Source: Hymenopus coronatus
Lineage: Eukaryota > Arthropoda > Insecta > Mantodea > Hymenopodidae
DNA: 64,000 nt
Assembly: GCA_030762935.1 (NCBI GenBank)
Contig: CM060887.1
Span: 9,664,501-9,728,500 of the forward strand
Reading direction: 5' to 3'
The notes beneath the pieces were generated by a model. It was not told the origin of the DNA. It made no database searches and saw nothing but the letters and a program-made list of their open reading frames with translations. Shown in pieces: positions 1-64,000 of the stretch. The translations under genes were made by a program, and so were the position numbers. Positions within the stretch are counted from its first letter, which is position 1. Each line of letters starts with the position of its first letter.

Positions 1-76
1 TACGTCAAGCTAATCAAGATAAACTTTAAAAGAAATAGTATTATTACTTAATAATAAATAGAAGATAAATTAGAGG
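1..76 (-). repeat. R850 fragment, truncated by the window edge
   Basis: A diverged minus-oriented piece matching the R850 stretch near its 3' end (GCTAATC...AGAAATAGT.TTATTACTT...AAGTAGAAG). Confidence 0.6.
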
Positions 77-77
77 A

Positions 78-290
78 CTTGCAGAGATTTACGGTGAAAA
101 TGTAGTGACAGACCATTGGTGAGAAAGTGGGTTAGGCAATTCACTGTTGGACGATCCAATGTTCATGGCGAAGCACGGAATGGGCGGCTTTCTGTTGTCA
201 TTGATAGTTTGGTTGAACAAGTGATGCAGCAATTCGTGAAAACGACGGTTCTTAAAAAGTATGCTTTGTGATGTGTTTCCACAAATCACG
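78..290 (+). pseudogene. Mariner transposase N-terminal fragment (SETMAR-like HTH), decayed
   Basis: Translating the plus strand in patches gives AEIYGENVVTDHW, then after a frame change VRKWVRQFTVGRSNVHGEA, RNGR, and further on AxIRENRRF and FPQI. These are the second helix-turn-helix and linker of mariner transposases of the type often annotated as SETMAR-like. At least two frameshifts and stops break it. No TIR or catalytic half follows; an R850 copy begins about 160 bp downstream. Family call good, subfamily uncertain. Confidence 0.75.
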
Positions 291-446
291 GTGTTCAGCA
301 GTGGTTGTTTTCACTGAGGGCAGTTTTCTTTCAAGAGGGCATACAAAATATGACAAATAACTGAACAATAGTGGCAACTATGTGTAAAATAGGTTAAGGA
401 ATGATTTTTATGTACAATTTATGTTGCAAAAATAAATATTTATGCC

Positions 447-1249
447 TTTTTACTTTCTCTATACGTACTATGTACATAGTGCATAGAGAAGACATTGCAC
501 TCCACCCAAAAATTCGATACCTAGATTTCACCGGAAAAAATATGTTTTGGGGTCCCCTGTATAAAAAAAAGCATTTTCAGAAAAAGGTCCGTGTGTGCGT
601 CCGTGTCTGTGAACACGATAACTCAAGTCGGTAAAATACCAAAGTTGGTATTTAAGTTTGTTATCTTCCAGGGATGCGACATGAAGATTTTGAGAAAAAT
701 TCGACCACCCCAAACTACCCTTTACATGGAACTGTTTTCGAAAAGTTTGATGTTCTCAGAAATAACTAATGATTTTGATTAAAATATCGTATATTAAAGA
801 TATTTACCTGACAAATAAAATGTATATCTTGAATTTTCTGGGAATAGCCTCTTAAGACTGCTTTATCTGGGTCAATTTTACGGAATTTTGCATAACTGCT
901 AAACCGTAAGAGATGGACAAAAACTTAGCACACAAAAATGTAGAACACTTTAAAACACACAATTTATGTTATATGCATTTTTTTCATGAAGTGGATCGTT
1001 TTTGAGATATTCCTTATGTTTGGCTTCAGCTTTGAAAAACTTATACTTTTCTTATACAGGACTTTGCCAACTCCTGTCCATAGAAACAAAGGAACTCCCG
1101 TATTTAGGTTCTACTTACAAGGAAGTAAGTAATAAGACCATTTCTGCTATTTTTTTCTCGATTAGCATGGAGTAAATAGAAGCATAAGCTTTTTAACAAT
1201 AATTTGTTACAGAGATGTAGAAAAAATGATGTGAATGGAACACATCAGT
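447..1249 (+). mobile_element. R850 element, nearly complete, plus orientation
   Basis: Starts TTTTTACTTTCTCTATACG with the palindrome around 470-490 and ends in the 3' hairpin and CACATCAG at 1241-1248. No open frame. A short internal deletion precedes the CTCCCGTATTTAGG segment. Classed by comparison with about 45 other copies in this window. Confidence 0.9.
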
Positions 1250-3092
1250 GTTGGTTTCCGCACACGCCTTGCACTATACATAGCAGAGCAAGTAATTATT
1301 CCTGTCCGTGCTTCTCGTTGCCCTTTTGGTTGTGTTTTAACCCATTCCTGTTCTGATAAAGTAAAGCAAATACTTGTGCCTTCTCAGCATGTAGCAGTCT
1401 TATTTCTCGCAAGTTTTAAACACCCTCAGCAGTTGTAATGAAGATGAGAGTGAAGTTATGGCACAGAGCTGACTTTGCTTCATCCTCCATCTCCATTACC
1501 TCACTTGTGCAATCGCAGGCCTTTTACGAGTTTAATTATGAGATTTAGCAAATATTCATTACGCCGTTGCATTAATAAAATTGCCGTGTACGATTTCAGA
1601 CACACACAAGGCACAGAACATCTTGCACAAATGCAAGAAAGGAGGGGCGAAGCGGAAGAAACAGAACAAAGAAGAGAGGCCAACTGTATGTAAACCATAC
1701 ATATACTATAACATCTTTTGTGATTCCAGCCAACAAGACAAGCAAGAGAAAAGTTTCTTTTCCAACTCCGACGTTGTGCACGACTGGAGAACAAAGGAAA
1801 AGAGAAGGAGGGGTTTAAAAAATGGAAGAGAACGTACGACTGGGGCATAAAGGAGATAGAAACAATTAAGAAAGAAACCACGGAGCCAGAAAAGAAGGAA
1901 CCATTTCCATGATCTCTTGTCTTTTCTCTTTTTATGTTCCTACGTACCCCTACTGTGACTTATAATAATGGCATGGAGCCAAAGGAATAATCGTTCTAAG
2001 TCCTCGATCAAATCGGTTGGAGGTCGAAACCCTTTCTCCAATAAGAGTTAAATTCTTGTGTTTAGGATATGTCAATACAATACACAGCACATTTCCTTAA
2101 CGAGCGATCGTGTTTCAATAAAACGAAAAGAGTACACTAATTGGTAAACGAGATGTCGAGCTCTTAACGTTTTATCTTCATTGCCAATCAAGTTGGAACA
2201 GATGTAAAGTACAACTTTATAATACAATAAGCAAAGGAAACACACAACTTTCTCTACTCGTACTATATACATAGTGTCACTACTAAATTTGGACACAGGG
2301 AGGAATAGCTATTTGAAGGTGGTAAAAGGAAGACAGATGGTAGAGCAATGATAACAACGCAAAGGGAATCCTGATAATATAAATATATTGAGAAATAGCG
2401 AAAGGCAAATATACTTCACAATAAAATAGTAAGGTAAATTACAATAAACAAGACAAGCGTGTCAGGCGTTTCCTGTCGAGCGAGAACTATTTCCAAATAC
2501 CAAAGACAAGAATTGGTAAAATAGTTAATATACAACAAAAGGTTCTTACCTTTTAGGTTGATTAGCTCGATGAGAAGAAAGATGTGTGTCGGTATGGTAG
2601 CCAGTGACCCGGGGTGGGGCCTCGGACGTCCCTCGGGCAGCGAGTCTGCCTCTGTCAAGTACTGAGAATCAAAAGCGCCCGGAATTCAAGATTCCAGACA
2701 ATTTTATACTAGACAATTGTCTCTAGGGGACTCTTCATAATGTACGCCCAGGCTCTTAATAAATCCACCAATCAAAATACAGTATTTAAAAGATAAGACA
2801 GGGCTTCCTATATGACGTGCTTGGGATTAAAGTCTGTCCTAACCTACGAAATGCCACGTAGGTTCCGGGAAGTGGTTGAAAGCCCACGCAAGCCCATAAG
2901 TTGCAAAATGTGGTAAAATGTTGCATTAATCAGAGGAAGACACATCCGGTTATAATAACAAAGACAACGATAAAGCTTCCTCTTATTCAACCCAAGAATC
3001 CGCTTGTTAAGAAATACACACATTTATAAGAAAATGGAATTCTAAAACATTTACAATAATGTGACTTTGAACAAACAATAAACTAATTTAAA
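1250..3092. other. Unique intronic stretch, no gene seen
   Basis: Several overlapping ORFs of 60-126 codons between 1500 and 1881 show no recognisable domain and lie on both strands of purine-rich DNA. A GC-richer patch at 2590-2660 is not recognised. The only known item is a 35-bp R850 5' end at 2245-2279. Confidence 0.6.
2245..2279 (+). repeat. Solo R850 5' terminus (35 bp)
   Basis: ACTTTCTCTACTCGTACTAT and the rest of the palindromic R850 start are present, with nothing of the body after it. Confidence 0.7.
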
Positions 3093-3215
3093 AATACTCG
3101 TCAATCACATACGTGACAATAGCATAGAGAGAAAGTAATGCATTTCACCCAAAAATCAATACCGAAATTTCACCGGAAAGACACGTTTCAGGGTCTTCTG
3201 AATCCGAAAAAAAAA

Positions 3216-3907
3216 AAAATCTGATGTGTTTCATTCACATGACTTTCTCAACATCTCCGCAGAAATATTATTAAAAAACTTATGCTTCTATTTAATTTAT
3301 GCTAATCGAGAAAAATTTAGCAGAAATAGTCTTATTACTTGTTTCCTTGTGAGTAGAAGCGAAATAAGGGAGTACCCTAGGTTAAAGTGATGGTCAAAAG
3401 CTGGTTGCTATGGGACTGAAGTTCCCTTGTTTGTATGGATAGGAGTTGACACATTCCTGTGTGAGAAAAGTATAAGTTTTTCAAAGGTGAAACCAATAAT
3501 AAGAAACATCCAAAAACGATCAACTCCACGAACAAAATGTATGTTACATAAATTGTGTGTTTTAACATTTTTTGTGTGGTAAGTTTTTGTACATCCCTTA
3601 CGCTTTACCAGTTATGTAAAATTCCGTAAAATTCATCTAGAATAAAGTAGTCTTCAGAGGCTACTCCCAGAAAATTCAAGATATACATTTTATTTGTCAG
3701 GTAAATGGTTTTAATATAAGATGTTTTAATCAAAATCGTTAGAGCCATTTTTGAGAAAATCAAAATGTTCAAAAAATGTTCCATTTAAAGGGTAGTTGGG
3801 GGTTGGGGGATTTTCTTGAAAATCTTCCTGTCGCATCCTTGCAAGATACCAAACTAAATACCAAGTTTGGTATTTAACAGTATTTTCGGCTTTAAGCTAT
3901 GCTGTAC

Positions 3908-3980
<73 letters not shown>

Positions 3981-4124
3981 CCTTTGTGTAAAAATTCTTT
4001 TTTTTTGGGGGGGTTCAGGGGGACCCAAAACATGTATTTTCGGTGAAATCTTGGTATCGAATTTTTGAGTAGAATGCAATACTTTCTCTATACACTATGT
4101 ACATAGTACGTGTAGAGAAAGCAA
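3216..4124 (-). mobile_element. R850 copy nested in R850, minus orientation
   Basis: Full-length minus copy from the A run before TCTGATGTGTT to GTAGAGAAAGC. Its microsatellite is expanded as (GACA)n followed by (CA)n at 3905-3976. It sits in the A run of the host copy just before the GCATTTTT segment, and host sequence resumes with TTTTTTAGAAAAAA at about 4125. Confidence 0.9.
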
Positions 4125-4484
4125 AATTTTTTAGAAAAAAATGTCCGTGTGTCCTAGAACACGATATATCAAAAACAAAATGTCGGTAGAATACTAAACT
4201 TGGTATTTAAATGTAATATCTTCTAAGGATGCGACATGAATATTTTCGAGAAAATACCCCCACTTCAAATGGAAAACATTTATAGTAATTTTGATTGAAA
4301 TGTCACGTTATATAAATTTACATCAGAAATAAAATGTATATCTTGAATTTTCTGGTAATAGCCTCTGAAAGATCTTTTTGCTGAATGAATTTGCGAAATG
4401 TTGTAAAATTGGTAAACCGTAAGAGATGGACAAAAGCTTAACAAAAAATTTAGACCTCGTTAAAAACACAATTTATGTTATATA

Positions 4485-5798
4485 CTACTGTGTCAAGAGA
4501 GTTCCGGGAATTTGCCAATAAAACACAAGAAATGAATTATTCATCCAATTTTATTTTATCACCTTCAAAGTAGGCCCCTTCTGAAATTATACACTTACGC
4601 CAACAAATAATCCATTCATCAAAACATTTTTTGAACGCACTTTTAGGAATCGATGTCAATTGTCGCCGCGAATTTTCCTTTATGTCTTTTATCGACTGAA
4701 AACGGGTGCCTCGAAGTGGTAACTTGAGTTTTGGAAAGAGAAAGAAATCAGCAGGAGTCAGATCAGGTGAATACGGCAGTTGTTCGATGAAATTTGTTGA
4801 GTTTTTGGCCAGAAATTCGTTCACAATAATAGCCTTGTGAGCAGGTGCGTTATCGTAGTGCAGAATCCATGAGTTGTCGTTCCACAAATCTGGCCTTTAT
4901 CGCCGTATTTGTTCTCTCATTCGCCGCATAACGCTCAGATAATAGTCTTTATTTACCATCTGACCTTCTGGCAAGAACTCTTGAGTGCACGACATCGCGA
5001 TAATCGAACAAAAACTGTCAACATGACCTTCAGTTTTGATCAAGTTTGACGTGCCCTTTTAGGTTTCGATTCAGTTGGAAGGCGCCATTCGGAAGCTTGT
5101 TGACTGGTTTGAGTGTCAAACTCGTAAACCCACGTCTCATCACCAGTTACAATGGTTTCATGAATGTGGGGTCGGAACTGGCTCGTTCTAGCATGTCTTC
5201 AGCAATCCTTACGCGATTGAGTTTTTGTAGAAAAGTCAAGTCTTTCGGAACTAACCGAGCTGCAACGCGTGTCATTCCCAAACAATCGTTTAAAATGGTA
5301 CGAATCTACTCGTGAGACACAGAAAGTTCAGCGGCAATCTCTCTCAGACCTAAATGACGATTTTCAGACATAATTTTCTTCACTTTAGCGATGTTCAGTT
5401 CACTTGAAACCGTTGATGGCCGACCAGAGCGAGGCAAATCTTCCACCACATCTCGACCACTTTTGAATGCACTGTACCACTCATATGCACGTGTTTTTGA
5501 TAAAGTCGATTCACCGTAAGCCCTCTGTAACATTTTCAGCGATTCGGCACACGAAATACCATTTGCAATGCAACATTTGAGATTCTTTGTTCAATATTTG
5601 TATCCACCGTAAAATCGCAAACCACCTTTGAGATGAACTAACAAAATGGCGTACTGTAAACAAACTAGATGACAGATGACGATCAAACTCCGCGTGGGTA
5701 TAGAGGAAAGCTGTACCAACTTAGCAACAACAATATTTCAAATCCCCTTTTAAATAGGATTTTTAAATGATCAATTCCCGGTACTTTCTTGACAGAAG
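4485..5798 (-). mobile_element. Complete but inactive mariner transposon (DD34D), 1314 bp
   Basis: TIRs of about 28 bp: left CTACTGTGTCAAGAGAGTTC, right end as its reverse complement CTTCTGTCAAGAAAGTACCG (one 2-bp indel). Flanked by TA at 4483-4484 and 5799-5800, the TA duplication typical of the IS630-Tc1-mariner group. Host R850 sequence is continuous across the insertion (TTATATA / CATGTTTCGTGG). Length and TIR size are normal for mariner; the transposase is on the minus strand and broken. Confidence 0.95.
4537..5600 (-). pseudogene. Mariner transposase pseudogene
   Basis: The N-terminal HTH region reads NGISCAESLKMLQRAYGEST and YEWYSAFKSGRDVVEDLPRS; the GRPS linker follows. An in-frame stop sits near 5305 after VSHE. 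The first catalytic Asp is in VTGDETWVYEF (about 5115-5145), the second in WILHYDNAPAH, the third in YSPDLTPADFF; the last two are 34 residues apart, the mariner DD34D spacing. The C-terminus ends AYFEGDKIKLDE. The catalytic triad survives, but the N-terminal stop, the stop near 5305 and frame changes around 4890-5050 make it non-functional. Confidence 0.93.
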
Positions 5799-6169
5799 TA
5801 CATGTTTCGTGGAGTTGGTCGTTTTTGAGATCTTTCTTGTTATTGGTTTCAGTTTTAAAATACTTGTTATTGGTTTCAGTTTTAAAATACTTAAACTTTT
5901 CACTCAGGGGAATTTTTCAGCTCTTTGCAATGCACAGAAACGATTTTCATCCTCATGGTAATAGCTTTTAAAAGATTTGGCTATCACTTTAGCCTAGTGT
6001 ATTCCCATATTTCTTTTCTACTTACAAGGAAGCAAGTAATAAGACCAATTCTGCTAATGTTTATCTCGATTAGCTTGAATAACATTGAAGAATAAGCTTT
6101 TTAACAATAATTTGTTACAGATATGTAAAGAAAGTTATGTGAATGAAACACATCAGATTTTTTTTATTG

Positions 6170-6290
6170 TTTCATTTATATAGCCACCTTTAACATCTAA
6201 GGTCATATCGGGGGCTTTGCATTAGAAACAACTCGTTGACTGCAGGTTGTTTAAGGTTGGGTTTTCAATCATTTTATTTTCTCCAAACAC

Positions 6291-6329
<39 letters not shown>

Positions 6330-6486
6330 CTCTCTCTCTCTCTCACACACACTCATTCACTCTCACATACATACTTCCATACTCTGTGAGGGATAGGGTA
6401 TATTTCTGGCTAAAAAAAAAATCCCCGCCCCAACTGGGAATCGAACCTCCGGGTGAGAAGTCAGCTCGCTGACCACTCGGCACGAA
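6170..6486 (-). mobile_element. tRNA-derived SINE (family C) with CT expansion
   Basis: On the minus strand the head reads GCCGAGTGGTCAGCG (A box) and GGTTCGATTCCC (B box), a type-II Leu/Ser tRNA shape. The body carries a (CT)n/(CA)n expansion at 6298-6352, and the 3' part has a CCCCCGATATGACC motif ending in an A-rich tail (T run at left). The same body occurs at 37252-37487. It lies directly at the 3' end of the old R850 copy. Confidence 0.85.
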
Positions 6487-6496
6487 AGTAGTCAGA

Positions 6497-7108
6497 GCAT
6501 TATTGTATTCCATCCAAAAATTCGATGTCGAGGTTTCATTAATGTAGCTTTTTCTAGAGTAACTCACATTTTCCGAAATATAAATTTATTGGACGAGGTA
6601 TATTTGTATGATACCTACATGAATACTTTTAAAAATCGAATGTTGGAACAGATTTGATTGTTTTTGGAGAGTAGTCCTTTGTTGTATTTTACTTAACGCA
6701 TCCCTCACATACCGATATAACACACCCTTCACATTCCAGAAATATACAAGTACGCCATGTCAATTCCTAATGTGTATTTATGGACAAGGGATATGGACAA
6801 GATATTTATCAAAAATCCAAAAATTCGAAATCGAGATTGCACCGAAAATATGTTTTGAGGTTCTATTAATCCAGAAGAGCGTTTTTAGAAAAAGGCATCT
6901 AGATGACCGCGTGTGTGTGTCTGTGTGTGCATGTATCTGTCGGCAGCATAACTCAAAAACGAAAATCCCATTAAATACCAAACTTGACATTTCAGTATAG
7001 TATCTCCCAAGGAAGCGATACAAAGATATTCAGTCAAATACCCCACCACAAACTACCCTTTACATGGAGTATTCTTTGAAAGTTTTTATTTTCTCAAAAA
7101 TAGGTAAA
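6497..7108 (+). repeat. Two R850 fragments, plus orientation
   Basis: 6497-6545 matches the R850 segment GTATTCCATCCAAAAATTCG. 6800-7108 covers the same region through the GT microsatellite to TTTTCTCAAAAATAGG. The 6546-6799 sequence between them is not recognised. Diverged and lacking both termini. Confidence 0.75.
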
Positions 7109-7148
7109 AAGCTACCAAGTCGTGCTTATCATTTCACCCAAACATTAC

Positions 7149-7425
7149 ACCACACTTTCCCTGTTTGTTTAGATTAAAGATGGTGTGGATAAAGCAAAAC
7201 CACTATTCTCCCATCTCTAAGTGCAGGTATACACTTACCTTGACCTAACAACGTTGCCTATGTCTGCAACCACATTACGTCCGCAAAACGGTGCTCGGAA
7301 AATTATACATTTTAAAATCTTGAATGATGTCGCATAGCTACTATCGAAAGTAGGTCAAATATGAGTGAATCCACCCATCTGACAACTAACAAAATATTAT
7401 CTTCATACGTTCTTTGGAATAACCA
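7149..7425 (+). repeat. Duplicated segment, copy 1 (unknown repeat)
   Basis: About 280 bp shared with 7772-8071 (CCTTGACCTA.CAACGTTG, TGCAACCACATTACGTCCGC, ATCGAAAGTAGGTCA). No ORF, TIR or tRNA box. Lacks a roughly 25-bp stretch (TTTACGTGTGATCAGG) present in copy 2. Confidence 0.8.
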
Positions 7426-7473
7426 TATAATTTGAAGAAGAAAAAAAAGTTTGTCGAAGCCGGCTATCATACA

Positions 7474-7660
7474 TTTTTACTTTCTCTAGCCCCGTATTTA
7501 CAATGTACATAGGAATAGAGAAGTGTTGTATTCCACCCAAAAATTCGATGCCGAGATTTCACCGGAAATAATGTTTTAGCATGAAATAGAAGAATAAGCT
7601 TATTAACAATAATTTGTAACAGAGATGTAAAGAAAGTCATGTGAATGGAACACATCAGAT
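7474..7660 (+). mobile_element. R850 short internally deleted derivative (187 bp)
   Basis: About 98 bp of the 5' end (subtype B, CTCTAGCCCCGTAT) fused to about 90 bp of the 3' end. Both terminal structures are intact and the middle 650 bp is gone. The join lies at a TTAG shared by both sides (ATGTTTTAG / ATTAGCATGA), so it looks like a microhomology deletion. Confidence 0.9.
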
Positions 7661-7675
7661 TTTTATATATATATA

Positions 7676-7743
7676 TTTAATGTCGGCCCTATGCTTTTTA
7701 AGGGCACTAATAGCCATGCAGTTGAGCGCCCTTAAGCCCCATT
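7676..7743 (-). repeat. SINE-like 3' tail with stem-loop
   Basis: The minus strand reads AAGGGCGCTCAACTGCATGG...TTAGTGCCCTT, a hairpin with an AAGGGC/GCCCTT stem, ending in a TA-rich tail at 7661-7675. It resembles the 3' hairpin tails of the SINEs at 37252 and 63437. No tRNA head is present. Confidence 0.5.
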
Positions 7744-7745
7744 CA

Positions 7746-7775
7746 TGATGATGATGATGATCATCATCATCATCA
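7746..7775. repeat. Perfect 30-bp microsatellite palindrome (TGA)5(TCA)5
   Basis: TGATGATGATGATGA at 7746-7760 is followed at once by its exact reverse complement. It marks the junction with the second copy of the duplicated segment. Confidence 0.95.
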
Positions 7776-8071
7776 CATTTTCCCGATTTGTTTAGATTAA
7801 AGGTCGTGTGGAAAAACAAAATCGCTCTTCCCCCACCTCCTAATGCAGGTATATTATTTGTTTACGTGTGATCAGGTGCTCACACATACTTACCTTGACC
7901 TAGCAACGTTGTCTTGTCTGCAACCACATTACGTCCGCAAAACGGTGTTCGGAAAATGATACATTATTTTAAAATCTCGCCCGATGTCGCATAACTACTA
8001 TCGAAAGTAGGTCAGATATGAGTTAATCTACCCTTTTGAAAAGTAACAAAATATCTTCATACATTCCCTGG
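7772..8071 (+). repeat. Duplicated segment, copy 2 (unknown repeat)
   Basis: Direct repeat of 7149-7425, about 85-90% similar by eye. The sequence that follows (8072-8561) is unique here and contains short ORFs on both strands (8189-8428 minus, 8202-8405 plus) with no recognised domain. Confidence 0.8.
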
Positions 8072-8561
8072 AATGTTTTCCGAAGACGGCTGACCACAGA
8101 ACAAAATGCTGCCGTACCTTTTTGTTTGTAATGAATCTATAAAGTGCATATAAGGAGGAGGGCACTAAGTTCCTTACCATGCTGTATATTAGATCCTCAC
8201 TTTGGGGGACAAGGCTTCTACTCCAGTACAAGACCCTAGTGACAGAACCAATATTGTGATGAAGTGGACAGGCAAGTCTAATGAGATATGTTCTGTATGT
8301 AGGGCATTGTGGTCTTGTAAACACACAGTTACTCCCGTGGGATCATCGCGCTCCCCAAGGAGATATGTACCTAGTTCTACATCTGTACTCGAATTCTGTT
8401 CGTAACGAGTATGCAAAAACATCATCAAATTTCTTAATGCTATTAGTAGTAGTTAATTCACTAGATAGGAAACCTCTAGGGAATAAAGAAGCACTTAAAC
8501 ATACGGCCAGTAATTGCGGTGCATTTACCAATTCAATCGACTTTGATACTTTCTCTGAATT

Positions 8562-9363
8562 AAAAATCTGATGTGTTACATTTACATGACTTGCTCTACA
8601 TCTCTGTAGCAAATTATTGTTAAGCTTATTATTCTATATACTTCAGGTATTCAGGATAAACATTATCAGAAATAGTCTTATTACTTAGTTCCTTAAAAGT
8701 AGAACGGAAACAAGGGAATACACTAGGCTAAACGGACAGTCATATATTTTAAAATGTGGTTGCTATGGGATTGAAATCCGTTAAGTATTTTAAAAGAGAA
8801 ACCAATAACAAGAAACATCTTGGAAACGGCCAACTCTACAGCAAAAATTAATATAATATAAATGACGTGTTTTAACAAGATATATATTTTTTGTAGTAAG
8901 TTTTTGTCTATCTCTGTGTTTACTAGGTTTTCAAAATTTGGAAACATTTGACCAGAACGACCAGGTCTTCAGAAGCCATTCCCAGAAAATTCAAAATATA
9001 CATTTCATTCGCCACATAAATATCTATAATAATGGTACTTTAATAAAGATCGTTAGAGTCATTTTTGAGAAAACAAACATTTAAAAAAGGATAGTTTGAG
9101 GTGGGGGGTATTTTCTTGAAAATCTTCGTCTCATATCCTTGGAAGATAATAAACTTAAATACCAAGTTTGGTATTCAACTGTCTTTTAGTTTTTGAACTA
9201 TGCTGTCCACTGACACACACGGACCTTTTTCTAAAATGTTTGTTTTGGATTTAGAGGGTCTCAAAACATATATTTCCGGTGAAATCTCGGTATGGAATTT
9301 TTAGGTGCAATACAACATCTTCTCCAAACACTATGTACATAGTACGTGTAGAGAAAGTAAAAA
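8562..9363 (-). mobile_element. R850 element, minus orientation
   Basis: Runs from AAAAATCTGATGTGTTACA to GTGTAGAGAAAGTAAAAA with both termini. Slightly short in the middle. Joined directly to the next minus copy at 9364 through a shared A run, head to tail. Confidence 0.88.
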
Positions 9364-10310
9364 TATCTGTGTGTTCTGTGTCACTTTCTCTACCTTTTCT
9401 GCAAAAACTTATTCTTTTCTCTACTTCATACTAATCTGGATAAACATTAAAAGAAATGGTCTTAGTACTTACGAGCTACATTCGCGGAGTTTCTCATTGA
9501 TGTTGAAATAAAAGTAATTACGATGGAAACATGTGGTATAACCAATACTGACTGCACCAATTTTAGCTGCCCAAAGTGGTAGTTATACATGTTGGGGAGT
9601 CTTATACGAGGACTGTTTTTTTTTTTTTCTCAACTTCCGATAGGCTATAAATATAAGACAATTTCACAGAATACAATTATTTTATTACTAAAAGTTTTGT
9701 ACACTTATGTTTACTTTCCAACATAATCACCGAAAAGATTGAGACATGTATCGTACCTGTGTACAAGCTTTGCAATACCCGCTTCAAAAAATGTTACCGC
9801 CAATGATTTCAAATGAGCATTGACGTTGTTTTGTGTGGCACGCTTTTGTCTATCTGTTACGGTTCACCAGTTATTCAAAATTCCGCAAAACTCATCGAGA
9901 GTAAACATGTGTTGAGAGCTATTTCCAGAAAATTGAAGATATGCATTTTATTTGTCACATAAATATATTAAATATAGGGTATTTTAAATAAACACCGTTG
10001 GAGCCATTTTTGAGATAATCGAAATTTTCGAAAAATGTTGCATGTAAAATTTTCTTGAAAATCTTCATGTCGCATCCTGGGAAGATAACAAACTTAAATA
10101 TCAAGTTTGGCATTTAATGGTATTTTTGTTTTCGAGCTAAGCTGCCTACAAACACACACGTACACAAGGACAGTTTTCTAAAAATGCTTTTTTGGACTCA
10201 AAAGGTCTCAAAACATGTATTTCCAGTGAAATCTCGGTATGGAATTTTTGGGTGCATTACAATACCTTCTTTATACACTATGTACATACTACGTGTAGAG
10301 AAAGTAAAAA
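9364..10310 (-). mobile_element. Old R850 copy interrupted by a mariner fragment
   Basis: The 3' end is at 9364-9480, and the 5' two-thirds (from TTTTGTGTGGCACGC to ACGTGTAGAGAAAGT) at 9828-10310. The segment 9481-9827 includes the mariner tail at 9605-9827; 9481-9604 is not recognised. Confidence 0.75.
9605..9827 (-). pseudogene. Mariner transposase C-terminal fragment with TIR
   Basis: From 9827 down to the stop at 9711-9713 the minus strand encodes 38 codons including EAGIAKLVHRYDTCLNLFGD and the C-terminal YVGK, the usual mariner end (HRYDKCLN..GDYVEK). The outer end starts at TA CGAGGACTG (9605), like the mariner TIR at 63283. The rest of the transposase is missing. It belongs to the SETMAR-like mariner type, not to the 4485 element. 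Confidence 0.88.
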
Positions 10311-10829
10311 TTGCAGCCCACATGGAGATCGATGATAAAGTCAGGTGGGTTTGACTATCGGTTTGTTGAATAGAATGATTGAATGTTGTCAGAATCAGGT
10401 TTACAAGCCTGCACCGGAAGGCATCACAAATAATAACACCAGATATAGAAGCCCCCAACTTTTCTACCTTTTATTTTGTGTATGGTACAAAAAAATGGTA
10501 TGGAATAAAACGAATAACACTGCTTTTACATGCCCGATTTACTATATTCTCTAGATGGGATATTAATGGCCTTTGCCTTTTTACATAATAGTTATTTATA
10601 GGAGTGGTTACTAAACTAAATTTGTAACATGTCTACAATATTTTATGTGTGTTCAAAGTATGTTGTATATTTAAAATATTTAATTAAACGTATTCATTGT
10701 GGAAACGATATGTTTACAAAAAGAGTAATGTGGGCTTTGGAAAAAAAAAAAGACACGATAAATCAACAAACATTGTTATTATTTTCTGCAATTTTGGATG
10801 CTAGTTTCATATGTGAATTTAAAGTAAAA
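10311..10829. other. Unique intronic stretch, nothing recognised
   Basis: AT-rich with short overlapping ORFs (10345-10588 plus) of no known domain. No repeats shared with the rest of the window were seen. Confidence 0.5.
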
Positions 10830-11492
10830 GTTGGACGTGTTCCATTCACAAGAATTTCTCTACATCTCTTATAGCAAAAATTGTAAGTAGAAGGAAAATA
10901 AGGGACTCATTTAAAAGTCTGTTGCCGTTAGCATGAAATCCGTTCCTATGTAACTTTTTTTCAACTTTCCATATGAAAAAAGTTTAAGTATTTTAAATCT
11001 GAAACGAATAAAAAGGAATATCTTAAAAACGATCAATTCCACGAAAAAAATGTATGTAACATAAATTGTGTGTTTTAACGTGCTCTACATTTTTTGTCTG
11101 GTAAGATTTTGTCTATCTCTTACGGTTCAGCAGTTACGCAAAATTCCGTAAAATCCATTCAAAATAAAGTAGTCTTCAGAGGCTATTCCCAGAAAATTCA
11201 AGATATAATTTTTATTTCTCAGGTACATACCCTTAATATACGATATTTTAATCACAATCTTTAGAGTCATTTTGAGAAAATTCAAAATTTTCAAAAAAAT
11301 TTCCATGTAAATGGTAATTGAGGGGGGACGATTTTCTTCAATATCTTCGTGTGGCACTCTTGGCAGATACTGAACTTAAATACCAAGTTTGGCATCAAAG
11401 GATTTTTCGTTTTTTAGCTATGCTATCCACAGACACACACATGCACACACGGACCTTTTTCCAAAAAAAAATTGGATTCAGGGGGACCCAAA
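10830..11492 (-). repeat. R850, minus orientation, 5' end missing
   Basis: The 3' hairpin region (GACGTGTTCCATTCACA) is present; the copy stops at CAGGGGGACCCAAAAC, losing about 100 bp with the palindrome. The part around 10880-10910 is deleted. It faces the plus copy starting at 11520. Confidence 0.88.
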
Positions 11493-11519
11493 ACACACAA
11501 TCTGTGTTAGATATATACA

Positions 11520-12343
11520 TTTTTACTTTCTCTACACGTACTATGTACATAGTGTACAGAGGAAGTATTGAATTCCACCCAAAACTTCGTACCAAGATTT
11601 TACCGGAAATACATGTTTTAGAACCCACTGAATCAGAAAAAAAACACTTTCAGAAAAAAGTCCGTGTGTGTGTGTGTCTGTCAGTCTGTCTGTGTGCGTG
11701 TCTTTGGATAGTATAGCTCAAAAACGAAAAGACCAAACTTGGTCTTTAACTTTTTTATCTTCCAAGAAGATTTTCAACTACCCTTTATATGGAACATTTT
11801 TCCAAAATGTTGATTTTCTCAAAACTGGCTCTAACGATTTTGATTAAAATATCGTCTGACAAATAAAATGTATATCTTAAATTTTCTGGGAATAGCCTCT
11901 GGAGAATACTTTATTCTGGATGAATTTTACGGAATTTTGAATAACTGCTAAACCGTAAGAGATGGACAAAAACTTACCACACGAAAAATGTAGAGCACGT
12001 TAAAACACACAATTTATAATATATACATTTTTTTCGTGGAGTTCATCGTTTTTGAGACATTCCTTGTTTTTGGTTTCTGCTTTGAAAAACGTATACTTTT
12101 CTCATACAAGAATTCGTCAACTCCTGTTCATACAAACAAAGGAACTTCAGTTACATAGCAACCAGCTTTTGATTATCAGTTTAACCTATGGTACTTCCTT
12201 ATTTCGCTTCTACTTACAAGGAGGCAAGTAATATGGCTATTTCTGCTAATTTTTTATTGATAAGCGTGAAGTAAATAGAAGTATAAGCTTTTTAAGAATA
12301 ATTTGTTGCAGAGATGTAGAGAACGTCATGTGAATCATCAGAT
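11520..12343 (+). mobile_element. R850 element, plus orientation
   Basis: Intact 5' palindrome (ACACGTACTATGTACATAGT) and body. The 3' hairpin is damaged: TGAATCATCAGAT replaces the normal loop and second arm. Confidence 0.92.
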
Positions 12344-14247
12344 TTTTCTGGGAAGTATTTGAAACAGTTGGGCTAGGGATTTTGAGCCGCAATGAGTCAT
12401 ATTTTCAAAGTGAAGTATGGTTTTTGAGTTTAGGCACTATCGTGGTCACGTAGAAGGGCCCACTTCCTAGGACCGTAGGTTCGTTTGATACATACACCGA
12501 GAGAGAGAGATAAGCCGGCATAACATGGCAAAGCTAATAAATTCCACCTCTGCTACTCTAACAAAAGAACCTCCGCCACAAAATGCGTGCAGGTCACATA
12601 AAAAAAACAAAATAAACCCGGCAGCATTTCACTGTGCCAGCTTATCTTTGGAATGGCCTCCGAGCCTGCAAATATGACCGTTAACATGCTTCCATGTATC
12701 TATTTTGGGATTCGTATACCTTTCTGGAAATCGTGAAAGAGGATAGAACGAGGGTTTTTATCACGCTCTCTGCCACGTCTTCCTCCAGAGTTCCTTTGTG
12801 CCGTACACACAAGGTTTATCCTCTTGGCTGCATAAAACAGAGTTGTAATGGAACGGTTGCTATGTAGAAGGCAACAATCAGAACAAACTCGGACTTTCAC
12901 GATTGTCTTCTCTGAAAGCGCAATTAAATAAACTGCCTCTGGTGTTTTCAAATACGTACTTGCCTTATTTTCTGGTGTTTTATTTACTGATAACAGCTTT
13001 AGGAATACCTGAATGTTCACTACATTAAAACAATTACAACTGTGCCCATTTTACAGCCTTAATTGCACATGTAGAAGCGATGTTATTTAGATAGAATACA
13101 AAGGTTTACATTTCAGCGCTTTCGTATGTGACCTAGAGATAAAAGTATACATTAATGGCATACAGAGAGAAAATCTGTAGTATGTATTGCGACTTTGTAC
13201 ACTTCATTCTGCGCTTTAAATCAATTTAACCTGTCGGAATGAAATGTTCAGATGTTTCACCCATTAGGGAGTCGAACACAAGGCATCTCTAATCTTTGGC
13301 AGTAGCAGCACCCACTGTACACACTCTAGTACTATAAAAATACGCCTGGCGCTGTGATTTTGCTGAAAATGTGAACATTTAACAGGGACTCGGGTATTTC
13401 CACAATTTTCATTGCTGCCATACCTCGCGAGTAAGAAAATGCAAAACTCATTGGGCAATCCACCCCTTCATCTATCACACCGCTCGACGCTCCGGCAGTA
13501 ATTTTTCCACCACATTTTGGCACCCGGTCAGAGTGGTGGATTATTGTCCAACCAGAAAGTTTAGGAATCACCAGTTCGCAACCCAAAACTTCTTTGTCGC
13601 AATTTACGTTTGTCAAATCCCTTCCCTTCGGTAACGTGGCCGTCCAATACGCTTTTAAGAGCATAGCAAACAGGTGAAAGACACGGGCGGAGCCAGCGAA
13701 AAGACCCCATCATTCGAAACTTAAGTATTTTACATTAACTGCCACGTATTCAAAACTGCTGAATCATAACATAGATCACTTAACAGATTTTCTTTAACAC
13801 ATGCGATATGCACTCGCTGATAAACTTTCAAAGAGAAGTACATTATAAGTTCAACTAAGCTTCCCTACAGTGTTGTCAACTCTATGCACATCATGGCTTA
13901 GTTTCCGAGGACAGTGGTAACACTCTGTCGCTGTCTTGTGTGTTATCAATAATAATAATATGTGTCATCGTTCATTTGTCTACCTCGGAGTCGGTCGAGA
14001 TTAGCACCCATAGACTCAAAATTAGAAGTACTTCACTTTGGATTCCACTAAATGAATACTTTTATTCTCCTTTGTTGCTGGTTGATCCACTAATGCTACG
14101 AGCGAATCCCGACATAAGCATTCTTGAAGACGTAGGAATAATAACTAGTGCTAATTTCTGCTGTTGCTAAGTTCTTGGTAATTACTGCGTACTTTTCTGT
14201 TGCGCGACAAATAACTCGTGCAACAACTACAATATCTCGCATAATAA
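12344..14247. other. Unique intronic stretch
   Basis: No known repeat except short purine tracts (12500). It includes the two longest unexplained minus-strand ORFs, 12700-13020 and 13332-13664. No splice-bounded exon of the semaphorin was found. Confidence 0.5.
13332..13664 (-). CDS. Unrecognised 110-codon ORF
   Basis: An open frame from ATG with a composition less AT-rich than its surroundings and a varied residue mix (one Cys-rich stretch, CGGKITAGASSG). No domain, signal peptide or membrane segment is evident, and there is no convincing AG acceptor just upstream. It could be a chance ORF, a decayed transposon piece or an unspliced exon. Listed only because it is the longest ORF in a repeat-free part of the window. 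Confidence 0.15.
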   Translation of the reverse strand: MLLKAYWTATLPKGRDLTNVNCDKEVLGCELVIPKLSGWTIIHHSDRVPKCGGKITAGASSGVIDEGVDCPMSFAFSYSRGMAAMKIVEIPESLLNVHIFSKITAPGVFL

Positions 14248-14504
14248 AACTTCATATACCCAAGGTCGCGGGTTCAAACCCGGCGGAGGACGATGGATTT
14301 TTTCGGGCATAAAACTCCTTAGTATGGCTTCCTTCGGAAGGGAAGTAAAGCCGTTGGTCCCGTGTCGTAGATTTACGGCACGTAAAAGAACATCAAGCCT
14401 GATAGAGAGGCCTCTGAGAAAAATTAAGCGGCCCAGTATAGAATGGGACGCTGAGAACCACAGCAGTTAAAGAGCGTTCATAAATAACACGCCATTTACA
14501 TTTC
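14248..14504 (+). mobile_element. tRNA-derived SINE (family A), 5'-truncated
   Basis: Begins inside the tRNA head (ACTTCATATACCCAAGG), with B box GGGTTCAAACCC, then the conserved body (TCGGAAGGGAAGTAAAGCC, ACGGCACGTAAAAG) and tail ATAAATAACACGCCATTT. The A box visible in the copies at 35685 and 38507 is missing. No clear target duplication. Confidence 0.88.
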
Positions 14505-15539
14505 GTACCGCGTATAGCATCGCGCGTCTATCACGCAGAATAAGCTGCAACATCACACTCACAGTGAGAATCACAGTAATCTGATTCCTTATAAGCGCAT
14601 GGCTTAAATACCTAAAATCTCCAATACTGAACTCCTTCCTGATTGGCTGAAAAGAAGCACGAAAATACCGTTGTCACGTGACTAACTTGGTAAGTTCTTT
14701 ATATTCAACTCACGTGACCTCTCTTTATAATGAAGAATTCCCAAGCTTCTAACTTTTTGGGAACTAACCTTACTCTAAACTTTACCCTGTTACTTGTGTA
14801 TCTGATGCTCTAAAAATCTTGCTACACAAAGGCAATTGTGTTACTAGCATTAACAAAGAAAGTAACCTTGGCGAGCACAATAGCAACTTCTCTCCCTAAG
14901 GTTTTGTGTTCTACAATCTGCTCAGTCTTGACTGCTGAAGCAGATATATGTCCTATATGAAACCTATACAAAAATATTAATTAAACTAATAAAATACACA
15001 GCGGGCTAATATACTGTTGCAGCTCTTAATGGACTATATCCAGATAGAAAGTCATTGGTTCTTACTGGGAATCAATATGAACATATAAAACTTCCAATCA
15101 CATTTAATACAGTATCGGCAAGTTAAATTAACAACTTTGTTTTATTTTGAAAGACATATTGGTATTTTGATTTATTCTAACTACTTTTATAATAATCAGT
15201 GTTGCTTAAGTTCGTAATTATGTACTAGGCAACAAAAACGTTTATTTATATTCTAACTAAACACGCTATGAAAACATAATGTACAGGTTCAACAAAACGT
15301 AAAATATGTATGAACGTCTATGAGTTATTTTATTGATAATAGTATACATTACAACAAAAATTTTCTTCCCCAATTGTTGGTTTTGTAATATTATAACAAG
15401 TACAATGTGTAATACTTATTTGTAGTCACGTTTTCTGTATTATCAGAAGCATTGTTTTTCACATCTTTCCTCAGCCTTTCTGAAAGTACATTAATAGTTG
15501 CATCTTCGACTGGTTTTATGATTTTTCCTGATGAACCGT
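14505..15539. other. Unique intronic stretch with paired CACGTGAC motifs
   Basis: Nothing coding. Two E-box octamers CACGTGAC occur at about 14676 and 14713, with a GATTGGCTG (CCAAT-type) element at 14640. Function unproven. Confidence 0.4.
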
Positions 15540-16303
15540 AAAAATCTGATGTGTTCCATTCACATTACTTTCTCTACATCTCTGCAATAAATTATTGTTA
15601 AAAAGCTTATGCTTCTATTTACTTCATGCTAATTGAGAAAAAATTAACAGAAATAAGTCTTATTACTTGTTTCCTTGTAAGTAGAAGCGAAATAAGGGAG
15701 TACCATAGGTTAAAGTGATAGTCAAAAGCTGGTTGCTATGCAACTGAAGTTCCTTTGTTTGTATGGACAGGAGTTGACAAATTCCTGAATGAGAAATATT
15801 TGTTTTTTTAACGCTGAAACCAAAAGCAATGAATATCTAAAAAACGATCAATTCCACGAAAAAAATGTATATAACATAAATTGTGTGTTTTAATGTGCTC
15901 TGCATATTTTTTGTGGTATATTCTTGTCCATCTCTTACGGTTTAGCAGTTATGCAGAATTCCGTAAAATTCACCCAGAATAAAGTAGTCTTCAGAGGTTG
16001 TTCCCAGAAAATTCAAGATATACAGTTTATTTGTCATGTAAATATCTTTAATATACAATATTTTAATCAAAATTTTTCGAAAAAAGTTCCATTTAAAATG
16101 AAGTTTGGGGCGGGGGGATTTTTCTCAAAATCTTCGTGTCGCATCCCTGGAAGATACTGAACTTAAATACCAAGTTTCGTATTTTACCGACTTTTCGTTT
16201 TTGAGTTATCGTGTTCACAGACACACGGACAAACACACGCGCGCGCGGGACTTTTTCTAAAAATACTTTTCTTTGATACAAGGGACCCTAAAACATATAT
16301 TTC
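15540..16303 (-). repeat. R850, minus orientation, 5' end missing
   Basis: Good 3' terminus at 15540 (AAAATCTGATGTGTTCCATT). The copy stops at AAAACATATATTTC, so the palindrome and first 100 bp are lost. An unrecognised AT-rich stretch follows (16304-16726). Confidence 0.9.
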
Positions 16304-16726
16304 GTGAGCGAAGATAAAATGTTGTGGACAACACGTTACAGCAGATAGATAACACTCGTTACTAAACCTCTGCTTTTGTAATTAGTCCTCTAAATAACTG
16401 TTTTGGAACTTTGAATTAAGTAATGGCGTAAATTATAAAATCTTAAGGTTGATTTGTAATGGGCAATCAAACAGTAATATGAACCTATTGCAAAGTTGAA
16501 AGCGTCGCTCTTGCACGGTATCATTGTTGACAACCTCCTTATAGTGAAGAAACGCCTAACAGGTCTGCATCATTATCACATACTACAGAATCGCTTATGC
16601 AGAATACACCCGCGCGGTGTATTCTGTTACTATTATACTATTTATTACAATAATTCATATTACATCAATCAATCAATTATATGACATCCAATTGTATACT
16701 TCATAGCAATGGTATACATATGTATA

Positions 16727-17125
16727 CTAATTAATTAGTTCCCTCGACCTCGGGTGAAAACACACTACATTTTTCACACAGAACAGTAGTTTTGAGAAAA
16801 ATTCAATTTCCTCTATAATACCTTGTGCTACCGTTTTAGGGTCTGAAAAGATCTTCTCAATATTCTTTCGCTGGTAGACATCCCGTTTTATGCATGCTAG
16901 TTTTCATCCATTTCGTTTCTTTGTCCCTACCTATAAAAATGTCATCTTTAACATCAAAAGAAAGCACTTCTTCATCATTGTCAGTTTCAGAGTCACAGTC
17001 ACGATCACTCGGTGATATTTTTTCATCATCTCCGTCAGAAAACAAATCATCAATATTCCCAGAGTCATCTTGTTCGCAAACTCCTCTAACTCCTGTTCTG
17101 TCAAATATTTCTTTGCCCTAAAATT
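16727..17125 (-). pseudogene. piggyBac-type transposase N-terminal remnant
   Basis: The minus strand encodes RAKKYLTEQELEEFAN, then after a frameshift near 17070 an acidic stretch (FSDGDDEKISPSDRDCDSET), then DDIFIGRDKETKWMKT and LPAK, then after another frameshift IEKIFSDPKTVAQGIIEEIE. YLT.EEL, the Asp/Ser-rich region and the GRD..TKW motif are typical of the N-terminus of piggyBac-derived (PGBD-like) transposases. The catalytic domain is absent and a stop lies at 16727-16729. No TTAA-flanked TIR pair was found. An AG (ATTTTAG) precedes the first codons. Confidence 0.8.
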
Positions 17126-17252
17126 AGAAACACGAAATGTTGGTAACAATTCATGAATTATTTAAACACATCTTTAAAATACAACTTCCCCCCCCCCCCG
17201 CCGCTTTGTGTAAAAGTACCAGAATTAGGTTACGATATGAAATATTACTTAC

Positions 17253-17323
17253 ATGACCGGGCGCAGCTGGTGCAGTTCCAAGAATAACCTTTTGTTGCCC
17301 TTGACCTGTTGGTGCTACTATTG
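17253..17323 (-). other. Possible 71-nt micro-exon beside the piggyBac remnant
   Basis: The minus strand shows a pyrimidine tract and TAG at 17324-17325, then an open 71-nt block encoding IVAPTGQGQQKVILGTAPAA plus PGH, then a consensus donor GTAAGT at 17252 and below. About 130 bp further is the ATTTTAG in front of the piggyBac remnant. The frame does not join the semaphorin exon (phase 0) nor cleanly the remnant. It could be a real exon of an unknown transcript or chance. Confidence 0.25.
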
Positions 17324-17504
17324 CTATTCAACAAAACGGAAGCTAAACAATGACTTGAAAGGCACTCACAATAAAGTGGCGATAAGATAGGCTATTTATC
17401 CGATGAAGGGCAAAAGGTGACTCTGGTGTGTAAAATACACCAGCGCCCCGCTCTAGGGTTGAAGTCAATCATTCTGAATTATTAATTAGCTAGTAAATGT
17501 ATTT

Positions 17505-17810
17505 AGCGCAGCTGCTTACCAAGCGGGAGACCTGGGTTCGATCCCGAGTACCCGCGTGGGGATTTTTCCCCCGCTGGGAGACCTGGCCTCATAAGGTCCC
17601 TGTGGGGCCAATTGAGGAACTACTTGATGGAGAATTAGCGGCTCCAGGTCATAAGGACCGCATTAACCGGCCGGGGGACTCGAGGCGCTGACCACGTCTT
17701 ACCCTCCAATACTGCACCCCATCCATGACGTCTATAGTGGACCGAGATGGGGGACGCAGAGGCCGGGCGGTAGGCCAAGGTTCCCCGTGAGCTGTCGTGC
17801 CATGGAGTTA
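17505..17810 (+). mobile_element. tRNA-derived SINE (family E) with 14-bp target duplication
   Basis: Perfect 14-bp direct repeats TAGTAAATGTATTT flank it at 17491-17504 and 17811-17824. The head retains GCGCAGCTGCTTACCAAGCG and B box GGGTTCGATCCC of a tRNA; the first bases of the A box are lost. The 306-bp body is GC-rich (GGCCGGGCGGTAGGCCAAGG) in AT-rich surroundings, with no poly-A tail. The intact duplication implies a recent insertion. Confidence 0.93.
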
Positions 17811-18054
17811 TAGTAAATGTATTTTAATTATTTTGAAAAGTAATACAGAGCCTTATAATAGCCAACCTCCTTATTTAACTAACCAAATTTAATCGTCAGT
17901 AGCTAAATATTTTAAAGTGGTCATTTTCAAAACAAACAAAAAAAAAAACCAAAAACTAGTTAAGAATGCGAAAAATCACAAAGCCTGACAATGTTGACTT
18001 TATTTGGGGCAACTGGATTTAGTTTTAGATTTTAAATTGCCAAGTGAACCGACT

Positions 18055-18331
18055 ACAGGCTGGTCGTTCCTTCTAGACGAATAACCCTTTAGTGAAGCTA
18101 CAGTGGACTAGCCTATCCTTGATAAGTCAGCAAATAGCTTATGTTTCAATAACAAACAGCTCTGCTTCCTTATGATTAGGTTTACAAAATACACAGGTTA
18201 TAGGCTGCTCGTTCCTTCTAGACAGATGCCCTTTAGTGAAGATACAGTGAACTAGTCTACCCTTGGTAAACACGTCAGCAAATAGTTTGTGTTACAATAA
18301 CAAACAGCTCTGCTTCCTTATGATTACGTTT
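18055..18331 (+). repeat. Tandem duplication, period about 145 bp
   Basis: CGTTCCTTCTAGAC recurs at 18065 and 18210, and the stretch through AACAAACAGCTCTGCTTCC and TTATGATTA is repeated in both units. The copies differ by scattered substitutions and small indels, so the event is not recent. Confidence 0.9.
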
Positions 18332-18718
18332 CAAGAGCGTACAGTTGACTGCAAAGTGTTGTGCGCTATGGGTGTATGCCATTGTCAGTCTGTTAATGAG
18401 AGATGCTTTGTTATTAATGAATACAACCACAATTCAGAAGAAGATGGAGAAATGTCAGGAATAGAAGAAATACAAGAAAATTAGGTTTTAAGTGTAGTGT
18501 AAGCAGTAAACGAGGTTGAGAATGTGATCGGCATCACTGAAATGTGATATTTGCTTTGTAGTGACTACTACTGCAGCGCAGAAACATGAAAATAACGCAC
18601 CCAACATCTGACTGCCGATCCTGCTTCTGTGTACCAAAGCTACAGTAAAAGTAAGTGACTCGCATCTAAGCTCTCATTTAAAAATGTCATTCGTCAAGAA
18701 CTGGCACGCGACTTGTAC

Positions 18719-18980
18719 CCCGTATTTGACGTGTGCAGATATCCCTTCGTGCGTTAAAAGAGTGGGGGTTACTTCAAGTTAGAACCGTTTAGTGCAGAAC
18801 TGGAGACAACGACTTCGTTTTACTCCTCGACTGGCTCACCGTCTCCACTGAAAAGCAAGACCAGTAAAACGAAAATTACTGACGTCGGTTCCCCACTAAC
18901 AGGTTTTAACCTGAAAAAGCCCCGTTGAGTTGTGTAAGTGTTTTAACTACGAAGGGATATCTGCAAACGTCAAACACGGT
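18719..18980. repeat. Inverted repeat, about 40-bp arms, 180-bp loop
   Basis: Left arm 18719-18759 contains GCAGATATCCCTTCGT; right arm 18941-18980 contains ACGAAGGGATATCTGC. The arms differ at about five positions. It could be an old foldback or MITE; no target duplication was found. Confidence 0.85.
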
Positions 18981-19142
18981 GCAATCTGGGCACCTGGTGT
19001 TTATCCTTCGCGTAACCTCGAAAGAAATAGTTATTTTCTCTCGATTTCTGACAGCAAGCCCGTTTTGTTGATGTATAACATACAGGTGGTAATTTTGGTC
19101 AGCGGTTTAAATTGCCCATATGATAACAAAATGGCTACTCAC

Positions 19143-19231
19143 CTTTCCACAATTGATGTATTCCACAGCTGTTTCTCGGAAGAAGAAGTACACGAAGTCT
19201 CCTTGCGTCATCGAGCTCACGAAGTTCGGTG
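19143..19231 (-). CDS. Sema1a: Semaphorin (Sema-1a-like) internal exon, downstream of the pair
   Basis: An 89-nt exon. The minus strand reads GTTGTGTTTCAG|CA...GGAAAG|GTGAGT. It supplies the last two bases of an Ala codon and 29 codons containing FVYFFFRETAVEYINCGK, one of the most conserved Sema-domain blocks (FVYFFFRE, NCGK with a conserved cysteine). It completes the conserved Leu-Asn-Ala-Pro-Asn-Phe-Val join with the exon at 46046-46150, leaving phase 0 at its donor. The next expected block (YSRVARVCK) is not found anywhere from 1 to 19142 on the minus strand, so the following intron is at least 19 kb. The product should be a membrane-bound or secreted guidance ligand. Subclass is inferred; semaphorin identity is very secure. 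Confidence 0.94.
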
Positions 19232-19511
19232 CTGAAACACAACAAGAAACAAAAACATTATTCAATAACTGTGTTTTCAAAGAAACAAGTGCTTGCAAGC
19301 AGGAAGTGTCTGACAAATGATCCTAAGTCATAAACCAGCCTTATAGCTAGATAACACCAGCAATGTAGTGCACTGACCAAATTGCATGTTCCACGCAAAA
19401 AACTGCAGCATTACTCGCATGCAACAGCTGGACACAGCTTTCTGCTTCCTCTACCATGTAAACTTGCGTCAATAAAGAGTGGCCCATTCACCTAGATTGT
19501 AATATCTGAGT

Positions 19512-19545
19512 GTTTTACTTTCTCTAGCCCGTATGTACAATGAAT
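19512..19545 (+). repeat. Solo R850 5' terminus, subtype B
   Basis: ACTTTCTCTAGCCCGTATGT, the variant start also seen at 7474 and 34264, then unrelated sequence. It may be the left stump of the old copy whose 3' part is at 20488-20786. Confidence 0.65.
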
Positions 19546-19635
19546 TGAACTAGGTTTTACCCTTAAGACAATGCATTTGTGCAGTTTGGAAAACCCACAA
19601 TATGTAAGATATCTTATTGAAATTTATTCCAATTA

Positions 19636-20484
19636 TTTTTTACTTTCTCTATGCGTACTATATACATAGTGTATAGAGAAGGTATTGTAATACACCCAAA
19701 AATTCGAAACCGAGATTTTACTGGAAATATATGTTTTGAGACCCCTGAATCCAAAAAAAGCATTTTTAGAAAAATGTACGCATGTGTGTGTGACTGTCTG
19801 TGTGTGTGACTGTCTGTGTGTGTGTGTGTGTGTGTGTCTGTGGGCAGCATAGCTCACGAAACGAAGATTTTCAAGAACATCCCCCCAACCCCAACTACCC
19901 TTCACGTGGAAAAAATTTCGAAAATTTTGGTTTTCTCAAAAATGGCTCTAAGGATTTTGATTAAAATATCGTATATTAAAGGCATTTACCTGACAATAAA
20001 ATGTATATCTTGAATTTTCTGGGAATAGCCTCAGAAGACTACTTTATTCTGGATGAATTTTACGAAATATTGCATAATTTCTGAACCGTAAGAAATGGAT
20101 AAAAACTTACCACACAAAAATGTAGAGCACGTTAAAACACACAATTTGTGTTATATACGTTATTTTCGTGGAGTTGATGTTTTTTTGCGAAATCCCTTGT
20201 TATTGGTTTCAGCTTTGACAAACTTACTTTTCTCATAGAGGAATTAGTCAACTACTGCCCATACAAACTAAGAAACTTCAGTCACATAGCAACCAACTTT
20301 TGTCTATCACTTTAATTTATGGTACCCCCTTATTTCGCTTCTACTTACAAGGAAGGAAGTAATAAGACTATTTCTGCTATTTTTTTCTCGATTAGCATGA
20401 AGTAAAAAAAAAAAAGCATAAGCTTTTTAATAAAATTTTTTGCAAAAATATAGAGAAAGCTATGTGAATGGAACACATCAGATT
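19636..20484 (+). mobile_element. R850 element, complete, plus orientation
   Basis: All landmarks are present: palindrome start, expanded GT/GTCTGT microsatellite (19786-19845), body, TAGAGAAAG and the ATGTGAATGGAACACATC hairpin. At 849 bp it is a good reference copy. Confidence 0.95.
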
Positions 20485-20487
20485 TTT

Positions 20488-20786
20488 TTTAGGTATACCT
20501 TGTTATTGCTTTCAATTTTAAATAAAAACTTTTCTCAAACGGAAGACACCTTTCGTTTCGTCTCTCTTATTTTACTGCTGCAAAACGAACCGAACTTCAA
20601 TTGTTTCACACAGCGACCAGCTTTTTAAATATTTGACGACCGCTTTGGCCTAGTGAACTCCGTTATTTCCCTTCTACTTACAAGAAGTTAATAATAAGAT
20701 TAATTCTGTTAACGTTTATCTTGATTAGCATGTCGTAGATAAAATAATAAGCTAGAGAAACTCAATGTGAATAGAACACACCAGAT
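20488..20786 (+). repeat. Old R850 3' part, plus orientation
   Basis: Covers the last third of the element in the diverged form with an extra CACAGCGACCAGCTTTT block, ending AATGTGAATAGAACACACCA. It abuts the complete copy upstream. Confidence 0.8.
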
Positions 20787-21202
20787 TTTTGTTTTCTGTA
20801 TATTCAGATTTTAGAACATTATTATTTAGCTGAACAATTTCTTATGTTTAAATGCTGTGATTCAGACATTACTGAGGAGACAGACAGCCTCAAAGTTCAG
20901 AACCCCATCTCTCCTCTTTTGTTATTTTCAACAGTTTACAATACATAAAATGCCCTTTGCATACGAGCCTTTGTTGATTAATTTTGATAAAGTTTTTATA
21001 AACTCTATTAAAATGTTTATTTAAAAACTATATATGAAAGTTATACGTTGTGTGTATCTTTGTATATGCTCACTGTAAAGGCATTACAATTTTTCTCTAA
21101 ACTCAGTGGTTTACAAAAAATTTGTTTTCCTGATACAAAAAACTCCTAACTCCATAATTATTATATTCCTATTGACGTAAAGTTCCAGAACTAATTTTTA
21201 AT

Positions 21203-21285
21203 TTTTCTACTTCGTACATGGTACATAAGTAGATAAAGTATTGCATTTCATTCAAAAATTCGATACCGGGATTTCAGTACTATTT
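21203..21285 (+). repeat. R850 5' terminus, third palindrome variant
   Basis: CTACTTCGTACATGGTACAT followed by AAGTAG, then the R850 segment ATTCAAAAATTCGATACCGG. The outer stem reads CTACTT/AAGTAG instead of CTCTATA/TATAGAG. Confidence 0.7.
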
Positions 21286-21308
21286 CAGATTTAGAGCTTC
21301 TCTCAACA

Positions 21309-21780
21309 AAAAGATATCCGTTACATTCATATGACTTTCTCTATCCATTATTTAACAAACTATTCTTTAAACATTCTGATGTGCAACATACACATAACTT
21401 TCTCTATCTATGCTGCAATAAACCATTCTTACATCCTGTTTTTCTTTCTACCTCATGTTTAGCAAGACAAACATTAGCAGAATTGGTTTCATCACGATGT
21501 CTTACACAAAGGGAGTACAATAAGCTAAAGCGATAGCCAACTCTTTTATAAGCAGGTCGCTATGTGATGGCGCTATAATTCGTTCTCTTTTGCTTGACTA
21601 GGGTAAATAAAATCTGATTCCATGCATATGCTTTTCTCTGCCTATCCTATAACAAACTTATCTTCATGCTGAAGAAGATAAATATTAAGTCTTGTTACTT
21701 AGTTCCTTGTAACTAGAATGGGACCAAGGAAATACATTAGGCAAAAGCGAAGTCAAATTTTGAAGCTGGTTGCTATGTAA
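21309..21780 (-). repeat. Row of three truncated R850 3' ends, minus orientation
   Basis: Starts at about 21309, 21378 and 21609, each beginning with a TCTGATGTG- or TTACATTCATATG-type end and ACTTTCTCTA. They run different distances into the body and are strongly diverged: an array of solo 3' ends. Confidence 0.7.
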
Positions 21781-22240
21781 AAAGGTTCTAACGATTTTGA
21801 TTAAAATATCGTATAATAAAGATATTTACCAGACAAATAAAATGTTTATCTTGAATTTTCTGGGAATAGCCTCTGAAGACTACTTTATTCTGGATTAATT
21901 TTACGGAATTTTGCATAACTGCTACATCGTAAGGCATGGACAAAAAACTTACCACACAAAAAATGTAGAGCACGTTAAAACACACAATTTATGTTATTAC
22001 ATTTTTTCGCGGAGTTTATCTCATACAGGAATTTGTCAACTCCTGTCCACACAAACAAACGAACTTCAGTCACATAGCAACCAGCTTTTGACTATCACTT
22101 TAACTTATGGTACTCCCTTATTTCGCTTCTACTTACAAGGAAGCAAGTAATAAGGCTATTTCTGCTAATTTTTTCTCGATTAACATGAAGTAAATAGAAG
22201 CATAAGCTTTTTAATAATATTTTTGTGGAGATGTAGAGAA
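21781..22240 (+). repeat. R850 3' half, plus orientation
   Basis: Starts at GGTTCTAACGATTTTGATTA and ends at GATGTAGAGAAAGT, just before the terminal hairpin. It joins a minus piece directly, forming an inverted junction. Confidence 0.88.
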
Positions 22241-22975
22241 AGTGAAAAGTATCCAAAACTAATGCCACTACTATAGTTTCCAGCGAATATCTATCGAAAT
22301 TAATATGGGAATGGGTACAAAAGACTTCTTCATATATGAGCAATGGTTTTACAGATTTCGCTGAACTGCGTAGACTTTTATTTCAAGTTTTAAGGCAAAT
22401 GTCATTTTTCTGCATTGTACAGCACTGAAATACCGCCTCCAAAAGCTCTCAACTCGCTCCTAAATTCACATTTTAAAACATTTTGAGAACGAAAGCTATT
22501 GTGTTTCGAAATTTTTTCTAAACTTGCTTTCAACAAGTGAAATCAAAGACAGTAAAGATCTTGTTCTACTTTAAAGGAAAATTTGGCTATGAGCATTACG
22601 GCAAGTAATTTGGCTGAAAGCGGATTTCGTTGCAAAGGAAGTATTTTATCTTTGTTAATGAGAGTATCGCATGTCTGTCTGAGAAGCAAATGAGAAAAGC
22701 CTCGCACATGGAATGTCGCTTCAGAGAGACATTTCGGCTTAACTTACAAAGTATGCGTTTTAATTAACTTATGTATTTTTCATCCAGTCGGCGCGCAAAG
22801 GGGCTATGAGCTGTATGCGGGCGCCTGTGTCAAATTGCCCTTCTCGCTTCCTTTTACGTATTCCTACACGTAGGTGCGTCCTGGTTCTCGTCATGCAGCC
22901 TGTGGTATCCGATATCACTTCGGATCAAGCCGGACTGCACAGTGAACTTCGAAACAGGAAATCTTACATTTACAT
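22241..22975. other. Unique intronic stretch, nothing recognised
   Basis: No ORF with a known domain and no repeat shared with the rest of the window. Confidence 0.5.
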
Positions 22976-23610
22976 TTTTACTTTCTCTACACGTACTATG
23001 TACATAGTGTATAGAAAGGTATTGTATTGCACCCAAAATTCGATACCGAGATTTCACCGAAAATACATGTTTTGGGTCCCCCTGAATCCAAAAAAAGCAT
23101 TTTTGGAAAAAGGACCATGTGTCTGTGGACAGCATAGCTCAAAAACGAAAAGACCGTTAAATACCAAACCTCCGAAAACTACTTTATTTTGGATGAATTT
23201 TACGAAGTTTTGCATAACTGCTGAACCGTAAGAACTGGACAAAAACTTACTACACAAAAAATGTAGAGTACATCATTTATGTTATTACATTTTTTTGGAG
23301 GAGTAGTTCGTTTTTCAAATATCCCTTGTTTTTAGTTTCAGGTTTAAAAAACTTATAATTTTCTCATACAGGAATTTGTCAACTCGTCTCCATACAAACA
23401 AAGGAATTTCAGTCACCTAGTAACCAGCTTTTGACTTCACTTTAACCTATGATACTCCCATATTTCACTTATACTTACAAGGAAGCAAGTAACGAGACTA
23501 TTTCTGCTAATTTTTTCTCGATTAGCATGAAATAAATAGAAGAATAAGCTTATTAACAATAATTTTTTACACAGAAGTAGAAAAAGTCATGTGAATGGAA
23601 TACATCAGAT
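22976..23610 (+). mobile_element. R850 element with 200-bp internal deletion
   Basis: Both termini are intact. The middle jumps from GTTAAATACCAAACC to TCCGAAAACTACTTTA, skipping the stretch from the second palindrome to the GGGAATAGCC block. Confidence 0.9.
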
Positions 23611-23614
23611 TTTT

Positions 23615-25090
23615 TAAAATGTGGCTGCTATGGGATTGAAATCCGGTTCTTTGTGTGGCCAGGAGTATGAGAAAAGTTTAAGTATTTTAAAACTAAAACA
23701 ATTAACAAGGATTATCTCGAAAACTCCACGAAAAAAAATCTGATATGTTCCATTCACATGATTTTCTCTATATCTCTGCAGCAAATTATTGTTAAAAAGG
23801 TTATGCCTCAGTTTACTTCATGCTAATCGAGAAAAAAATATCAGTAATGCTCTTATTACTTGCTTTCATGCAAGGAAGCAGCATAGCCTAAGTATTAGTC
23901 AAAAGCTGGTTGCTATGTGACTGAAGTTCCTTTGTTTGTATGGACACGAGTTGACATATTTCGTATGAGAAATGTATGTTTTTCAAAGTTGAAACCAAAA
24001 ACAAGGAATATCTAAAAAACGATCAACTGCACGAAAAAAATGAATATTACATAAAGTGTGTGTTTTAGCGTGCTCTACATTTTTGGTGTGGTAAGTTTTT
24101 GTCCATCTCTTACGGTTTAGGAGTTATGTAAAATTCGCCCAGGATAGAGTAGTCTTAACAGGCTATTCCCAGAAAATTAAAGATATATATTTTATTTGTC
24201 ATGTAAACATCTTTTATATACGTTATTTTAATCAAAATCGTTAAATCCATTTTTGAGAAAATCAAACTTTTCGAAAATTTGTTCACCTAAAGGTACTTGG
24301 GGTGGGGGGATTTTCTTGAAAATCATCGTGTCGCATCCTTGGCAGTTACTGAACTTAAATACCAAGTTTGGCATTTAACAATCTTTTCCTTTTTGAGCTA
24401 TGATGCCCACAGACACACACACGCGCGCACACACACAGACACACTGACAGATGCAATTGACACACGGATATTTTTTTTAAAGATTTTTTTTGGGGGGGGG
24501 GATTCAAGAGGTCCTAAAACATGTATTTCCGGTGAAATCTCGATATCGAATTTTTTGGGTGCATTACAATACCTTCTCTATACACTATGTACATAGCACG
24601 TGCAGAGAAATTAAAAATGTATATAACATAAAAGATGTGTTTTAAGAAGATCTGTATTTTGTGTGGTAAGTTTTTGTCTCTTATGGTTTACCAGTTATGC
24701 AAAATTCAGAAAAATTCATCCAGAATAAAGTAGTCTTCAGATGCTATTTCCAGAAAATTCAAGATATACATTTTATTTGTCAGGTAAATATCTTCAATAT
24801 AAGAGATGTTAATCAAACTCGTTAGAGATATTTTTGAGAAAACCAACATTTTAGAATTTTATTCCATGTAAAGCATAGTTGGGGGTGAGGAGATTTTCTT
24901 GAACATCTTCGTGTCGCAGCCTTGTAAGATACTCAACTTAAGTATTAAGTTTAACAGACTTCATTTTTGAGATCCTTTTTTCTAAAAATGCTTTTTTTTT
25001 TATTCAGAGTGAAATCTCAGTATCTAATTTTGAATGCAAAACAATACCTTCTCTATGTATATTGGGTACACAGTAGAGAGAGAGTAAAAA
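23615..25090 (-). mobile_element. R850 host copy (minus) carrying a nested minus R850
   Basis: Host blocks 23615-23727 and 24616-25090 join to one minus copy without its 3' end. The 5' end reads TTGGGTACACAGTAGAGAGA, a worn palindrome, followed by a run of 19 A that merges with the next plus fragment. Confidence 0.85.
23726..24615 (-). mobile_element. R850 copy nested in R850, same orientation
   Basis: Full copy from AAAATCTGATATGTTCCATT to GTGCAGAGAAATTAAAAA, inserted in the host A run between CTCCACG and ATGTATATAAC. The microsatellite region has CGCG-containing CA repeats (24414-24470). Confidence 0.9.
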
Positions 25091-25099
25091 AAAAAAAAA

Positions 25100-26030
25100 A
25101 AAAACATTTTTAGAAATATGTCCATGTGTGTCTGTATGTCTGTGAACACAATAACTCAAAACGAAAACTAGGTAAAACACCAAACATGGTACTTAAGTTT
25201 AGTATCTTCTAGGGATGCGACACGAAAAAACTCCCCTCACCGGAAACCACCCTTTACATGGGAAAATGTTTAAAAACTTTGATTTTCTCAAAAATGGCTC
25301 TACCGACTTTGATTAAAATAACCTATATTAAAGCTATTTACATAAAAGATAAACATCTTGAATATCCTGGGAATAGCCTCTGAAAACCTCTTTATCTTGG
25401 ATGCATTTTACAGAATTTTTCATAAGTGGTAAACTGTGTAAAAACCTTACTAAACAAAAAATGTAGAACACGTTAAAACACACAATTTATGCCATATACA
25501 CTTTTCTGTAGAGCTGACCGTTTTTCAGATATTGTTTGTTATTGGTTTTAATTTTAAAATACTTTTTTTGCACCTTATGGTCCTTTAACTTGGTTGGTCA
25601 TATTGGACGATGAATGAAATTGGTAAAATGATGCTCAAATGATCTCGGGGTCCATGGAGCTTAAAGTTACTCGACATTCGTCTATTAAGGGTAAACCCCG
25701 TAAAAAATCTTATCCGGGTAATTCACCCTAAGCGGGATTCGAACTCGCGACCTGTTGAATGTGATGCAGACACGCTACTACCACACTACCCAGGCGAGTT
25801 AAAATACCTTTCTCATACGGGAATTTAACTCTTAGACATACAAAGGAACTTCAATCACATAGCAATCAGGTTTTAAAAGATTTGACTATCGCTTTAGCCT
25901 AGTGTATTCCCTTATTTCTCTTCTACTTACAAGGAAGTACGCAATAAAAGCATTTCTGTTAATGTTTATATTGATTAGTATGAAGTAGATAGAAGAATAA
26001 GGTTTTTAACAATAATTTATGATAGATACT
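25100..26030 (+). repeat. R850, plus orientation, both ends missing, split by a SINE
   Basis: Begins at CATTTTTAGAAATATGTCC next to the A run of the preceding copy and continues across SINE B (25566-25798) to AACAATAATTTATGATAGAT. It lacks the palindrome and the terminal hairpin. Confidence 0.85.
25566..25798 (-). mobile_element. tRNA-derived SINE (family B) inside R850
   Basis: The minus strand head reads TAGTGTGGTAGTAGCGTG (A box) and GTCGCGAGTTCGAATCCC (B box). A 12-bp target duplication TTAAAATACTTT/TTAAAATACCTT lies at 25554-25565 and 25799-25810. Host R850 reads on normally through the duplication. A second copy is at 35660-36685. Confidence 0.92.
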
Positions 26031-28249
26031 GTGACATCTATATATTTGGAGGTGATTAAGACGTCGCTGGGGTTGTAGGGCAGAGGAAAACCACTCGCAA
26101 TAAAACAGACACCAATAAAAGTATTACTTTAATATAATGAAAAGATAGGAAGTTAACCATAATAAAGCAGTTTACACATTCATTTTCTATGACGTATGAT
26201 GAAGTGATTGTACTCTGAAAGCAGATGGAGCGAGTACTCTGGCGGCAGGTCTCATCTCTTCCGTGCTCCTGAGTAACGTAGTTTCAGGAAATAACCAAAT
26301 AAGGAATGGGCTTGGGACTTTACGATTCAAAAGAGGGAGTGATTCAGTAGCCTCATGACCAATCAATTTGCTGACTCTTACTCTATTACACCACAGATTT
26401 TTTGGTGGATTAGAATACCTCCGCTACTTACTACACGTAGTAGGGAAAGTGCGAGTAATAGTCGGTTACTGTTTCTCAAATTCTTTTGTCATGTAACAAT
26501 AAAATGCGTGGGAAACGTTGAACATTAGTGGCCCAAACAAGGGACGGAATGCAACGAGAAAGTTTCTCTTTTGTTTTGCCTCTTTGGTTGAGTAACAGGA
26601 GGCTGGCAGATGTAACAGACGCGTCAGGTTTCTAGTCCCAACCAAATGACATTCTCATGAGTTACTGGAAATTTATACAATTAAAAGCAGACTTTTTTTT
26701 TTTTTTTGGTGCTTCTTTTTGGAGCAGTGATTCCAGAGAGGACTTTTGTAACTACCCAGTTAGCTGGTACGTCCAGCCAGCAGGCGTGCGATTGGACATC
26801 TGTCCCCTGATTACGTAACAGAAAGACAGTATCGGACATCTCAATTTATTCTGCGCTGCAAAAAACAGTAACAACGGGTCACGGCTCTAAAAGAACCATT
26901 TCATTGTTTGGCAACTTTAGCACGATTACAACTGCGCTCTTTTTACAGCCAAACACAACTTTCTGCTTTCGTAAATACCAAATAAACTGATGTATTCATA
27001 AATTATCTAATATTCTGTAGCTTACACAACATTATGAGGAAGCTATAGCCCGTTTGGCCATGCCAAATGTCTCATTCGAACCTTTACCAACTCAAGAGCT
27101 CAATAAAATTACTGTAACTGTTAATTTGGTGGCTCGTAAACACAATGAAAGGCAAAATAAATATCACGCCAATCAGGATACATAGAGTAATGTCTCACAC
27201 AAGCTTTCAGGAGGCGGTGTTTGAATTAATTCAGCATTCAACTGTTACATTGTTACCACATAACCTCTACGAGGCTTTTAAACGTTTAAATACGGTTTTA
27301 TGATTAGTGCACAATAGAATCAGTAATAAGTCGAGGACACGTATTTCAAAATGTTACGATTCGGCACCAATTTCATTACACGCGTGTTCAGAATATTCAG
27401 AATCAACATATATATATATTTTAGCACTAATACGTTGACCAGTGTTGTAATAACGTCAAGAAATGTTTTTTCGCTAAAAAGGAGACGGTGCCACAAGCTT
27501 TAAAGAACTACTATATTACTCATATTTTGTTCTGTTCGTGCATTACATTGTTTTCCGTACTTTATTCTTGTTTGTTGTTTTATCTTTAATAATGAGTCGT
27601 TTATGGTGATACATCTGTGAAATTCGATAAATCCAGATTATGCATGACTTATTGAAATTTATAGTTGTTATACATACGTAATAAGACTGATAATTTTGAT
27701 ATGTATCAAAATTCTAGTTGTATTCTTACTTAAATATACTTTTCATTAGCAAATATCATTGTACTAAAAACATTAGCAACGAGATGTTTTTTTGAAAATA
27801 TCCACATCTATGAAATCCAATTTACAGTAAATCAGTTTGCAAATAGACTTGGCATATAATATTTTAATGTTAGTCCTAATAAGGGTAAAAAATTATTACT
27901 TATAGTACTCTTTCAAAACTATCGATTTTTCAAAATGTATTTCTCAAAATTGGAGTATTAATTCGAAAAAGTATGTGACCATTTTCTTTAATATACTTTT
28001 GAGAGGCATTATAACATATTTGAAAAGCATTTGTGAAAAACTACATATTGTAGACCATTTTGAGTATGGAAAAGTGTTGGAAAAAGATTTGCGAGAAAAT
28101 AAGATTTAAAAGTTGGGAGTGACTAGTAAAGCATGCTTCTTTCCATTTTATAGCTTCTGTCTATTGGTAGTTAAAATGCGCTAAGAACAAAAAAACTAAT
28201 ATATTTCCTTAAAGCTTAAAGTTTACATCATTTTACTAAGAAAAAATAA
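26031..28249. other. Longest unique stretch of the big intron
   Basis: About 2.2 kb without R850. GC-richer to about 27,300, then AT-rich. No exon, tRNA box or TIR recognised. Confidence 0.5.
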
Positions 28250-28250
28250 T

Positions 28251-28392
28251 TTTCACTTTCTCTATACGCACTATGTACATAGTGTATAGAGAAGGTATTG
28301 TATTGCACCCAAAAATTCGATACCGAGATTTCACCGCAAATATATGTTTTAGGGTCCCCAATATCCAAAAAAAAAGCATTTTCACAAAAAGG

Positions 28393-28431
<39 letters not shown>

Positions 28432-29109
28432 GTGTGTCTGTGAACACGATAACTCAAAAACGACAAGTCGGTAAAATACCAAACTTGGTATTTAAGTTTA
28501 GTACCTTTCAGGGATGCGACACGAAGATTTTGAGAAAAATCCCCGCACCCCCATCTAACCTTTACATGGAACTTTTTTCGAAAATTTTGATTTTCTCAAA
28601 AATAGCTCTAACGATTTTGATTGAAATTTCGTATTTTAAACATATTTACCTGACAAATAAAAAGTATATCTTGAATTTTCTAGGAATAGCCTCAGAAGAG
28701 TAGTTTATTCTGGATGAATTTTACGGAATATTGAATAACTGCTAAACCGTAAGAGATGGACAAAAACTTATTACACAAAAAATGTAGAGCACGTTAAAGC
28801 ACACAATTTATGTTATATGCATTTTTTTTTTCGTGGAGTTCGTCGTTTTTGAGACATTTTTCTCATACAGGAACTTATCAACTTCGATCCATATAAACAA
28901 AGGAACTTCATTGACATAGCAACCAGCTTTTGACTATCACTTTAACCTATAGTAGTCCCTTATTTCGCTTCTACTTACAAGAAAGTAAGTAATAAGACTA
29001 TTTCTGCTAATTTTTTCTGATTAGCATAAAGTAAATAGAAGTATAAGCTTTTTAAGAATAATTTGTTGCAGGGATATAGAGAAAGTCATGTGAATGGTAC
29101 ACATCAGAT
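28251..29109 (+). mobile_element. R850 element, plus orientation
   Basis: Both termini present; long (GT)n at 28398-28430; a small deletion at 28858 removes the TTCCTTGTTTTTGG block. Confidence 0.93.
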
Positions 29110-29489
29110 CTTTTTTAATGTTTCATAATTTTTGGTCCGGGGGCACCGTGGTATATAGTCAAGGAATCCAACAGAAAGAACCAGATAGGAATGATAATAA
29201 AATATATAAATCGAAATGAATATTTCACACAGCGTATAGTTTTTGATGAAATCCTAAAGAGAAACTATACTTTATAAATCTATATCGACAAGCTATGGAA
29301 GGAAAGCATTAAGAGAACGAAACTATTAATTAACGCCCGTTTTCCCTATTCTAGGTGCACATTGATAATTGATGCGTAAAGGCATATATTTCTGTATTCA
29401 GCAATTATTGCAGTTTTAATTCACAGTTACAGCTGTAATGGGCCACTAGTATAATGTATCTTATATTTTAACTAAAATAACACTAAAAA

Positions 29490-30450
29490 TGGAATAACAA
29501 AATTTCATCGGAAATACACGTTTTGAGGCTCCCTGAATAAATAAAACGTATATACATATTCATTTAACACGGCTGTAATTTCAAACATTTTTCCCGCAGC
29601 CAAAGTATTTCTACTCTTTATCTTCTTTCTCCATTCTTCTACTTCCCAATCCATCTCTTCGGTCACTCCATACTACTTCTACTATGTATATAGTGTATAG
29701 AAAAGGTTTTATAATGCATCTAAAAATTCGATACCGATATTTCACCGAAAATATATCTTTTAGGACTCCCCGAATCCGAAAGAAGTAGTTTTAAAAAAAG
29801 GTTAAATACCAAACTTGTTATTTGAATTCAGCATCTTCCAAAGATGCGACGCGAAGATTTTCAAGAAAATCCCTCCACCCCATTCTTTACATGGAAAATA
29901 TTTCGAACATTTTGATATTTTTATAGCAAACAAAATTGCATATTTTGAATTTTCTGGGAACAGCCTCTGAAGACCTGTTCAATCTGGCTGAATTTTGCAT
30001 AACTGGTAAACCGTAAGAGATAGACAAAAACTTACTTTAGAAAAAAATGTAGATCCTAATAAAACACACAATTTATGTCATTTACATTTTGTGTTTGTAG
30101 AGTTAGCCGTTTTCGAGGTATTCCGGATTATTGGTTTCAATTTTAAGCCAATTAAACTTTTCTCAAACGAGAAGACATCTTTCTTCTCGTTTGTTTACTC
30201 CTGACGAGCAAAGGCATTGGAATTTCAATTGTTTCACATAGCGACCGACTCTTAAATGACTTGACTATCGCTTTAGCCTGTGCATTTTCTTATTTCCTTT
30301 CCACTTACAAGGACACTAGTAATGAGGCTTATTCTGTTTATTAGCATGATGTTTACCTACATCATGTGAATGGAACGCATTACATTTTTCCCTCCTAGTT
30401 ACAAGAACAAAGTGATAAGGACAATTTCTGCTAATGTTTATCATGAAGTT
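29490..30450 (+). repeat. Old R850 pieces, plus orientation
   Basis: 29490-29545 is a short 5' piece. 29672-30390 is an old copy starting with ACTATGTATATAGTGTATAG and ending CATGTGAATGGAACGCATTA. 30398-30450 repeats a stretch of the 3' part. The sequence before (29110-29489) is not recognised. Confidence 0.75.
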
Positions 30451-30770
30451 AATTACAAGGAGGAAGATGTAGAAGCACGCAGGAATGGTGGGAAAAATAT
30501 TTACCAGCGCGAATGTAGAGCTAGAAGCACGGAGCACGTGGGGGGATAACAACAACCAAACAAAAGTGACTACCATGTTTTAATATAAAGATTTTATGTC
30601 ATACTTATTCTTGTGTTATGCTTTTATATATTGTGTATATATTTCTCTTAAGTGCATTTGTCTATTATAATAGGGTACATTTAAATTTCTGTATTTGAAT
30701 ATCTTTGTCTTTTTATTTTTGATTTTACTCTTTTAATTCTTTGTAGTTGTTAATCTTTTAATATTGTTTT

Positions 30771-31623
30771 TCTTTTTCTCTCTATACGTACTAAGTACAT
30801 AGCGTATAGAGAATGTATTGTATTGCACCCAAAAATTCGATACCAGATTTCACCGGAAATACATGTTTTCAGACCACCTGAATAAGAATAAACCATTTTT
30901 CGAAAAATGTCCGAGTGTGTGTCTGTCTGTCTGTCTGTGTGTATGTCTGTGGGCAGCATAGCTCAAAAACGAAAAGACCGTTAAATACCAAACTTGGTAT
31001 AAAAGTTTGGTATCTTCCATGGATGCGACACGAAGATTTTCAAGAAAATCCCCCCCACGCTCAACTACCCTTTACATGGACATTTTTTTCTCGAAAATTT
31101 TGATTTTCTTAAAAAATGAATCTAACGATTTTGATTAAAATATCGTATATTAAAGATATTTACCTAACTAATAAAATGTAAATCTTGAATTTTTTGGAAA
31201 TAGCCTCTGAAGATGAATTTTACGGAATTTTGCATATCTGTTAAACCGTAACAGATGGACAAAAATTTACCACACAAAAATGTAAAGCTCGTTAAAACAC
31301 ACAATTTATCTTATATACATTTTTTCGTGGAGTTGATCGTTTTTGAGATACTCTTGTTATTGGTTTCAGCTTTAAAAACATACTTTTCTCATACAGGAAT
31401 TTGTCAACTCCTATCCATACAAACAAAGGAACTTCAGTCACATGGCAACCAGCTTTTGACTTCACTTTAACCTTATTTCGCTCCTACTTTCAAGGAAGCA
31501 AGTAATAAGACTATTTCTGCTAATTTTTTCTCGATTAGCATGAAGTAAATGGTAGCATAAGCTTTTTAACAATAATTTGTTGCAGAGATGTAGAGAAAGT
31601 CATGTGGATGTAACACATCAGAT
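30771..31623 (+). mobile_element. R850 element, complete, plus orientation
   Basis: Starts in TTTTTCTCTCTATACG and ends GTCATGTGGATGTAACACAT plus CAGAT. At 853 bp it is close to the family norm. Confidence 0.94.
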
Positions 31624-32042
31624 GCTTGTTTGATTTTCTAGCAATGTTCTACCTAGGAGGGAAAGTGGAAAAGGAAAGGTAAGGGAGATAAGCAAGGTTT
31701 CCTTGAAGAGGCATTAGCCGCCATCATCATAATACTTAGGTTCCTTAAACACAACCTTGAAACAAAAGCTTGTCGTGTATAGCTAACCTGATTACCAGGG
31801 ACATATACCGACCTTTTGTCTATCTCCATGATAGCCACCACAAACCCTAAATGTGTGCAGTTCAAGTACATCGTAAACGTAAATAGCGCTGAAACAAGCG
31901 AGTGATGGTGGGCGTTATCATACACGACAAAGCAACATTCCACCGAATTAACACTTCCACAATATGGCATAAAACTGAAACAAGAAAACAAAAGTGTGTC
32001 ACATGGCGACGTTTGCTATGCACCAAACACATTCTATGCACA
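31624..32042. other. Unique stretch, nothing recognised
   Basis: A 112-codon minus ORF at 31653-31991 has no recognisable domain and probably arises by chance. Confidence 0.45.
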
Positions 32043-33492
32043 TACCGAGATTTCACTGGAAATATACGCTAGAGAATCCACTGTATAAAAAAAATCTGAT
32101 GTGTTCGCTCACATGACTTTCTCTACACCTCTGCAACACATTATTGTTAAAAAGCTTATGCTTCTATTTGCTTCATGCTAATCGAGAAATTAAGAAAAAA
32201 ATTAGCAGAAATTGTCTTATTACTTGCTGCCTTGTAAGTAGAAGCGAAATAAGGGAGTACCATAGGTTAAAGTGATAGTGAAAAGCTGGTTGCTATGTGA
32301 CTGATGTTCCTTTGTTTGTATGGACACGAGCTGACAAATTCCCAAATGAGAAAAGTATAAGTTTTATAAAGGTGAAACCAGAAATAAGGAATACATAAAA
32401 CGATCAACACCACGTAAAACATATATGATATATGTATTTTAACGTTCTCCACGTTTTTTTGTGTGGCAAGTTCTTGTCCATCTCTTACAGTTTAGTAGTT
32501 ATGCAAAATTCATCCAGAGTGAAGTGGCCTTCAGAAAATTCAAGATATACATTTTGTTTGTCAGGTAAATAGCTTTAATAATCAAAATCGTTACAGCAAT
32601 TTTTGAAAAAATCAAAATGTTCGAAACAAGTTCTATGTAAAGCTTAGTTGGGAGTGGGGGGATTTTCTTGAAAATCTCTGTGTCGCATCAATAGAAGATA
32701 CCAAACTTAAATATCAACCTTTGGTATTTAATGGTCTTTACCGTTTATAGCTATGCTGCTCACAGACACACACACTTACACACACAGACAGACTGACAGA
32801 TAAACACAGGGACATTTTTCTAAAAACGCTTTTTTTGGATTCAGGGCGACCGAAAACGTGTATTTCCGGTGAAATCTCGGTATCGAATTTTTGGGTGCAA
32901 TACAATACCTTCTCTATACACTATGTACAAAGTACGTGTAGAGAAAGTAAAATGCCATTTTTGTAAAAAGGTCCGCGTGTATGTGATCGCGATAACTCAA
33001 AAACGAAAAGTCGGTATTTAAGTTAAGTATCTATCAAGGACACGAAGATTTTCAAGGAAATTGCCTCACTCCAACTACCGTTTACAATGAATAGTTTTCG
33101 AAATTTTTGATTATCTCAAAAATGGCTCCAACGATTTTGATTAAAATCTCTTATACCCAAGATATTTACATGATAAATAAAATGTATATCTTGAATTTTC
33201 TGGGAATAGCCTCTGAAGACTACTTTATTCTGGATGAATTTTACGGAATTTTGCATAACTGCTAAACGTAAGAGATGGACAAAAACTTAAAACACATGAA
33301 ATGTAGAGCACGTTAAAACACACAATTTATGATATATTTTTGTTTCGTGGAGATGATCGTTGTTGAGATATTCCTTGTTTTTGGTTTCAGCTTTAAAAAT
33401 CTTAATTTAATAAGACTATTTCTGCTAATTGTTTCACGATAAACAACACTTTGTTGCAGAGATGTATAGAAAGTCATGTGAATGTTACATTT
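32043..33492 (+). mobile_element. R850 host copy (plus) split by a nested minus R850
   Basis: Host blocks 32043-32089 and 32954-33492. The host lacks its palindrome and has a deletion near 33405. Its 3' end is TAGAAAGTCATGTGAATGTTACAT. Confidence 0.9.
32090..32953 (-). mobile_element. R850 copy nested in R850, opposite orientation
   Basis: Complete minus copy inserted in the host A run before the GCATTTTT segment, the same position as the 3216-4124 insertion. Confidence 0.92.
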
Positions 33493-33847
33493 ATTCATAT
33501 GACCTCTCTCAACGCTGCCTTTATTTAGGTATTGTAAACAGCTTCATTGTGAATGGAGATTGGCGAGGTCATAAAGGTCAAAAAGAGAGTTTTGCTGGGA
33601 AATAACTGCAATTGGTAGCGTGTATTGCTGCATAATAATATGACAGGTTAATACCAGCGCAGTGTTGCAATTGTCGGGGATTTGTCGCGTGTTTAACACA
33701 GAGACGTCGCTAATACAGGATCCAATATTGCATGGCCAAACAAAAACCTAATGTAGTGCGTTTTCATAGCACTTGCTTTAGCCACGTACTTCTCAACCCA
33801 AACACACAGATGCTTCAAAAGTGATAATAGCATAAACCTCATTCTTT

Positions 33848-34045
33848 TTTCTCTACCACGTGTCTATTAGGCAGAGGAAATGCCCTAATCCAACCAAAAC
33901 TCTATAATGAGTTTTCATTGGAAATACATGTTTTGAGGCTGGGTGGAAGGCAACTAAGTACATTCCTTCTAAAATGTGAGTTTTCATTGGAAATACATGT
34001 TTTGAGGCTGGGTGGAAGGCAACTAAGTACATTCCTTCTAAAATG
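33848..34045 (+). repeat. R850 5' fragment with a perfect 69-bp tandem duplication
   Basis: A worn R850 start (CCACGTGTCTATTAGGCAGAG, then TTTTCATTGGAAATACATG) is followed by exact duplication of 33908-33976 as 33977-34045. No differences between units, so the event is recent or the copies are homogenised. Confidence 0.92.
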
Positions 34046-34263
34046 TGCTTCATAGAAGCATTAAAAACAAAAAAGTCTAATGGTATTTTGTTCTTTGATC
34101 ATCCGATTTCGAAAAAATAAATTGTTTTTGTTCCAATTTAGATGCGTATTTCCACAAGAATGTACCGAGATAATGGTTTATTACCTGTGAGATGCGTAGA
34201 ACAACGAATTTCTGACATTAGTTTCTCTTGGTATTATTGGACTCTCACTTAACGGTCATTTCC

Positions 34264-35142
34264 TTTTTACTTTCTCTAGCCCCGTATGTACAATATACAT
34301 AAGAATAGAGAAGTATTGTATTCCACCCAAAAATTCGATACCGAGATTTCACCGGAAATACATGTTTTAGGACCCCCTGTATCCAAAAAAAGCATTTTCA
34401 GAAAAAGGTCCGTGTGTCTGTGTATACGATAACTCAAAAACGAAACGTAGCTAAAATACCAAACTTGGTATTTAAGTTTAGTATCTTCCAGGGATGCGAC
34501 ACAAATATTTTGAGAAAAATCCCCCCACCTCAAACTACCCTTTACATGCAACTTTTTTCGAAAATTATGATTTTCTTAAAAATGGCTCTAACGACTTTGA
34601 TTAAAATATCATATATTAAAGATATTTACCTAACAAATAAAATGTATATCTTGAATTTTCTGGGAATAACTTCTGAAGACCTGTTTATTCTGGATGAATT
34701 TTGCTTAATTTGGCATAACTAGTAAACCGTAAGAGATAGATAAAAATTTACTATACAAAAAATTTAGGTCTTGTTAAAATACACAAGTTATGTCATTCAT
34801 TTTTCTCATGGAGCTTACCGTTTTCGAGGTATTCATTGTTATTAGTTTCAGTTGTGAAGTACTTAACTTTTTTCAGACGGGGGTGTCCGTTTTTCTTTTG
34901 TTCTACTCCTGGCCAAGAAAAGAAGCGGTTTGTAATGAAAATCGCATAACGACAGCTTTTAAAACATTTTACTATTGGTTTAGTTTAGTGTATTCCTTTA
35001 TTTTCTTCCTACTTATACAGAACTAAATAATAACATTGTGCTAATGAGTACCTCGATTAGCAATGTGCAGAAAGAAGAAGAATCTTATGTAAGAGGTTTG
35101 TAGAACAGCTAGAGAAAGTCATGTGAGTGTAACGCATCAGAT
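34264..35142 (+). mobile_element. R850 element, subtype B start, plus orientation
   Basis: Starts ACTTTCTCTAGCCCCGTATG and ends GTCATGTGAGTGTAACGCAT plus CAGAT. The 3' third follows the older sequence form also seen at 20488 and 30100. Confidence 0.93.
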
Positions 35143-35144
35143 TT

Positions 35145-35192
35145 TTGAGCATGCAACCCACAGACACACACACGGACATTTTTCTAAAAATG

Positions 35193-35231
<39 letters not shown>

Positions 35232-35440
35232 CAGGGGGACCCAAAGCATATATTTCCGGTGAAATCTCGGTATCGAATTTTTGGCTGTAATACAATACCT
35301 TCTCTATACACGTATTGTACGTATTGAGAAAGTAAAAAAGCAACATATCTACAGCTGCCACATGGATGTTTTTCTTGAAATGCTTTTATTTTTCCCCTTT
35401 CCTTTTCCTTGGTTCAGGGGACCTCAAAACATACACGTTA
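35145..35440 (-). repeat. R850 5' fragments, minus orientation
   Basis: 35145-35337 runs from the microsatellite to TTGAGAAAGTAAAA and holds a run of about 37 T, the internal A run grown long. 35370-35440 is a second short piece of the same region. Confidence 0.85.
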
Positions 35441-35684
35441 GATTTTTTGATAGCATTTAACGTACAGGCAATGGCACTGACGATACCTGGAATGAATAGG
35501 CGTTGGCGGGGGAAAATTGGAGAACACCCGCCCCAGCGCCGCTTTGACCAAATCGAACCCGGGTCGGTTTGTGATACGCGAGTCTTCTACTCACATTTTC
35601 TCGACGTCAATACAATACCTTGTCTACCAAGTATCAGTACGTGAGGTGGTAGAGTTTGTTGTGGCTTAACGTCCTTTAACCTGG

Positions 35685-35962
35685 AAATGGACGCTCTTTA
35701 ACTGCTGTGTTTCTCAGCGTCCCAGTCTATATTGAGCGTGAAAGGCCGCTTAATTTTGCTCAGAGGCCTCTTAATCAGGCTTGAGGTTCCATTACGTGCC
35801 ATAAATCTAAGACACGGGACCCACGGCTTTACTTCCCTTCCGAAGGAAGGCATGCTAAGGATTTTTACACCCGAAAAAATCCATCGTCCTCCGCCGGGTT
35901 TGAACCCGCGACCTTGGGTATATGAAGTTAGCATGGTAACCATTACACCACGGAGGGCGTCA
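35685..35962 (-). mobile_element. tRNA-derived SINE (family A) with 12-bp target duplication
   Basis: CCTTTAACCTGG flanks it at 35673-35684 and 35963-35974. The minus strand head reads TGGTGTAATGGTTACCATGC (A box) and GTCGCGGGTTCAAACCC (B box). The body matches 14248-14504 and 38507-38769. Confidence 0.94.
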
Positions 35963-36141
35963 CCTTTAACCTGGTTGCTCATATCGGACGCTGAATGAAA
36001 TTGGTGAAATTATGCTCAAATAATCTCGGGGTCCATGGAGCTTAAATTACTCGACATTCGTCTTCTTAGAGTAGGGAAAACCCCGAAAAAAACCTTATCC
36101 GGGCAACTCACGACCTTTTGAACATGAGGCAGACACACCAC

Positions 36142-36653
36142 TAGTGATGGGCAAAAATAACACAACTATTTGAAACAGTTTCAAAACTAGAAACTAAAAC
36201 ACTTCTGGAAATTGTGTTATTGTTTTATGTATCGCTTCCCCGCAACAATAACAGTTACGCCTGAATACTTGTTTCACTTACGAATCTGTTCCATAACGTA
36301 AATATTTTGTCATTGCTTCTACAGTTTACCGCAAGGTGCGCCTTTGTTCCTTGTAGCGCGTGACCTGATATTATCCCGAAATTCGAATGTACTTCAAATT
36401 CATTCCCTCTCATTAACGCGCAACAATGTTATACTTCCGCAATTTATAATTTCCTCTTCAATGCACCTAGTGAGTGGTTGAATTTGGCGCATTGTGATTT
36501 AATCGATGGACTGTATCTATCTCAATAGTAGACAACACGTCTGCTCAATGCGGCGCAACAGTTTAGGGAATTTCAGTTGCACGAAACTGTTTCGTGGTTG
36601 CAATAGAAACAGATTAAACTGCTTCGCAAAAAGAATAACTTTTCCCACTACTA
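36142..36653. mobile_element. hAT-like MITE, 512 bp
   Basis: Left end TAGTGATGGGCAAAAATAAC; right end as reverse complement TAGTAGTGGGAAAAGTTATT. (T/C)AGTGATGGGCAAA is the well-known hAT terminal motif. The 8-bp flanks are CACACCAC (36134-36141) and CACGCTAC (36654-36661), differing by two transitions; removing the element restores the SINE B head. No coding capacity. Internal GTTTCAAAACTAGAAACT-type inverted motifs lie near the ends. Confidence 0.9.
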
Positions 36654-36740
36654 CACGCTACCACCACACTACCCAGGCGGCAAAGTAACTTTAAAAAGCA
36701 TTATAAAGGGTTCGATTTATGGTATCGCTTCAGTCTCTTC

Positions 36741-36776
<36 letters not shown>

Positions 36777-38004
36777 TAGGGCTCGGATTTTTAGGTGCTA
36801 AAAATGTTCAAAATATGTGCCAAAAGATAAAAAATATGTGCCAAAACAAATAAAATATATTTTTTTAAAGATCTGAATGGGTGATCTAATAAAAATGTAC
36901 ATGGTACTCACCAGTCATCATTCGTGGGAGGGATCTCCCAATACAGTATACGACCACGTGCTTCTTGAAATTTCCCATCCCGAAAGATTCACGATTGTGA
37001 AGAATTTCGAAATTGATCGCTCCACGTGTCAAGGAGTAAGTCTGGCGTAATTATAACATGGAATGTTACTCACATCAATAATTTCAGGATTTTACCATCA
37101 GAAGTGAAAATAGCCTTACATTCCTCAGCATATTGTTGCACTACTTTTCACTCTGGACATGTGAAGTCAAAACTGTCGATATGTAACTTGTAAACACAAC
37201 TAGAAGTTTGTCTAAACTTTGTGGATTCAAAAATGACAAATGAGTGAGTACTTTTTTTTTTTTTTTTCCCCATTTATATAGCCCCCTTTAATATCTAAGG
37301 TCATATCGGGGGCTTTCACTTGAACAAGTCGTTGTCTGTAGGTTCTTTTTACGTTGGTTTAAATCATTTTGTTTTACTTAAACACGCACACATACAAACT
37401 TCCAGACTCTGTGGGGGATAGGGAATCATTCTGGCTAGAGAAAGATTCCCCGGCCCAGCCGGGAATCGAACCCGGGACCTCTGGGCGAGTGACTTAATTG
37501 TCTGTACAGTTTAGCAAGCAATAGTATATATACTAGCCGGGCTGTGAAGCGATAGTAGGTGTTTATTTATGTCAAGCACATGGCAGTGGAGGAATTCCAT
37601 TCTTATCTTGCGAGCTCGTGGAAGTAAGGAGAGCAGGATGTTTATACTTTCTTCAAACTGAAGGGATACTAAAGCTGACATATCAACAACAAATTGCGTC
37701 ATTTGGCATGTGTAATTGATTAAAAGAAGTGGATAGTGACTTGTTAAAAATAATTCTGCTGCTGCTTTTGTGATTTTATGAAATTATATGAAAATTATTT
37801 TAAAAAACTTATGCGATTTTTGGGTAATTTATGTGAATATACAAAAAATATTTATTTACATAAAAATTCAGAAAATATGCATTTTTATGTGCAATAAAAC
37901 TTAAAATGTTTGGTCTAGTGTACACACCCAGAACATTAACCTCAGTTTCAAGTTCATATTGGGACGCAAACAGAATATGTATTTACCTAAAAATCCGAGC
38001 CCTA
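36777..38004. mobile_element. TIR DNA element, non-autonomous, 1228 bp
   Basis: Perfect 20-bp TIRs TAGGGCTCGGATTTTTAGGT at both ends. Subterminal AAATATGTGCCAAAA repeats at 36815-36850 and long AT-rich flanks inside. It contains a nested SINE C (37252-37487). The left flank is an (AAT)n run, so the target duplication cannot be read and the superfamily (hAT-like by general look) stays open. No transposase. Confidence 0.85.
37252..37487 (-). mobile_element. tRNA-derived SINE (family C)
   Basis: T run at left (A tail), then the 3' stem (AGCCCCC...GGGGGCT), body GGGGGATAGGGAATCATTCT, and B box as GGTTCGATTCCC on the minus strand. The A box is cut off compared with the copy at 6170-6486. Nested in the TIR element. 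Confidence 0.88.
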
Positions 38005-38506
38005 CTTATGACAAATGAATAGATAGAGAGGTACTCAGCTGAAAGCTAATGCGAGTCCACCTGTCAGATTCTGACCCTAATTTGTAACTATAAAATGTAA
38101 ATGATTGATCTCTTGTGCTCATAATGGCTGAATAAACATGTTACTTGAGGGCGTGTCTCTACGTTAACGAGATAATACTGCCACATAAATAAACGCCCCC
38201 CGGCTCTTATACATGAGCGATAACAATGTATATGTGGTATAACAATAACTTGCAGCTCAAGTTAACTGCCTGTTAACGGTTTATAAACCAGAAAACTGGC
38301 TTATCTACCTGCTCGAGCCTGAATTATCTAAAGTGGGTTCAATTTCAAACCTTCTAAAACGTTTTATGTATCTACAAAAATTTCACACAAAAGGAATTTA
38401 CGCTGTATCTCTTCACTGCTATATGATATTAAAGTTCCGTTTCCGGTTCTGAAGCGCACACAATTACGAACACACAGAGCGGTATAAAGAGAAGGTAGTG
38501 AGAGGA

Positions 38507-38769
38507 AATGAAATGGCGTGTTATTTATGGACGCTCTTTAATTACTGTGGTTCTCAGCTGGGCGTGAAAAACCACTTAATTTTGCTCAGAGTCCTCTCTA
38601 TCATCTTTTACATGCCGTAAATCTACGACACGGGACCAACGGCTTTACTTCCATTCCGAAGGAAGCCATGCTACGGATTTACGCCCGAAAAAATCTATTG
38701 TCCTCCGCCGGGTTTGAACCCGCGACCTTGCGTGTATGAAGTTACCATGGTAACCATTACACCACGACG
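38507..38769 (-). mobile_element. tRNA-derived SINE (family A) with 11-bp target duplication
   Basis: Flanks TAGTGAGAGGA (38496-38506) and TAGTTAGAGGA (38770-38780). The head reads TGGTGTAATGGTTACCATGG plus GGGTTCAAACCC on the minus strand; the tail is ATAAATAACACGCCATTTC. Confidence 0.93.
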
Positions 38770-38780
38770 TAGTTAGAGGA

Positions 38781-39418
38781 GTTCGTAGCGTAAACATGCA
38801 CACATTAAGGTATAGGGGAGATGCAGGAAATGACGGTCGATTAAGAGTACGGCCCCCCCCCAAGGAGAGGTTGGATTTTTTCTGTAAATTGATATGTTGT
38901 CATTAGAAGTATTTACTAACTGTGTACATAAATTTACGATGCTAAATTATTGCTAAGTAGTGCTAATAAATCAAAATTAATATAAATTGCACTGGCCGTT
39001 ATTACCAGCTTGTGCAGGTAAACACGGTCGCTAAGATACAGTATCGTAAAATAGAGAAGTTAAACATTTAAACCTTATCGTTCTGCTTTTATTAGAACAT
39101 TTCTTAGAGAAATCAAATTAAATAAAAAAAAGTGCATCTACAAGAAATTATGAAAACGGAAAATTAAATCTTGAAAATTAAATTATTGAATCTCCTATTT
39201 GCCGTATAGATGCGCTAACCACAGCAGCAGCTGACAGAATTAATCGTGCCTATTGCCCACACCGTTCTTGTCCACATTTTAGTTACATCATACTGTATAG
39301 CGTATGAGGTTCGTTGCAATGTAATGATTTAAATTACTTTTAGGGTCTTTAGCTGATATTTTTCATCAGCATAAGCACTGTTATCAATATTGTAAGAAGA
39401 TTGAATTGTCTTACGACA

Positions 39419-39458
<40 letters not shown>

Positions 39459-41004
39459 GTAATAATAATAATGCCAGTAAGAGACGACGGTTACTAAATA
39501 CAAACCTTTTTGATGCTAGGTGTTGTAGGAGCACATACCACATGCTCACAAAATACATAAAAAGAAAAATTGTATATAATGTTATGAGCTTATAGAAAGC
39601 AATGGAAAATAGCTGTGAATATTTAAGGGTAGAAATATGCATAAATGTAAGTTGTTGTAAGTTGGGTAATTAAGGCAAGGCGAGCTAGCGGAATTCCAGG
39701 TAACAGTTCACCAACCACCACCTGCTAATGTGCACGGGGTTTAGGCTAAAGAATGTAAGATAGAAAAGAACATACTTATAAAGAAGTGAGACAGGAATAG
39801 TGGCTTGTCTTCCAAGTAGAACAGGGGATTGGAAAAACAGACAAAGCAAGCATAAAGTTAAAATGAGAGGAAACATTGGGTTTTTCCAAACTCGTCATGT
39901 GCACGCTAAGACGTCAGAACTTGGCACAATTTATTCTCATAACTTGTGAGGTGATGCTAACTAAGAACCAATAAGAAATACCGTTACATTTTATTACGCG
40001 AAAGCTGGCGTCACCTAGGATCAGTATTTAAGGCAAGGCAGATCTCTTGTGTGGTTACTCTCTATAACTATCTCGCTTGAGCTTGTCTTCATGTCACACT
40101 GAGTCGTGAGCACGACCACGTGCTTGAGTGGTGGGGCGACGTGCAGGTGATTAGATTAGACTCCTGATTAATGATGTAAGTGGTGGGATGGTATGTATTT
40201 ATAACTCTTTTGTAAGGAAGCAAGCTAGCTGTCCGTTTAAAACCATGATACAATAAATTCAAGTCATAAGGGAAAGCGCAGTGTTTTTAATATTAGCTTC
40301 ACCCACAAACCCCTGAGATAAGTTTAATTAGGAGATTAGGAGTGGAATCTTCATTAACGCGGAGCTCAGGACACGGCTGGACCGAGACACTGATCCCCGC
40401 GATAGTCTGTAATTTCTGTGTTTTAAGTACTTATTGAATGCCCTTTATATGTGTCATATACAACAATATAACAATTTATTTGAATTTTTCACCTTGTGTT
40501 GCAAAATCAAAAACTAAGCAGATAATGCTATTGTTTTACACAGTTGTTTAAAACACCATACCCGGGGGCTGAAATGAGTGAAACATAAGAAAATGACAGG
40601 TTTTTTTTCTGCTAACATCGTTTTAATAACCAGTTTTCACGATACGTGCCTCACGTAGTTTTAACTTCTAAATTTGCAAAGTCCGAAATACTGACAGATA
40701 AAATCAAAGGTTTACCAATAAAGTTATTTTGCCTGGAGCAACCATACAAATGCTACATGCAGTAATTCGAGAAATTCACGCCTTCGGCGCTTGGGTCATC
40801 AGTTACCATTTAATGATCCTCAATGGCAGAGGCCTTTGTATTGCAGTGGAGCAAGGCAAATAACATCCATTATGATATGTCCGCAGGGAAAGTTGCAGTG
40901 CTGACTGATGAAATCAAGTGCGGGTCTGATCATTAGTCTTGGCAGCAGACCACAATTTGCACACGCTGCCAACCACGTTATGTTCATGTGGGCAGCTCTT
41001 GTTT
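38781..41004. other. Unique stretch; possible LTR-like segment and (TAA)n
   Basis: (TAA)n microsatellite at 39419-39473. 39640-40300 shows a TATTTAAG box near 40026 and AATAAA at 40251, reminiscent of a retroelement LTR, but no TG...CA ends with a target duplication could be fixed. No protein domain. Confidence 0.4.
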
Positions 41005-41426
41005 CTACTTTCTTTACACGTACTATGTACATAGTGTATCGAGAAAGTATTGCATTACACCCAGAAATTCGATATGTGTTCCATTCACATCACTTCCTGT
41101 ACACATTTGCAACAATTTTTGTTAAAAAGCTTATTCTTCAGAAATAGTCTTATTACTTGCTTCCTTGTAAGTAGAAGCGAAATAAGGGAGTACCATAGGT
41201 TAAAGTGGTGGTTGCTATGTGACTGAAGTTCCTTTGTTTGTATGGACAGGCCCAGAAAATTAAAGATATACATTTTATTTGGCAAGTAAATATGTTAAAT
41301 ATAAGAGACTTTAATCAAAACCGTTAGAGACATTTTTGAGAAAATAAAAATTTTCGAAAAAAGTTCCATGTAAAGGGTAGTTGGGGGTTGGGGGATTTTT
41401 TTGTAAATCTTCGATGTGAAAATGCA

Positions 41427-41473
<47 letters not shown>

Positions 41474-41593
41474 TTTATTCAGAGGGACCCCAAACATGTA
41501 TTTTGGTGAAATCTTGGTATCGAATTTTTGGGTGGAATGCAATACCTTCTCTATACACTATTTACATGGTACGAGTAGAGAAAGTAACAAAAA
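41005..41593 (-). repeat. R850 pieces: plus 5' stub joined to a deleted minus copy
   Basis: 41005-41071 is a plus 5' end with palindrome, breaking at ATTCGAT. From 41072 a minus copy starts (ATGTGTTCCATTCACATC), jumps at 41250 from TATGGACAGG to CCCAGAAAATT, holds (TTA)n at 41430-41475 and ends GTAGAGAAAGTAAC plus a 20-A run. Confidence 0.88.
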
Positions 41594-41639
41594 AAAAAAA
41601 AAAAAAAAAACAAATAAGTTCTTGGGCGGTAGAAAAGTA

Positions 41640-41760
41640 TAACATTGGCATTGAAAACGTGGTACCACGTGACAATAAATGTCTTGACAGAAATAGAGTA
41701 AGGTATTGTATGTTTGTAAATAAAGTATTGTGCTGATAACTTTCGTTACGTCAAATCGCG
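41640..41760 (+). pseudogene. Mariner 3' end fragment
   Basis: AGAAATAGAGTAAGGTATTG and the following 40 bp match the sequence around the transposase stop codon of the mariner remnant at 63283-63418 (opposite strand), about 80% by eye. Only the last few codons and 3' untranslated part are present. Confidence 0.6.
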
Positions 41761-42036
41761 TGTTACTTTCTGGGTTACCCTAGTATTTAACAGCACAGAG
41801 TAGTGGCGGATGGATACTATCTGCTTCTCTTTGTGGAGAATAACTCATGCATATGCAAAGTAAACGCTCCCGATACCAATCTATTCAGTTGCAGGATCCC
41901 AAAAGGGATCTGCCCTTTCACTGGATGATGTGAGAATATGGTATTACACAGGGATGGGATGATACCACTATTTCTGACAGCCAGACCACACCCATATTAT
42001 TTTAGGAGCAAATATCTGTGATGCAATATTACTAAA

Positions 42037-42903
42037 ATCTCATCAAAAACAAGGAATATCTAAAAAACGATCAACACCACGAAAAAGATATATATAACAT
42101 AAATTGTGTGTTTTAACGTGCTCTACATTTTCTGTGTGGTAAGGTTTTGTCCATCTCTTACGGTTAATCACTTACGCAAAATTTCGTAAAATTCATCCAG
42201 AATAAAGTAGTCTTTAGAGGTATTTCCAGAAAATTCAAGATATGCATTTTATTTGGCATGAACAAATCTTAAATATAAGAAACTTTTTATGAGAAAAACA
42301 ACATTTTCGAAAAAAAGTTCCATGTAAAGGGTAGTTGGTTCAAGAAAATCGCCCCACACCCAACTACCCTTTACATAGAACTTTTTTCGGAAAATTGCGA
42401 TTTTCTCAGAAATGACTCAAACAATTTTGATTAAAATGTCAAATATTAAAGATATTTACCACTTTATTCTGGATGAATTTTACGGAATTTTGCATAACTG
42501 CTAAACCGTAATAGATGGACAAAAACTTAACACCCCAAAAAATGTAGAGCACATTAAAACACACAATTTATGTCATATATATTTTTTTTTCGTGGAGTTG
42601 ATCGTTTTTGACATATTCTTTGTTTTTGGTTTCAGCTTTGAAAAACATAATTTTCTCATACAGGAATTTGTCAACTCTTGTACATACAAGCAAAGAAACT
42701 TCAGTCACATAGCAAGCAACTTTTGACTGTCACTTTAACCTATGGTACTCCCTTATTTCGCTTCTACTTACAAGGAATGAAGTAATAAGACTATTTCTGC
42801 TATTTTTCTCGATTAAAATGAAGTAAATAGAAGTATAAGCTTTTTAACAATAATTTGTTGCAGAGATGTAGAGAAAGTCATGTGAATGGAACACATAAGA
42901 TTT
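42037..42903. repeat. R850 head-to-head pair forming a long hairpin
   Basis: Minus arm 42037-42338 and plus arm 42359-42903 meet at GTAGTTGG/CCCAACTAC with a spacer of about 20 bp. The first roughly 275-300 bp on each side are complementary. The plus arm continues to a normal 3' end (CATGTGAATGGAACACAT). Both 5' ends are missing. Confidence 0.9.
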
Positions 42904-43521
42904 TTTCTTGTGGGAACCTCCTAACCACCCTTACAGAAATCCTAGATCCGCCCTTGGTGCCTGGAGTCCGTACCGTCTGACTATTCCGTACTCGCTCCTC
43001 GTACTCTGAAACTAACCACATAAAACACTAAGGAAGAAGATAAAGAGATTAGAATAAGGAATGTGGTGCCGTTGAAACAAAGAAACATCGTCCCAGATTG
43101 ACCAACACACCCATTGAGGTTTGTTTTGTTAATATCCACACTTGACTGGGAGCCAACTCACCCTATAAAAAGAATTAATTTCTTTGGCTAGTTCCCAGTC
43201 TGCAGAAACTGAAACCTCTGGTCTACAGACCATTTCAGGTCAGATAAAGAAGCAGTTTATGTCTATTTTAACAGTTTTAGTAACGATTTCGTATCTTTAT
43301 AATAATTTACGTCTAAGGTTTCCTGAGTAAAACTCCTTAATCTAAAGATAAAACAAAGATAATACTATTTTCGATTCTTTATTTGACAGTTGCTCTCGAA
43401 ATTAAGATAACATTTGTTCGATCACTTTTATCAGCTAATAAGTTTAAAGACCTCGGCAGAAAATAAATAACTCCCAAAAACACTTTGGTTTGCAATTTGA
43501 AAGACATTAAGGTAGCTAGTA
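42904..43521. other. Unique stretch, nothing recognised
   Basis: No ORF of note and no shared repeats. Confidence 0.5.
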
Positions 43522-44017
43522 CTGATGTGTTCAATTAACATAACTTTCTCTAGCTGTTTTAGATAGAATCTGTTCTTACAAAAGATCATTATTTTTATAA
43601 ATACTCTACTACTTGCTTCCTTTTAAATAGAAGGTAAATAAGGGAATATGTTAGCCTACAGCGACAGTCAATATGTGAAACAAATGAGGTTCAGTTTGAC
43701 GAAAGCAAAAGTATTTTAAACTGAAACCAATAAGAAGTAATATCTCAGAAACGGCCAGTTCTACAAAAATGTGTATACGAATAAATTGTGTATTTTAACG
43801 AGATCTACATTTTTGTGTACTAAGCAACCAGCTTTTGACTATCACTTTAACCTATGGTATTCCCTTATTTCGCTTCTACTTACAAGGAAGTAAGTAATAA
43901 GACTATTTCTGCTAATTTTTTCTCGATTAGCATGAAGTAAATAGAAGCAAAAGTTTTTTTAACAATAATTTGTTGCAGAGATGTAGAGAAAGTCATGTGA
44001 ATGGAACACATCAGATT
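43522..44017. repeat. R850 inverted junction: old minus piece and younger plus 3' end
   Basis: 43522-43826 is a diverged minus copy from its 3' end to TTTTGTGTACTAAG. 43827-44017 is a plus 3' end from CAACCAGCTTTTGACTATC to ACACATCAGAT. The outer parts can pair, leaving about a 130-bp loop. Confidence 0.85.
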
Positions 44018-46045
44018 TTGTCTCTACTAATGAGGGCTGATATGGAAGAATATAATATGACAGAACTATCTGTGAGCTCTTGGGAATATTTGTCCGCGTC
44101 ATTTCTTTGACTGCTTTCTGCCGACCGACGTTTCGCTGCAACCTGTGTTGAGTTTCTTCATGAAGAAGCTTAGGAAGGTTGCATGTTACAGTGAAACGTT
44201 GGCAGAAATGACGTCGCCTACACCGTAAAACGGATTATGCCAAGCTGAATGAGCGCATTAACCTATATTTTAAGTGATTAGGTTGTTTAAGTTAATTGCT
44301 AAATATAATATCATGTATTTATTTGTCATGATGTATATTGAAAGTTCAGAGAGACTGTTCCTGGAAAGCATTTCTAACTTTAACCCCAGAGTTTTCAAGC
44401 AACGATTTCAGTTGTTTACGAATAATTGCTTTTGTGTATTACAAGAGGGGAAAGATGCTATCGTGTAGTCAGGACTCGAAAAGAGAAAGTGGATGTGACA
44501 TATAAAGAGGGAAACCACGAGAATTGGGGTCAAGAATCACGTGAAAGACGTACTGACCAATTGGAAATAATTACGTAACGTCAGAAGCGCACCCCATGGC
44601 ATTTTCGGCGCCAAAATGGACTAATGAGATTGCAAGTTGAGAGTTTTGAGTGGGTAGAATTTACTATAAATGTAGAGCATTCTCCCTAGTTTTCAGGCAC
44701 TATGAAATGTAACGTCACGTCGAACCTGCGACGCTTTCAACGAGAAATCTGCGCTAAAAAGTTGAAGAGTCTACAAAAACTCTAAATGTTATAATTGTGA
44801 TACAACCACTGTCGTGAGTTAACACCGCGCGGAACTTGCGTAGAAAGTTAAAGTGTCCATAATAATTCTGCTCGTAAGAATTGCAATTTTCGCCGCGTAA
44901 GCTCAAGTCTCCTTTGTGTGCATTGTGCTCTATTGCGAGAGAAATTACGGAGATAGAATCGCGCCAGGAACTGTCTCGAGAACCTTGTGAAGGGAAATAA
45001 GCCTTTGATTAAATGAAAGTGCTGACGTTTATATTGAACCAAATTCCCGTTCAACGTCCGAGATCACCGTCGCTCAATACCTTGAGCTAAACAAGCAGGT
45101 CTCTCTCTATTGCTCGCCGCTCAGTCCGCAAATAGCCGAGGAGCGTCGAGGATCGTCTTCACCAGATGCGACACTGGAGAGAGGAAGGGGGAAAGAGGAC
45201 CAGACGTCGCTGCGCAGCCTAGCACCAAAGATACGACCCCAGATCCCACGCTACAAACGGAAGCCAAAGTAACCCAAATGGACTACGACCGTGGCAGCCT
45301 TCAGATATATCTATGTGTAAACTCATTTGCTGTAAAATAGGATTTTAATGTAAATATTCTTATTAATGCATCACGTGCTTCAATTTTATTAAAACAATGA
45401 ATTTAGAAAATAAATTATTATTTAAATAGCCATTCAAGCTAGAATGTTGCTACACTGCACAAGTATCACTGTTATTATGGAGATTCTTTACAACGTGTGA
45501 CGCGAGATGACGAGAGATTTTTCGGTAAAGCTATACGATGTTACATCACTTACACAGACGGACGTAGGGACGCACAGACACAAATGTTTAAAGTAGTAGT
45601 TTAAGTGCCTTCTACTGTTTGAAAACATTAAGTTGTTCAGATGTAAAAGTCACCAGACTGCCGAAATTTTGACTTCTTCTTGGGATCATGGGGGCCTTAG
45701 CTTCACAGATCTCTGTGCTACACTTTGTGGCTTCGGGTTCTCCACCTTGGGCTACGCTTTACGGCTTAGAGCTCTAAACGTTTATAACAGACCAATAATT
45801 CTAATTTCCGAGAAAAATAGTCCACTCATGTTGCACTTAGAAAAAATCTCGCGTCACATGTTGGAAAGAAGAGTCTATTATATATAATAACTGGTATCAA
45901 TCTCAACAAAATATCTTAAATTCTGTGGATCTGCCCCAACTTCATAGATGTATCACCTTAACCGAAAAAGTTGTTACCCGAAAAGATCCTCCCTTTAGTT
46001 CGGTTAATCAGGTTGTATGTATTTAAATTAGAAAGAGGAACTTAC
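44018..46045. other. Unique stretch before the upstream Sema exon
   Basis: An imperfect inverted repeat (GACGTTTCGCTGCAAC / GTTACAGTGAAACGTTGG) lies at 44128-44203. 44700-45300 is GC-richer with an unassigned 76-codon ORF at 45110-45340. No splice-bounded exon found. Confidence 0.45.
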
Positions 46046-46150
46046 CGTTGAGACTCATGGAGTCGTACTGCTCTGTCTGCAGTGGTTCCCTGTATATGAT
46101 AGGATCCATTCCCGAAAAATCAGCCACTGTTCCTGTATACAGGTCACCAT
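46046..46150 (-). CDS. Sema1a: Semaphorin (Sema-1a-like) internal exon, upstream of the pair
   Basis: A 105-nt exon of the Sema domain, the seven-bladed propeller that binds plexin in axon-guidance semaphorins. On the minus strand the acceptor reads TTGTTTCAG and the donor G|GTAAGT. After two bases completing an Asp-like codon (xAT), 34 codons follow, including GTVADFSGMDPIIYREPL and ending Ser-Leu-Asn plus one base (phase 1). The VADFSG and IYREPL blocks are hallmarks of semaphorins, and the TEQYDS stretch resembles insect Sema-1a more than Sema-2a. The exon is joined in phase to 19143-19231. The reading frame is clean. Semaphorin is nearly certain; the 1a subclass is recalled from family knowledge. 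The exon sits about 200 bp from a transposon-protein remnant on the other strand, which is unrelated. Confidence 0.93.
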
Positions 46151-46339
46151 CTGAAACAACAATAATTTACCTTCTGTAATTTGATGTAACTTAACTCAGT
46201 CTGAAGTAATTGTACAAAGAAGCATTTTTTTTTTTTTTGCAGTGAAAATTTCATATTATACATTTATGGACATCCACTTTTGAGATTTCATCTAATTTTG
46301 GTGTAGGTTATCCGCAAACCTGCTAGAAGATGACAATGG

Positions 46340-46690
46340 ATGAATTGTCGAAACGCTTCTGACAAGAAAGGAACTTGCTGCTTGGGAGTCTTTCAGAGAG
46401 ATCGCCTCAAATTTCCTAGGGAACCGTCGTGCATCATAGATAAATAGTGGACAACATGTTGCTGTCTTATCATCAAATGGGGTGCAGTATGTCGTTGAAG
46501 ATACACTTTCTCCCCTCTCATTTGGACTTTTCCCTTGAACATTGTGGTGCAGTTTCTGATGAACATGGAGAGCGATTTCACCATTCGAAAGTCGTTACCA
46601 GGGTATATGGAGTACATCCATGTTAGCGGATTATTGCTGGACGGGGGTGAGGGATGCTTCCGAAGCCCAGTATAGCAGATAAGCTAAAAG
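46340..46690 (+). pseudogene. Remnant of a widespread arthropod TE-type protein
   Basis: Patchwork plus-strand translation gives ELAAWESFREIASNFLGNRR, then MGCSMSLKIHFLPSHLDFS, CGAVSDEHGERFHH and, in another frame, RYQG and DYCW-like ends. I recall the block SHLDFFP.N.GAVSDEHGERFHQD...RYQG as the C-terminal part of a protein found in many copies in arthropod genomes and behaving like a transposon product; its superfamily is not clear to me. Several frameshifts and stops. Opposite strand to the Sema exon 190 bp away. Confidence 0.7.
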
Positions 46691-46746
46691 GAGACATATT
46701 TAAACGAGGTAAACCTAGCCAAATAGTACAACTACGGAATATGCAT

Positions 46747-47513
46747 TTTTAGTTTCTCAATACGCACTGTGTACATAGTGTATAGAGAAGGTATTGCAAT
46801 GCACTCAAAACATCGAAACTGAGATTTCACCGGAAATAATGTTTTGGGTCTTCAGAAAAAGGTGCGTGTGTGTGTTCCTGTGTCTGTGAACACGATAAGT
46901 TAAAACGAAAAGTCGGTAAAACACCAAATTGGCATTTAAAATTAGTAATTTCCAAGGATGCGACACGAAGCTTTTGAGGAAAACTACCCTTTAGATGGAA
47001 AAAGTTTCTAAATTTTGGAATTTTTCAAAAATCACATTAAGGATTTTGATACAAATCCTGTACATTAAAGATATTTACGTTATAAATAAAATGTATACTC
47101 TGAATTTTCTGCGAATAGCCTCTAAGGTCTCCTTATTTCGAATGAATTTTGCTGAATTCTGCATAGCTGGTAAACAGTATGAGATAGACAAAAACTTGCT
47201 ACACAAAAATAAAGATCTTGTTAAAATACTTCCTAGTTATTTGGTTTCAAATTAAAATACTTAAGTTTTCTCATGTGGAAATTTTTCAATTCCTGCCCAC
47301 ACAACAAAGGAATTTCAAAGGCAATTCAATTTAAAAGATTTGACTATCGCTTTAGCCTAATATACCCCTTATTTCCGTTCTTCTTACAAGGAAGGTATAT
47401 CTAGACTATTTCTGTTAATTTTATCTCAATTAACATGAAGTAGATACAAGAATAACATTTAACAATAATTTGTTGCAGATATGTAGAAAAAGTCATGTGA
47501 ATGAGACACATCA
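46747..47513 (+). mobile_element. R850 element, older form, plus orientation
   Basis: Starts TTTCTCAATACGCACTGTGTACATAG and ends GTCATGTGAATGAGACACAT. Numerous substitutions and a deletion of the TTCCTTG block. Confidence 0.9.
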
Positions 47514-47664
47514 AAGTTTTTTTATATACTTCCAAAGCCTAATCAAGCAAATTGTTGAGAATACATGATTGGTTGGAACAGAGTTAAATCTTACGAAATA
47601 CTTGCATTAGATTTAGTTCACTAAGAATCAAAGCTGTCAAATACCTTGGATTGTGATTTAAACA

Positions 47665-47993
47665 TTAAAAATCGGATGTGTTCCATTTTCATAACTTTCT
47701 TTACATCTCTGTGACAAATTATTGCTAGTAAGCTTATTCTTCTATTTACTTCATAATAATCGAGATAAAATTAGCAGAAATAGTCTTAATTGCTTTGCTG
47801 TAAGTAGAAGCAAAATATTAGAATAATCTAGGCTAAAACGATAGTCAAATCCTTTAAAAGGTGGTTGCTATGTGGTTGAAATCCGTTTCTATGCAGGGCC
47901 AGGAGTTTACAGCTTTCTGTGTGAAAAAAAATTTAAGTGTTTTTAAATCTGAAACAAATAACAAAGAATATCTCATAAATGGCGAATTCAACG
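47665..47993 (-). repeat. R850 3' third, minus orientation
   Basis: From TCGGATGTGTTCCATTTTC to GGCGAATTCAACG, where the next copy begins in the A run. Confidence 0.85.
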
Positions 47994-48164
47994 AAAAAAA
48001 TCTGATGTTTTCCATTCACATGACTTTCTCTACATTTCTGCAACATTGCTATGTGACTGAAGTTTCTTTGTTGTATGGACAGGAGTTGACAAATTCCTGT
48101 ATGAGAAAAGTATAAGTTTTTAAAGCTGAAACCAAAAACAAAGAATATGCCAAAAACGATCAAC

Positions 48165-48225
<61 letters not shown>

Positions 48226-48764
48226 ACATAAATTGTGTCTTTTAATGTGCTCTACATTTTTTGCGTGTTAAGTTTTTGTCCATGTCTTACTGTTTAGCAG
48301 TTATGCAAAATTCCGTAAAATGCATCCAGAATAAAGTAGTCTTCAAAGGATACTCCCAGAAAATTTAAGATATACCTTTTATTTGTCAGGTAAATATCTT
48401 TAATATACGAAATTTTAATCAAAATCGTTAGAGCCATTTTGAGAAAATCAAAATTTTCGACAAAAGTTCCATGTAAAGGGTAGTTTCGGGTGGAGGGATT
48501 TTTCTCAAAATCTTCGTGTCGCATCCCTGGAACACACCAAACCTAAATACCAAGTTTGGTATTTAACGGTTTTTCGTTTTTGAGCTACGCTGTCCACAGA
48601 CACACACACAGACACACAGACGGACCTTTTTGTAAAAATGTTTTTTTTTTTGGATTCAGGGGGACCCAAAATATGTATTTCCGGTGAAATCTTGGTATCG
48701 AATTTTTTGGTGCAATGTAATACCTTCTCTATACACTATGTACATAGTACGTATAGAGAAAGTA
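47994..48764 (-). mobile_element. R850 element with deletion and (AT)n, minus orientation
   Basis: Both termini are intact. A deletion near 48043 joins CTGCAACA to TTGCTATGTGACTG. An (AT)n run at 48168-48222 replaces the normal A-run/TATATAAC stretch. Confidence 0.92.
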
Positions 48765-49116
48765 AACAGTTTTAAAGGTCTTTCAATTATATCGGCCGTG
48801 AAAGCTTTCTGGTAGGTAGAATAACACAAGTTCAACTTTTAGTCTTTTGTTGCGTTTTGTGTTAAACATCCTACATATATTTGAAGCAGTGAAGCGTACG
48901 ATATTTACTCCCTTACATTACAGCCTCTTAATCTTTCCCCCCATTCATCTCAATTGTGTGGCATTCCTTTTCATGCTTTTATTCTCAGCATTTATTCTGA
49001 CCGCATTCTCCCATTACTTTTCTGCTTTGCCCTTGTTTTGTTTTTGTTAAGAACGTTCCATTTGCCTTTTTTTTTTTATTTTTTTTTTTTAACAGTCTGT
49101 TACTCTTTATTCCTTT
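48765..49116. other. Unique stretch, nothing recognised
   Basis: Pyrimidine-rich, with long T runs at 49069-49090. Confidence 0.45.
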
Positions 49117-50076
49117 TTTACTTTCTCTACACGTACCATGTACATAGTGTATAGGAAGGTATTGCACTCCACCGACAAATTCGATATCCAGATTTCACCG
49201 AAAATATATGTTTTAGGGTCCCCTGTACCCAAAAAAAAAATTAGAAAAAGGTCCGTGTGTGTCCTGTGTCTGTGAACAAGATAACTCAAAAACGATAAGT
49301 CGGTAAAATACCAAACTTGGTATTTAAGTTTAGTATCCTGCAGGTATGCGACACGAAGATTTTGAGAAAAATCCACCACCCCAAACTACCCTTTACATGG
49401 AAAAATTTTAAAAAATTTTGATTTTATTAAAAATGGCTGACGATTTTGATTAAAATCACGTATATTATTTGCACCCCCAATAAAATGTACATCTTGAATA
49501 TTCTGGGAATAGCTTCTGAAAACCTCTTTATTCTGAATGAATTTTGCCGAATTTCGCCTAACTGCTAAACCGTAAGAGATGGACAAAAAGTTACCATACA
49601 GAAAATGTAGAGCACGTCAAAACTGACAATATACTTATCATACATTTTTTTCGAGGTGTTGATCGTTTATGAGATATTCCTTGTTATTAGTTTCCGCTTT
49701 TCTCATACAGGAATTTGTCAACTCCAGTTCATACAAACAAAGGAGCTTCAACTACATAGCAACCGCTTTTGACTATCACTTTAACCTATGGTACTCCCTT
49801 ATTTCACTTCTACTGACAAGGAAGCAAGTAATAAGACTATTTCTGCTAATTTTTTCTCGATTGGCATTAAGTAAATAGAAGCATAAGCTTTTTAACAATA
49901 ATTTGTTGCTGAGATGTAGGGACACACACACGGACCTTTTTGTGAAAATGCTTTTTTTTTTAATACAGGGGACCTTAAAACATATATTTCCGGTGAAATC
50001 TCGGTATCGGTTTTTTGGTGGAGTGCAATACATTCTCTATACACTAGGTTCATAGTGAGTATAGAGAAAGTAAAAA
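49117..50076 (+). repeat. R850 plus copy fused to a minus 5' fragment
   Basis: The plus copy 49117-49919 has its palindrome but stops at GCTGAGATGTAG, losing the terminal hairpin. From 49920 a minus 5' piece (GGACACACACACGGACC) runs to AGAGAAAGTAAAAAA at 50076. Confidence 0.88.
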
Positions 50077-50941
50077 ATCTGCTGTGTACCATTCACATGA
50101 CATTCTCTATATCCCTGAAACAAATTATTCTTAAAAAGATTATACTTCTATTAACTTCATACTAATCAGTAAAACATTACCAGAAATAGCCATATTACTT
50201 ACTTCCTTGTAAGTAGAGGTGAAATAAGGGAGTTCCATAGGTTAAAGTGATAATCAAAAGCTGGTTGCTATGTCACTGAAGTTCCTTTGTTTGTATGGAC
50301 AGCAGTTGACAAATTTTTGTATGAGAAGTGTACAAGTGTTTCATAGCAGAAACCAAAAATAAGGAATGTCACAAAAACGACGAACTCCACAAAAAAAATG
50401 TATATAACATAAATTGTGTGTTTTAACGTGCTCTACATTTTTTGTTTAGTAAGTTTTTGTCCATCTCTTACGGTTTAGCAGTTATTCAAAATTTAGTAGA
50501 ATTCATCCAGAATAAACTACTCTTCAGAGGCTATTCCCAGAAAATTCAAGATATACATTTTATTTGTCAGGTAAATACCTTTAATATACGAAAATTTAAT
50601 TAAAATCATTAGAGCCATTTTTGAGAAAATCAAAATTTTCGAAAAAAATTCCATGTAAAGGGTAGTTGGGGGTGGGGGGATTTTTCTCATAATCTTCGTG
50701 TCGCATCCCTGGAAGATACTTAACTTAAATACCAAGTTTGGTATTTTACCTACTTTTCGTTTTTGAGTTATCGTGTTCACGGGCACACGGACACACACAC
50801 GGACCTTTTTCCGAAAATGATTTTTTTAGATAAAGGGGACCCTAAAACATATATTTCCGGTGAAATCTCGGTATCGTATTTTTTGGTGGAGTGCTATACA
50901 TTCTCTATACACTATGTACATAGTGCCTATAGAGAAAGTAA
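50077..50941 (-). mobile_element. R850 element, complete, minus orientation
   Basis: From ATCTGCTGTGTACCATTCAC to CCTATAGAGAAAGTAAAAA, all landmarks present. Joined head to tail with the minus fragment on its left. Confidence 0.93.
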
Positions 50942-52508
50942 AAATTAGCAACGTGCCCCTATGTGTGTGCCTGTGGATAACATAGCTCAAAAACGAAAAG
51001 TCCTTTAAATACCAAATTTGATATTGAATTCATCATTTTCCAAAGATGCGACACAAAGGTTTTCAAGAATATCCCCCACCCCTAACTATCCTTTACTTGA
51101 AAAAAAATTGAAAAAATGATTTTGATCAAAATACAGTAAGTTGAAAATATTAAATGTCAAATAAAACGTTTGTCTTGAATTTTCTGCAAATAGCTTCTGA
51201 AAACTACTTCATTCCGGATGACTTTTGATGAATTTTGCTGAATAATGCATTTATGGTAAACTGTAAGAGACACACAAAAACTTACTACACAAAAGATACA
51301 TATCTCGTTAAAACAGAAAATTTACGTCATATAGGTACATTTTTACTTTCTCTATACGTGCTATGTACACCGTGTATAGAGAAGGTATTGCACTCCACTC
51401 AAAAATTCGATACCGATATTTCACCGGAAATACGTTTTGAGACCTCCTGAATCCAAAAAAGGCATTATTAGAAAAATGTCTGTATGTCTTTCTGTCTGTC
51501 GATCTGTGTGGGCAGCATAGCCCAAAAACGAAAAGTCCGTTGAAAACCAAACTTGGTATTTGGGTTTGGTATATTCCAAGGATGCGACAGGAAGATTTTC
51601 AAGAAAACCCCCCCACTCCCCACTACCCTTTACATGGAGCTTTTTTTCGAAAATTTTGATTTTCTAAAAAATAACTAACGATTTTGATTAAAATGTCGTA
51701 CATTAAAGATATTTACCTGACAAATATGTATATTTTGAATTTTCTAGGAATAGCCTCTGAAGGCTACTTTATTCTGGATGAATTTTGCGTAACTACTAAA
51801 CCGTGAGGGATCTGTAAAAACTTAACCCACAAAAAATGTAGAGCACGTTAAAACACACAATTTATGTCATATGCCTTTTATTTCGTTGAGGTGATCGTTT
51901 TTGAGATATTCCTTGTTTTTGGTTTCAGCTTTGAAAAACTTATACTTTTCTCATACAGGTGTTTGCCAACTCGTATCCATACAAACAAAGGAACTTCAGT
52001 CACATAGCAACCAGCTTTTGACTATCCCTTTAACATATGGTACTCCCTTATTTCGCTTCTACTTACAATAAAGCAAGAAATAAGACTATTTCTGCTAATT
52101 TTTCTCGATTAGCATGAAATAAATAAAAGAATAAGGTTATTAACAATAATTTGTTACAAAGAAATAGAGAAAGTCGTGTGAATGAAGCACATCAGATTTT
52201 TTGTGGAGTTGACCATTTCTTCTTATTCGTATCAGTTTAAAAGGCTTAAACTTTTCTCATACGGGAACTTGTTAAATAGTGGCCAAGCAAAGAGTCGGGT
52301 TTCAATCCCATAGCAACCACATTTTAAAACATTTGACTATCGGTTTAGTCTAGTGTATTCCCTTATTTCCCTTCTACTTATAAGGAACTATGTAATAACA
52401 CTGTTTCTGTTAATATTTATCTCGAATTGGGAAATAGAAGAATAAGCTTTTAAACAATAATTTGTTACAGAGATGTAGAGAAAGTCATGTGAATGTAACA
52501 CAGCTGAT
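50942..52508 (+). mobile_element. R850 host copy (plus) carrying a nested plus R850
   Basis: Host blocks 50942-51339 and 52198-52508 join at ATATAGGTACA/TTTTTTGTGGAGTTGACC. The host lacks its palindrome, is diverged, and ends GTCATGTGAATGTAACACAG. Confidence 0.9.
51340..52197 (+). mobile_element. R850 copy nested in R850, same orientation
   Basis: Complete copy from TTTTACTTTCTCTATACGTG to GTCGTGTGAATGAAGCACAT plus CAGAT, placed in the host T run before CGTGGAG. Confidence 0.93.
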
Positions 52509-53334
52509 TTTTGTTATTAGATTTATATATGGAGTTATTGTTCAGTGAGGCTATTTTCATATATTTTAATATCTAAGGGTGTACAAACCGTGTCAAGAAG
52601 TTTTGATTTGTTAGAATTATGTTTATATACATATACCCATTTCTCTATAAGGTTTTTAATCATTTGCAGTTTGCTACTGGATGCACATTTTTGGGAAAGA
52701 ATATTGTAATATATTGGACATATGGAAATTCAAAATTACCTAGCGTATCCATATATATGACCTGCAATATTTCAAAATAAACTCTGACAAAACGAAGCAG
52801 AAATAAAACGTAATTACAAAAATAAATATCCAAATACAGAAATATGTATCTAGCTGCGAAGTCCATAAATAATTCTATTTAGCACAGAGTATCATATAAA
52901 ATGCATTAAATTTGTATTTATACTTTAATGTGTATACCCTCTCATTGAAACAGAGGATTCTAGCTTTGGAGAATAATTTTAAATGTCGGAGTTAAATTAT
53001 TGTTTTGTGGATCTTGTTGATAGAAAGCGAAGCATCCCACAATGCCAGTTTAATAATTGATGAGCAGTCAAATAAGTTTGAACATTGCTTATGGCTGTGT
53101 TAATATTGACAGCATTATAAATCTAATTGTAATGGACTGGTTAGTTTACAGTGCTCGAAGGGATTAGTTTACTAGCTTGATCATTTTATTGAAAAATGTT
53201 GCTACACCAATAATTATTACATATACCTTGTACTGCCTATGTCATTTATTAAACCTCTACTAAATTAACCTTAAGGCATATCTAATATGTTGTCCATCTT
53301 CTTCACTGCAGGCGTTAGGCATATCTGCCTGTTT
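52509..53334. other. Unique AT-rich stretch
   Basis: Nothing coding. 53205-53300 resembles 54910-55005 (CTAAATTAACCTTAAGGCAT), one on each side of the following R850 composite. Confidence 0.5.
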
Positions 53335-54902
53335 CGTCTTCGTATTCCATATGTAGATAAACATTAGCAGAAATGGTTTTATTACTTAGTTTCTTATAGG
53401 TAGGACGGAAATAAGAGAATACCATAGGCTAAAGTGATAGTCAAAAGCCAGTTGTTATGTGATTGAAGTTCCTTTGTTTATATGGACAGGAGTTGACAAA
53501 TCTCGTACGAGAAAAGTATAGGCATTTTAAAACTGAAATCAATAAAAAGGAATATCTTAAACGGCAACTCCACGAAAAAAATGAATATTACATAAATAGT
53601 GTGTTTTAACAAGCTCTACATTTTCTGTTAAGTAAGCTTTACTTTCTCTATACGTACTATGTACATAGTGTATAGAGAAGGTAATGCATTGTACCATACC
53701 AAGATTTCACCGGAAGTACATGTATTGAGACCACCTGAATCTAAAGAAAGCATTCTTAAAAATGTCCGCGAGTGTCTGTCTGTGTGTGTGTCTATGGGCA
53801 GCATAGCTCAAAAACGAAAAGACTTGGTATTTAAGTTCAGTATCTTCCAAGGATGCGATATGAACATCCACCTCCAACTACCCTTCACATGGAAAATGTT
53901 TCGAAAATTTTGATTTTCTAAAAAATTTGATTTTCTAACGATTTTGATAGAGATATACATTAAAATATATACTTGACAAATAATATGCATATCTTGAATT
54001 TTCTGGAAATAGCCTCTGAAGACTACTTTATTCTGGATGAATTTCACGGAATTTTGAGTAACTGGTAAACCGTAAGAGATAGACAAAAACATACCACACA
54101 AAAAATGTATAGCACATTAAAATCCACTATTTATATTATATAAATGTTTTTCGTGGAGTTGGTCATTTTTTAGATAATTCTTGTTTTTTTTTGTTTCAGC
54201 CTTAAAAAACTTATACTTTTCTCATACAGGAATTTGTCAACTCCTGTCCATACAAACAAAGGAACTTCAGTCACTAGCAACTAGCTTTTGACTATCACTT
54301 TAACCTATGGTACTCCCTTATTTCGCTTCTTCTTACAGGGAAGCAAGTAATAAGACTTTCTGCCAATTTTTTTCTAACTTAGCATGAAGTACATAGAAGC
54401 ATAAACTTTTTAACAAACATTTATTGCAGAGATATAGAGAAAGTCATTTGAAGGATAATATCAGATGTTTTGTCTAACACTTACGGTTTATCAGTTATGC
54501 AAAATTCCGCAGAATTCATCCAGAATAACCATGTCTTCAGAGGCTATTCCCAGAAAATTGAAGATATACGTTTTGTTTGTCATATAAATATCTTATATAT
54601 AAGAGATTTTAATCAAATTCGTTAGAGCCATTTTTGAGTAAATCAAAATTTGGAGGTGGGGGAATTTTCTTGAAAATCTTCGTATCGCATCCTTGGAAGA
54701 TACCAAAGGTTTTTCGTTTTGGAGCTATGCTGCCTCCGCCCCCCACAAACACACATATACGCACACGCACGGAGGGTTTTCTAAAAATTTTACTTGTTTT
54801 AGAGCGTCTCAAAACATGTATTTCCAGTGATATATCGTTATCGAATTTTTGAGTGCAATAGAATACCTTCTCTATACATAATACCTGTAGAGAAAATAAA
54901 AA
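53335..54902 (-). mobile_element. R850 host copy (minus) split by a nested plus R850
   Basis: Host blocks 53335-53637 and 54470-54902. The host lacks its 3' end and ends at a worn palindrome (CTCTATACATAATACCTG). Confidence 0.88.
53638..54469 (+). mobile_element. R850 copy nested in R850, opposite orientation
   Basis: Starts TTTACTTTCTCTATACGTAC; the 3' hairpin is partly lost (GTCATTTGAAGGATAATATC). Inserted in the host T run of AAGTTTTTGTC; host resumes TTTTGTCTAACACTTACGG. Confidence 0.9.
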
Positions 54903-55059
54903 CTGGTGGAGAAATAATTATTATCTACCTATAGCTTACAATATTTATGTCATTAATTAAACCTCAACTAAGTTAATCTTAAGGCATATCTAATCCACTA
55001 TCTATTTACGTCCATTTTCTTTGAATTAACTTTTCTTCTTCACATCTTCGTTTTCCATC

Positions 55060-55215
55060 AATTATTGCCATCTTCTTCTAGGACGCCCTACATCTCTTCC
55101 TCCACGAGGATTGTGTCTCCTAATTCAGGTCGACATATTTTCTTCACTCATTCTATCCCGGTGTCCTGTACAATGTCGTTCATATTCTTCTATTTTGTCT
55201 TGTAATTTATATATG
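55060..55215 (-). pseudogene. LINE-type reverse transcriptase C-terminal scrap
   Basis: The minus strand encodes HRDRMSEEN, then after a stop RRHNPRGGRDVGRPRRRWQ. The PRG.RDVGRPRRRW pattern is typical of the end of non-LTR (endonuclease/reverse-transcriptase) ORFs in insects. Short and broken. Confidence 0.55.
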
Positions 55216-55240
55216 ATTATTTCCTCATGAATTGCTACTT

Positions 55241-55368
55241 CCTCTACAGGCATGTGTATAGAGAAGGTATTGTAATGCGAACAAAAATTTTATAACGAGA
55301 TTTCACCGAAAATACACGTTTTGAGACTCCTGATTCCAAAAATAAATCATTTTTAGAAACATGTATGT

Positions 55369-55405
<37 letters not shown>

Positions 55406-55786
55406 TGTGGGCAACATAGCTCAAAAACGAATATTCCGTTAAACACCAAACTTAGTATTAAGGTTTCCTATCTTCCAAAGATGCGACACGATGATTTTCA
55501 AGAAAATCCCCCACCCCAACTACCTAACACGTGGACAAAATTTCGAAAGTATTGATTTTCTCAAAAATGACTAAAAGATTTTGATTAATATCTCGTATAT
55601 TTAGGATATTTACGTGACAAATAAAATGTATATGTTGATCTTTCAGGAACTAGCCTCTGAAGACCTCTTTATTCTGGATGATTTTTATTGAATTTTTCGT
55701 AACTGGTACACCGTAAGGGTTAGACAAAAACTTAATACACAAAAAATGTAGATCACGATAAAACACAGTTTATATCATATACATTT
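55241..55786 (+). repeat. R850, plus orientation, 3' part missing
   Basis: From a worn palindrome (CATGTGTATAGAGAAGG) with long (GT)n at 55370-55404 to ATCATATACATTTTT, where the next copy starts. Confidence 0.88.
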
Positions 55787-56653
55787 TTACTTTCTTTAGA
55801 CGTACTATGTACACAGTGTATAGAGAAGCTATTGTAATGTACTAAAAAATTCGATACAGAGATTTCACCGAAAATACATGTTTTGAGACCCCCTGAACCA
55901 AAAAAAAACTTTTTATAAAAATGTGCGTGTGTGTATGTGTGTGTGTCTGTTAGCAGCATAGCTCAAAAACAAGAAGTCCGTTTAAAACCAACCTTGGTAA
56001 TTAGGCTTGGTATCTTCCATTGATGCGACACGAAGATTTTCAAGAAAATCCCTCCACACTCCAACTACCTTTTACATGGAACTTTTTTTCGAATTTTTTT
56101 ATTTTCTCAAAAATGGCTCTGACGATTTTGATTAAAACATCGCATATTAAAGATATTTACTTGATAAATGAAATGTATATCTTGAATTTTCTGGGAATAG
56201 CTTTTGAAGACTACTTTATTATGGATGAATTTTACGGACTTTTGCATAACTGCTAAACCGTAACAGGTGGACAAAGCTTAATACACAAAAAATATAGATC
56301 ACATTAAAACACACACTTTATCTAATACTCATTTTTTTCGTGGAGTTGATCGTTTTTGAGATATTCTTTGTTAATGATTTTAGCTTTGAAAAGCTTATAC
56401 TTTTCTCATACAGGAATTTGTAAACTCCAGTCCATACAAACAAAGGAACATCAGTCTCATAGCAACCAGCTTTTGACTATCACTTTAACCTATGGTACTC
56501 CCTTATTTCGCTTCTACTTACAAGGAAGCAAGTAATAAGACTATTTCTGCTAATGTTTTCTCGATTAGAATGAAACAAGTAGAAGCATAAGCTTTTTAAC
56601 AATAATTTGTTGCAGAGAGGTAGAGAAAGCTATGTGAATGTAACACATCAGAT
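55787..56653 (+). mobile_element. R850 element, complete, plus orientation
   Basis: From ACTTTCTTTAGACGTACTAT to GCTATGTGAATGTAACACAT plus CAGAT. Inserted at the T run where the upstream copy breaks off. Confidence 0.93.
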
Positions 56654-56671
56654 TTTTTTCGCTTTTTTTTA

Positions 56672-56821
56672 AAATTTGTGTCGCATACTTGGAGGATAAT
56701 AAACTAAAATACTAAAGTTGGTGTTTAGTAATCTTTTCATTTCTGGGCTATGTTGTTCATAGACATAGACACACACACACACACACACACAAACACACAA
56801 GGACCTTTTTCTAAAAAGGTG

Positions 56822-56852
<31 letters not shown>

Positions 56853-56945
56853 TACTCCGGAGACCCGAAAAATTTCTGGGAAATCTCTGAATGGAAATTT
56901 AATGTGGAATACAGTACCTTATTTACGTGGTAGAGAAACTAAAAA
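56672..56945 (-). repeat. R850 5' fragment, minus orientation
   Basis: From TTTGTGTCGCATACTTGGAG to GTGGTAGAGAAACTAAAAA, with (CA)n at 56765-56790 and an inverted (GT)n plus T run at 56818-56855. Confidence 0.85.
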
Positions 56946-57481
56946 GTCTTCAGTGCATAATCGAGCATAAGTACAGGTGTCGAGAAATCCGCTGTATTCC
57001 ACAAAAGGCAACCAGGTGAAGTTGGTAGCTACACCCATACATAAGAAAAGCTAAGCGTCTTCACTTATGTAACACGGCCCCAAATTCCGACCAGATGTGA
57101 TTTTGTCCGTGAACATCTCGCACATGTGTCACGTAAGGGGTAGCTATACCACTTTCTTTTTTAACTAAAAGAAACAGACTGTATATATTAATCTAGGGGT
57201 ACATCCCGGGGGAGATTTACCTGCACAGCTGCTTCCCCCGCGCTCCTCCCCAATCTAAATTATTGCCGGGACCAGAGAAACCCTAAATCTTTTGTTGCGG
57301 AAAAAACCTGTGCGACTTCCCTGTCACGTGGTGTCATGTGAGACTCCGTGACAACATCGTCTTATGTTTTATGTAATATGCTCACTGTTTCTTCTTCACA
57401 TATAATAATATGCAGCTCAGATACTCTCCAAGTATTTCCCATCAATTATTGAAATAATACCGTTTGATTCTGAAATTAAGT
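56946..57481. other. Unique stretch, nothing recognised
   Basis: GC-richer around 57200-57300; no ORF of note. Confidence 0.45.
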
Positions 57482-57718
57482 GTATTACTTTCTGTACACG
57501 AATTATGTAATTGCACAGTAGATATTGTATCCCACCAAAAAAAGGAACTTCAGTCACATAGCGACCAGCTTTTGACTGTCACTTTAACTTATGGTACTCC
57601 CTTATTTCGGTTCTACTAACAGGGAGCAGGTAATAAGACTATTTCTGCTATTTTTTCTCGATTAAATGAAATAGAATAATTTGTTGCCGAGGTGTAGAGA
57701 AAGCCACACATCAGATTT
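57482..57718 (+). mobile_element. R850 short internally deleted derivative (237 bp)
   Basis: 5' end (ACTTTCTGTACACGAATTAT) to CCCACCAAAAAAAGGAACTTCAG, where the A run of the front joins the AAAGGAAC block of the back; normal continuation to AGAAAGCCACACATCAGAT. The 3' hairpin has lost an arm. Confidence 0.88.
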
Positions 57719-58255
57719 TTTCTCTGTGAACAACAACAACAACATTAAATATAAAATATTGGTTTCAGAGTTTTATTTTGTGTCAAACTTGTTATGAGGA
57801 ATTTGATATGAGTATAAAATGGCTCTACAACTGTAGCTTCATTTTAGAAAATATTGCTGTGCTCGCCGCGTTGTTGCTGTTAATTTAATGGCAGAAAACA
57901 AGGAACGGTATCGTAATTAATGAACCGTGCTGTGGGCTGAATATTTTCCTGAGTCTCGACATGAGTCGTTAATTGATTTCGTTAGCCTGAGGCGAGCGAG
58001 CGCCCGTCTTTTTCTTCTTCTGCTCTCTTCTCCCCTTGATATTATGTGTGTTTTGTGCCGATATTAACGTTTTCGAGTGTTCTACATACAGCGAGCCCTG
58101 GACATCCTTGTTACGAGGTTTGAGTGCGTCGCCGACGGACACGGTCTTGTCTTGCTTAATAACATCAGCGGAAACTGCTCACATACAGGCTAATCCACAA
58201 ATTTCCAGATCGACCCCACAGGTTGTACCACCTTATGTGCTCCATCATTACGACA
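57719..58255. other. Unique stretch, nothing recognised
   Basis: A pyrimidine-rich block at 58000-58040 precedes a 101-codon ORF (58036-58341) that runs into the satellite unit; no domain, probably not a gene. Confidence 0.4.
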
Positions 58256-58414
58256 ACAGGTTTAGGAATGCTTTGTCGCGTAAAGTCAAAACTTCGCGTA
58301 ACTACTGCATAAATATTTCAAGGTGTTATTCAGGTGAGTAATTTCAGTGGAATATTTTATTGTTATTCATGTGCCACGGCGGAGGTTACTTTTAAGCTTT
58401 GTGATAGGTCCTTA

Positions 58415-59304
58415 AGCCGATGTCCCATGGTCAAATATTTTGGTCCAATACTCTTCAAACTACAAATTGGATCGTGGAACATCGGATAATTTCATTGTAT
58501 ACAATTTCCGTCCTATTTTTTGGTCCAATTCCAGTTTGCTACAACAGAATAATATTTGGTCCAAACGTATGAAATCGACCAATGGGTGGTAATGACGTAA
58601 TAAGATGGCAGCTAGCGTTGGGTCTTCTTTCCAGCCAACGTGATTGTTTGTGTGAAGCTTTGCTGTATCTTGTACACTTTGTCCTAAATAATAGGGTTAT
58701 AGTAGCTGAGCTATTGTTGAATTACACATTTTTGTGCGACAGATTTATGAAATAATGACTTCGGTATTAATAATCCCTACAAATGTATTTTATCGGATCC
58801 ATTTGTATCTAACCTTCTTTTCTCAACAAAATATAAAAACGCTACCTTAGATTTGCTGGTTTGGACTGCCTCATATTTGTGTCTTGGCGAGTGATTTTTG
58901 CCTCAACAGGGCAGCAACTTTCAAACAAATGTTCGCCCATTCTAAGGAAGTTAAATAATTTACAGTGTCAGAAACAAGTTCATTTTACAACATATGTAGT
59001 ACACCTCTTCCTTGGCTTGCATTCCTACGTTCCAGCCATGGTCAGGTCCACCAACACCTCTTTATTGATTTTTTTCTTTCTATTAGAATATGCTCTTGCA
59101 ATGGATACATAAACTAAGCTTGCGACATTGGACGTAAATAATTGTGGATCAGCAACCTCCACCATTTTCTATCAGCTGTTCATGTGCATGCGAAAAATAT
59201 TTGGACCAATACACACTCCCGTGGGAATGGTACGGAGAAACTGTACACAACGTCCACGTTGTATAAAATATTTTGGACCAAATTTTGACCGTGGGACATC
59301 GGCT
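58415..59304. mobile_element. Non-autonomous TIR element with TTA duplication (Harbinger-like), 890 bp
   Basis: TIRs AGCCGATGTCCCATGGTCAA (left) and AGCCGATGTCCCACGGTCAA (right, reverse complement), continuing with TGGTCCAA. The 3-bp TTA flanks at 58412-58414 and 59305-59307 fit the PIF/Harbinger TWA target. The empty site is visible in the next satellite unit (GGTTCCTTACTCTTTT). Inner ORF 58861-59112 has no known domain. Confidence 0.9.
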
Positions 59305-59703
59305 TTACTCTTTTCGACTTTGGAATGCTTCGTCGCGTCAAGTCAAATTCCGCACAAAAACTTTGCATAACTGCTGCATAAATATTTCTAGGTGTTATTC
59401 ACATGGGTAATTTCCGTGGAATATTTTATTGTTATTCATGTGCCCCGGGTAAATTCCGCATCAGGTGAAGGTTACTTTTAAGCTATGTACTGGTTCCTTA
59501 CTCTTTTCGGCTTTGGAATGCCTTGTCGCGTGAAGTCAAATTCCGCACAAAACTTCGCGAAAATACTGCATAAATATTGCCAGGTGTTATTCACGTGGGT
59601 AATTTCCGTGGAATACTTTTATCGCTATTTATGTGCCACGGGTAAATTCCGCCTCAGGTGGATGTTACTTTTAAGCTGTTCCGATTTATATGGTTATTCC
59701 TTA

Positions 59704-60458
59704 TGCTACATTCACAATGAAATGCAAGCGTAGACGCAATGTAAGCGTAAGAGTTTGGAATTATATTATTTAATGTAAGCATTCACATACAAACACGCAA
59801 GACGCAACGCAAGAGTTTGCTAACTCTAAATGTTATCCTTGCGTTGCGTGCAAAGAGAATAAAGTCTTTCTTTTGTGTATGCATTACCTATGGAATTAAC
59901 AACAGACGATCGCACTAAATAACATTACAGGGCCTGCTGTACATGCATGCTCTTCTATTTGGCCGTGCAGCGCCATTTCTAATCTCCCTCAAGAGCTTAT
60001 GACAGTCTGCTTGCGAATCCTTCCCTAATTTAATGGATGTAACTATCATCTGTGTCTAGGTTTCTTGGCTCTTATAAATCGAAGACGCAGAGAGATAATT
60101 CTACTTCATTAAATGTGTAGCTTTATCACTTTTTGGAGTCTCTATGCTTGTACTATTTTCAATAATTTTGAATGAGCAAATTATTGTGACGTCACTGCCT
60201 GAGCTTCAGTTGTTAGTATGCAAGATTTATATATTTATTTGTAAAAGATTGAGTGCATCTTCTTAAGGGTATTATTGGTTATGTTACTCAATTTGAAACT
60301 TGCGGTGCGCTTGGAAGATATCCGTATTTAATTTACAGCTCCAGAAACCCGTGCCAACTTCTTGCGTTGCGCTTACCATTGCATTGTGAATGGACTTCCC
60401 TTGCGCTTGCGTTTATGCTACATTACGCCTGCGCTTGCATCTCATTGTGAGCGTAGCA
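59704..60458. mobile_element. Second TIR element with TTA duplication (Harbinger-like), 755 bp
   Basis: TIRs of about 44 bp, left TGCTACATTCACAATGAAAT, right (reverse complement) TGCTACGCTCACAATGAGAT, both running on through GCAAGCG. TTA flanks at 59701-59703 and 60459-60461. Subterminal GCGTTGCG/ACGCAAG motifs repeat inside. No transposase. Sequence unrelated to the 58415 element. Confidence 0.9.
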
Positions 60459-60705
60459 TTACTCTTTCCAGCTTTGGAATGCTTCGTCGCGGAAAGTCAA
60501 ATTCCGCACAAAAATGTCGCATAGCTACCGCTAAGGTGTGTTATTCACATGGGTATATCCCGTAGAATATTTTATTCATTATTCATGAGCCACGGGTAAA
60601 TTCCGCATCAGATTAATGCTACTCTTAAGCTGTGTAACAGGTTCAGTTTTATATGTTGGTCCGTTACTTTTCCGGCCTTGGAGGGTGTCATCGCGTATAT
60701 CTTCG

Positions 60706-60934
60706 GCCGCGCCGTGGCCGAGTGGTCAGACCATTCGCCTCTCACCTGGGTTCGACCCCAAGCGACCGCATGTGAGATTTGTGGTATACAAAGCGGCGCA
60801 GGGGCGGGTTTTCTCTGGGTTCTCCGGTTTCCCCCGCCATCACATTCCCCCAGGACTCCATCTTCATGTATCAGCAGTGTTACCGCCTGCGGTGCCATTG
60901 CAGTAAACGTGGGCGTTATACAATACCTACCCTT
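60706..60934 (+). mobile_element. tRNA-derived SINE (family D)
   Basis: Head GTGGCCGAGTGGTCAGACCA (A box) and CTGGGTTCGACCCC (B box), a Leu/Ser-tRNA shape, then a GC-rich body and a short tail. Likely 10-bp duplication TATATCTTCG (60696-60705) / TATGTCTTCG (60935-60944), one mismatch. Confidence 0.85.
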
Positions 60935-61011
60935 TATGTCTTCGTTCGCAGTCTGGGAGTATCATGCTAGCTTCTGGTTCTCAAGGTCGCAGTTTAAACA
61001 CGCTGATGGAT

Positions 61012-61614
61012 TTTTTAGGAGTAGAACAAAAGAAAAACGGACACTTCCTGTCTGAGAAAAGTATAAGTACTTCACGACTGAAACTAATAAAAGGAATACC
61101 TCGAAAACGGTAAGCTCCATGAAAAAAAAAATGTATAGGACATAACTTGTGTATTTCAACAAGATCTACATTTTTTGTATAGTAAATGTTTGTCTATCTC
61201 TTACGGTTAACTAGTTATGCCAAATTAAGCAAAATTCATCCAGAATAGTCTTTAGAAGCTATTCCCAGAAAATTCAAGATACACATTTTATTTGTGATTG
61301 AAATGGCTTTAATATGTGGCATTTTAATCAAAATCGTTAGAGCCGTTTTAAGAAAAGCAAAATTATGGAAAAATTTTCCATGTAAAGGGTAGTTAGGAGT
61401 GGGGGAATTTTCTTGAAAATCTTCGTGTCGCATCGTTGGAAGATACCAAACTTAAATACACACACATACGGACCTGTTTCTGAAAATGCATTTTTTTGGA
61501 TTCAGGGGGTCCTAAAATATGTATTTCCGGTGAAATCTCGACATCGAACTTTTGGCTGGTATACAATATTTCCCCATTCCTATGTAAATTGTATATACGG
61601 GGCTAGAGAAAGTA
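61012..61614 (-). repeat. R850, subtype B, minus orientation, 3' end missing
   Basis: From the AAAAACGGACACTTCCTGTC segment to TATATACGGGGCTAGAGAAAGT, the B-type palindrome end. A deletion at 61459 removes the second palindrome region. Confidence 0.9.
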
Positions 61615-61856
61615 AAAAAAAAAAAAAACTTTCCCTTCATCCATTTCACCGTTACTTTATATCATCTGCTCACTCTCATTCCAGGCTTCGCGCTGATCAC
61701 CCATCCTGGCTACTTTTTCTGATCCAGAGCATCTGTTCAATAGATGTCTGACCCCAGGCGCTAGCGTGTAATTCCTGGAGGGTGTAAGACCTACATACGA
61801 TGAGAGTAAATACGGAAAGCAGAAACTAACAAAAAGAATAGTTTACAGAAGGTATA
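61615..61856. other. Unique spacer between R850 copies
   Basis: No recognised feature. Confidence 0.4.
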
Positions 61857-62708
61857 TAAAAATCTGATGTGTTACACTCACATGACTTTCTCTACATCTC
61901 TGCATCAAATTATTGTTAAAAAGTTTATACTTCTATTTACTTCATGCTAATCAACAAAAAATTAGCAGGAATAGTCTTATTACTTGCTTCCTTGTAAGTA
62001 GAAGCCAAATAAGGGAGTACCATAGGTTAAAGTGATAGTCAAAAGCTGGTTGCTATGTGACTGAATTTCCTTTATTTGTATGGACAGGAGTTGAAATATT
62101 CCTGTATGAGAAAAGTCAAGTTTTTCAAAGCTTAACCCAAAAACAAGGAATATTTAAAAAACGATCAGCTCCACGAAACGATGTATACAACATAAATTGT
62201 GTATTTTAATGTGCTGTACATTTTTTGTGTTCTTACGGTTTAGTAGTTATAACAAATTCAGTAAAATTCACTCAGAATAAAGTAGTCTTCAGAGGCTATT
62301 CCCAGAAAATTCAAGATATACATTTTATTTGACAGGTAAATATCTGTAATACACGATATTTTATTCAAAATCGTTAGAGCCATTTTTAAGAAAATCAAAC
62401 TTTTCAAAAAAAGTTCCATGTAAAGGGTAGTTTGGGGTGGGGGGATTTTTCTCAAAATCTTCGTGTCGCATCCCTGGAAGATAGCAATCTTAAATACCAA
62501 GTTTGGTATTTAACGGTCTTTTCGTTTTGGAGCTATGCTGTCTACAGACACAGACACACACACGGACCTTTTTCTGAAAATACATTTTTTTTTTTTATAC
62601 AGGGGACCCTAAAACATATATTTCCGGTGTCATCTCGGAATCGAATTTTTTGGAGGAGTGCAATACTTTCTCTATACACAATGTACACAGTACGTGTAGA
62701 GAAAGTAA
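61857..62708 (-). mobile_element. R850 element, complete, minus orientation
   Basis: From AAAATCTGATGTGTTACACT to ACGTGTAGAGAAAGTAAA, 852 bp with all landmarks. Confidence 0.94.
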
Positions 62709-63282
62709 AGATTAAGATAGCGGAGAATTTGAATGCTGTGCAGTTGAGGTAATTTTATGAAGCAACAGAAGTGGTTGGTTGTACTTGTAGCTGCCAAGTC
62801 CCAGGCAATATTGCTCACGAGATGCACATATACTTGTGTTTGCTTCGCTGAATAGCATCATGAAAACGAGAGAGAAGCGTATTCTTTATTTCAAAATGAG
62901 GCTCCATAGAATATAAAGAGAATGAAAAGTCATTTGGCAGCAGGATGTTGCTGCTTCTTTATTCACCCGTGCTTCTTGCCTCTCTACCTTCTGCAACTTT
63001 TCTTTATATCACTTGGAGCTCCGCCCCTAAACAGACATATTTCTTCATTGTAACGGAACAACATAAAAACTCACAGCATTGGATGTTAGTTAATTTAAGA
63101 GCCACGTTGCTTTAATATTCTTTTCTTCTTAAAGGTGCTAGTTGTTTTAATTTTAAGCTACTACAATATCCTGCTATGTGCTTGCGGTAACGTAAGTAGA
63201 GAGACAAAACTATAGAAGCTACTAAATATTTATTTAGATATCCAGTTATTAAACCTAATTTTAGTTTATGTTGTAAATTTAA
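62709..63282. other. Unique stretch, nothing recognised
   Basis: No ORF with a known domain; no shared repeats. Confidence 0.45.
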
Positions 63283-63418
63283 TACGAGGGCGATCAGAAA
63301 GTAATGAACATTTTGACACAACTAAATATTAACACAAAACTTTATTTTCAAAGTTACAGTACCGGACTCTATTTCTCAACGTAGTCGTTATTCTGTCAAG
63401 GTATTTATTAACCTGGGT
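63283..63418 (-). pseudogene. Mariner 3' end: TIR and last transposase codons
   Basis: Begins TA CGAGGGCGATCAGAAAGTAA, a mariner-type end with TA. On the minus strand GACAGAATAACGACTACGTT continues GAGAAATAG, encoding NNDYVEK and stop, the standard mariner C-terminus. Probably the same element as the N-terminal part at 63780-64000, with the middle deleted. Confidence 0.82.
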
Positions 63419-63436
63419 TTCATAATTTAAAAAAAA

Positions 63437-63696
63437 CGGTCCCCGTAGCCGCGCTCGCTAAAGTGTCTCCCTTTTGTGCTTCGCCGCGCACGGGATCGAG
63501 GGTTCGAGTCCCGCCTTGGGCATGGGTGTTTCTGTGTTTGTAAATGTGTATGTGTTTGTGTATGTATACGTAAAAAGGAAAAACAAATAGGTCAACTAAG
63601 GACATTTAGAAACTAGAAAAAAGAGATAAAAAGGAATACAGCGCCGGAGTCCTGACAAGCCTCCGGGGCTGTATTTTTTTCTAAAAAAAAAAAAAA
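63437..63696 (+). mobile_element. tRNA-derived SINE (family F) with 3' hairpin and A tail
   Basis: Head GTAGCCGCGCTCGCTAAAGT (A-box region) and GAGGGTTCGAGTCCC (B box); a TG-rich linker; a strong stem at 63635-63675 (AATACAGC..CGGAG / CTCCGG.GCTGTATT), then a 14-A tail. It sits between the two mariner pieces. Confidence 0.85.
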
Positions 63697-63779
63697 TTGT
63701 CACGTGGTACCGGTGTTTCAATGTCTGTGTTATACTCTTCCACGCTAAAGATCTGAGTCAAGATGTTATGAAAACTTTT

Positions 63780-64000
63780 CCAATCAAATAGTTACGTATG
63801 GTGAGCAAAGGAAATACCGGTTTTTCTGAATTCTTTTATCAACATTTGGCTCCAACTCCTCCATAACGATTGATGAACTTCCACTCCGGTCTTTATCGTA
63901 CACACTGTTTCTTCCTTGATTACTCGTAAATTATGCGCCATTACTTCACTGAAGACTCGTCCATTGTATTATCACCATACACTTGCATTATTTGCCTATA
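63780..64000 (-). pseudogene. Mariner transposase N-terminal fragment, runs off the window
   Basis: The minus strand gives MQVYGDNTMDESSV, then after a frameshift DKDRSG-like sequence and SSIVMEELEPNVDKRIQKN, the HTH and linker of a SETMAR-like mariner. The catalytic domain is not between here and 63418. Confidence 0.78.

What the first reader, a model, noticed from the sequence alone, without database searches (positions are those of the whole stretch)
447..62708. R850: a dominant 850-bp non-coding family with Helentron/HINE architecture
About 45 pieces cover roughly 29 kb of 64 kb by hand count. The 5' end ACTTTCTCTA reappears inverted (TAGAGAAAGT) about 27 bp inside the 3' end, so the terminal repeats are asymmetric. 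A small hairpin (ATGTG..CACAT) follows the inner 3' copy, a GT microsatellite lies inside, ends are bordered by T runs, no target duplication is evident, and copies join head to tail (8562-10310, 49920-50941, 55241-56653). This set of traits defines Helentron-derived HINEs such as DINE-1. I recognise no described family with this sequence.
Basis: partly seen in the sequence, partly recalled or inferred. Interest (0 to 1): 0.85.

Follow-up and report, generated by a model that had tools for sequence, protein, structure and literature searches.

The report
Half-million-copy rolling-circle transposon passenger
The window is packed with a short non-coding mobile element of the Helentron (rolling-circle) kind; sampling suggests it makes up about a sixth of this 3.1-billion-base animal genome, and its decayed protein-coding parent element can still be recognised.

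Summary
One 874-bp non-coding family ("R850") covers 27,957 of 64,000 bp, with 17 near-complete copies. Flanks of 24 complete copies show no target duplication beyond the T-run. Five copies nested in older R850 copies give clear empty sites in T-runs. In the source genome (3.13 Gb) an exact 35-position 3'-end pattern occurs 38,457 times, reversed control 0. Sampling 133,845 bp gives about 17% of the genome (11-24%), roughly 500,000 copies. I also found the probable autonomous partner: a decayed class encoding DUF6570, Helitron Rep, PIF1 helicase and, where read, an AP-type endonuclease. Its 3' end is the R850 terminus, and 14 of 22 other loci found stop there. Its 5' portion is R850 itself, T-run included at one locus. 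The 20 best Rep loci are unrelated Helitrons. Verdict: a new, very abundant HINE family with its Helentron. Dfam and Repbase were not searchable.

The parts
447..1253 (+). R850 copy, near complete
3215..4126 (-). R850 copy, complete; nested in a T-run of an older + strand R850 copy
8562..9363 (-). R850 copy, complete; its 5' end abuts the 3' end of another copy (tail-to-head, one shared T-run)
9829..10310 (-). R850 5' part (consensus 1-507) of the copy lying upstream of 8562-9363
11520..12347 (+). R850 copy, complete
19637..20487 (+). R850 copy, complete, with GT/CTGT array 19783-19842
23734..24617 (-). R850 copy, complete; nested at consensus 548-553 T-run of an older copy
28250..29113 (+). 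R850 copy, complete, with (GT)n 28396-28442
30774..31626 (+). R850 copy, near complete, damaged 5' tip
32090..32953 (-). R850 copy, complete; nested in a T-run of an older + strand copy
34264..35146 (+). R850 copy, complete, variant 5' loop (CTAGCCCCGTAT)
46746..47520 (+). R850 copy, complete, most diverged of the complete ones (71.5%)
49115..49922 (+). R850 copy, lacks last 31 bases
49924..50076 (-). R850 5' fragment (1-152) whose 5' T-run is shared with the 3' end of 50073-50944
50073..50944 (-). R850 copy, complete, tail-to-head with 49924-50076
51340..52201 (+). R850 reference copy, nested in an older copy (50962-51344 + 52215-52512)
51340..51344 (+). 5' T5 border
   Evidence: sequence
51345..51357 (+). 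5' subterminal repeat ACTTTCTCTATAC
   Evidence: sequence
51374..51386 (+). inverted arm of the 5' hairpin, GTATAGAGAAGGT
52165..52174 (+). 3' subterminal repeat TAGAGAAAGT
52176..52192 (+). 3' palindrome (ATGTG..CACAT in the consensus; one base changed in this copy)
52193..52201 (+). CAGA plus 3' T-run border
53636..54470 (+). R850 copy, complete; nested at consensus about 490 of a - strand copy (53359-53640 / 54468-54902)
55784..56657 (+). R850 copy, complete; inserted at the internal T-run of 55254-55788 (not a tail-to-head join)
61858..62711 (-). R850 copy, complete

Best explanation
R850 is a non-autonomous Helentron-associated interspersed element (HINE) that multiplied by rolling-circle copying with proteins supplied in trans by a Helentron family (here 'H3'). 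Inferred cycle: the Rep domain recognises and nicks the T-bordered 5' end (subterminal repeat plus hairpin); the PIF1-type helicase peels off one strand while it is replicated; the 3' subterminal repeat, palindrome and CAGA signal termination; and the single-strand copy is joined into a T-run, possibly opened by the endonuclease, without target duplication. H3 carries an R850-like segment, with a decayed and T-less copy of the 3' module, as its own 5' portion, and ends in the same 3' terminus. R850 is therefore either the 5' part of H3 ending at an internal terminator, or a HINE that was read through into an adjacent Helentron and so became its 5' end. Shown: anatomy, T-run targeting, absence of target duplication, abundance by sampling, shared ends and coding content of H3. 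Inferred: the biochemical steps and the direction of derivation.
For: Anatomy and ends. No target duplication in 24 complete copies: 6 of 24 share 3-4 flank bases, against about 4.8 expected from re-paired flanks. Empty-site matches for 9 of 24 complete copies, five of them clear insertions into T-runs inside older copies. Abundance: 38,457 exact 35-position 3'-end matches, control 0; 17.4% of 133,845 sampled bp, bootstrap 11-24%, with 22 5' ends and 21 3' ends. Partner: locus C11 has, in order on one strand, an R850 segment (consensus 312-867), a DUF6570 ORF (E 3e-10), Rep (PF14214), PIF1 (618-aa open frame), an endonuclease PF14529 (E 4e-7, over cut-off), and R850 consensus 839-874 as its last 36 bases. 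Of 22 other loci whose 3' region matches, 14 stop at query 630-634, the R850 terminus being 631. Of 33 H3 Rep places made, 9 have Rep, PIF1 and 3' region in order on one strand. Three of three loci read at the 5' side have the R850-to-Helentron junction at the same place. At C12 the R850-type 5' terminus with T-run is complete (alignment score 55, best of 500 shuffles 27) and the flank beyond it is not R850 (score 19, best of 100 shuffles 25).
Against: The endonuclease was seen at one H3 locus only; a genome-wide search for it did not complete. Both ends were read on different H3 loci (5' at C12, 3' at C11), never on one. 8 of the 22 other loci stop elsewhere: two run 12 bases further (643) and six stop short. 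The H3 copies read are diverged (R850 part 75-80% identical to the R850 consensus), so the >95% identity between HINE and partner that PMC4067079 reports for its pairs is not met. R850 3' ends are so common (about one per 6 kb) that one near a Helentron could be chance; the repeated boundary argues against it. The 3' palindrome is intact in 15 of 26 3' ends, I saw no compensatory change there, and the 3' end does not fold better than shuffles (z -0.27).
Confidence: 0.93

Rival explanations
1. R850 is the non-autonomous form of a canonical Helitron (5'-TC, 3'-CTRR, insertion in AT).
For: The genome holds two ~5.2-kb Helitron families with strong Rep domains; they account for all 20 best Rep loci.
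Against: 15 of those 20 loci show TCAGCTAG at the 3' boundary, the other five being truncated or cut, and their starts (TATATATATAAAA where complete) do not resemble R850. R850 ends CAGA plus T-run and inserts in T-runs.
Confidence: 0.02
2. R850 belongs to a Helitron2-type element: asymmetric terminal repeats and palindromes but a Rep/helicase without endonuclease.
For: PMC4067079 describes such elements with similar asymmetric ends; the endonuclease was seen at one H3 locus only.
Against: At C11 the endonuclease (PF14529, over cut-off) lies between PIF1 and the R850-type 3' end on the same strand. The distance from Rep to the 3' region there is 3.5 kb; it is 3.4-3.8 kb at five further loci, 4.4 and 2.5 kb at two and 6.4-14.9 kb at the others, so most leave room for an endonuclease, which was not read there.
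Confidence: 0.04
3. R850 is a MITE or other terminal-inverted-repeat transposon moved by a DDE transposase (a mariner remnant lies in the window).
For: Inverted termini; mariner transposase remnant at 4537-4896.
Against: The inverted repeats are not at symmetric positions, there is no target duplication, and the partner with the same 3' boundary encodes Rep, PIF1 and endonuclease.
Confidence: 0.01
4. The density reflects a satellite or local amplification in this window, not a genome-wide transposon.
For: The window is 2.5-fold richer in R850 than the sample (44% against 17%); tail-to-head joins exist.
Against: 38,457 exact 3' ends genome-wide, 19,202 and 19,255 on the two strands; 12 of 20 random 1.5-kb stretches contain R850; the 24 complete copies have different flanks. 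Joined copies in L013 differ in divergence (90% and 78%), which fits serial insertion in T-runs.
Confidence: 0.01

Closest known systems
DINE-1 / INE-1 of Drosophila (HINE; PMC4067079)
   Same: Non-coding; about 13-bp 5' subterminal repeat with a nearby inverted arm; microsatellite; inverted 3' copy followed by a stem-loop; T-rich targets; no target modification; outnumbers its partner.
   Different: R850 is an estimated 17% of a 3.1-Gb genome; PMC4067079 gives DINE-1 as 9.2% of the D. melanogaster dot chromosome.
HINE-Mo families of the mite Metaseiulus occidentalis (PMC4067079)
   Same: Subterminal repeats of 12-15 bp, 3' palindrome, T-rich targets, empty sites without duplication.
   Different: Mite subterminal repeats are themselves palindromic and lie 38-60 bp from the 3' end; R850's is not palindromic, its 3' copy ends 27 bp from the end, and it has a separate 5' inverted arm.
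Cg_HINE of the Pacific oyster (PMC7492417)
   Same: 5' subterminal repeat plus complementary arm plus microsatellite in the left part; subterminal repeat plus palindrome in the right part.
   Different: Oyster elements carry tandem satellite-like repeats in the middle and their authors could not link a partner; R850 has a non-tandem middle and a linked partner.
Autonomous Helentrons (Rep/helicase/endonuclease), e.g. Helentron-Mo, Helentron-Cq, Helentron-Da (PMC4067079)
   Same: Domain order Rep, helicase, endonuclease (endonuclease at one locus here); ends shared with the HINE.
   Different: The three H3 loci read at the 5' side carry a HINE-like unit, including a decayed 3' module, as their 5' portion.
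Canonical Helitrons H1/H2 in the same genome
   Same: Rep and PIF1 helicase.
   Different: CTAG-type 3' end, no shared termini. Endonuclease was not searched for in them beyond three ORFs (none found).

Membership tests
HINE (non-autonomous Helentron) | Lacks coding capacity | tested here: met
   Longest ORFs within R850 are about 137 aa; two of them searched against 5.8 billion proteins gave none at E<=0.01
HINE (non-autonomous Helentron) | 11-15 bp subterminal inverted repeats, asymmetric | tested here: met
   ACTTTCTCTACA / TGTAGAGAAAGT, 12 bp; directly after the T-run at 5', ending 27 bp inside the 3' end
HINE (non-autonomous Helentron) | Stem-loop or palindrome near the 3' end | tested here: met
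   ATGTG-7 nt-CACAT in the consensus, intact in 15 of 26 3' ends; the DNA fold of the 3' end is not better than shuffles (z -0.27), so it rests on sequence
HINE (non-autonomous Helentron) | T-rich target and T-run borders | tested here: met
   22 of 28 and 20 of 26 ends have T>=4; five clear empty sites in T-runs
HINE (non-autonomous Helentron) | No target site duplication | tested here: met
   24 complete copies, flank sharing at chance level; a duplication of pure T cannot be told from the border
HINE (non-autonomous Helentron) | Shares termini with an autonomous Helentron | tested here: met
   3' boundary at 14 of 22 other loci; 5' terminus at one locus; R850 segment next to the coding part in 3 of 3 loci; both ends not read on one element
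HINE (non-autonomous Helentron) | >95% identity to the partner (as in the published pairs) | tested here: not met
   75-80%; 14 R850 copies average 83% pairwise. A trait of the pairs described in PMC4067079, not part of the structural definition
DINE-1 sensu stricto (Drosophila) | 5' inverted arm beside the subterminal repeat | tested here: met
   GTATAGAGAAGGT, 16 bp after the repeat
DINE-1 sensu stricto (Drosophila) | Conserved DINE-1 core sequence | not testable with these tools
   No Drosophila DNA, Dfam or Repbase available
Helentron (partner H3) | Rep plus PIF1 helicase plus C-terminal AP endonuclease | tested here: met
   One locus, C11:16910229-16914318; Rep-PIF1-3' order at 9 of 33 Rep places. 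That the endonuclease is in one frame with the helicase was not tested
Canonical Helitron | 5'-TC, 3'-CTRR, AT target (recalled definition) | tested here: not met
   R850 ends CAGA plus T-run
MITE / DDE transposon | Symmetric terminal inverted repeats and fixed-length target duplication | tested here: not met

The most novel reading that the evidence does not exclude
R850 arose when copying of the parental Helentron stopped early: H3 carries, about 860 bp from its 5' end, a module resembling its own 3' terminus, and a version with the full CAGA-TTTTT became a working terminator. The runaway 5' segment then multiplied about ten-thousand-fold over its parent, to half a million copies and about a sixth of a 3.1-Gb animal genome. 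That would be HINE birth by internal termination, caught with parent and product in one genome.
Probability: 0.35. Interest if true: 0.72.

Novelty: new member of a known kind. Interest (0 to 1): 0.55.

Why it matters
Published figures seen here for all Helitrons together are 6% of the Myotis and 6.62% of the Heliconius genome (PMC4067079) and 7-20% of the repeat fraction in grasshoppers (PMC7486953). One HINE family at about 17% of a 3.1-Gb genome would be an extreme case and a natural test of what limits rolling-circle elements. Having the parent Helentron with the HINE-like unit built in makes two rival routes of HINE origin (internal termination or read-through) directly testable by phylogeny. 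It also shows how an element that prefers T-runs offers new targets for itself by nesting in its own copies.

Tried and rejected
Canonical Helitron parentage: the 20 best Rep loci were compared with R850 and with each other; they form two families with CTAG-type ends, so I rejected them. Homologues in phages, plasmids, viral contigs and prokaryote genome contigs: none (two distant-DNA searches, two exact patterns), as expected for animal DNA. R850 reading frames as proteins: no homologue at E<=0.01. End sequences as text in 5.39 million papers: 2 papers, both judged unrelated from title and start of abstract. 'Helentron' with 'cockroach': no paper. 5' hairpin: the arms vary, mostly without compensation. 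Of seven diverged copies folded, three keep a clear hairpin (34264 z -3.9, 21195 z -4.1, 35338 z -2.8) and four do not stand out (25090 -1.5, 54902 -1.7, 7474 -1.4, 61618 +0.6), so evidence is mixed. Rolling-circle concatemers as source of the tail-to-head joins: not needed, since T-run targeting explains them, but not excluded. A first look for the R850 5' end in L058 was negative because that locus starts inside the R850 segment; it was read correctly only. The sample for the 17% estimate is 20 flanks of Helitron loci plus 20 random stretches from 12 contigs whose lengths I knew; window, Helitron bodies and loci fetched by R850 itself were left out.

Full report
What was checked. A consensus of 874 bp from 14 copies covers 27,957 of 64,000 bp at E<=1e-4, with 17 of 90 pieces longer than 800 consensus bases and no hit on three shuffled windows. 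Pairwise identity among the 14 copies averages 83% (range 75-90%). There are 28 recognisable 5' ends and 26 3' ends.

Anatomy. 5'-TTTTT-ACTTTCTCTAYAC-(16 nt)-GTATAGAGAAGGT-...GT array...-TGTAGAGAAAGT-C-ATGTG-(7 nt)-CACAT-CAGA-TTTTT-3'. The first 48 bases form a hairpin on the consensus (19 pairs with a 2-nt bulge, z -5.7). The 3' subterminal repeat is the inverse of the 5' one over 12 bases. T-runs of at least four border 22 of 28 5' ends and 20 of 26 3' ends, against 2.2% of positions in the window. In 24 complete copies from window and genome, exactly five Ts precede ACTTTC in 13. Variants exist: GATAACTC or CATAGCTC after the GT array, and a different 5' loop, CTAGCCCC. Hairpin evidence in diverged copies is mixed (3 of 7 clear). 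The 3' palindrome is intact in 15 of 26 3' ends and the 3' end does not fold better than shuffled sequence.

Insertion. Flanks of the 24 complete copies share no duplication beyond the T-run: 6 of 24 show 3-4 shared bases, against 4.8 expected with re-paired flanks. Joining flanks gave an empty-site match for 9 of 24. Five are clear: copies at 3215, 23734, 32090, 51340 and 53638 sit in T-runs inside older R850 copies, and the target continues on both sides; of the other four, two are tail-to-head joins and two are weak. In the four clear cases with uninterrupted runs, Ts on both sides together exceed the target's run by 4, 5, 6 and 10, so either the element brings about five Ts or a T-only duplication exists; homopolymer cannot tell. 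Tail-to-head joins at 9363, at 50073 and in L013 consist of one shared T-run. Insertion into the terminal T-run of an existing copy explains them: in L013 the two copies are 90% and 78% like the consensus. The join at 55784 is an insertion into an internal T-run.

Genome. The window is C8:9664501-9728500 of a 3,126,739,099-bp assembly. An exact 35-position 3'-end pattern has 38,457 matches, the reversed control none; in the window that pattern finds 1 copy, although 26 3' ends are recognisable. In 20 random 1.5-kb stretches R850 covers 19.7% (9-31%; 12 of 20 hit). Together with 103,845 bp of flanks of 20 Helitron loci it is 17.4% of 133,845 bp (11-24%), with 22 5' ends and 21 3' ends, scaling to about 0.54 Gb and about 500,000 copies. 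The window (44%) is a rich spot. The estimate includes diverged relatives down to about 67-70% identity.

Partner. PF14214 finds 112 Rep pieces. The 20 best loci are two families of about 5.2 kb, 9 and 11 loci; 15 of 20 show TCAGCTAG at the 3' boundary, the rest being truncated or cut, i.e. canonical Helitrons without R850 ends. Searching the genome with one of their Reps left weaker PF14214 places unmatched (compared by eye). One of these (L057) defined a third class, H3, with 50 matches. At C11, on one strand: R850 consensus 312-867 (L058:1-539, 76%), a 291-aa ORF with DUF6570, Rep at 16910229-16911106, PIF1 at 16912188-16912802 in a 618-aa open frame, endonuclease PF14529 at L059:2-319 (30.4 bits, cut-off 27.4), and R850 consensus 839-874 at L059:1195-1230 (89%, E 9e-9), where only the last 36 bases match. 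Solo 3' matches of 50 nt or less are 8 of 62 3' ends seen, this one included, so one such match alone would be weak. The test is the boundary. With L059:600-1700 as query (707 first-look candidates, 40 scored), 43 matches came back; 26 lie in the H3 part, at the query locus and 22 others. Of the 22, 14 stop at 630-634, where the terminus is 631; two stop at 643 and six earlier. Thirteen of the 24 matches used (query included) have an H3 Rep upstream on the same strand within 20 kb. Nine of 33 H3 Rep places have Rep, PIF1 and 3' region in order (lists chosen as told).

5' side of the partner. With L058:560-2060 as query, 11 matches besides the query itself, of 51 in all, reach the first base, so similarity may go on upstream. 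Two more loci were read: L060 has R850 728-862 and L061 has R850 23-549 and 747-863, both followed by the same Helentron sequence as L058. In all three the R850 3' module is present but decayed, and lacks the T-run (GAGARAGTCATGTGAATGGAACAC..CAAGAC or close to it). At C12 the segment starts with TTTTTTT-AATTTATCTACACGCACTATG, an R850-type 5' terminus (score 55; best of 500 shuffles 27), and the flank beyond is not R850. So, pieced together from different loci, the Rep/PIF1/endonuclease element begins with R850 and ends with the R850 terminus.

How it works. Known for the kind (PMC4067079): Helentrons are rolling-circle elements with Rep/helicase/endonuclease, and HINEs are their non-autonomous derivatives, inserting in T-rich DNA without duplication. 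Applied here, Rep acting on the 5' end, strand peeling, stopping at the 3' module and joining into T-runs are inferred. The internal, T-less 3' module of H3 suggests that R850 is what is copied when replication stops there; the reverse (read-through from an R850 into a neighbouring Helentron) is equally compatible with my data.

Limits. Dfam/Repbase and related species were not available. The endonuclease was seen at one locus. No H3 locus was read from end to end. Papers: PMC4067079 by passages and section 8; PMC7486953 and PMC7492417 by passages; others only in listings.

Noticed in passing
window 4537-5590 (-): Mariner-family transposase remnant; C-terminal piece 4537-4896 is 80% identical to an insect protein whose source name is 'Mariner Mos1 transposase'; N-terminal piece 5309-5590 recognised by eye.
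   Followed up: partly
window 16860-17117 (-): ORF resembling a piggyBac-type transposase start, by eye only.
   Followed up: no
window 59305-59677 and 18057-18331: Two-copy tandem repeats of 193 and 148 bp.
   Followed up: no
window 33908-34047: Perfect 69-bp tandem duplication, its start overlapping an R850 fragment, so probably recent.
   Followed up: no
window 41002-41590: Rearranged R850 fragments in which an (ATT)n array stands where other copies have the GT array.
   Followed up: no
window 14171-14467, 35701-36009, 60589-61055: ORFs that look like translated short interspersed repeats; the first two share the motif SYTQGRGFKPGGGRWIFSG. Interpretation by eye.
   Followed up: no
L017-L036: Two canonical Helitron families of about 5.2 kb, 9 and 11 loci, with Rep and PIF1; in L036 one appears to sit inside an R850 copy (by eye).
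   Followed up: partly
L059:1227-1330: The sequence just 3' of the C11 Helentron is itself a repeat; several other places match from inside the R850-like 3' end on into it (query 596-710), so this T-run seems to have been hit more than once.
   Followed up: no
L060: Uninterrupted AC array of about 750 bp, running off the fetched stretch, directly before the R850 segment of a Helentron copy.
   Followed up: no
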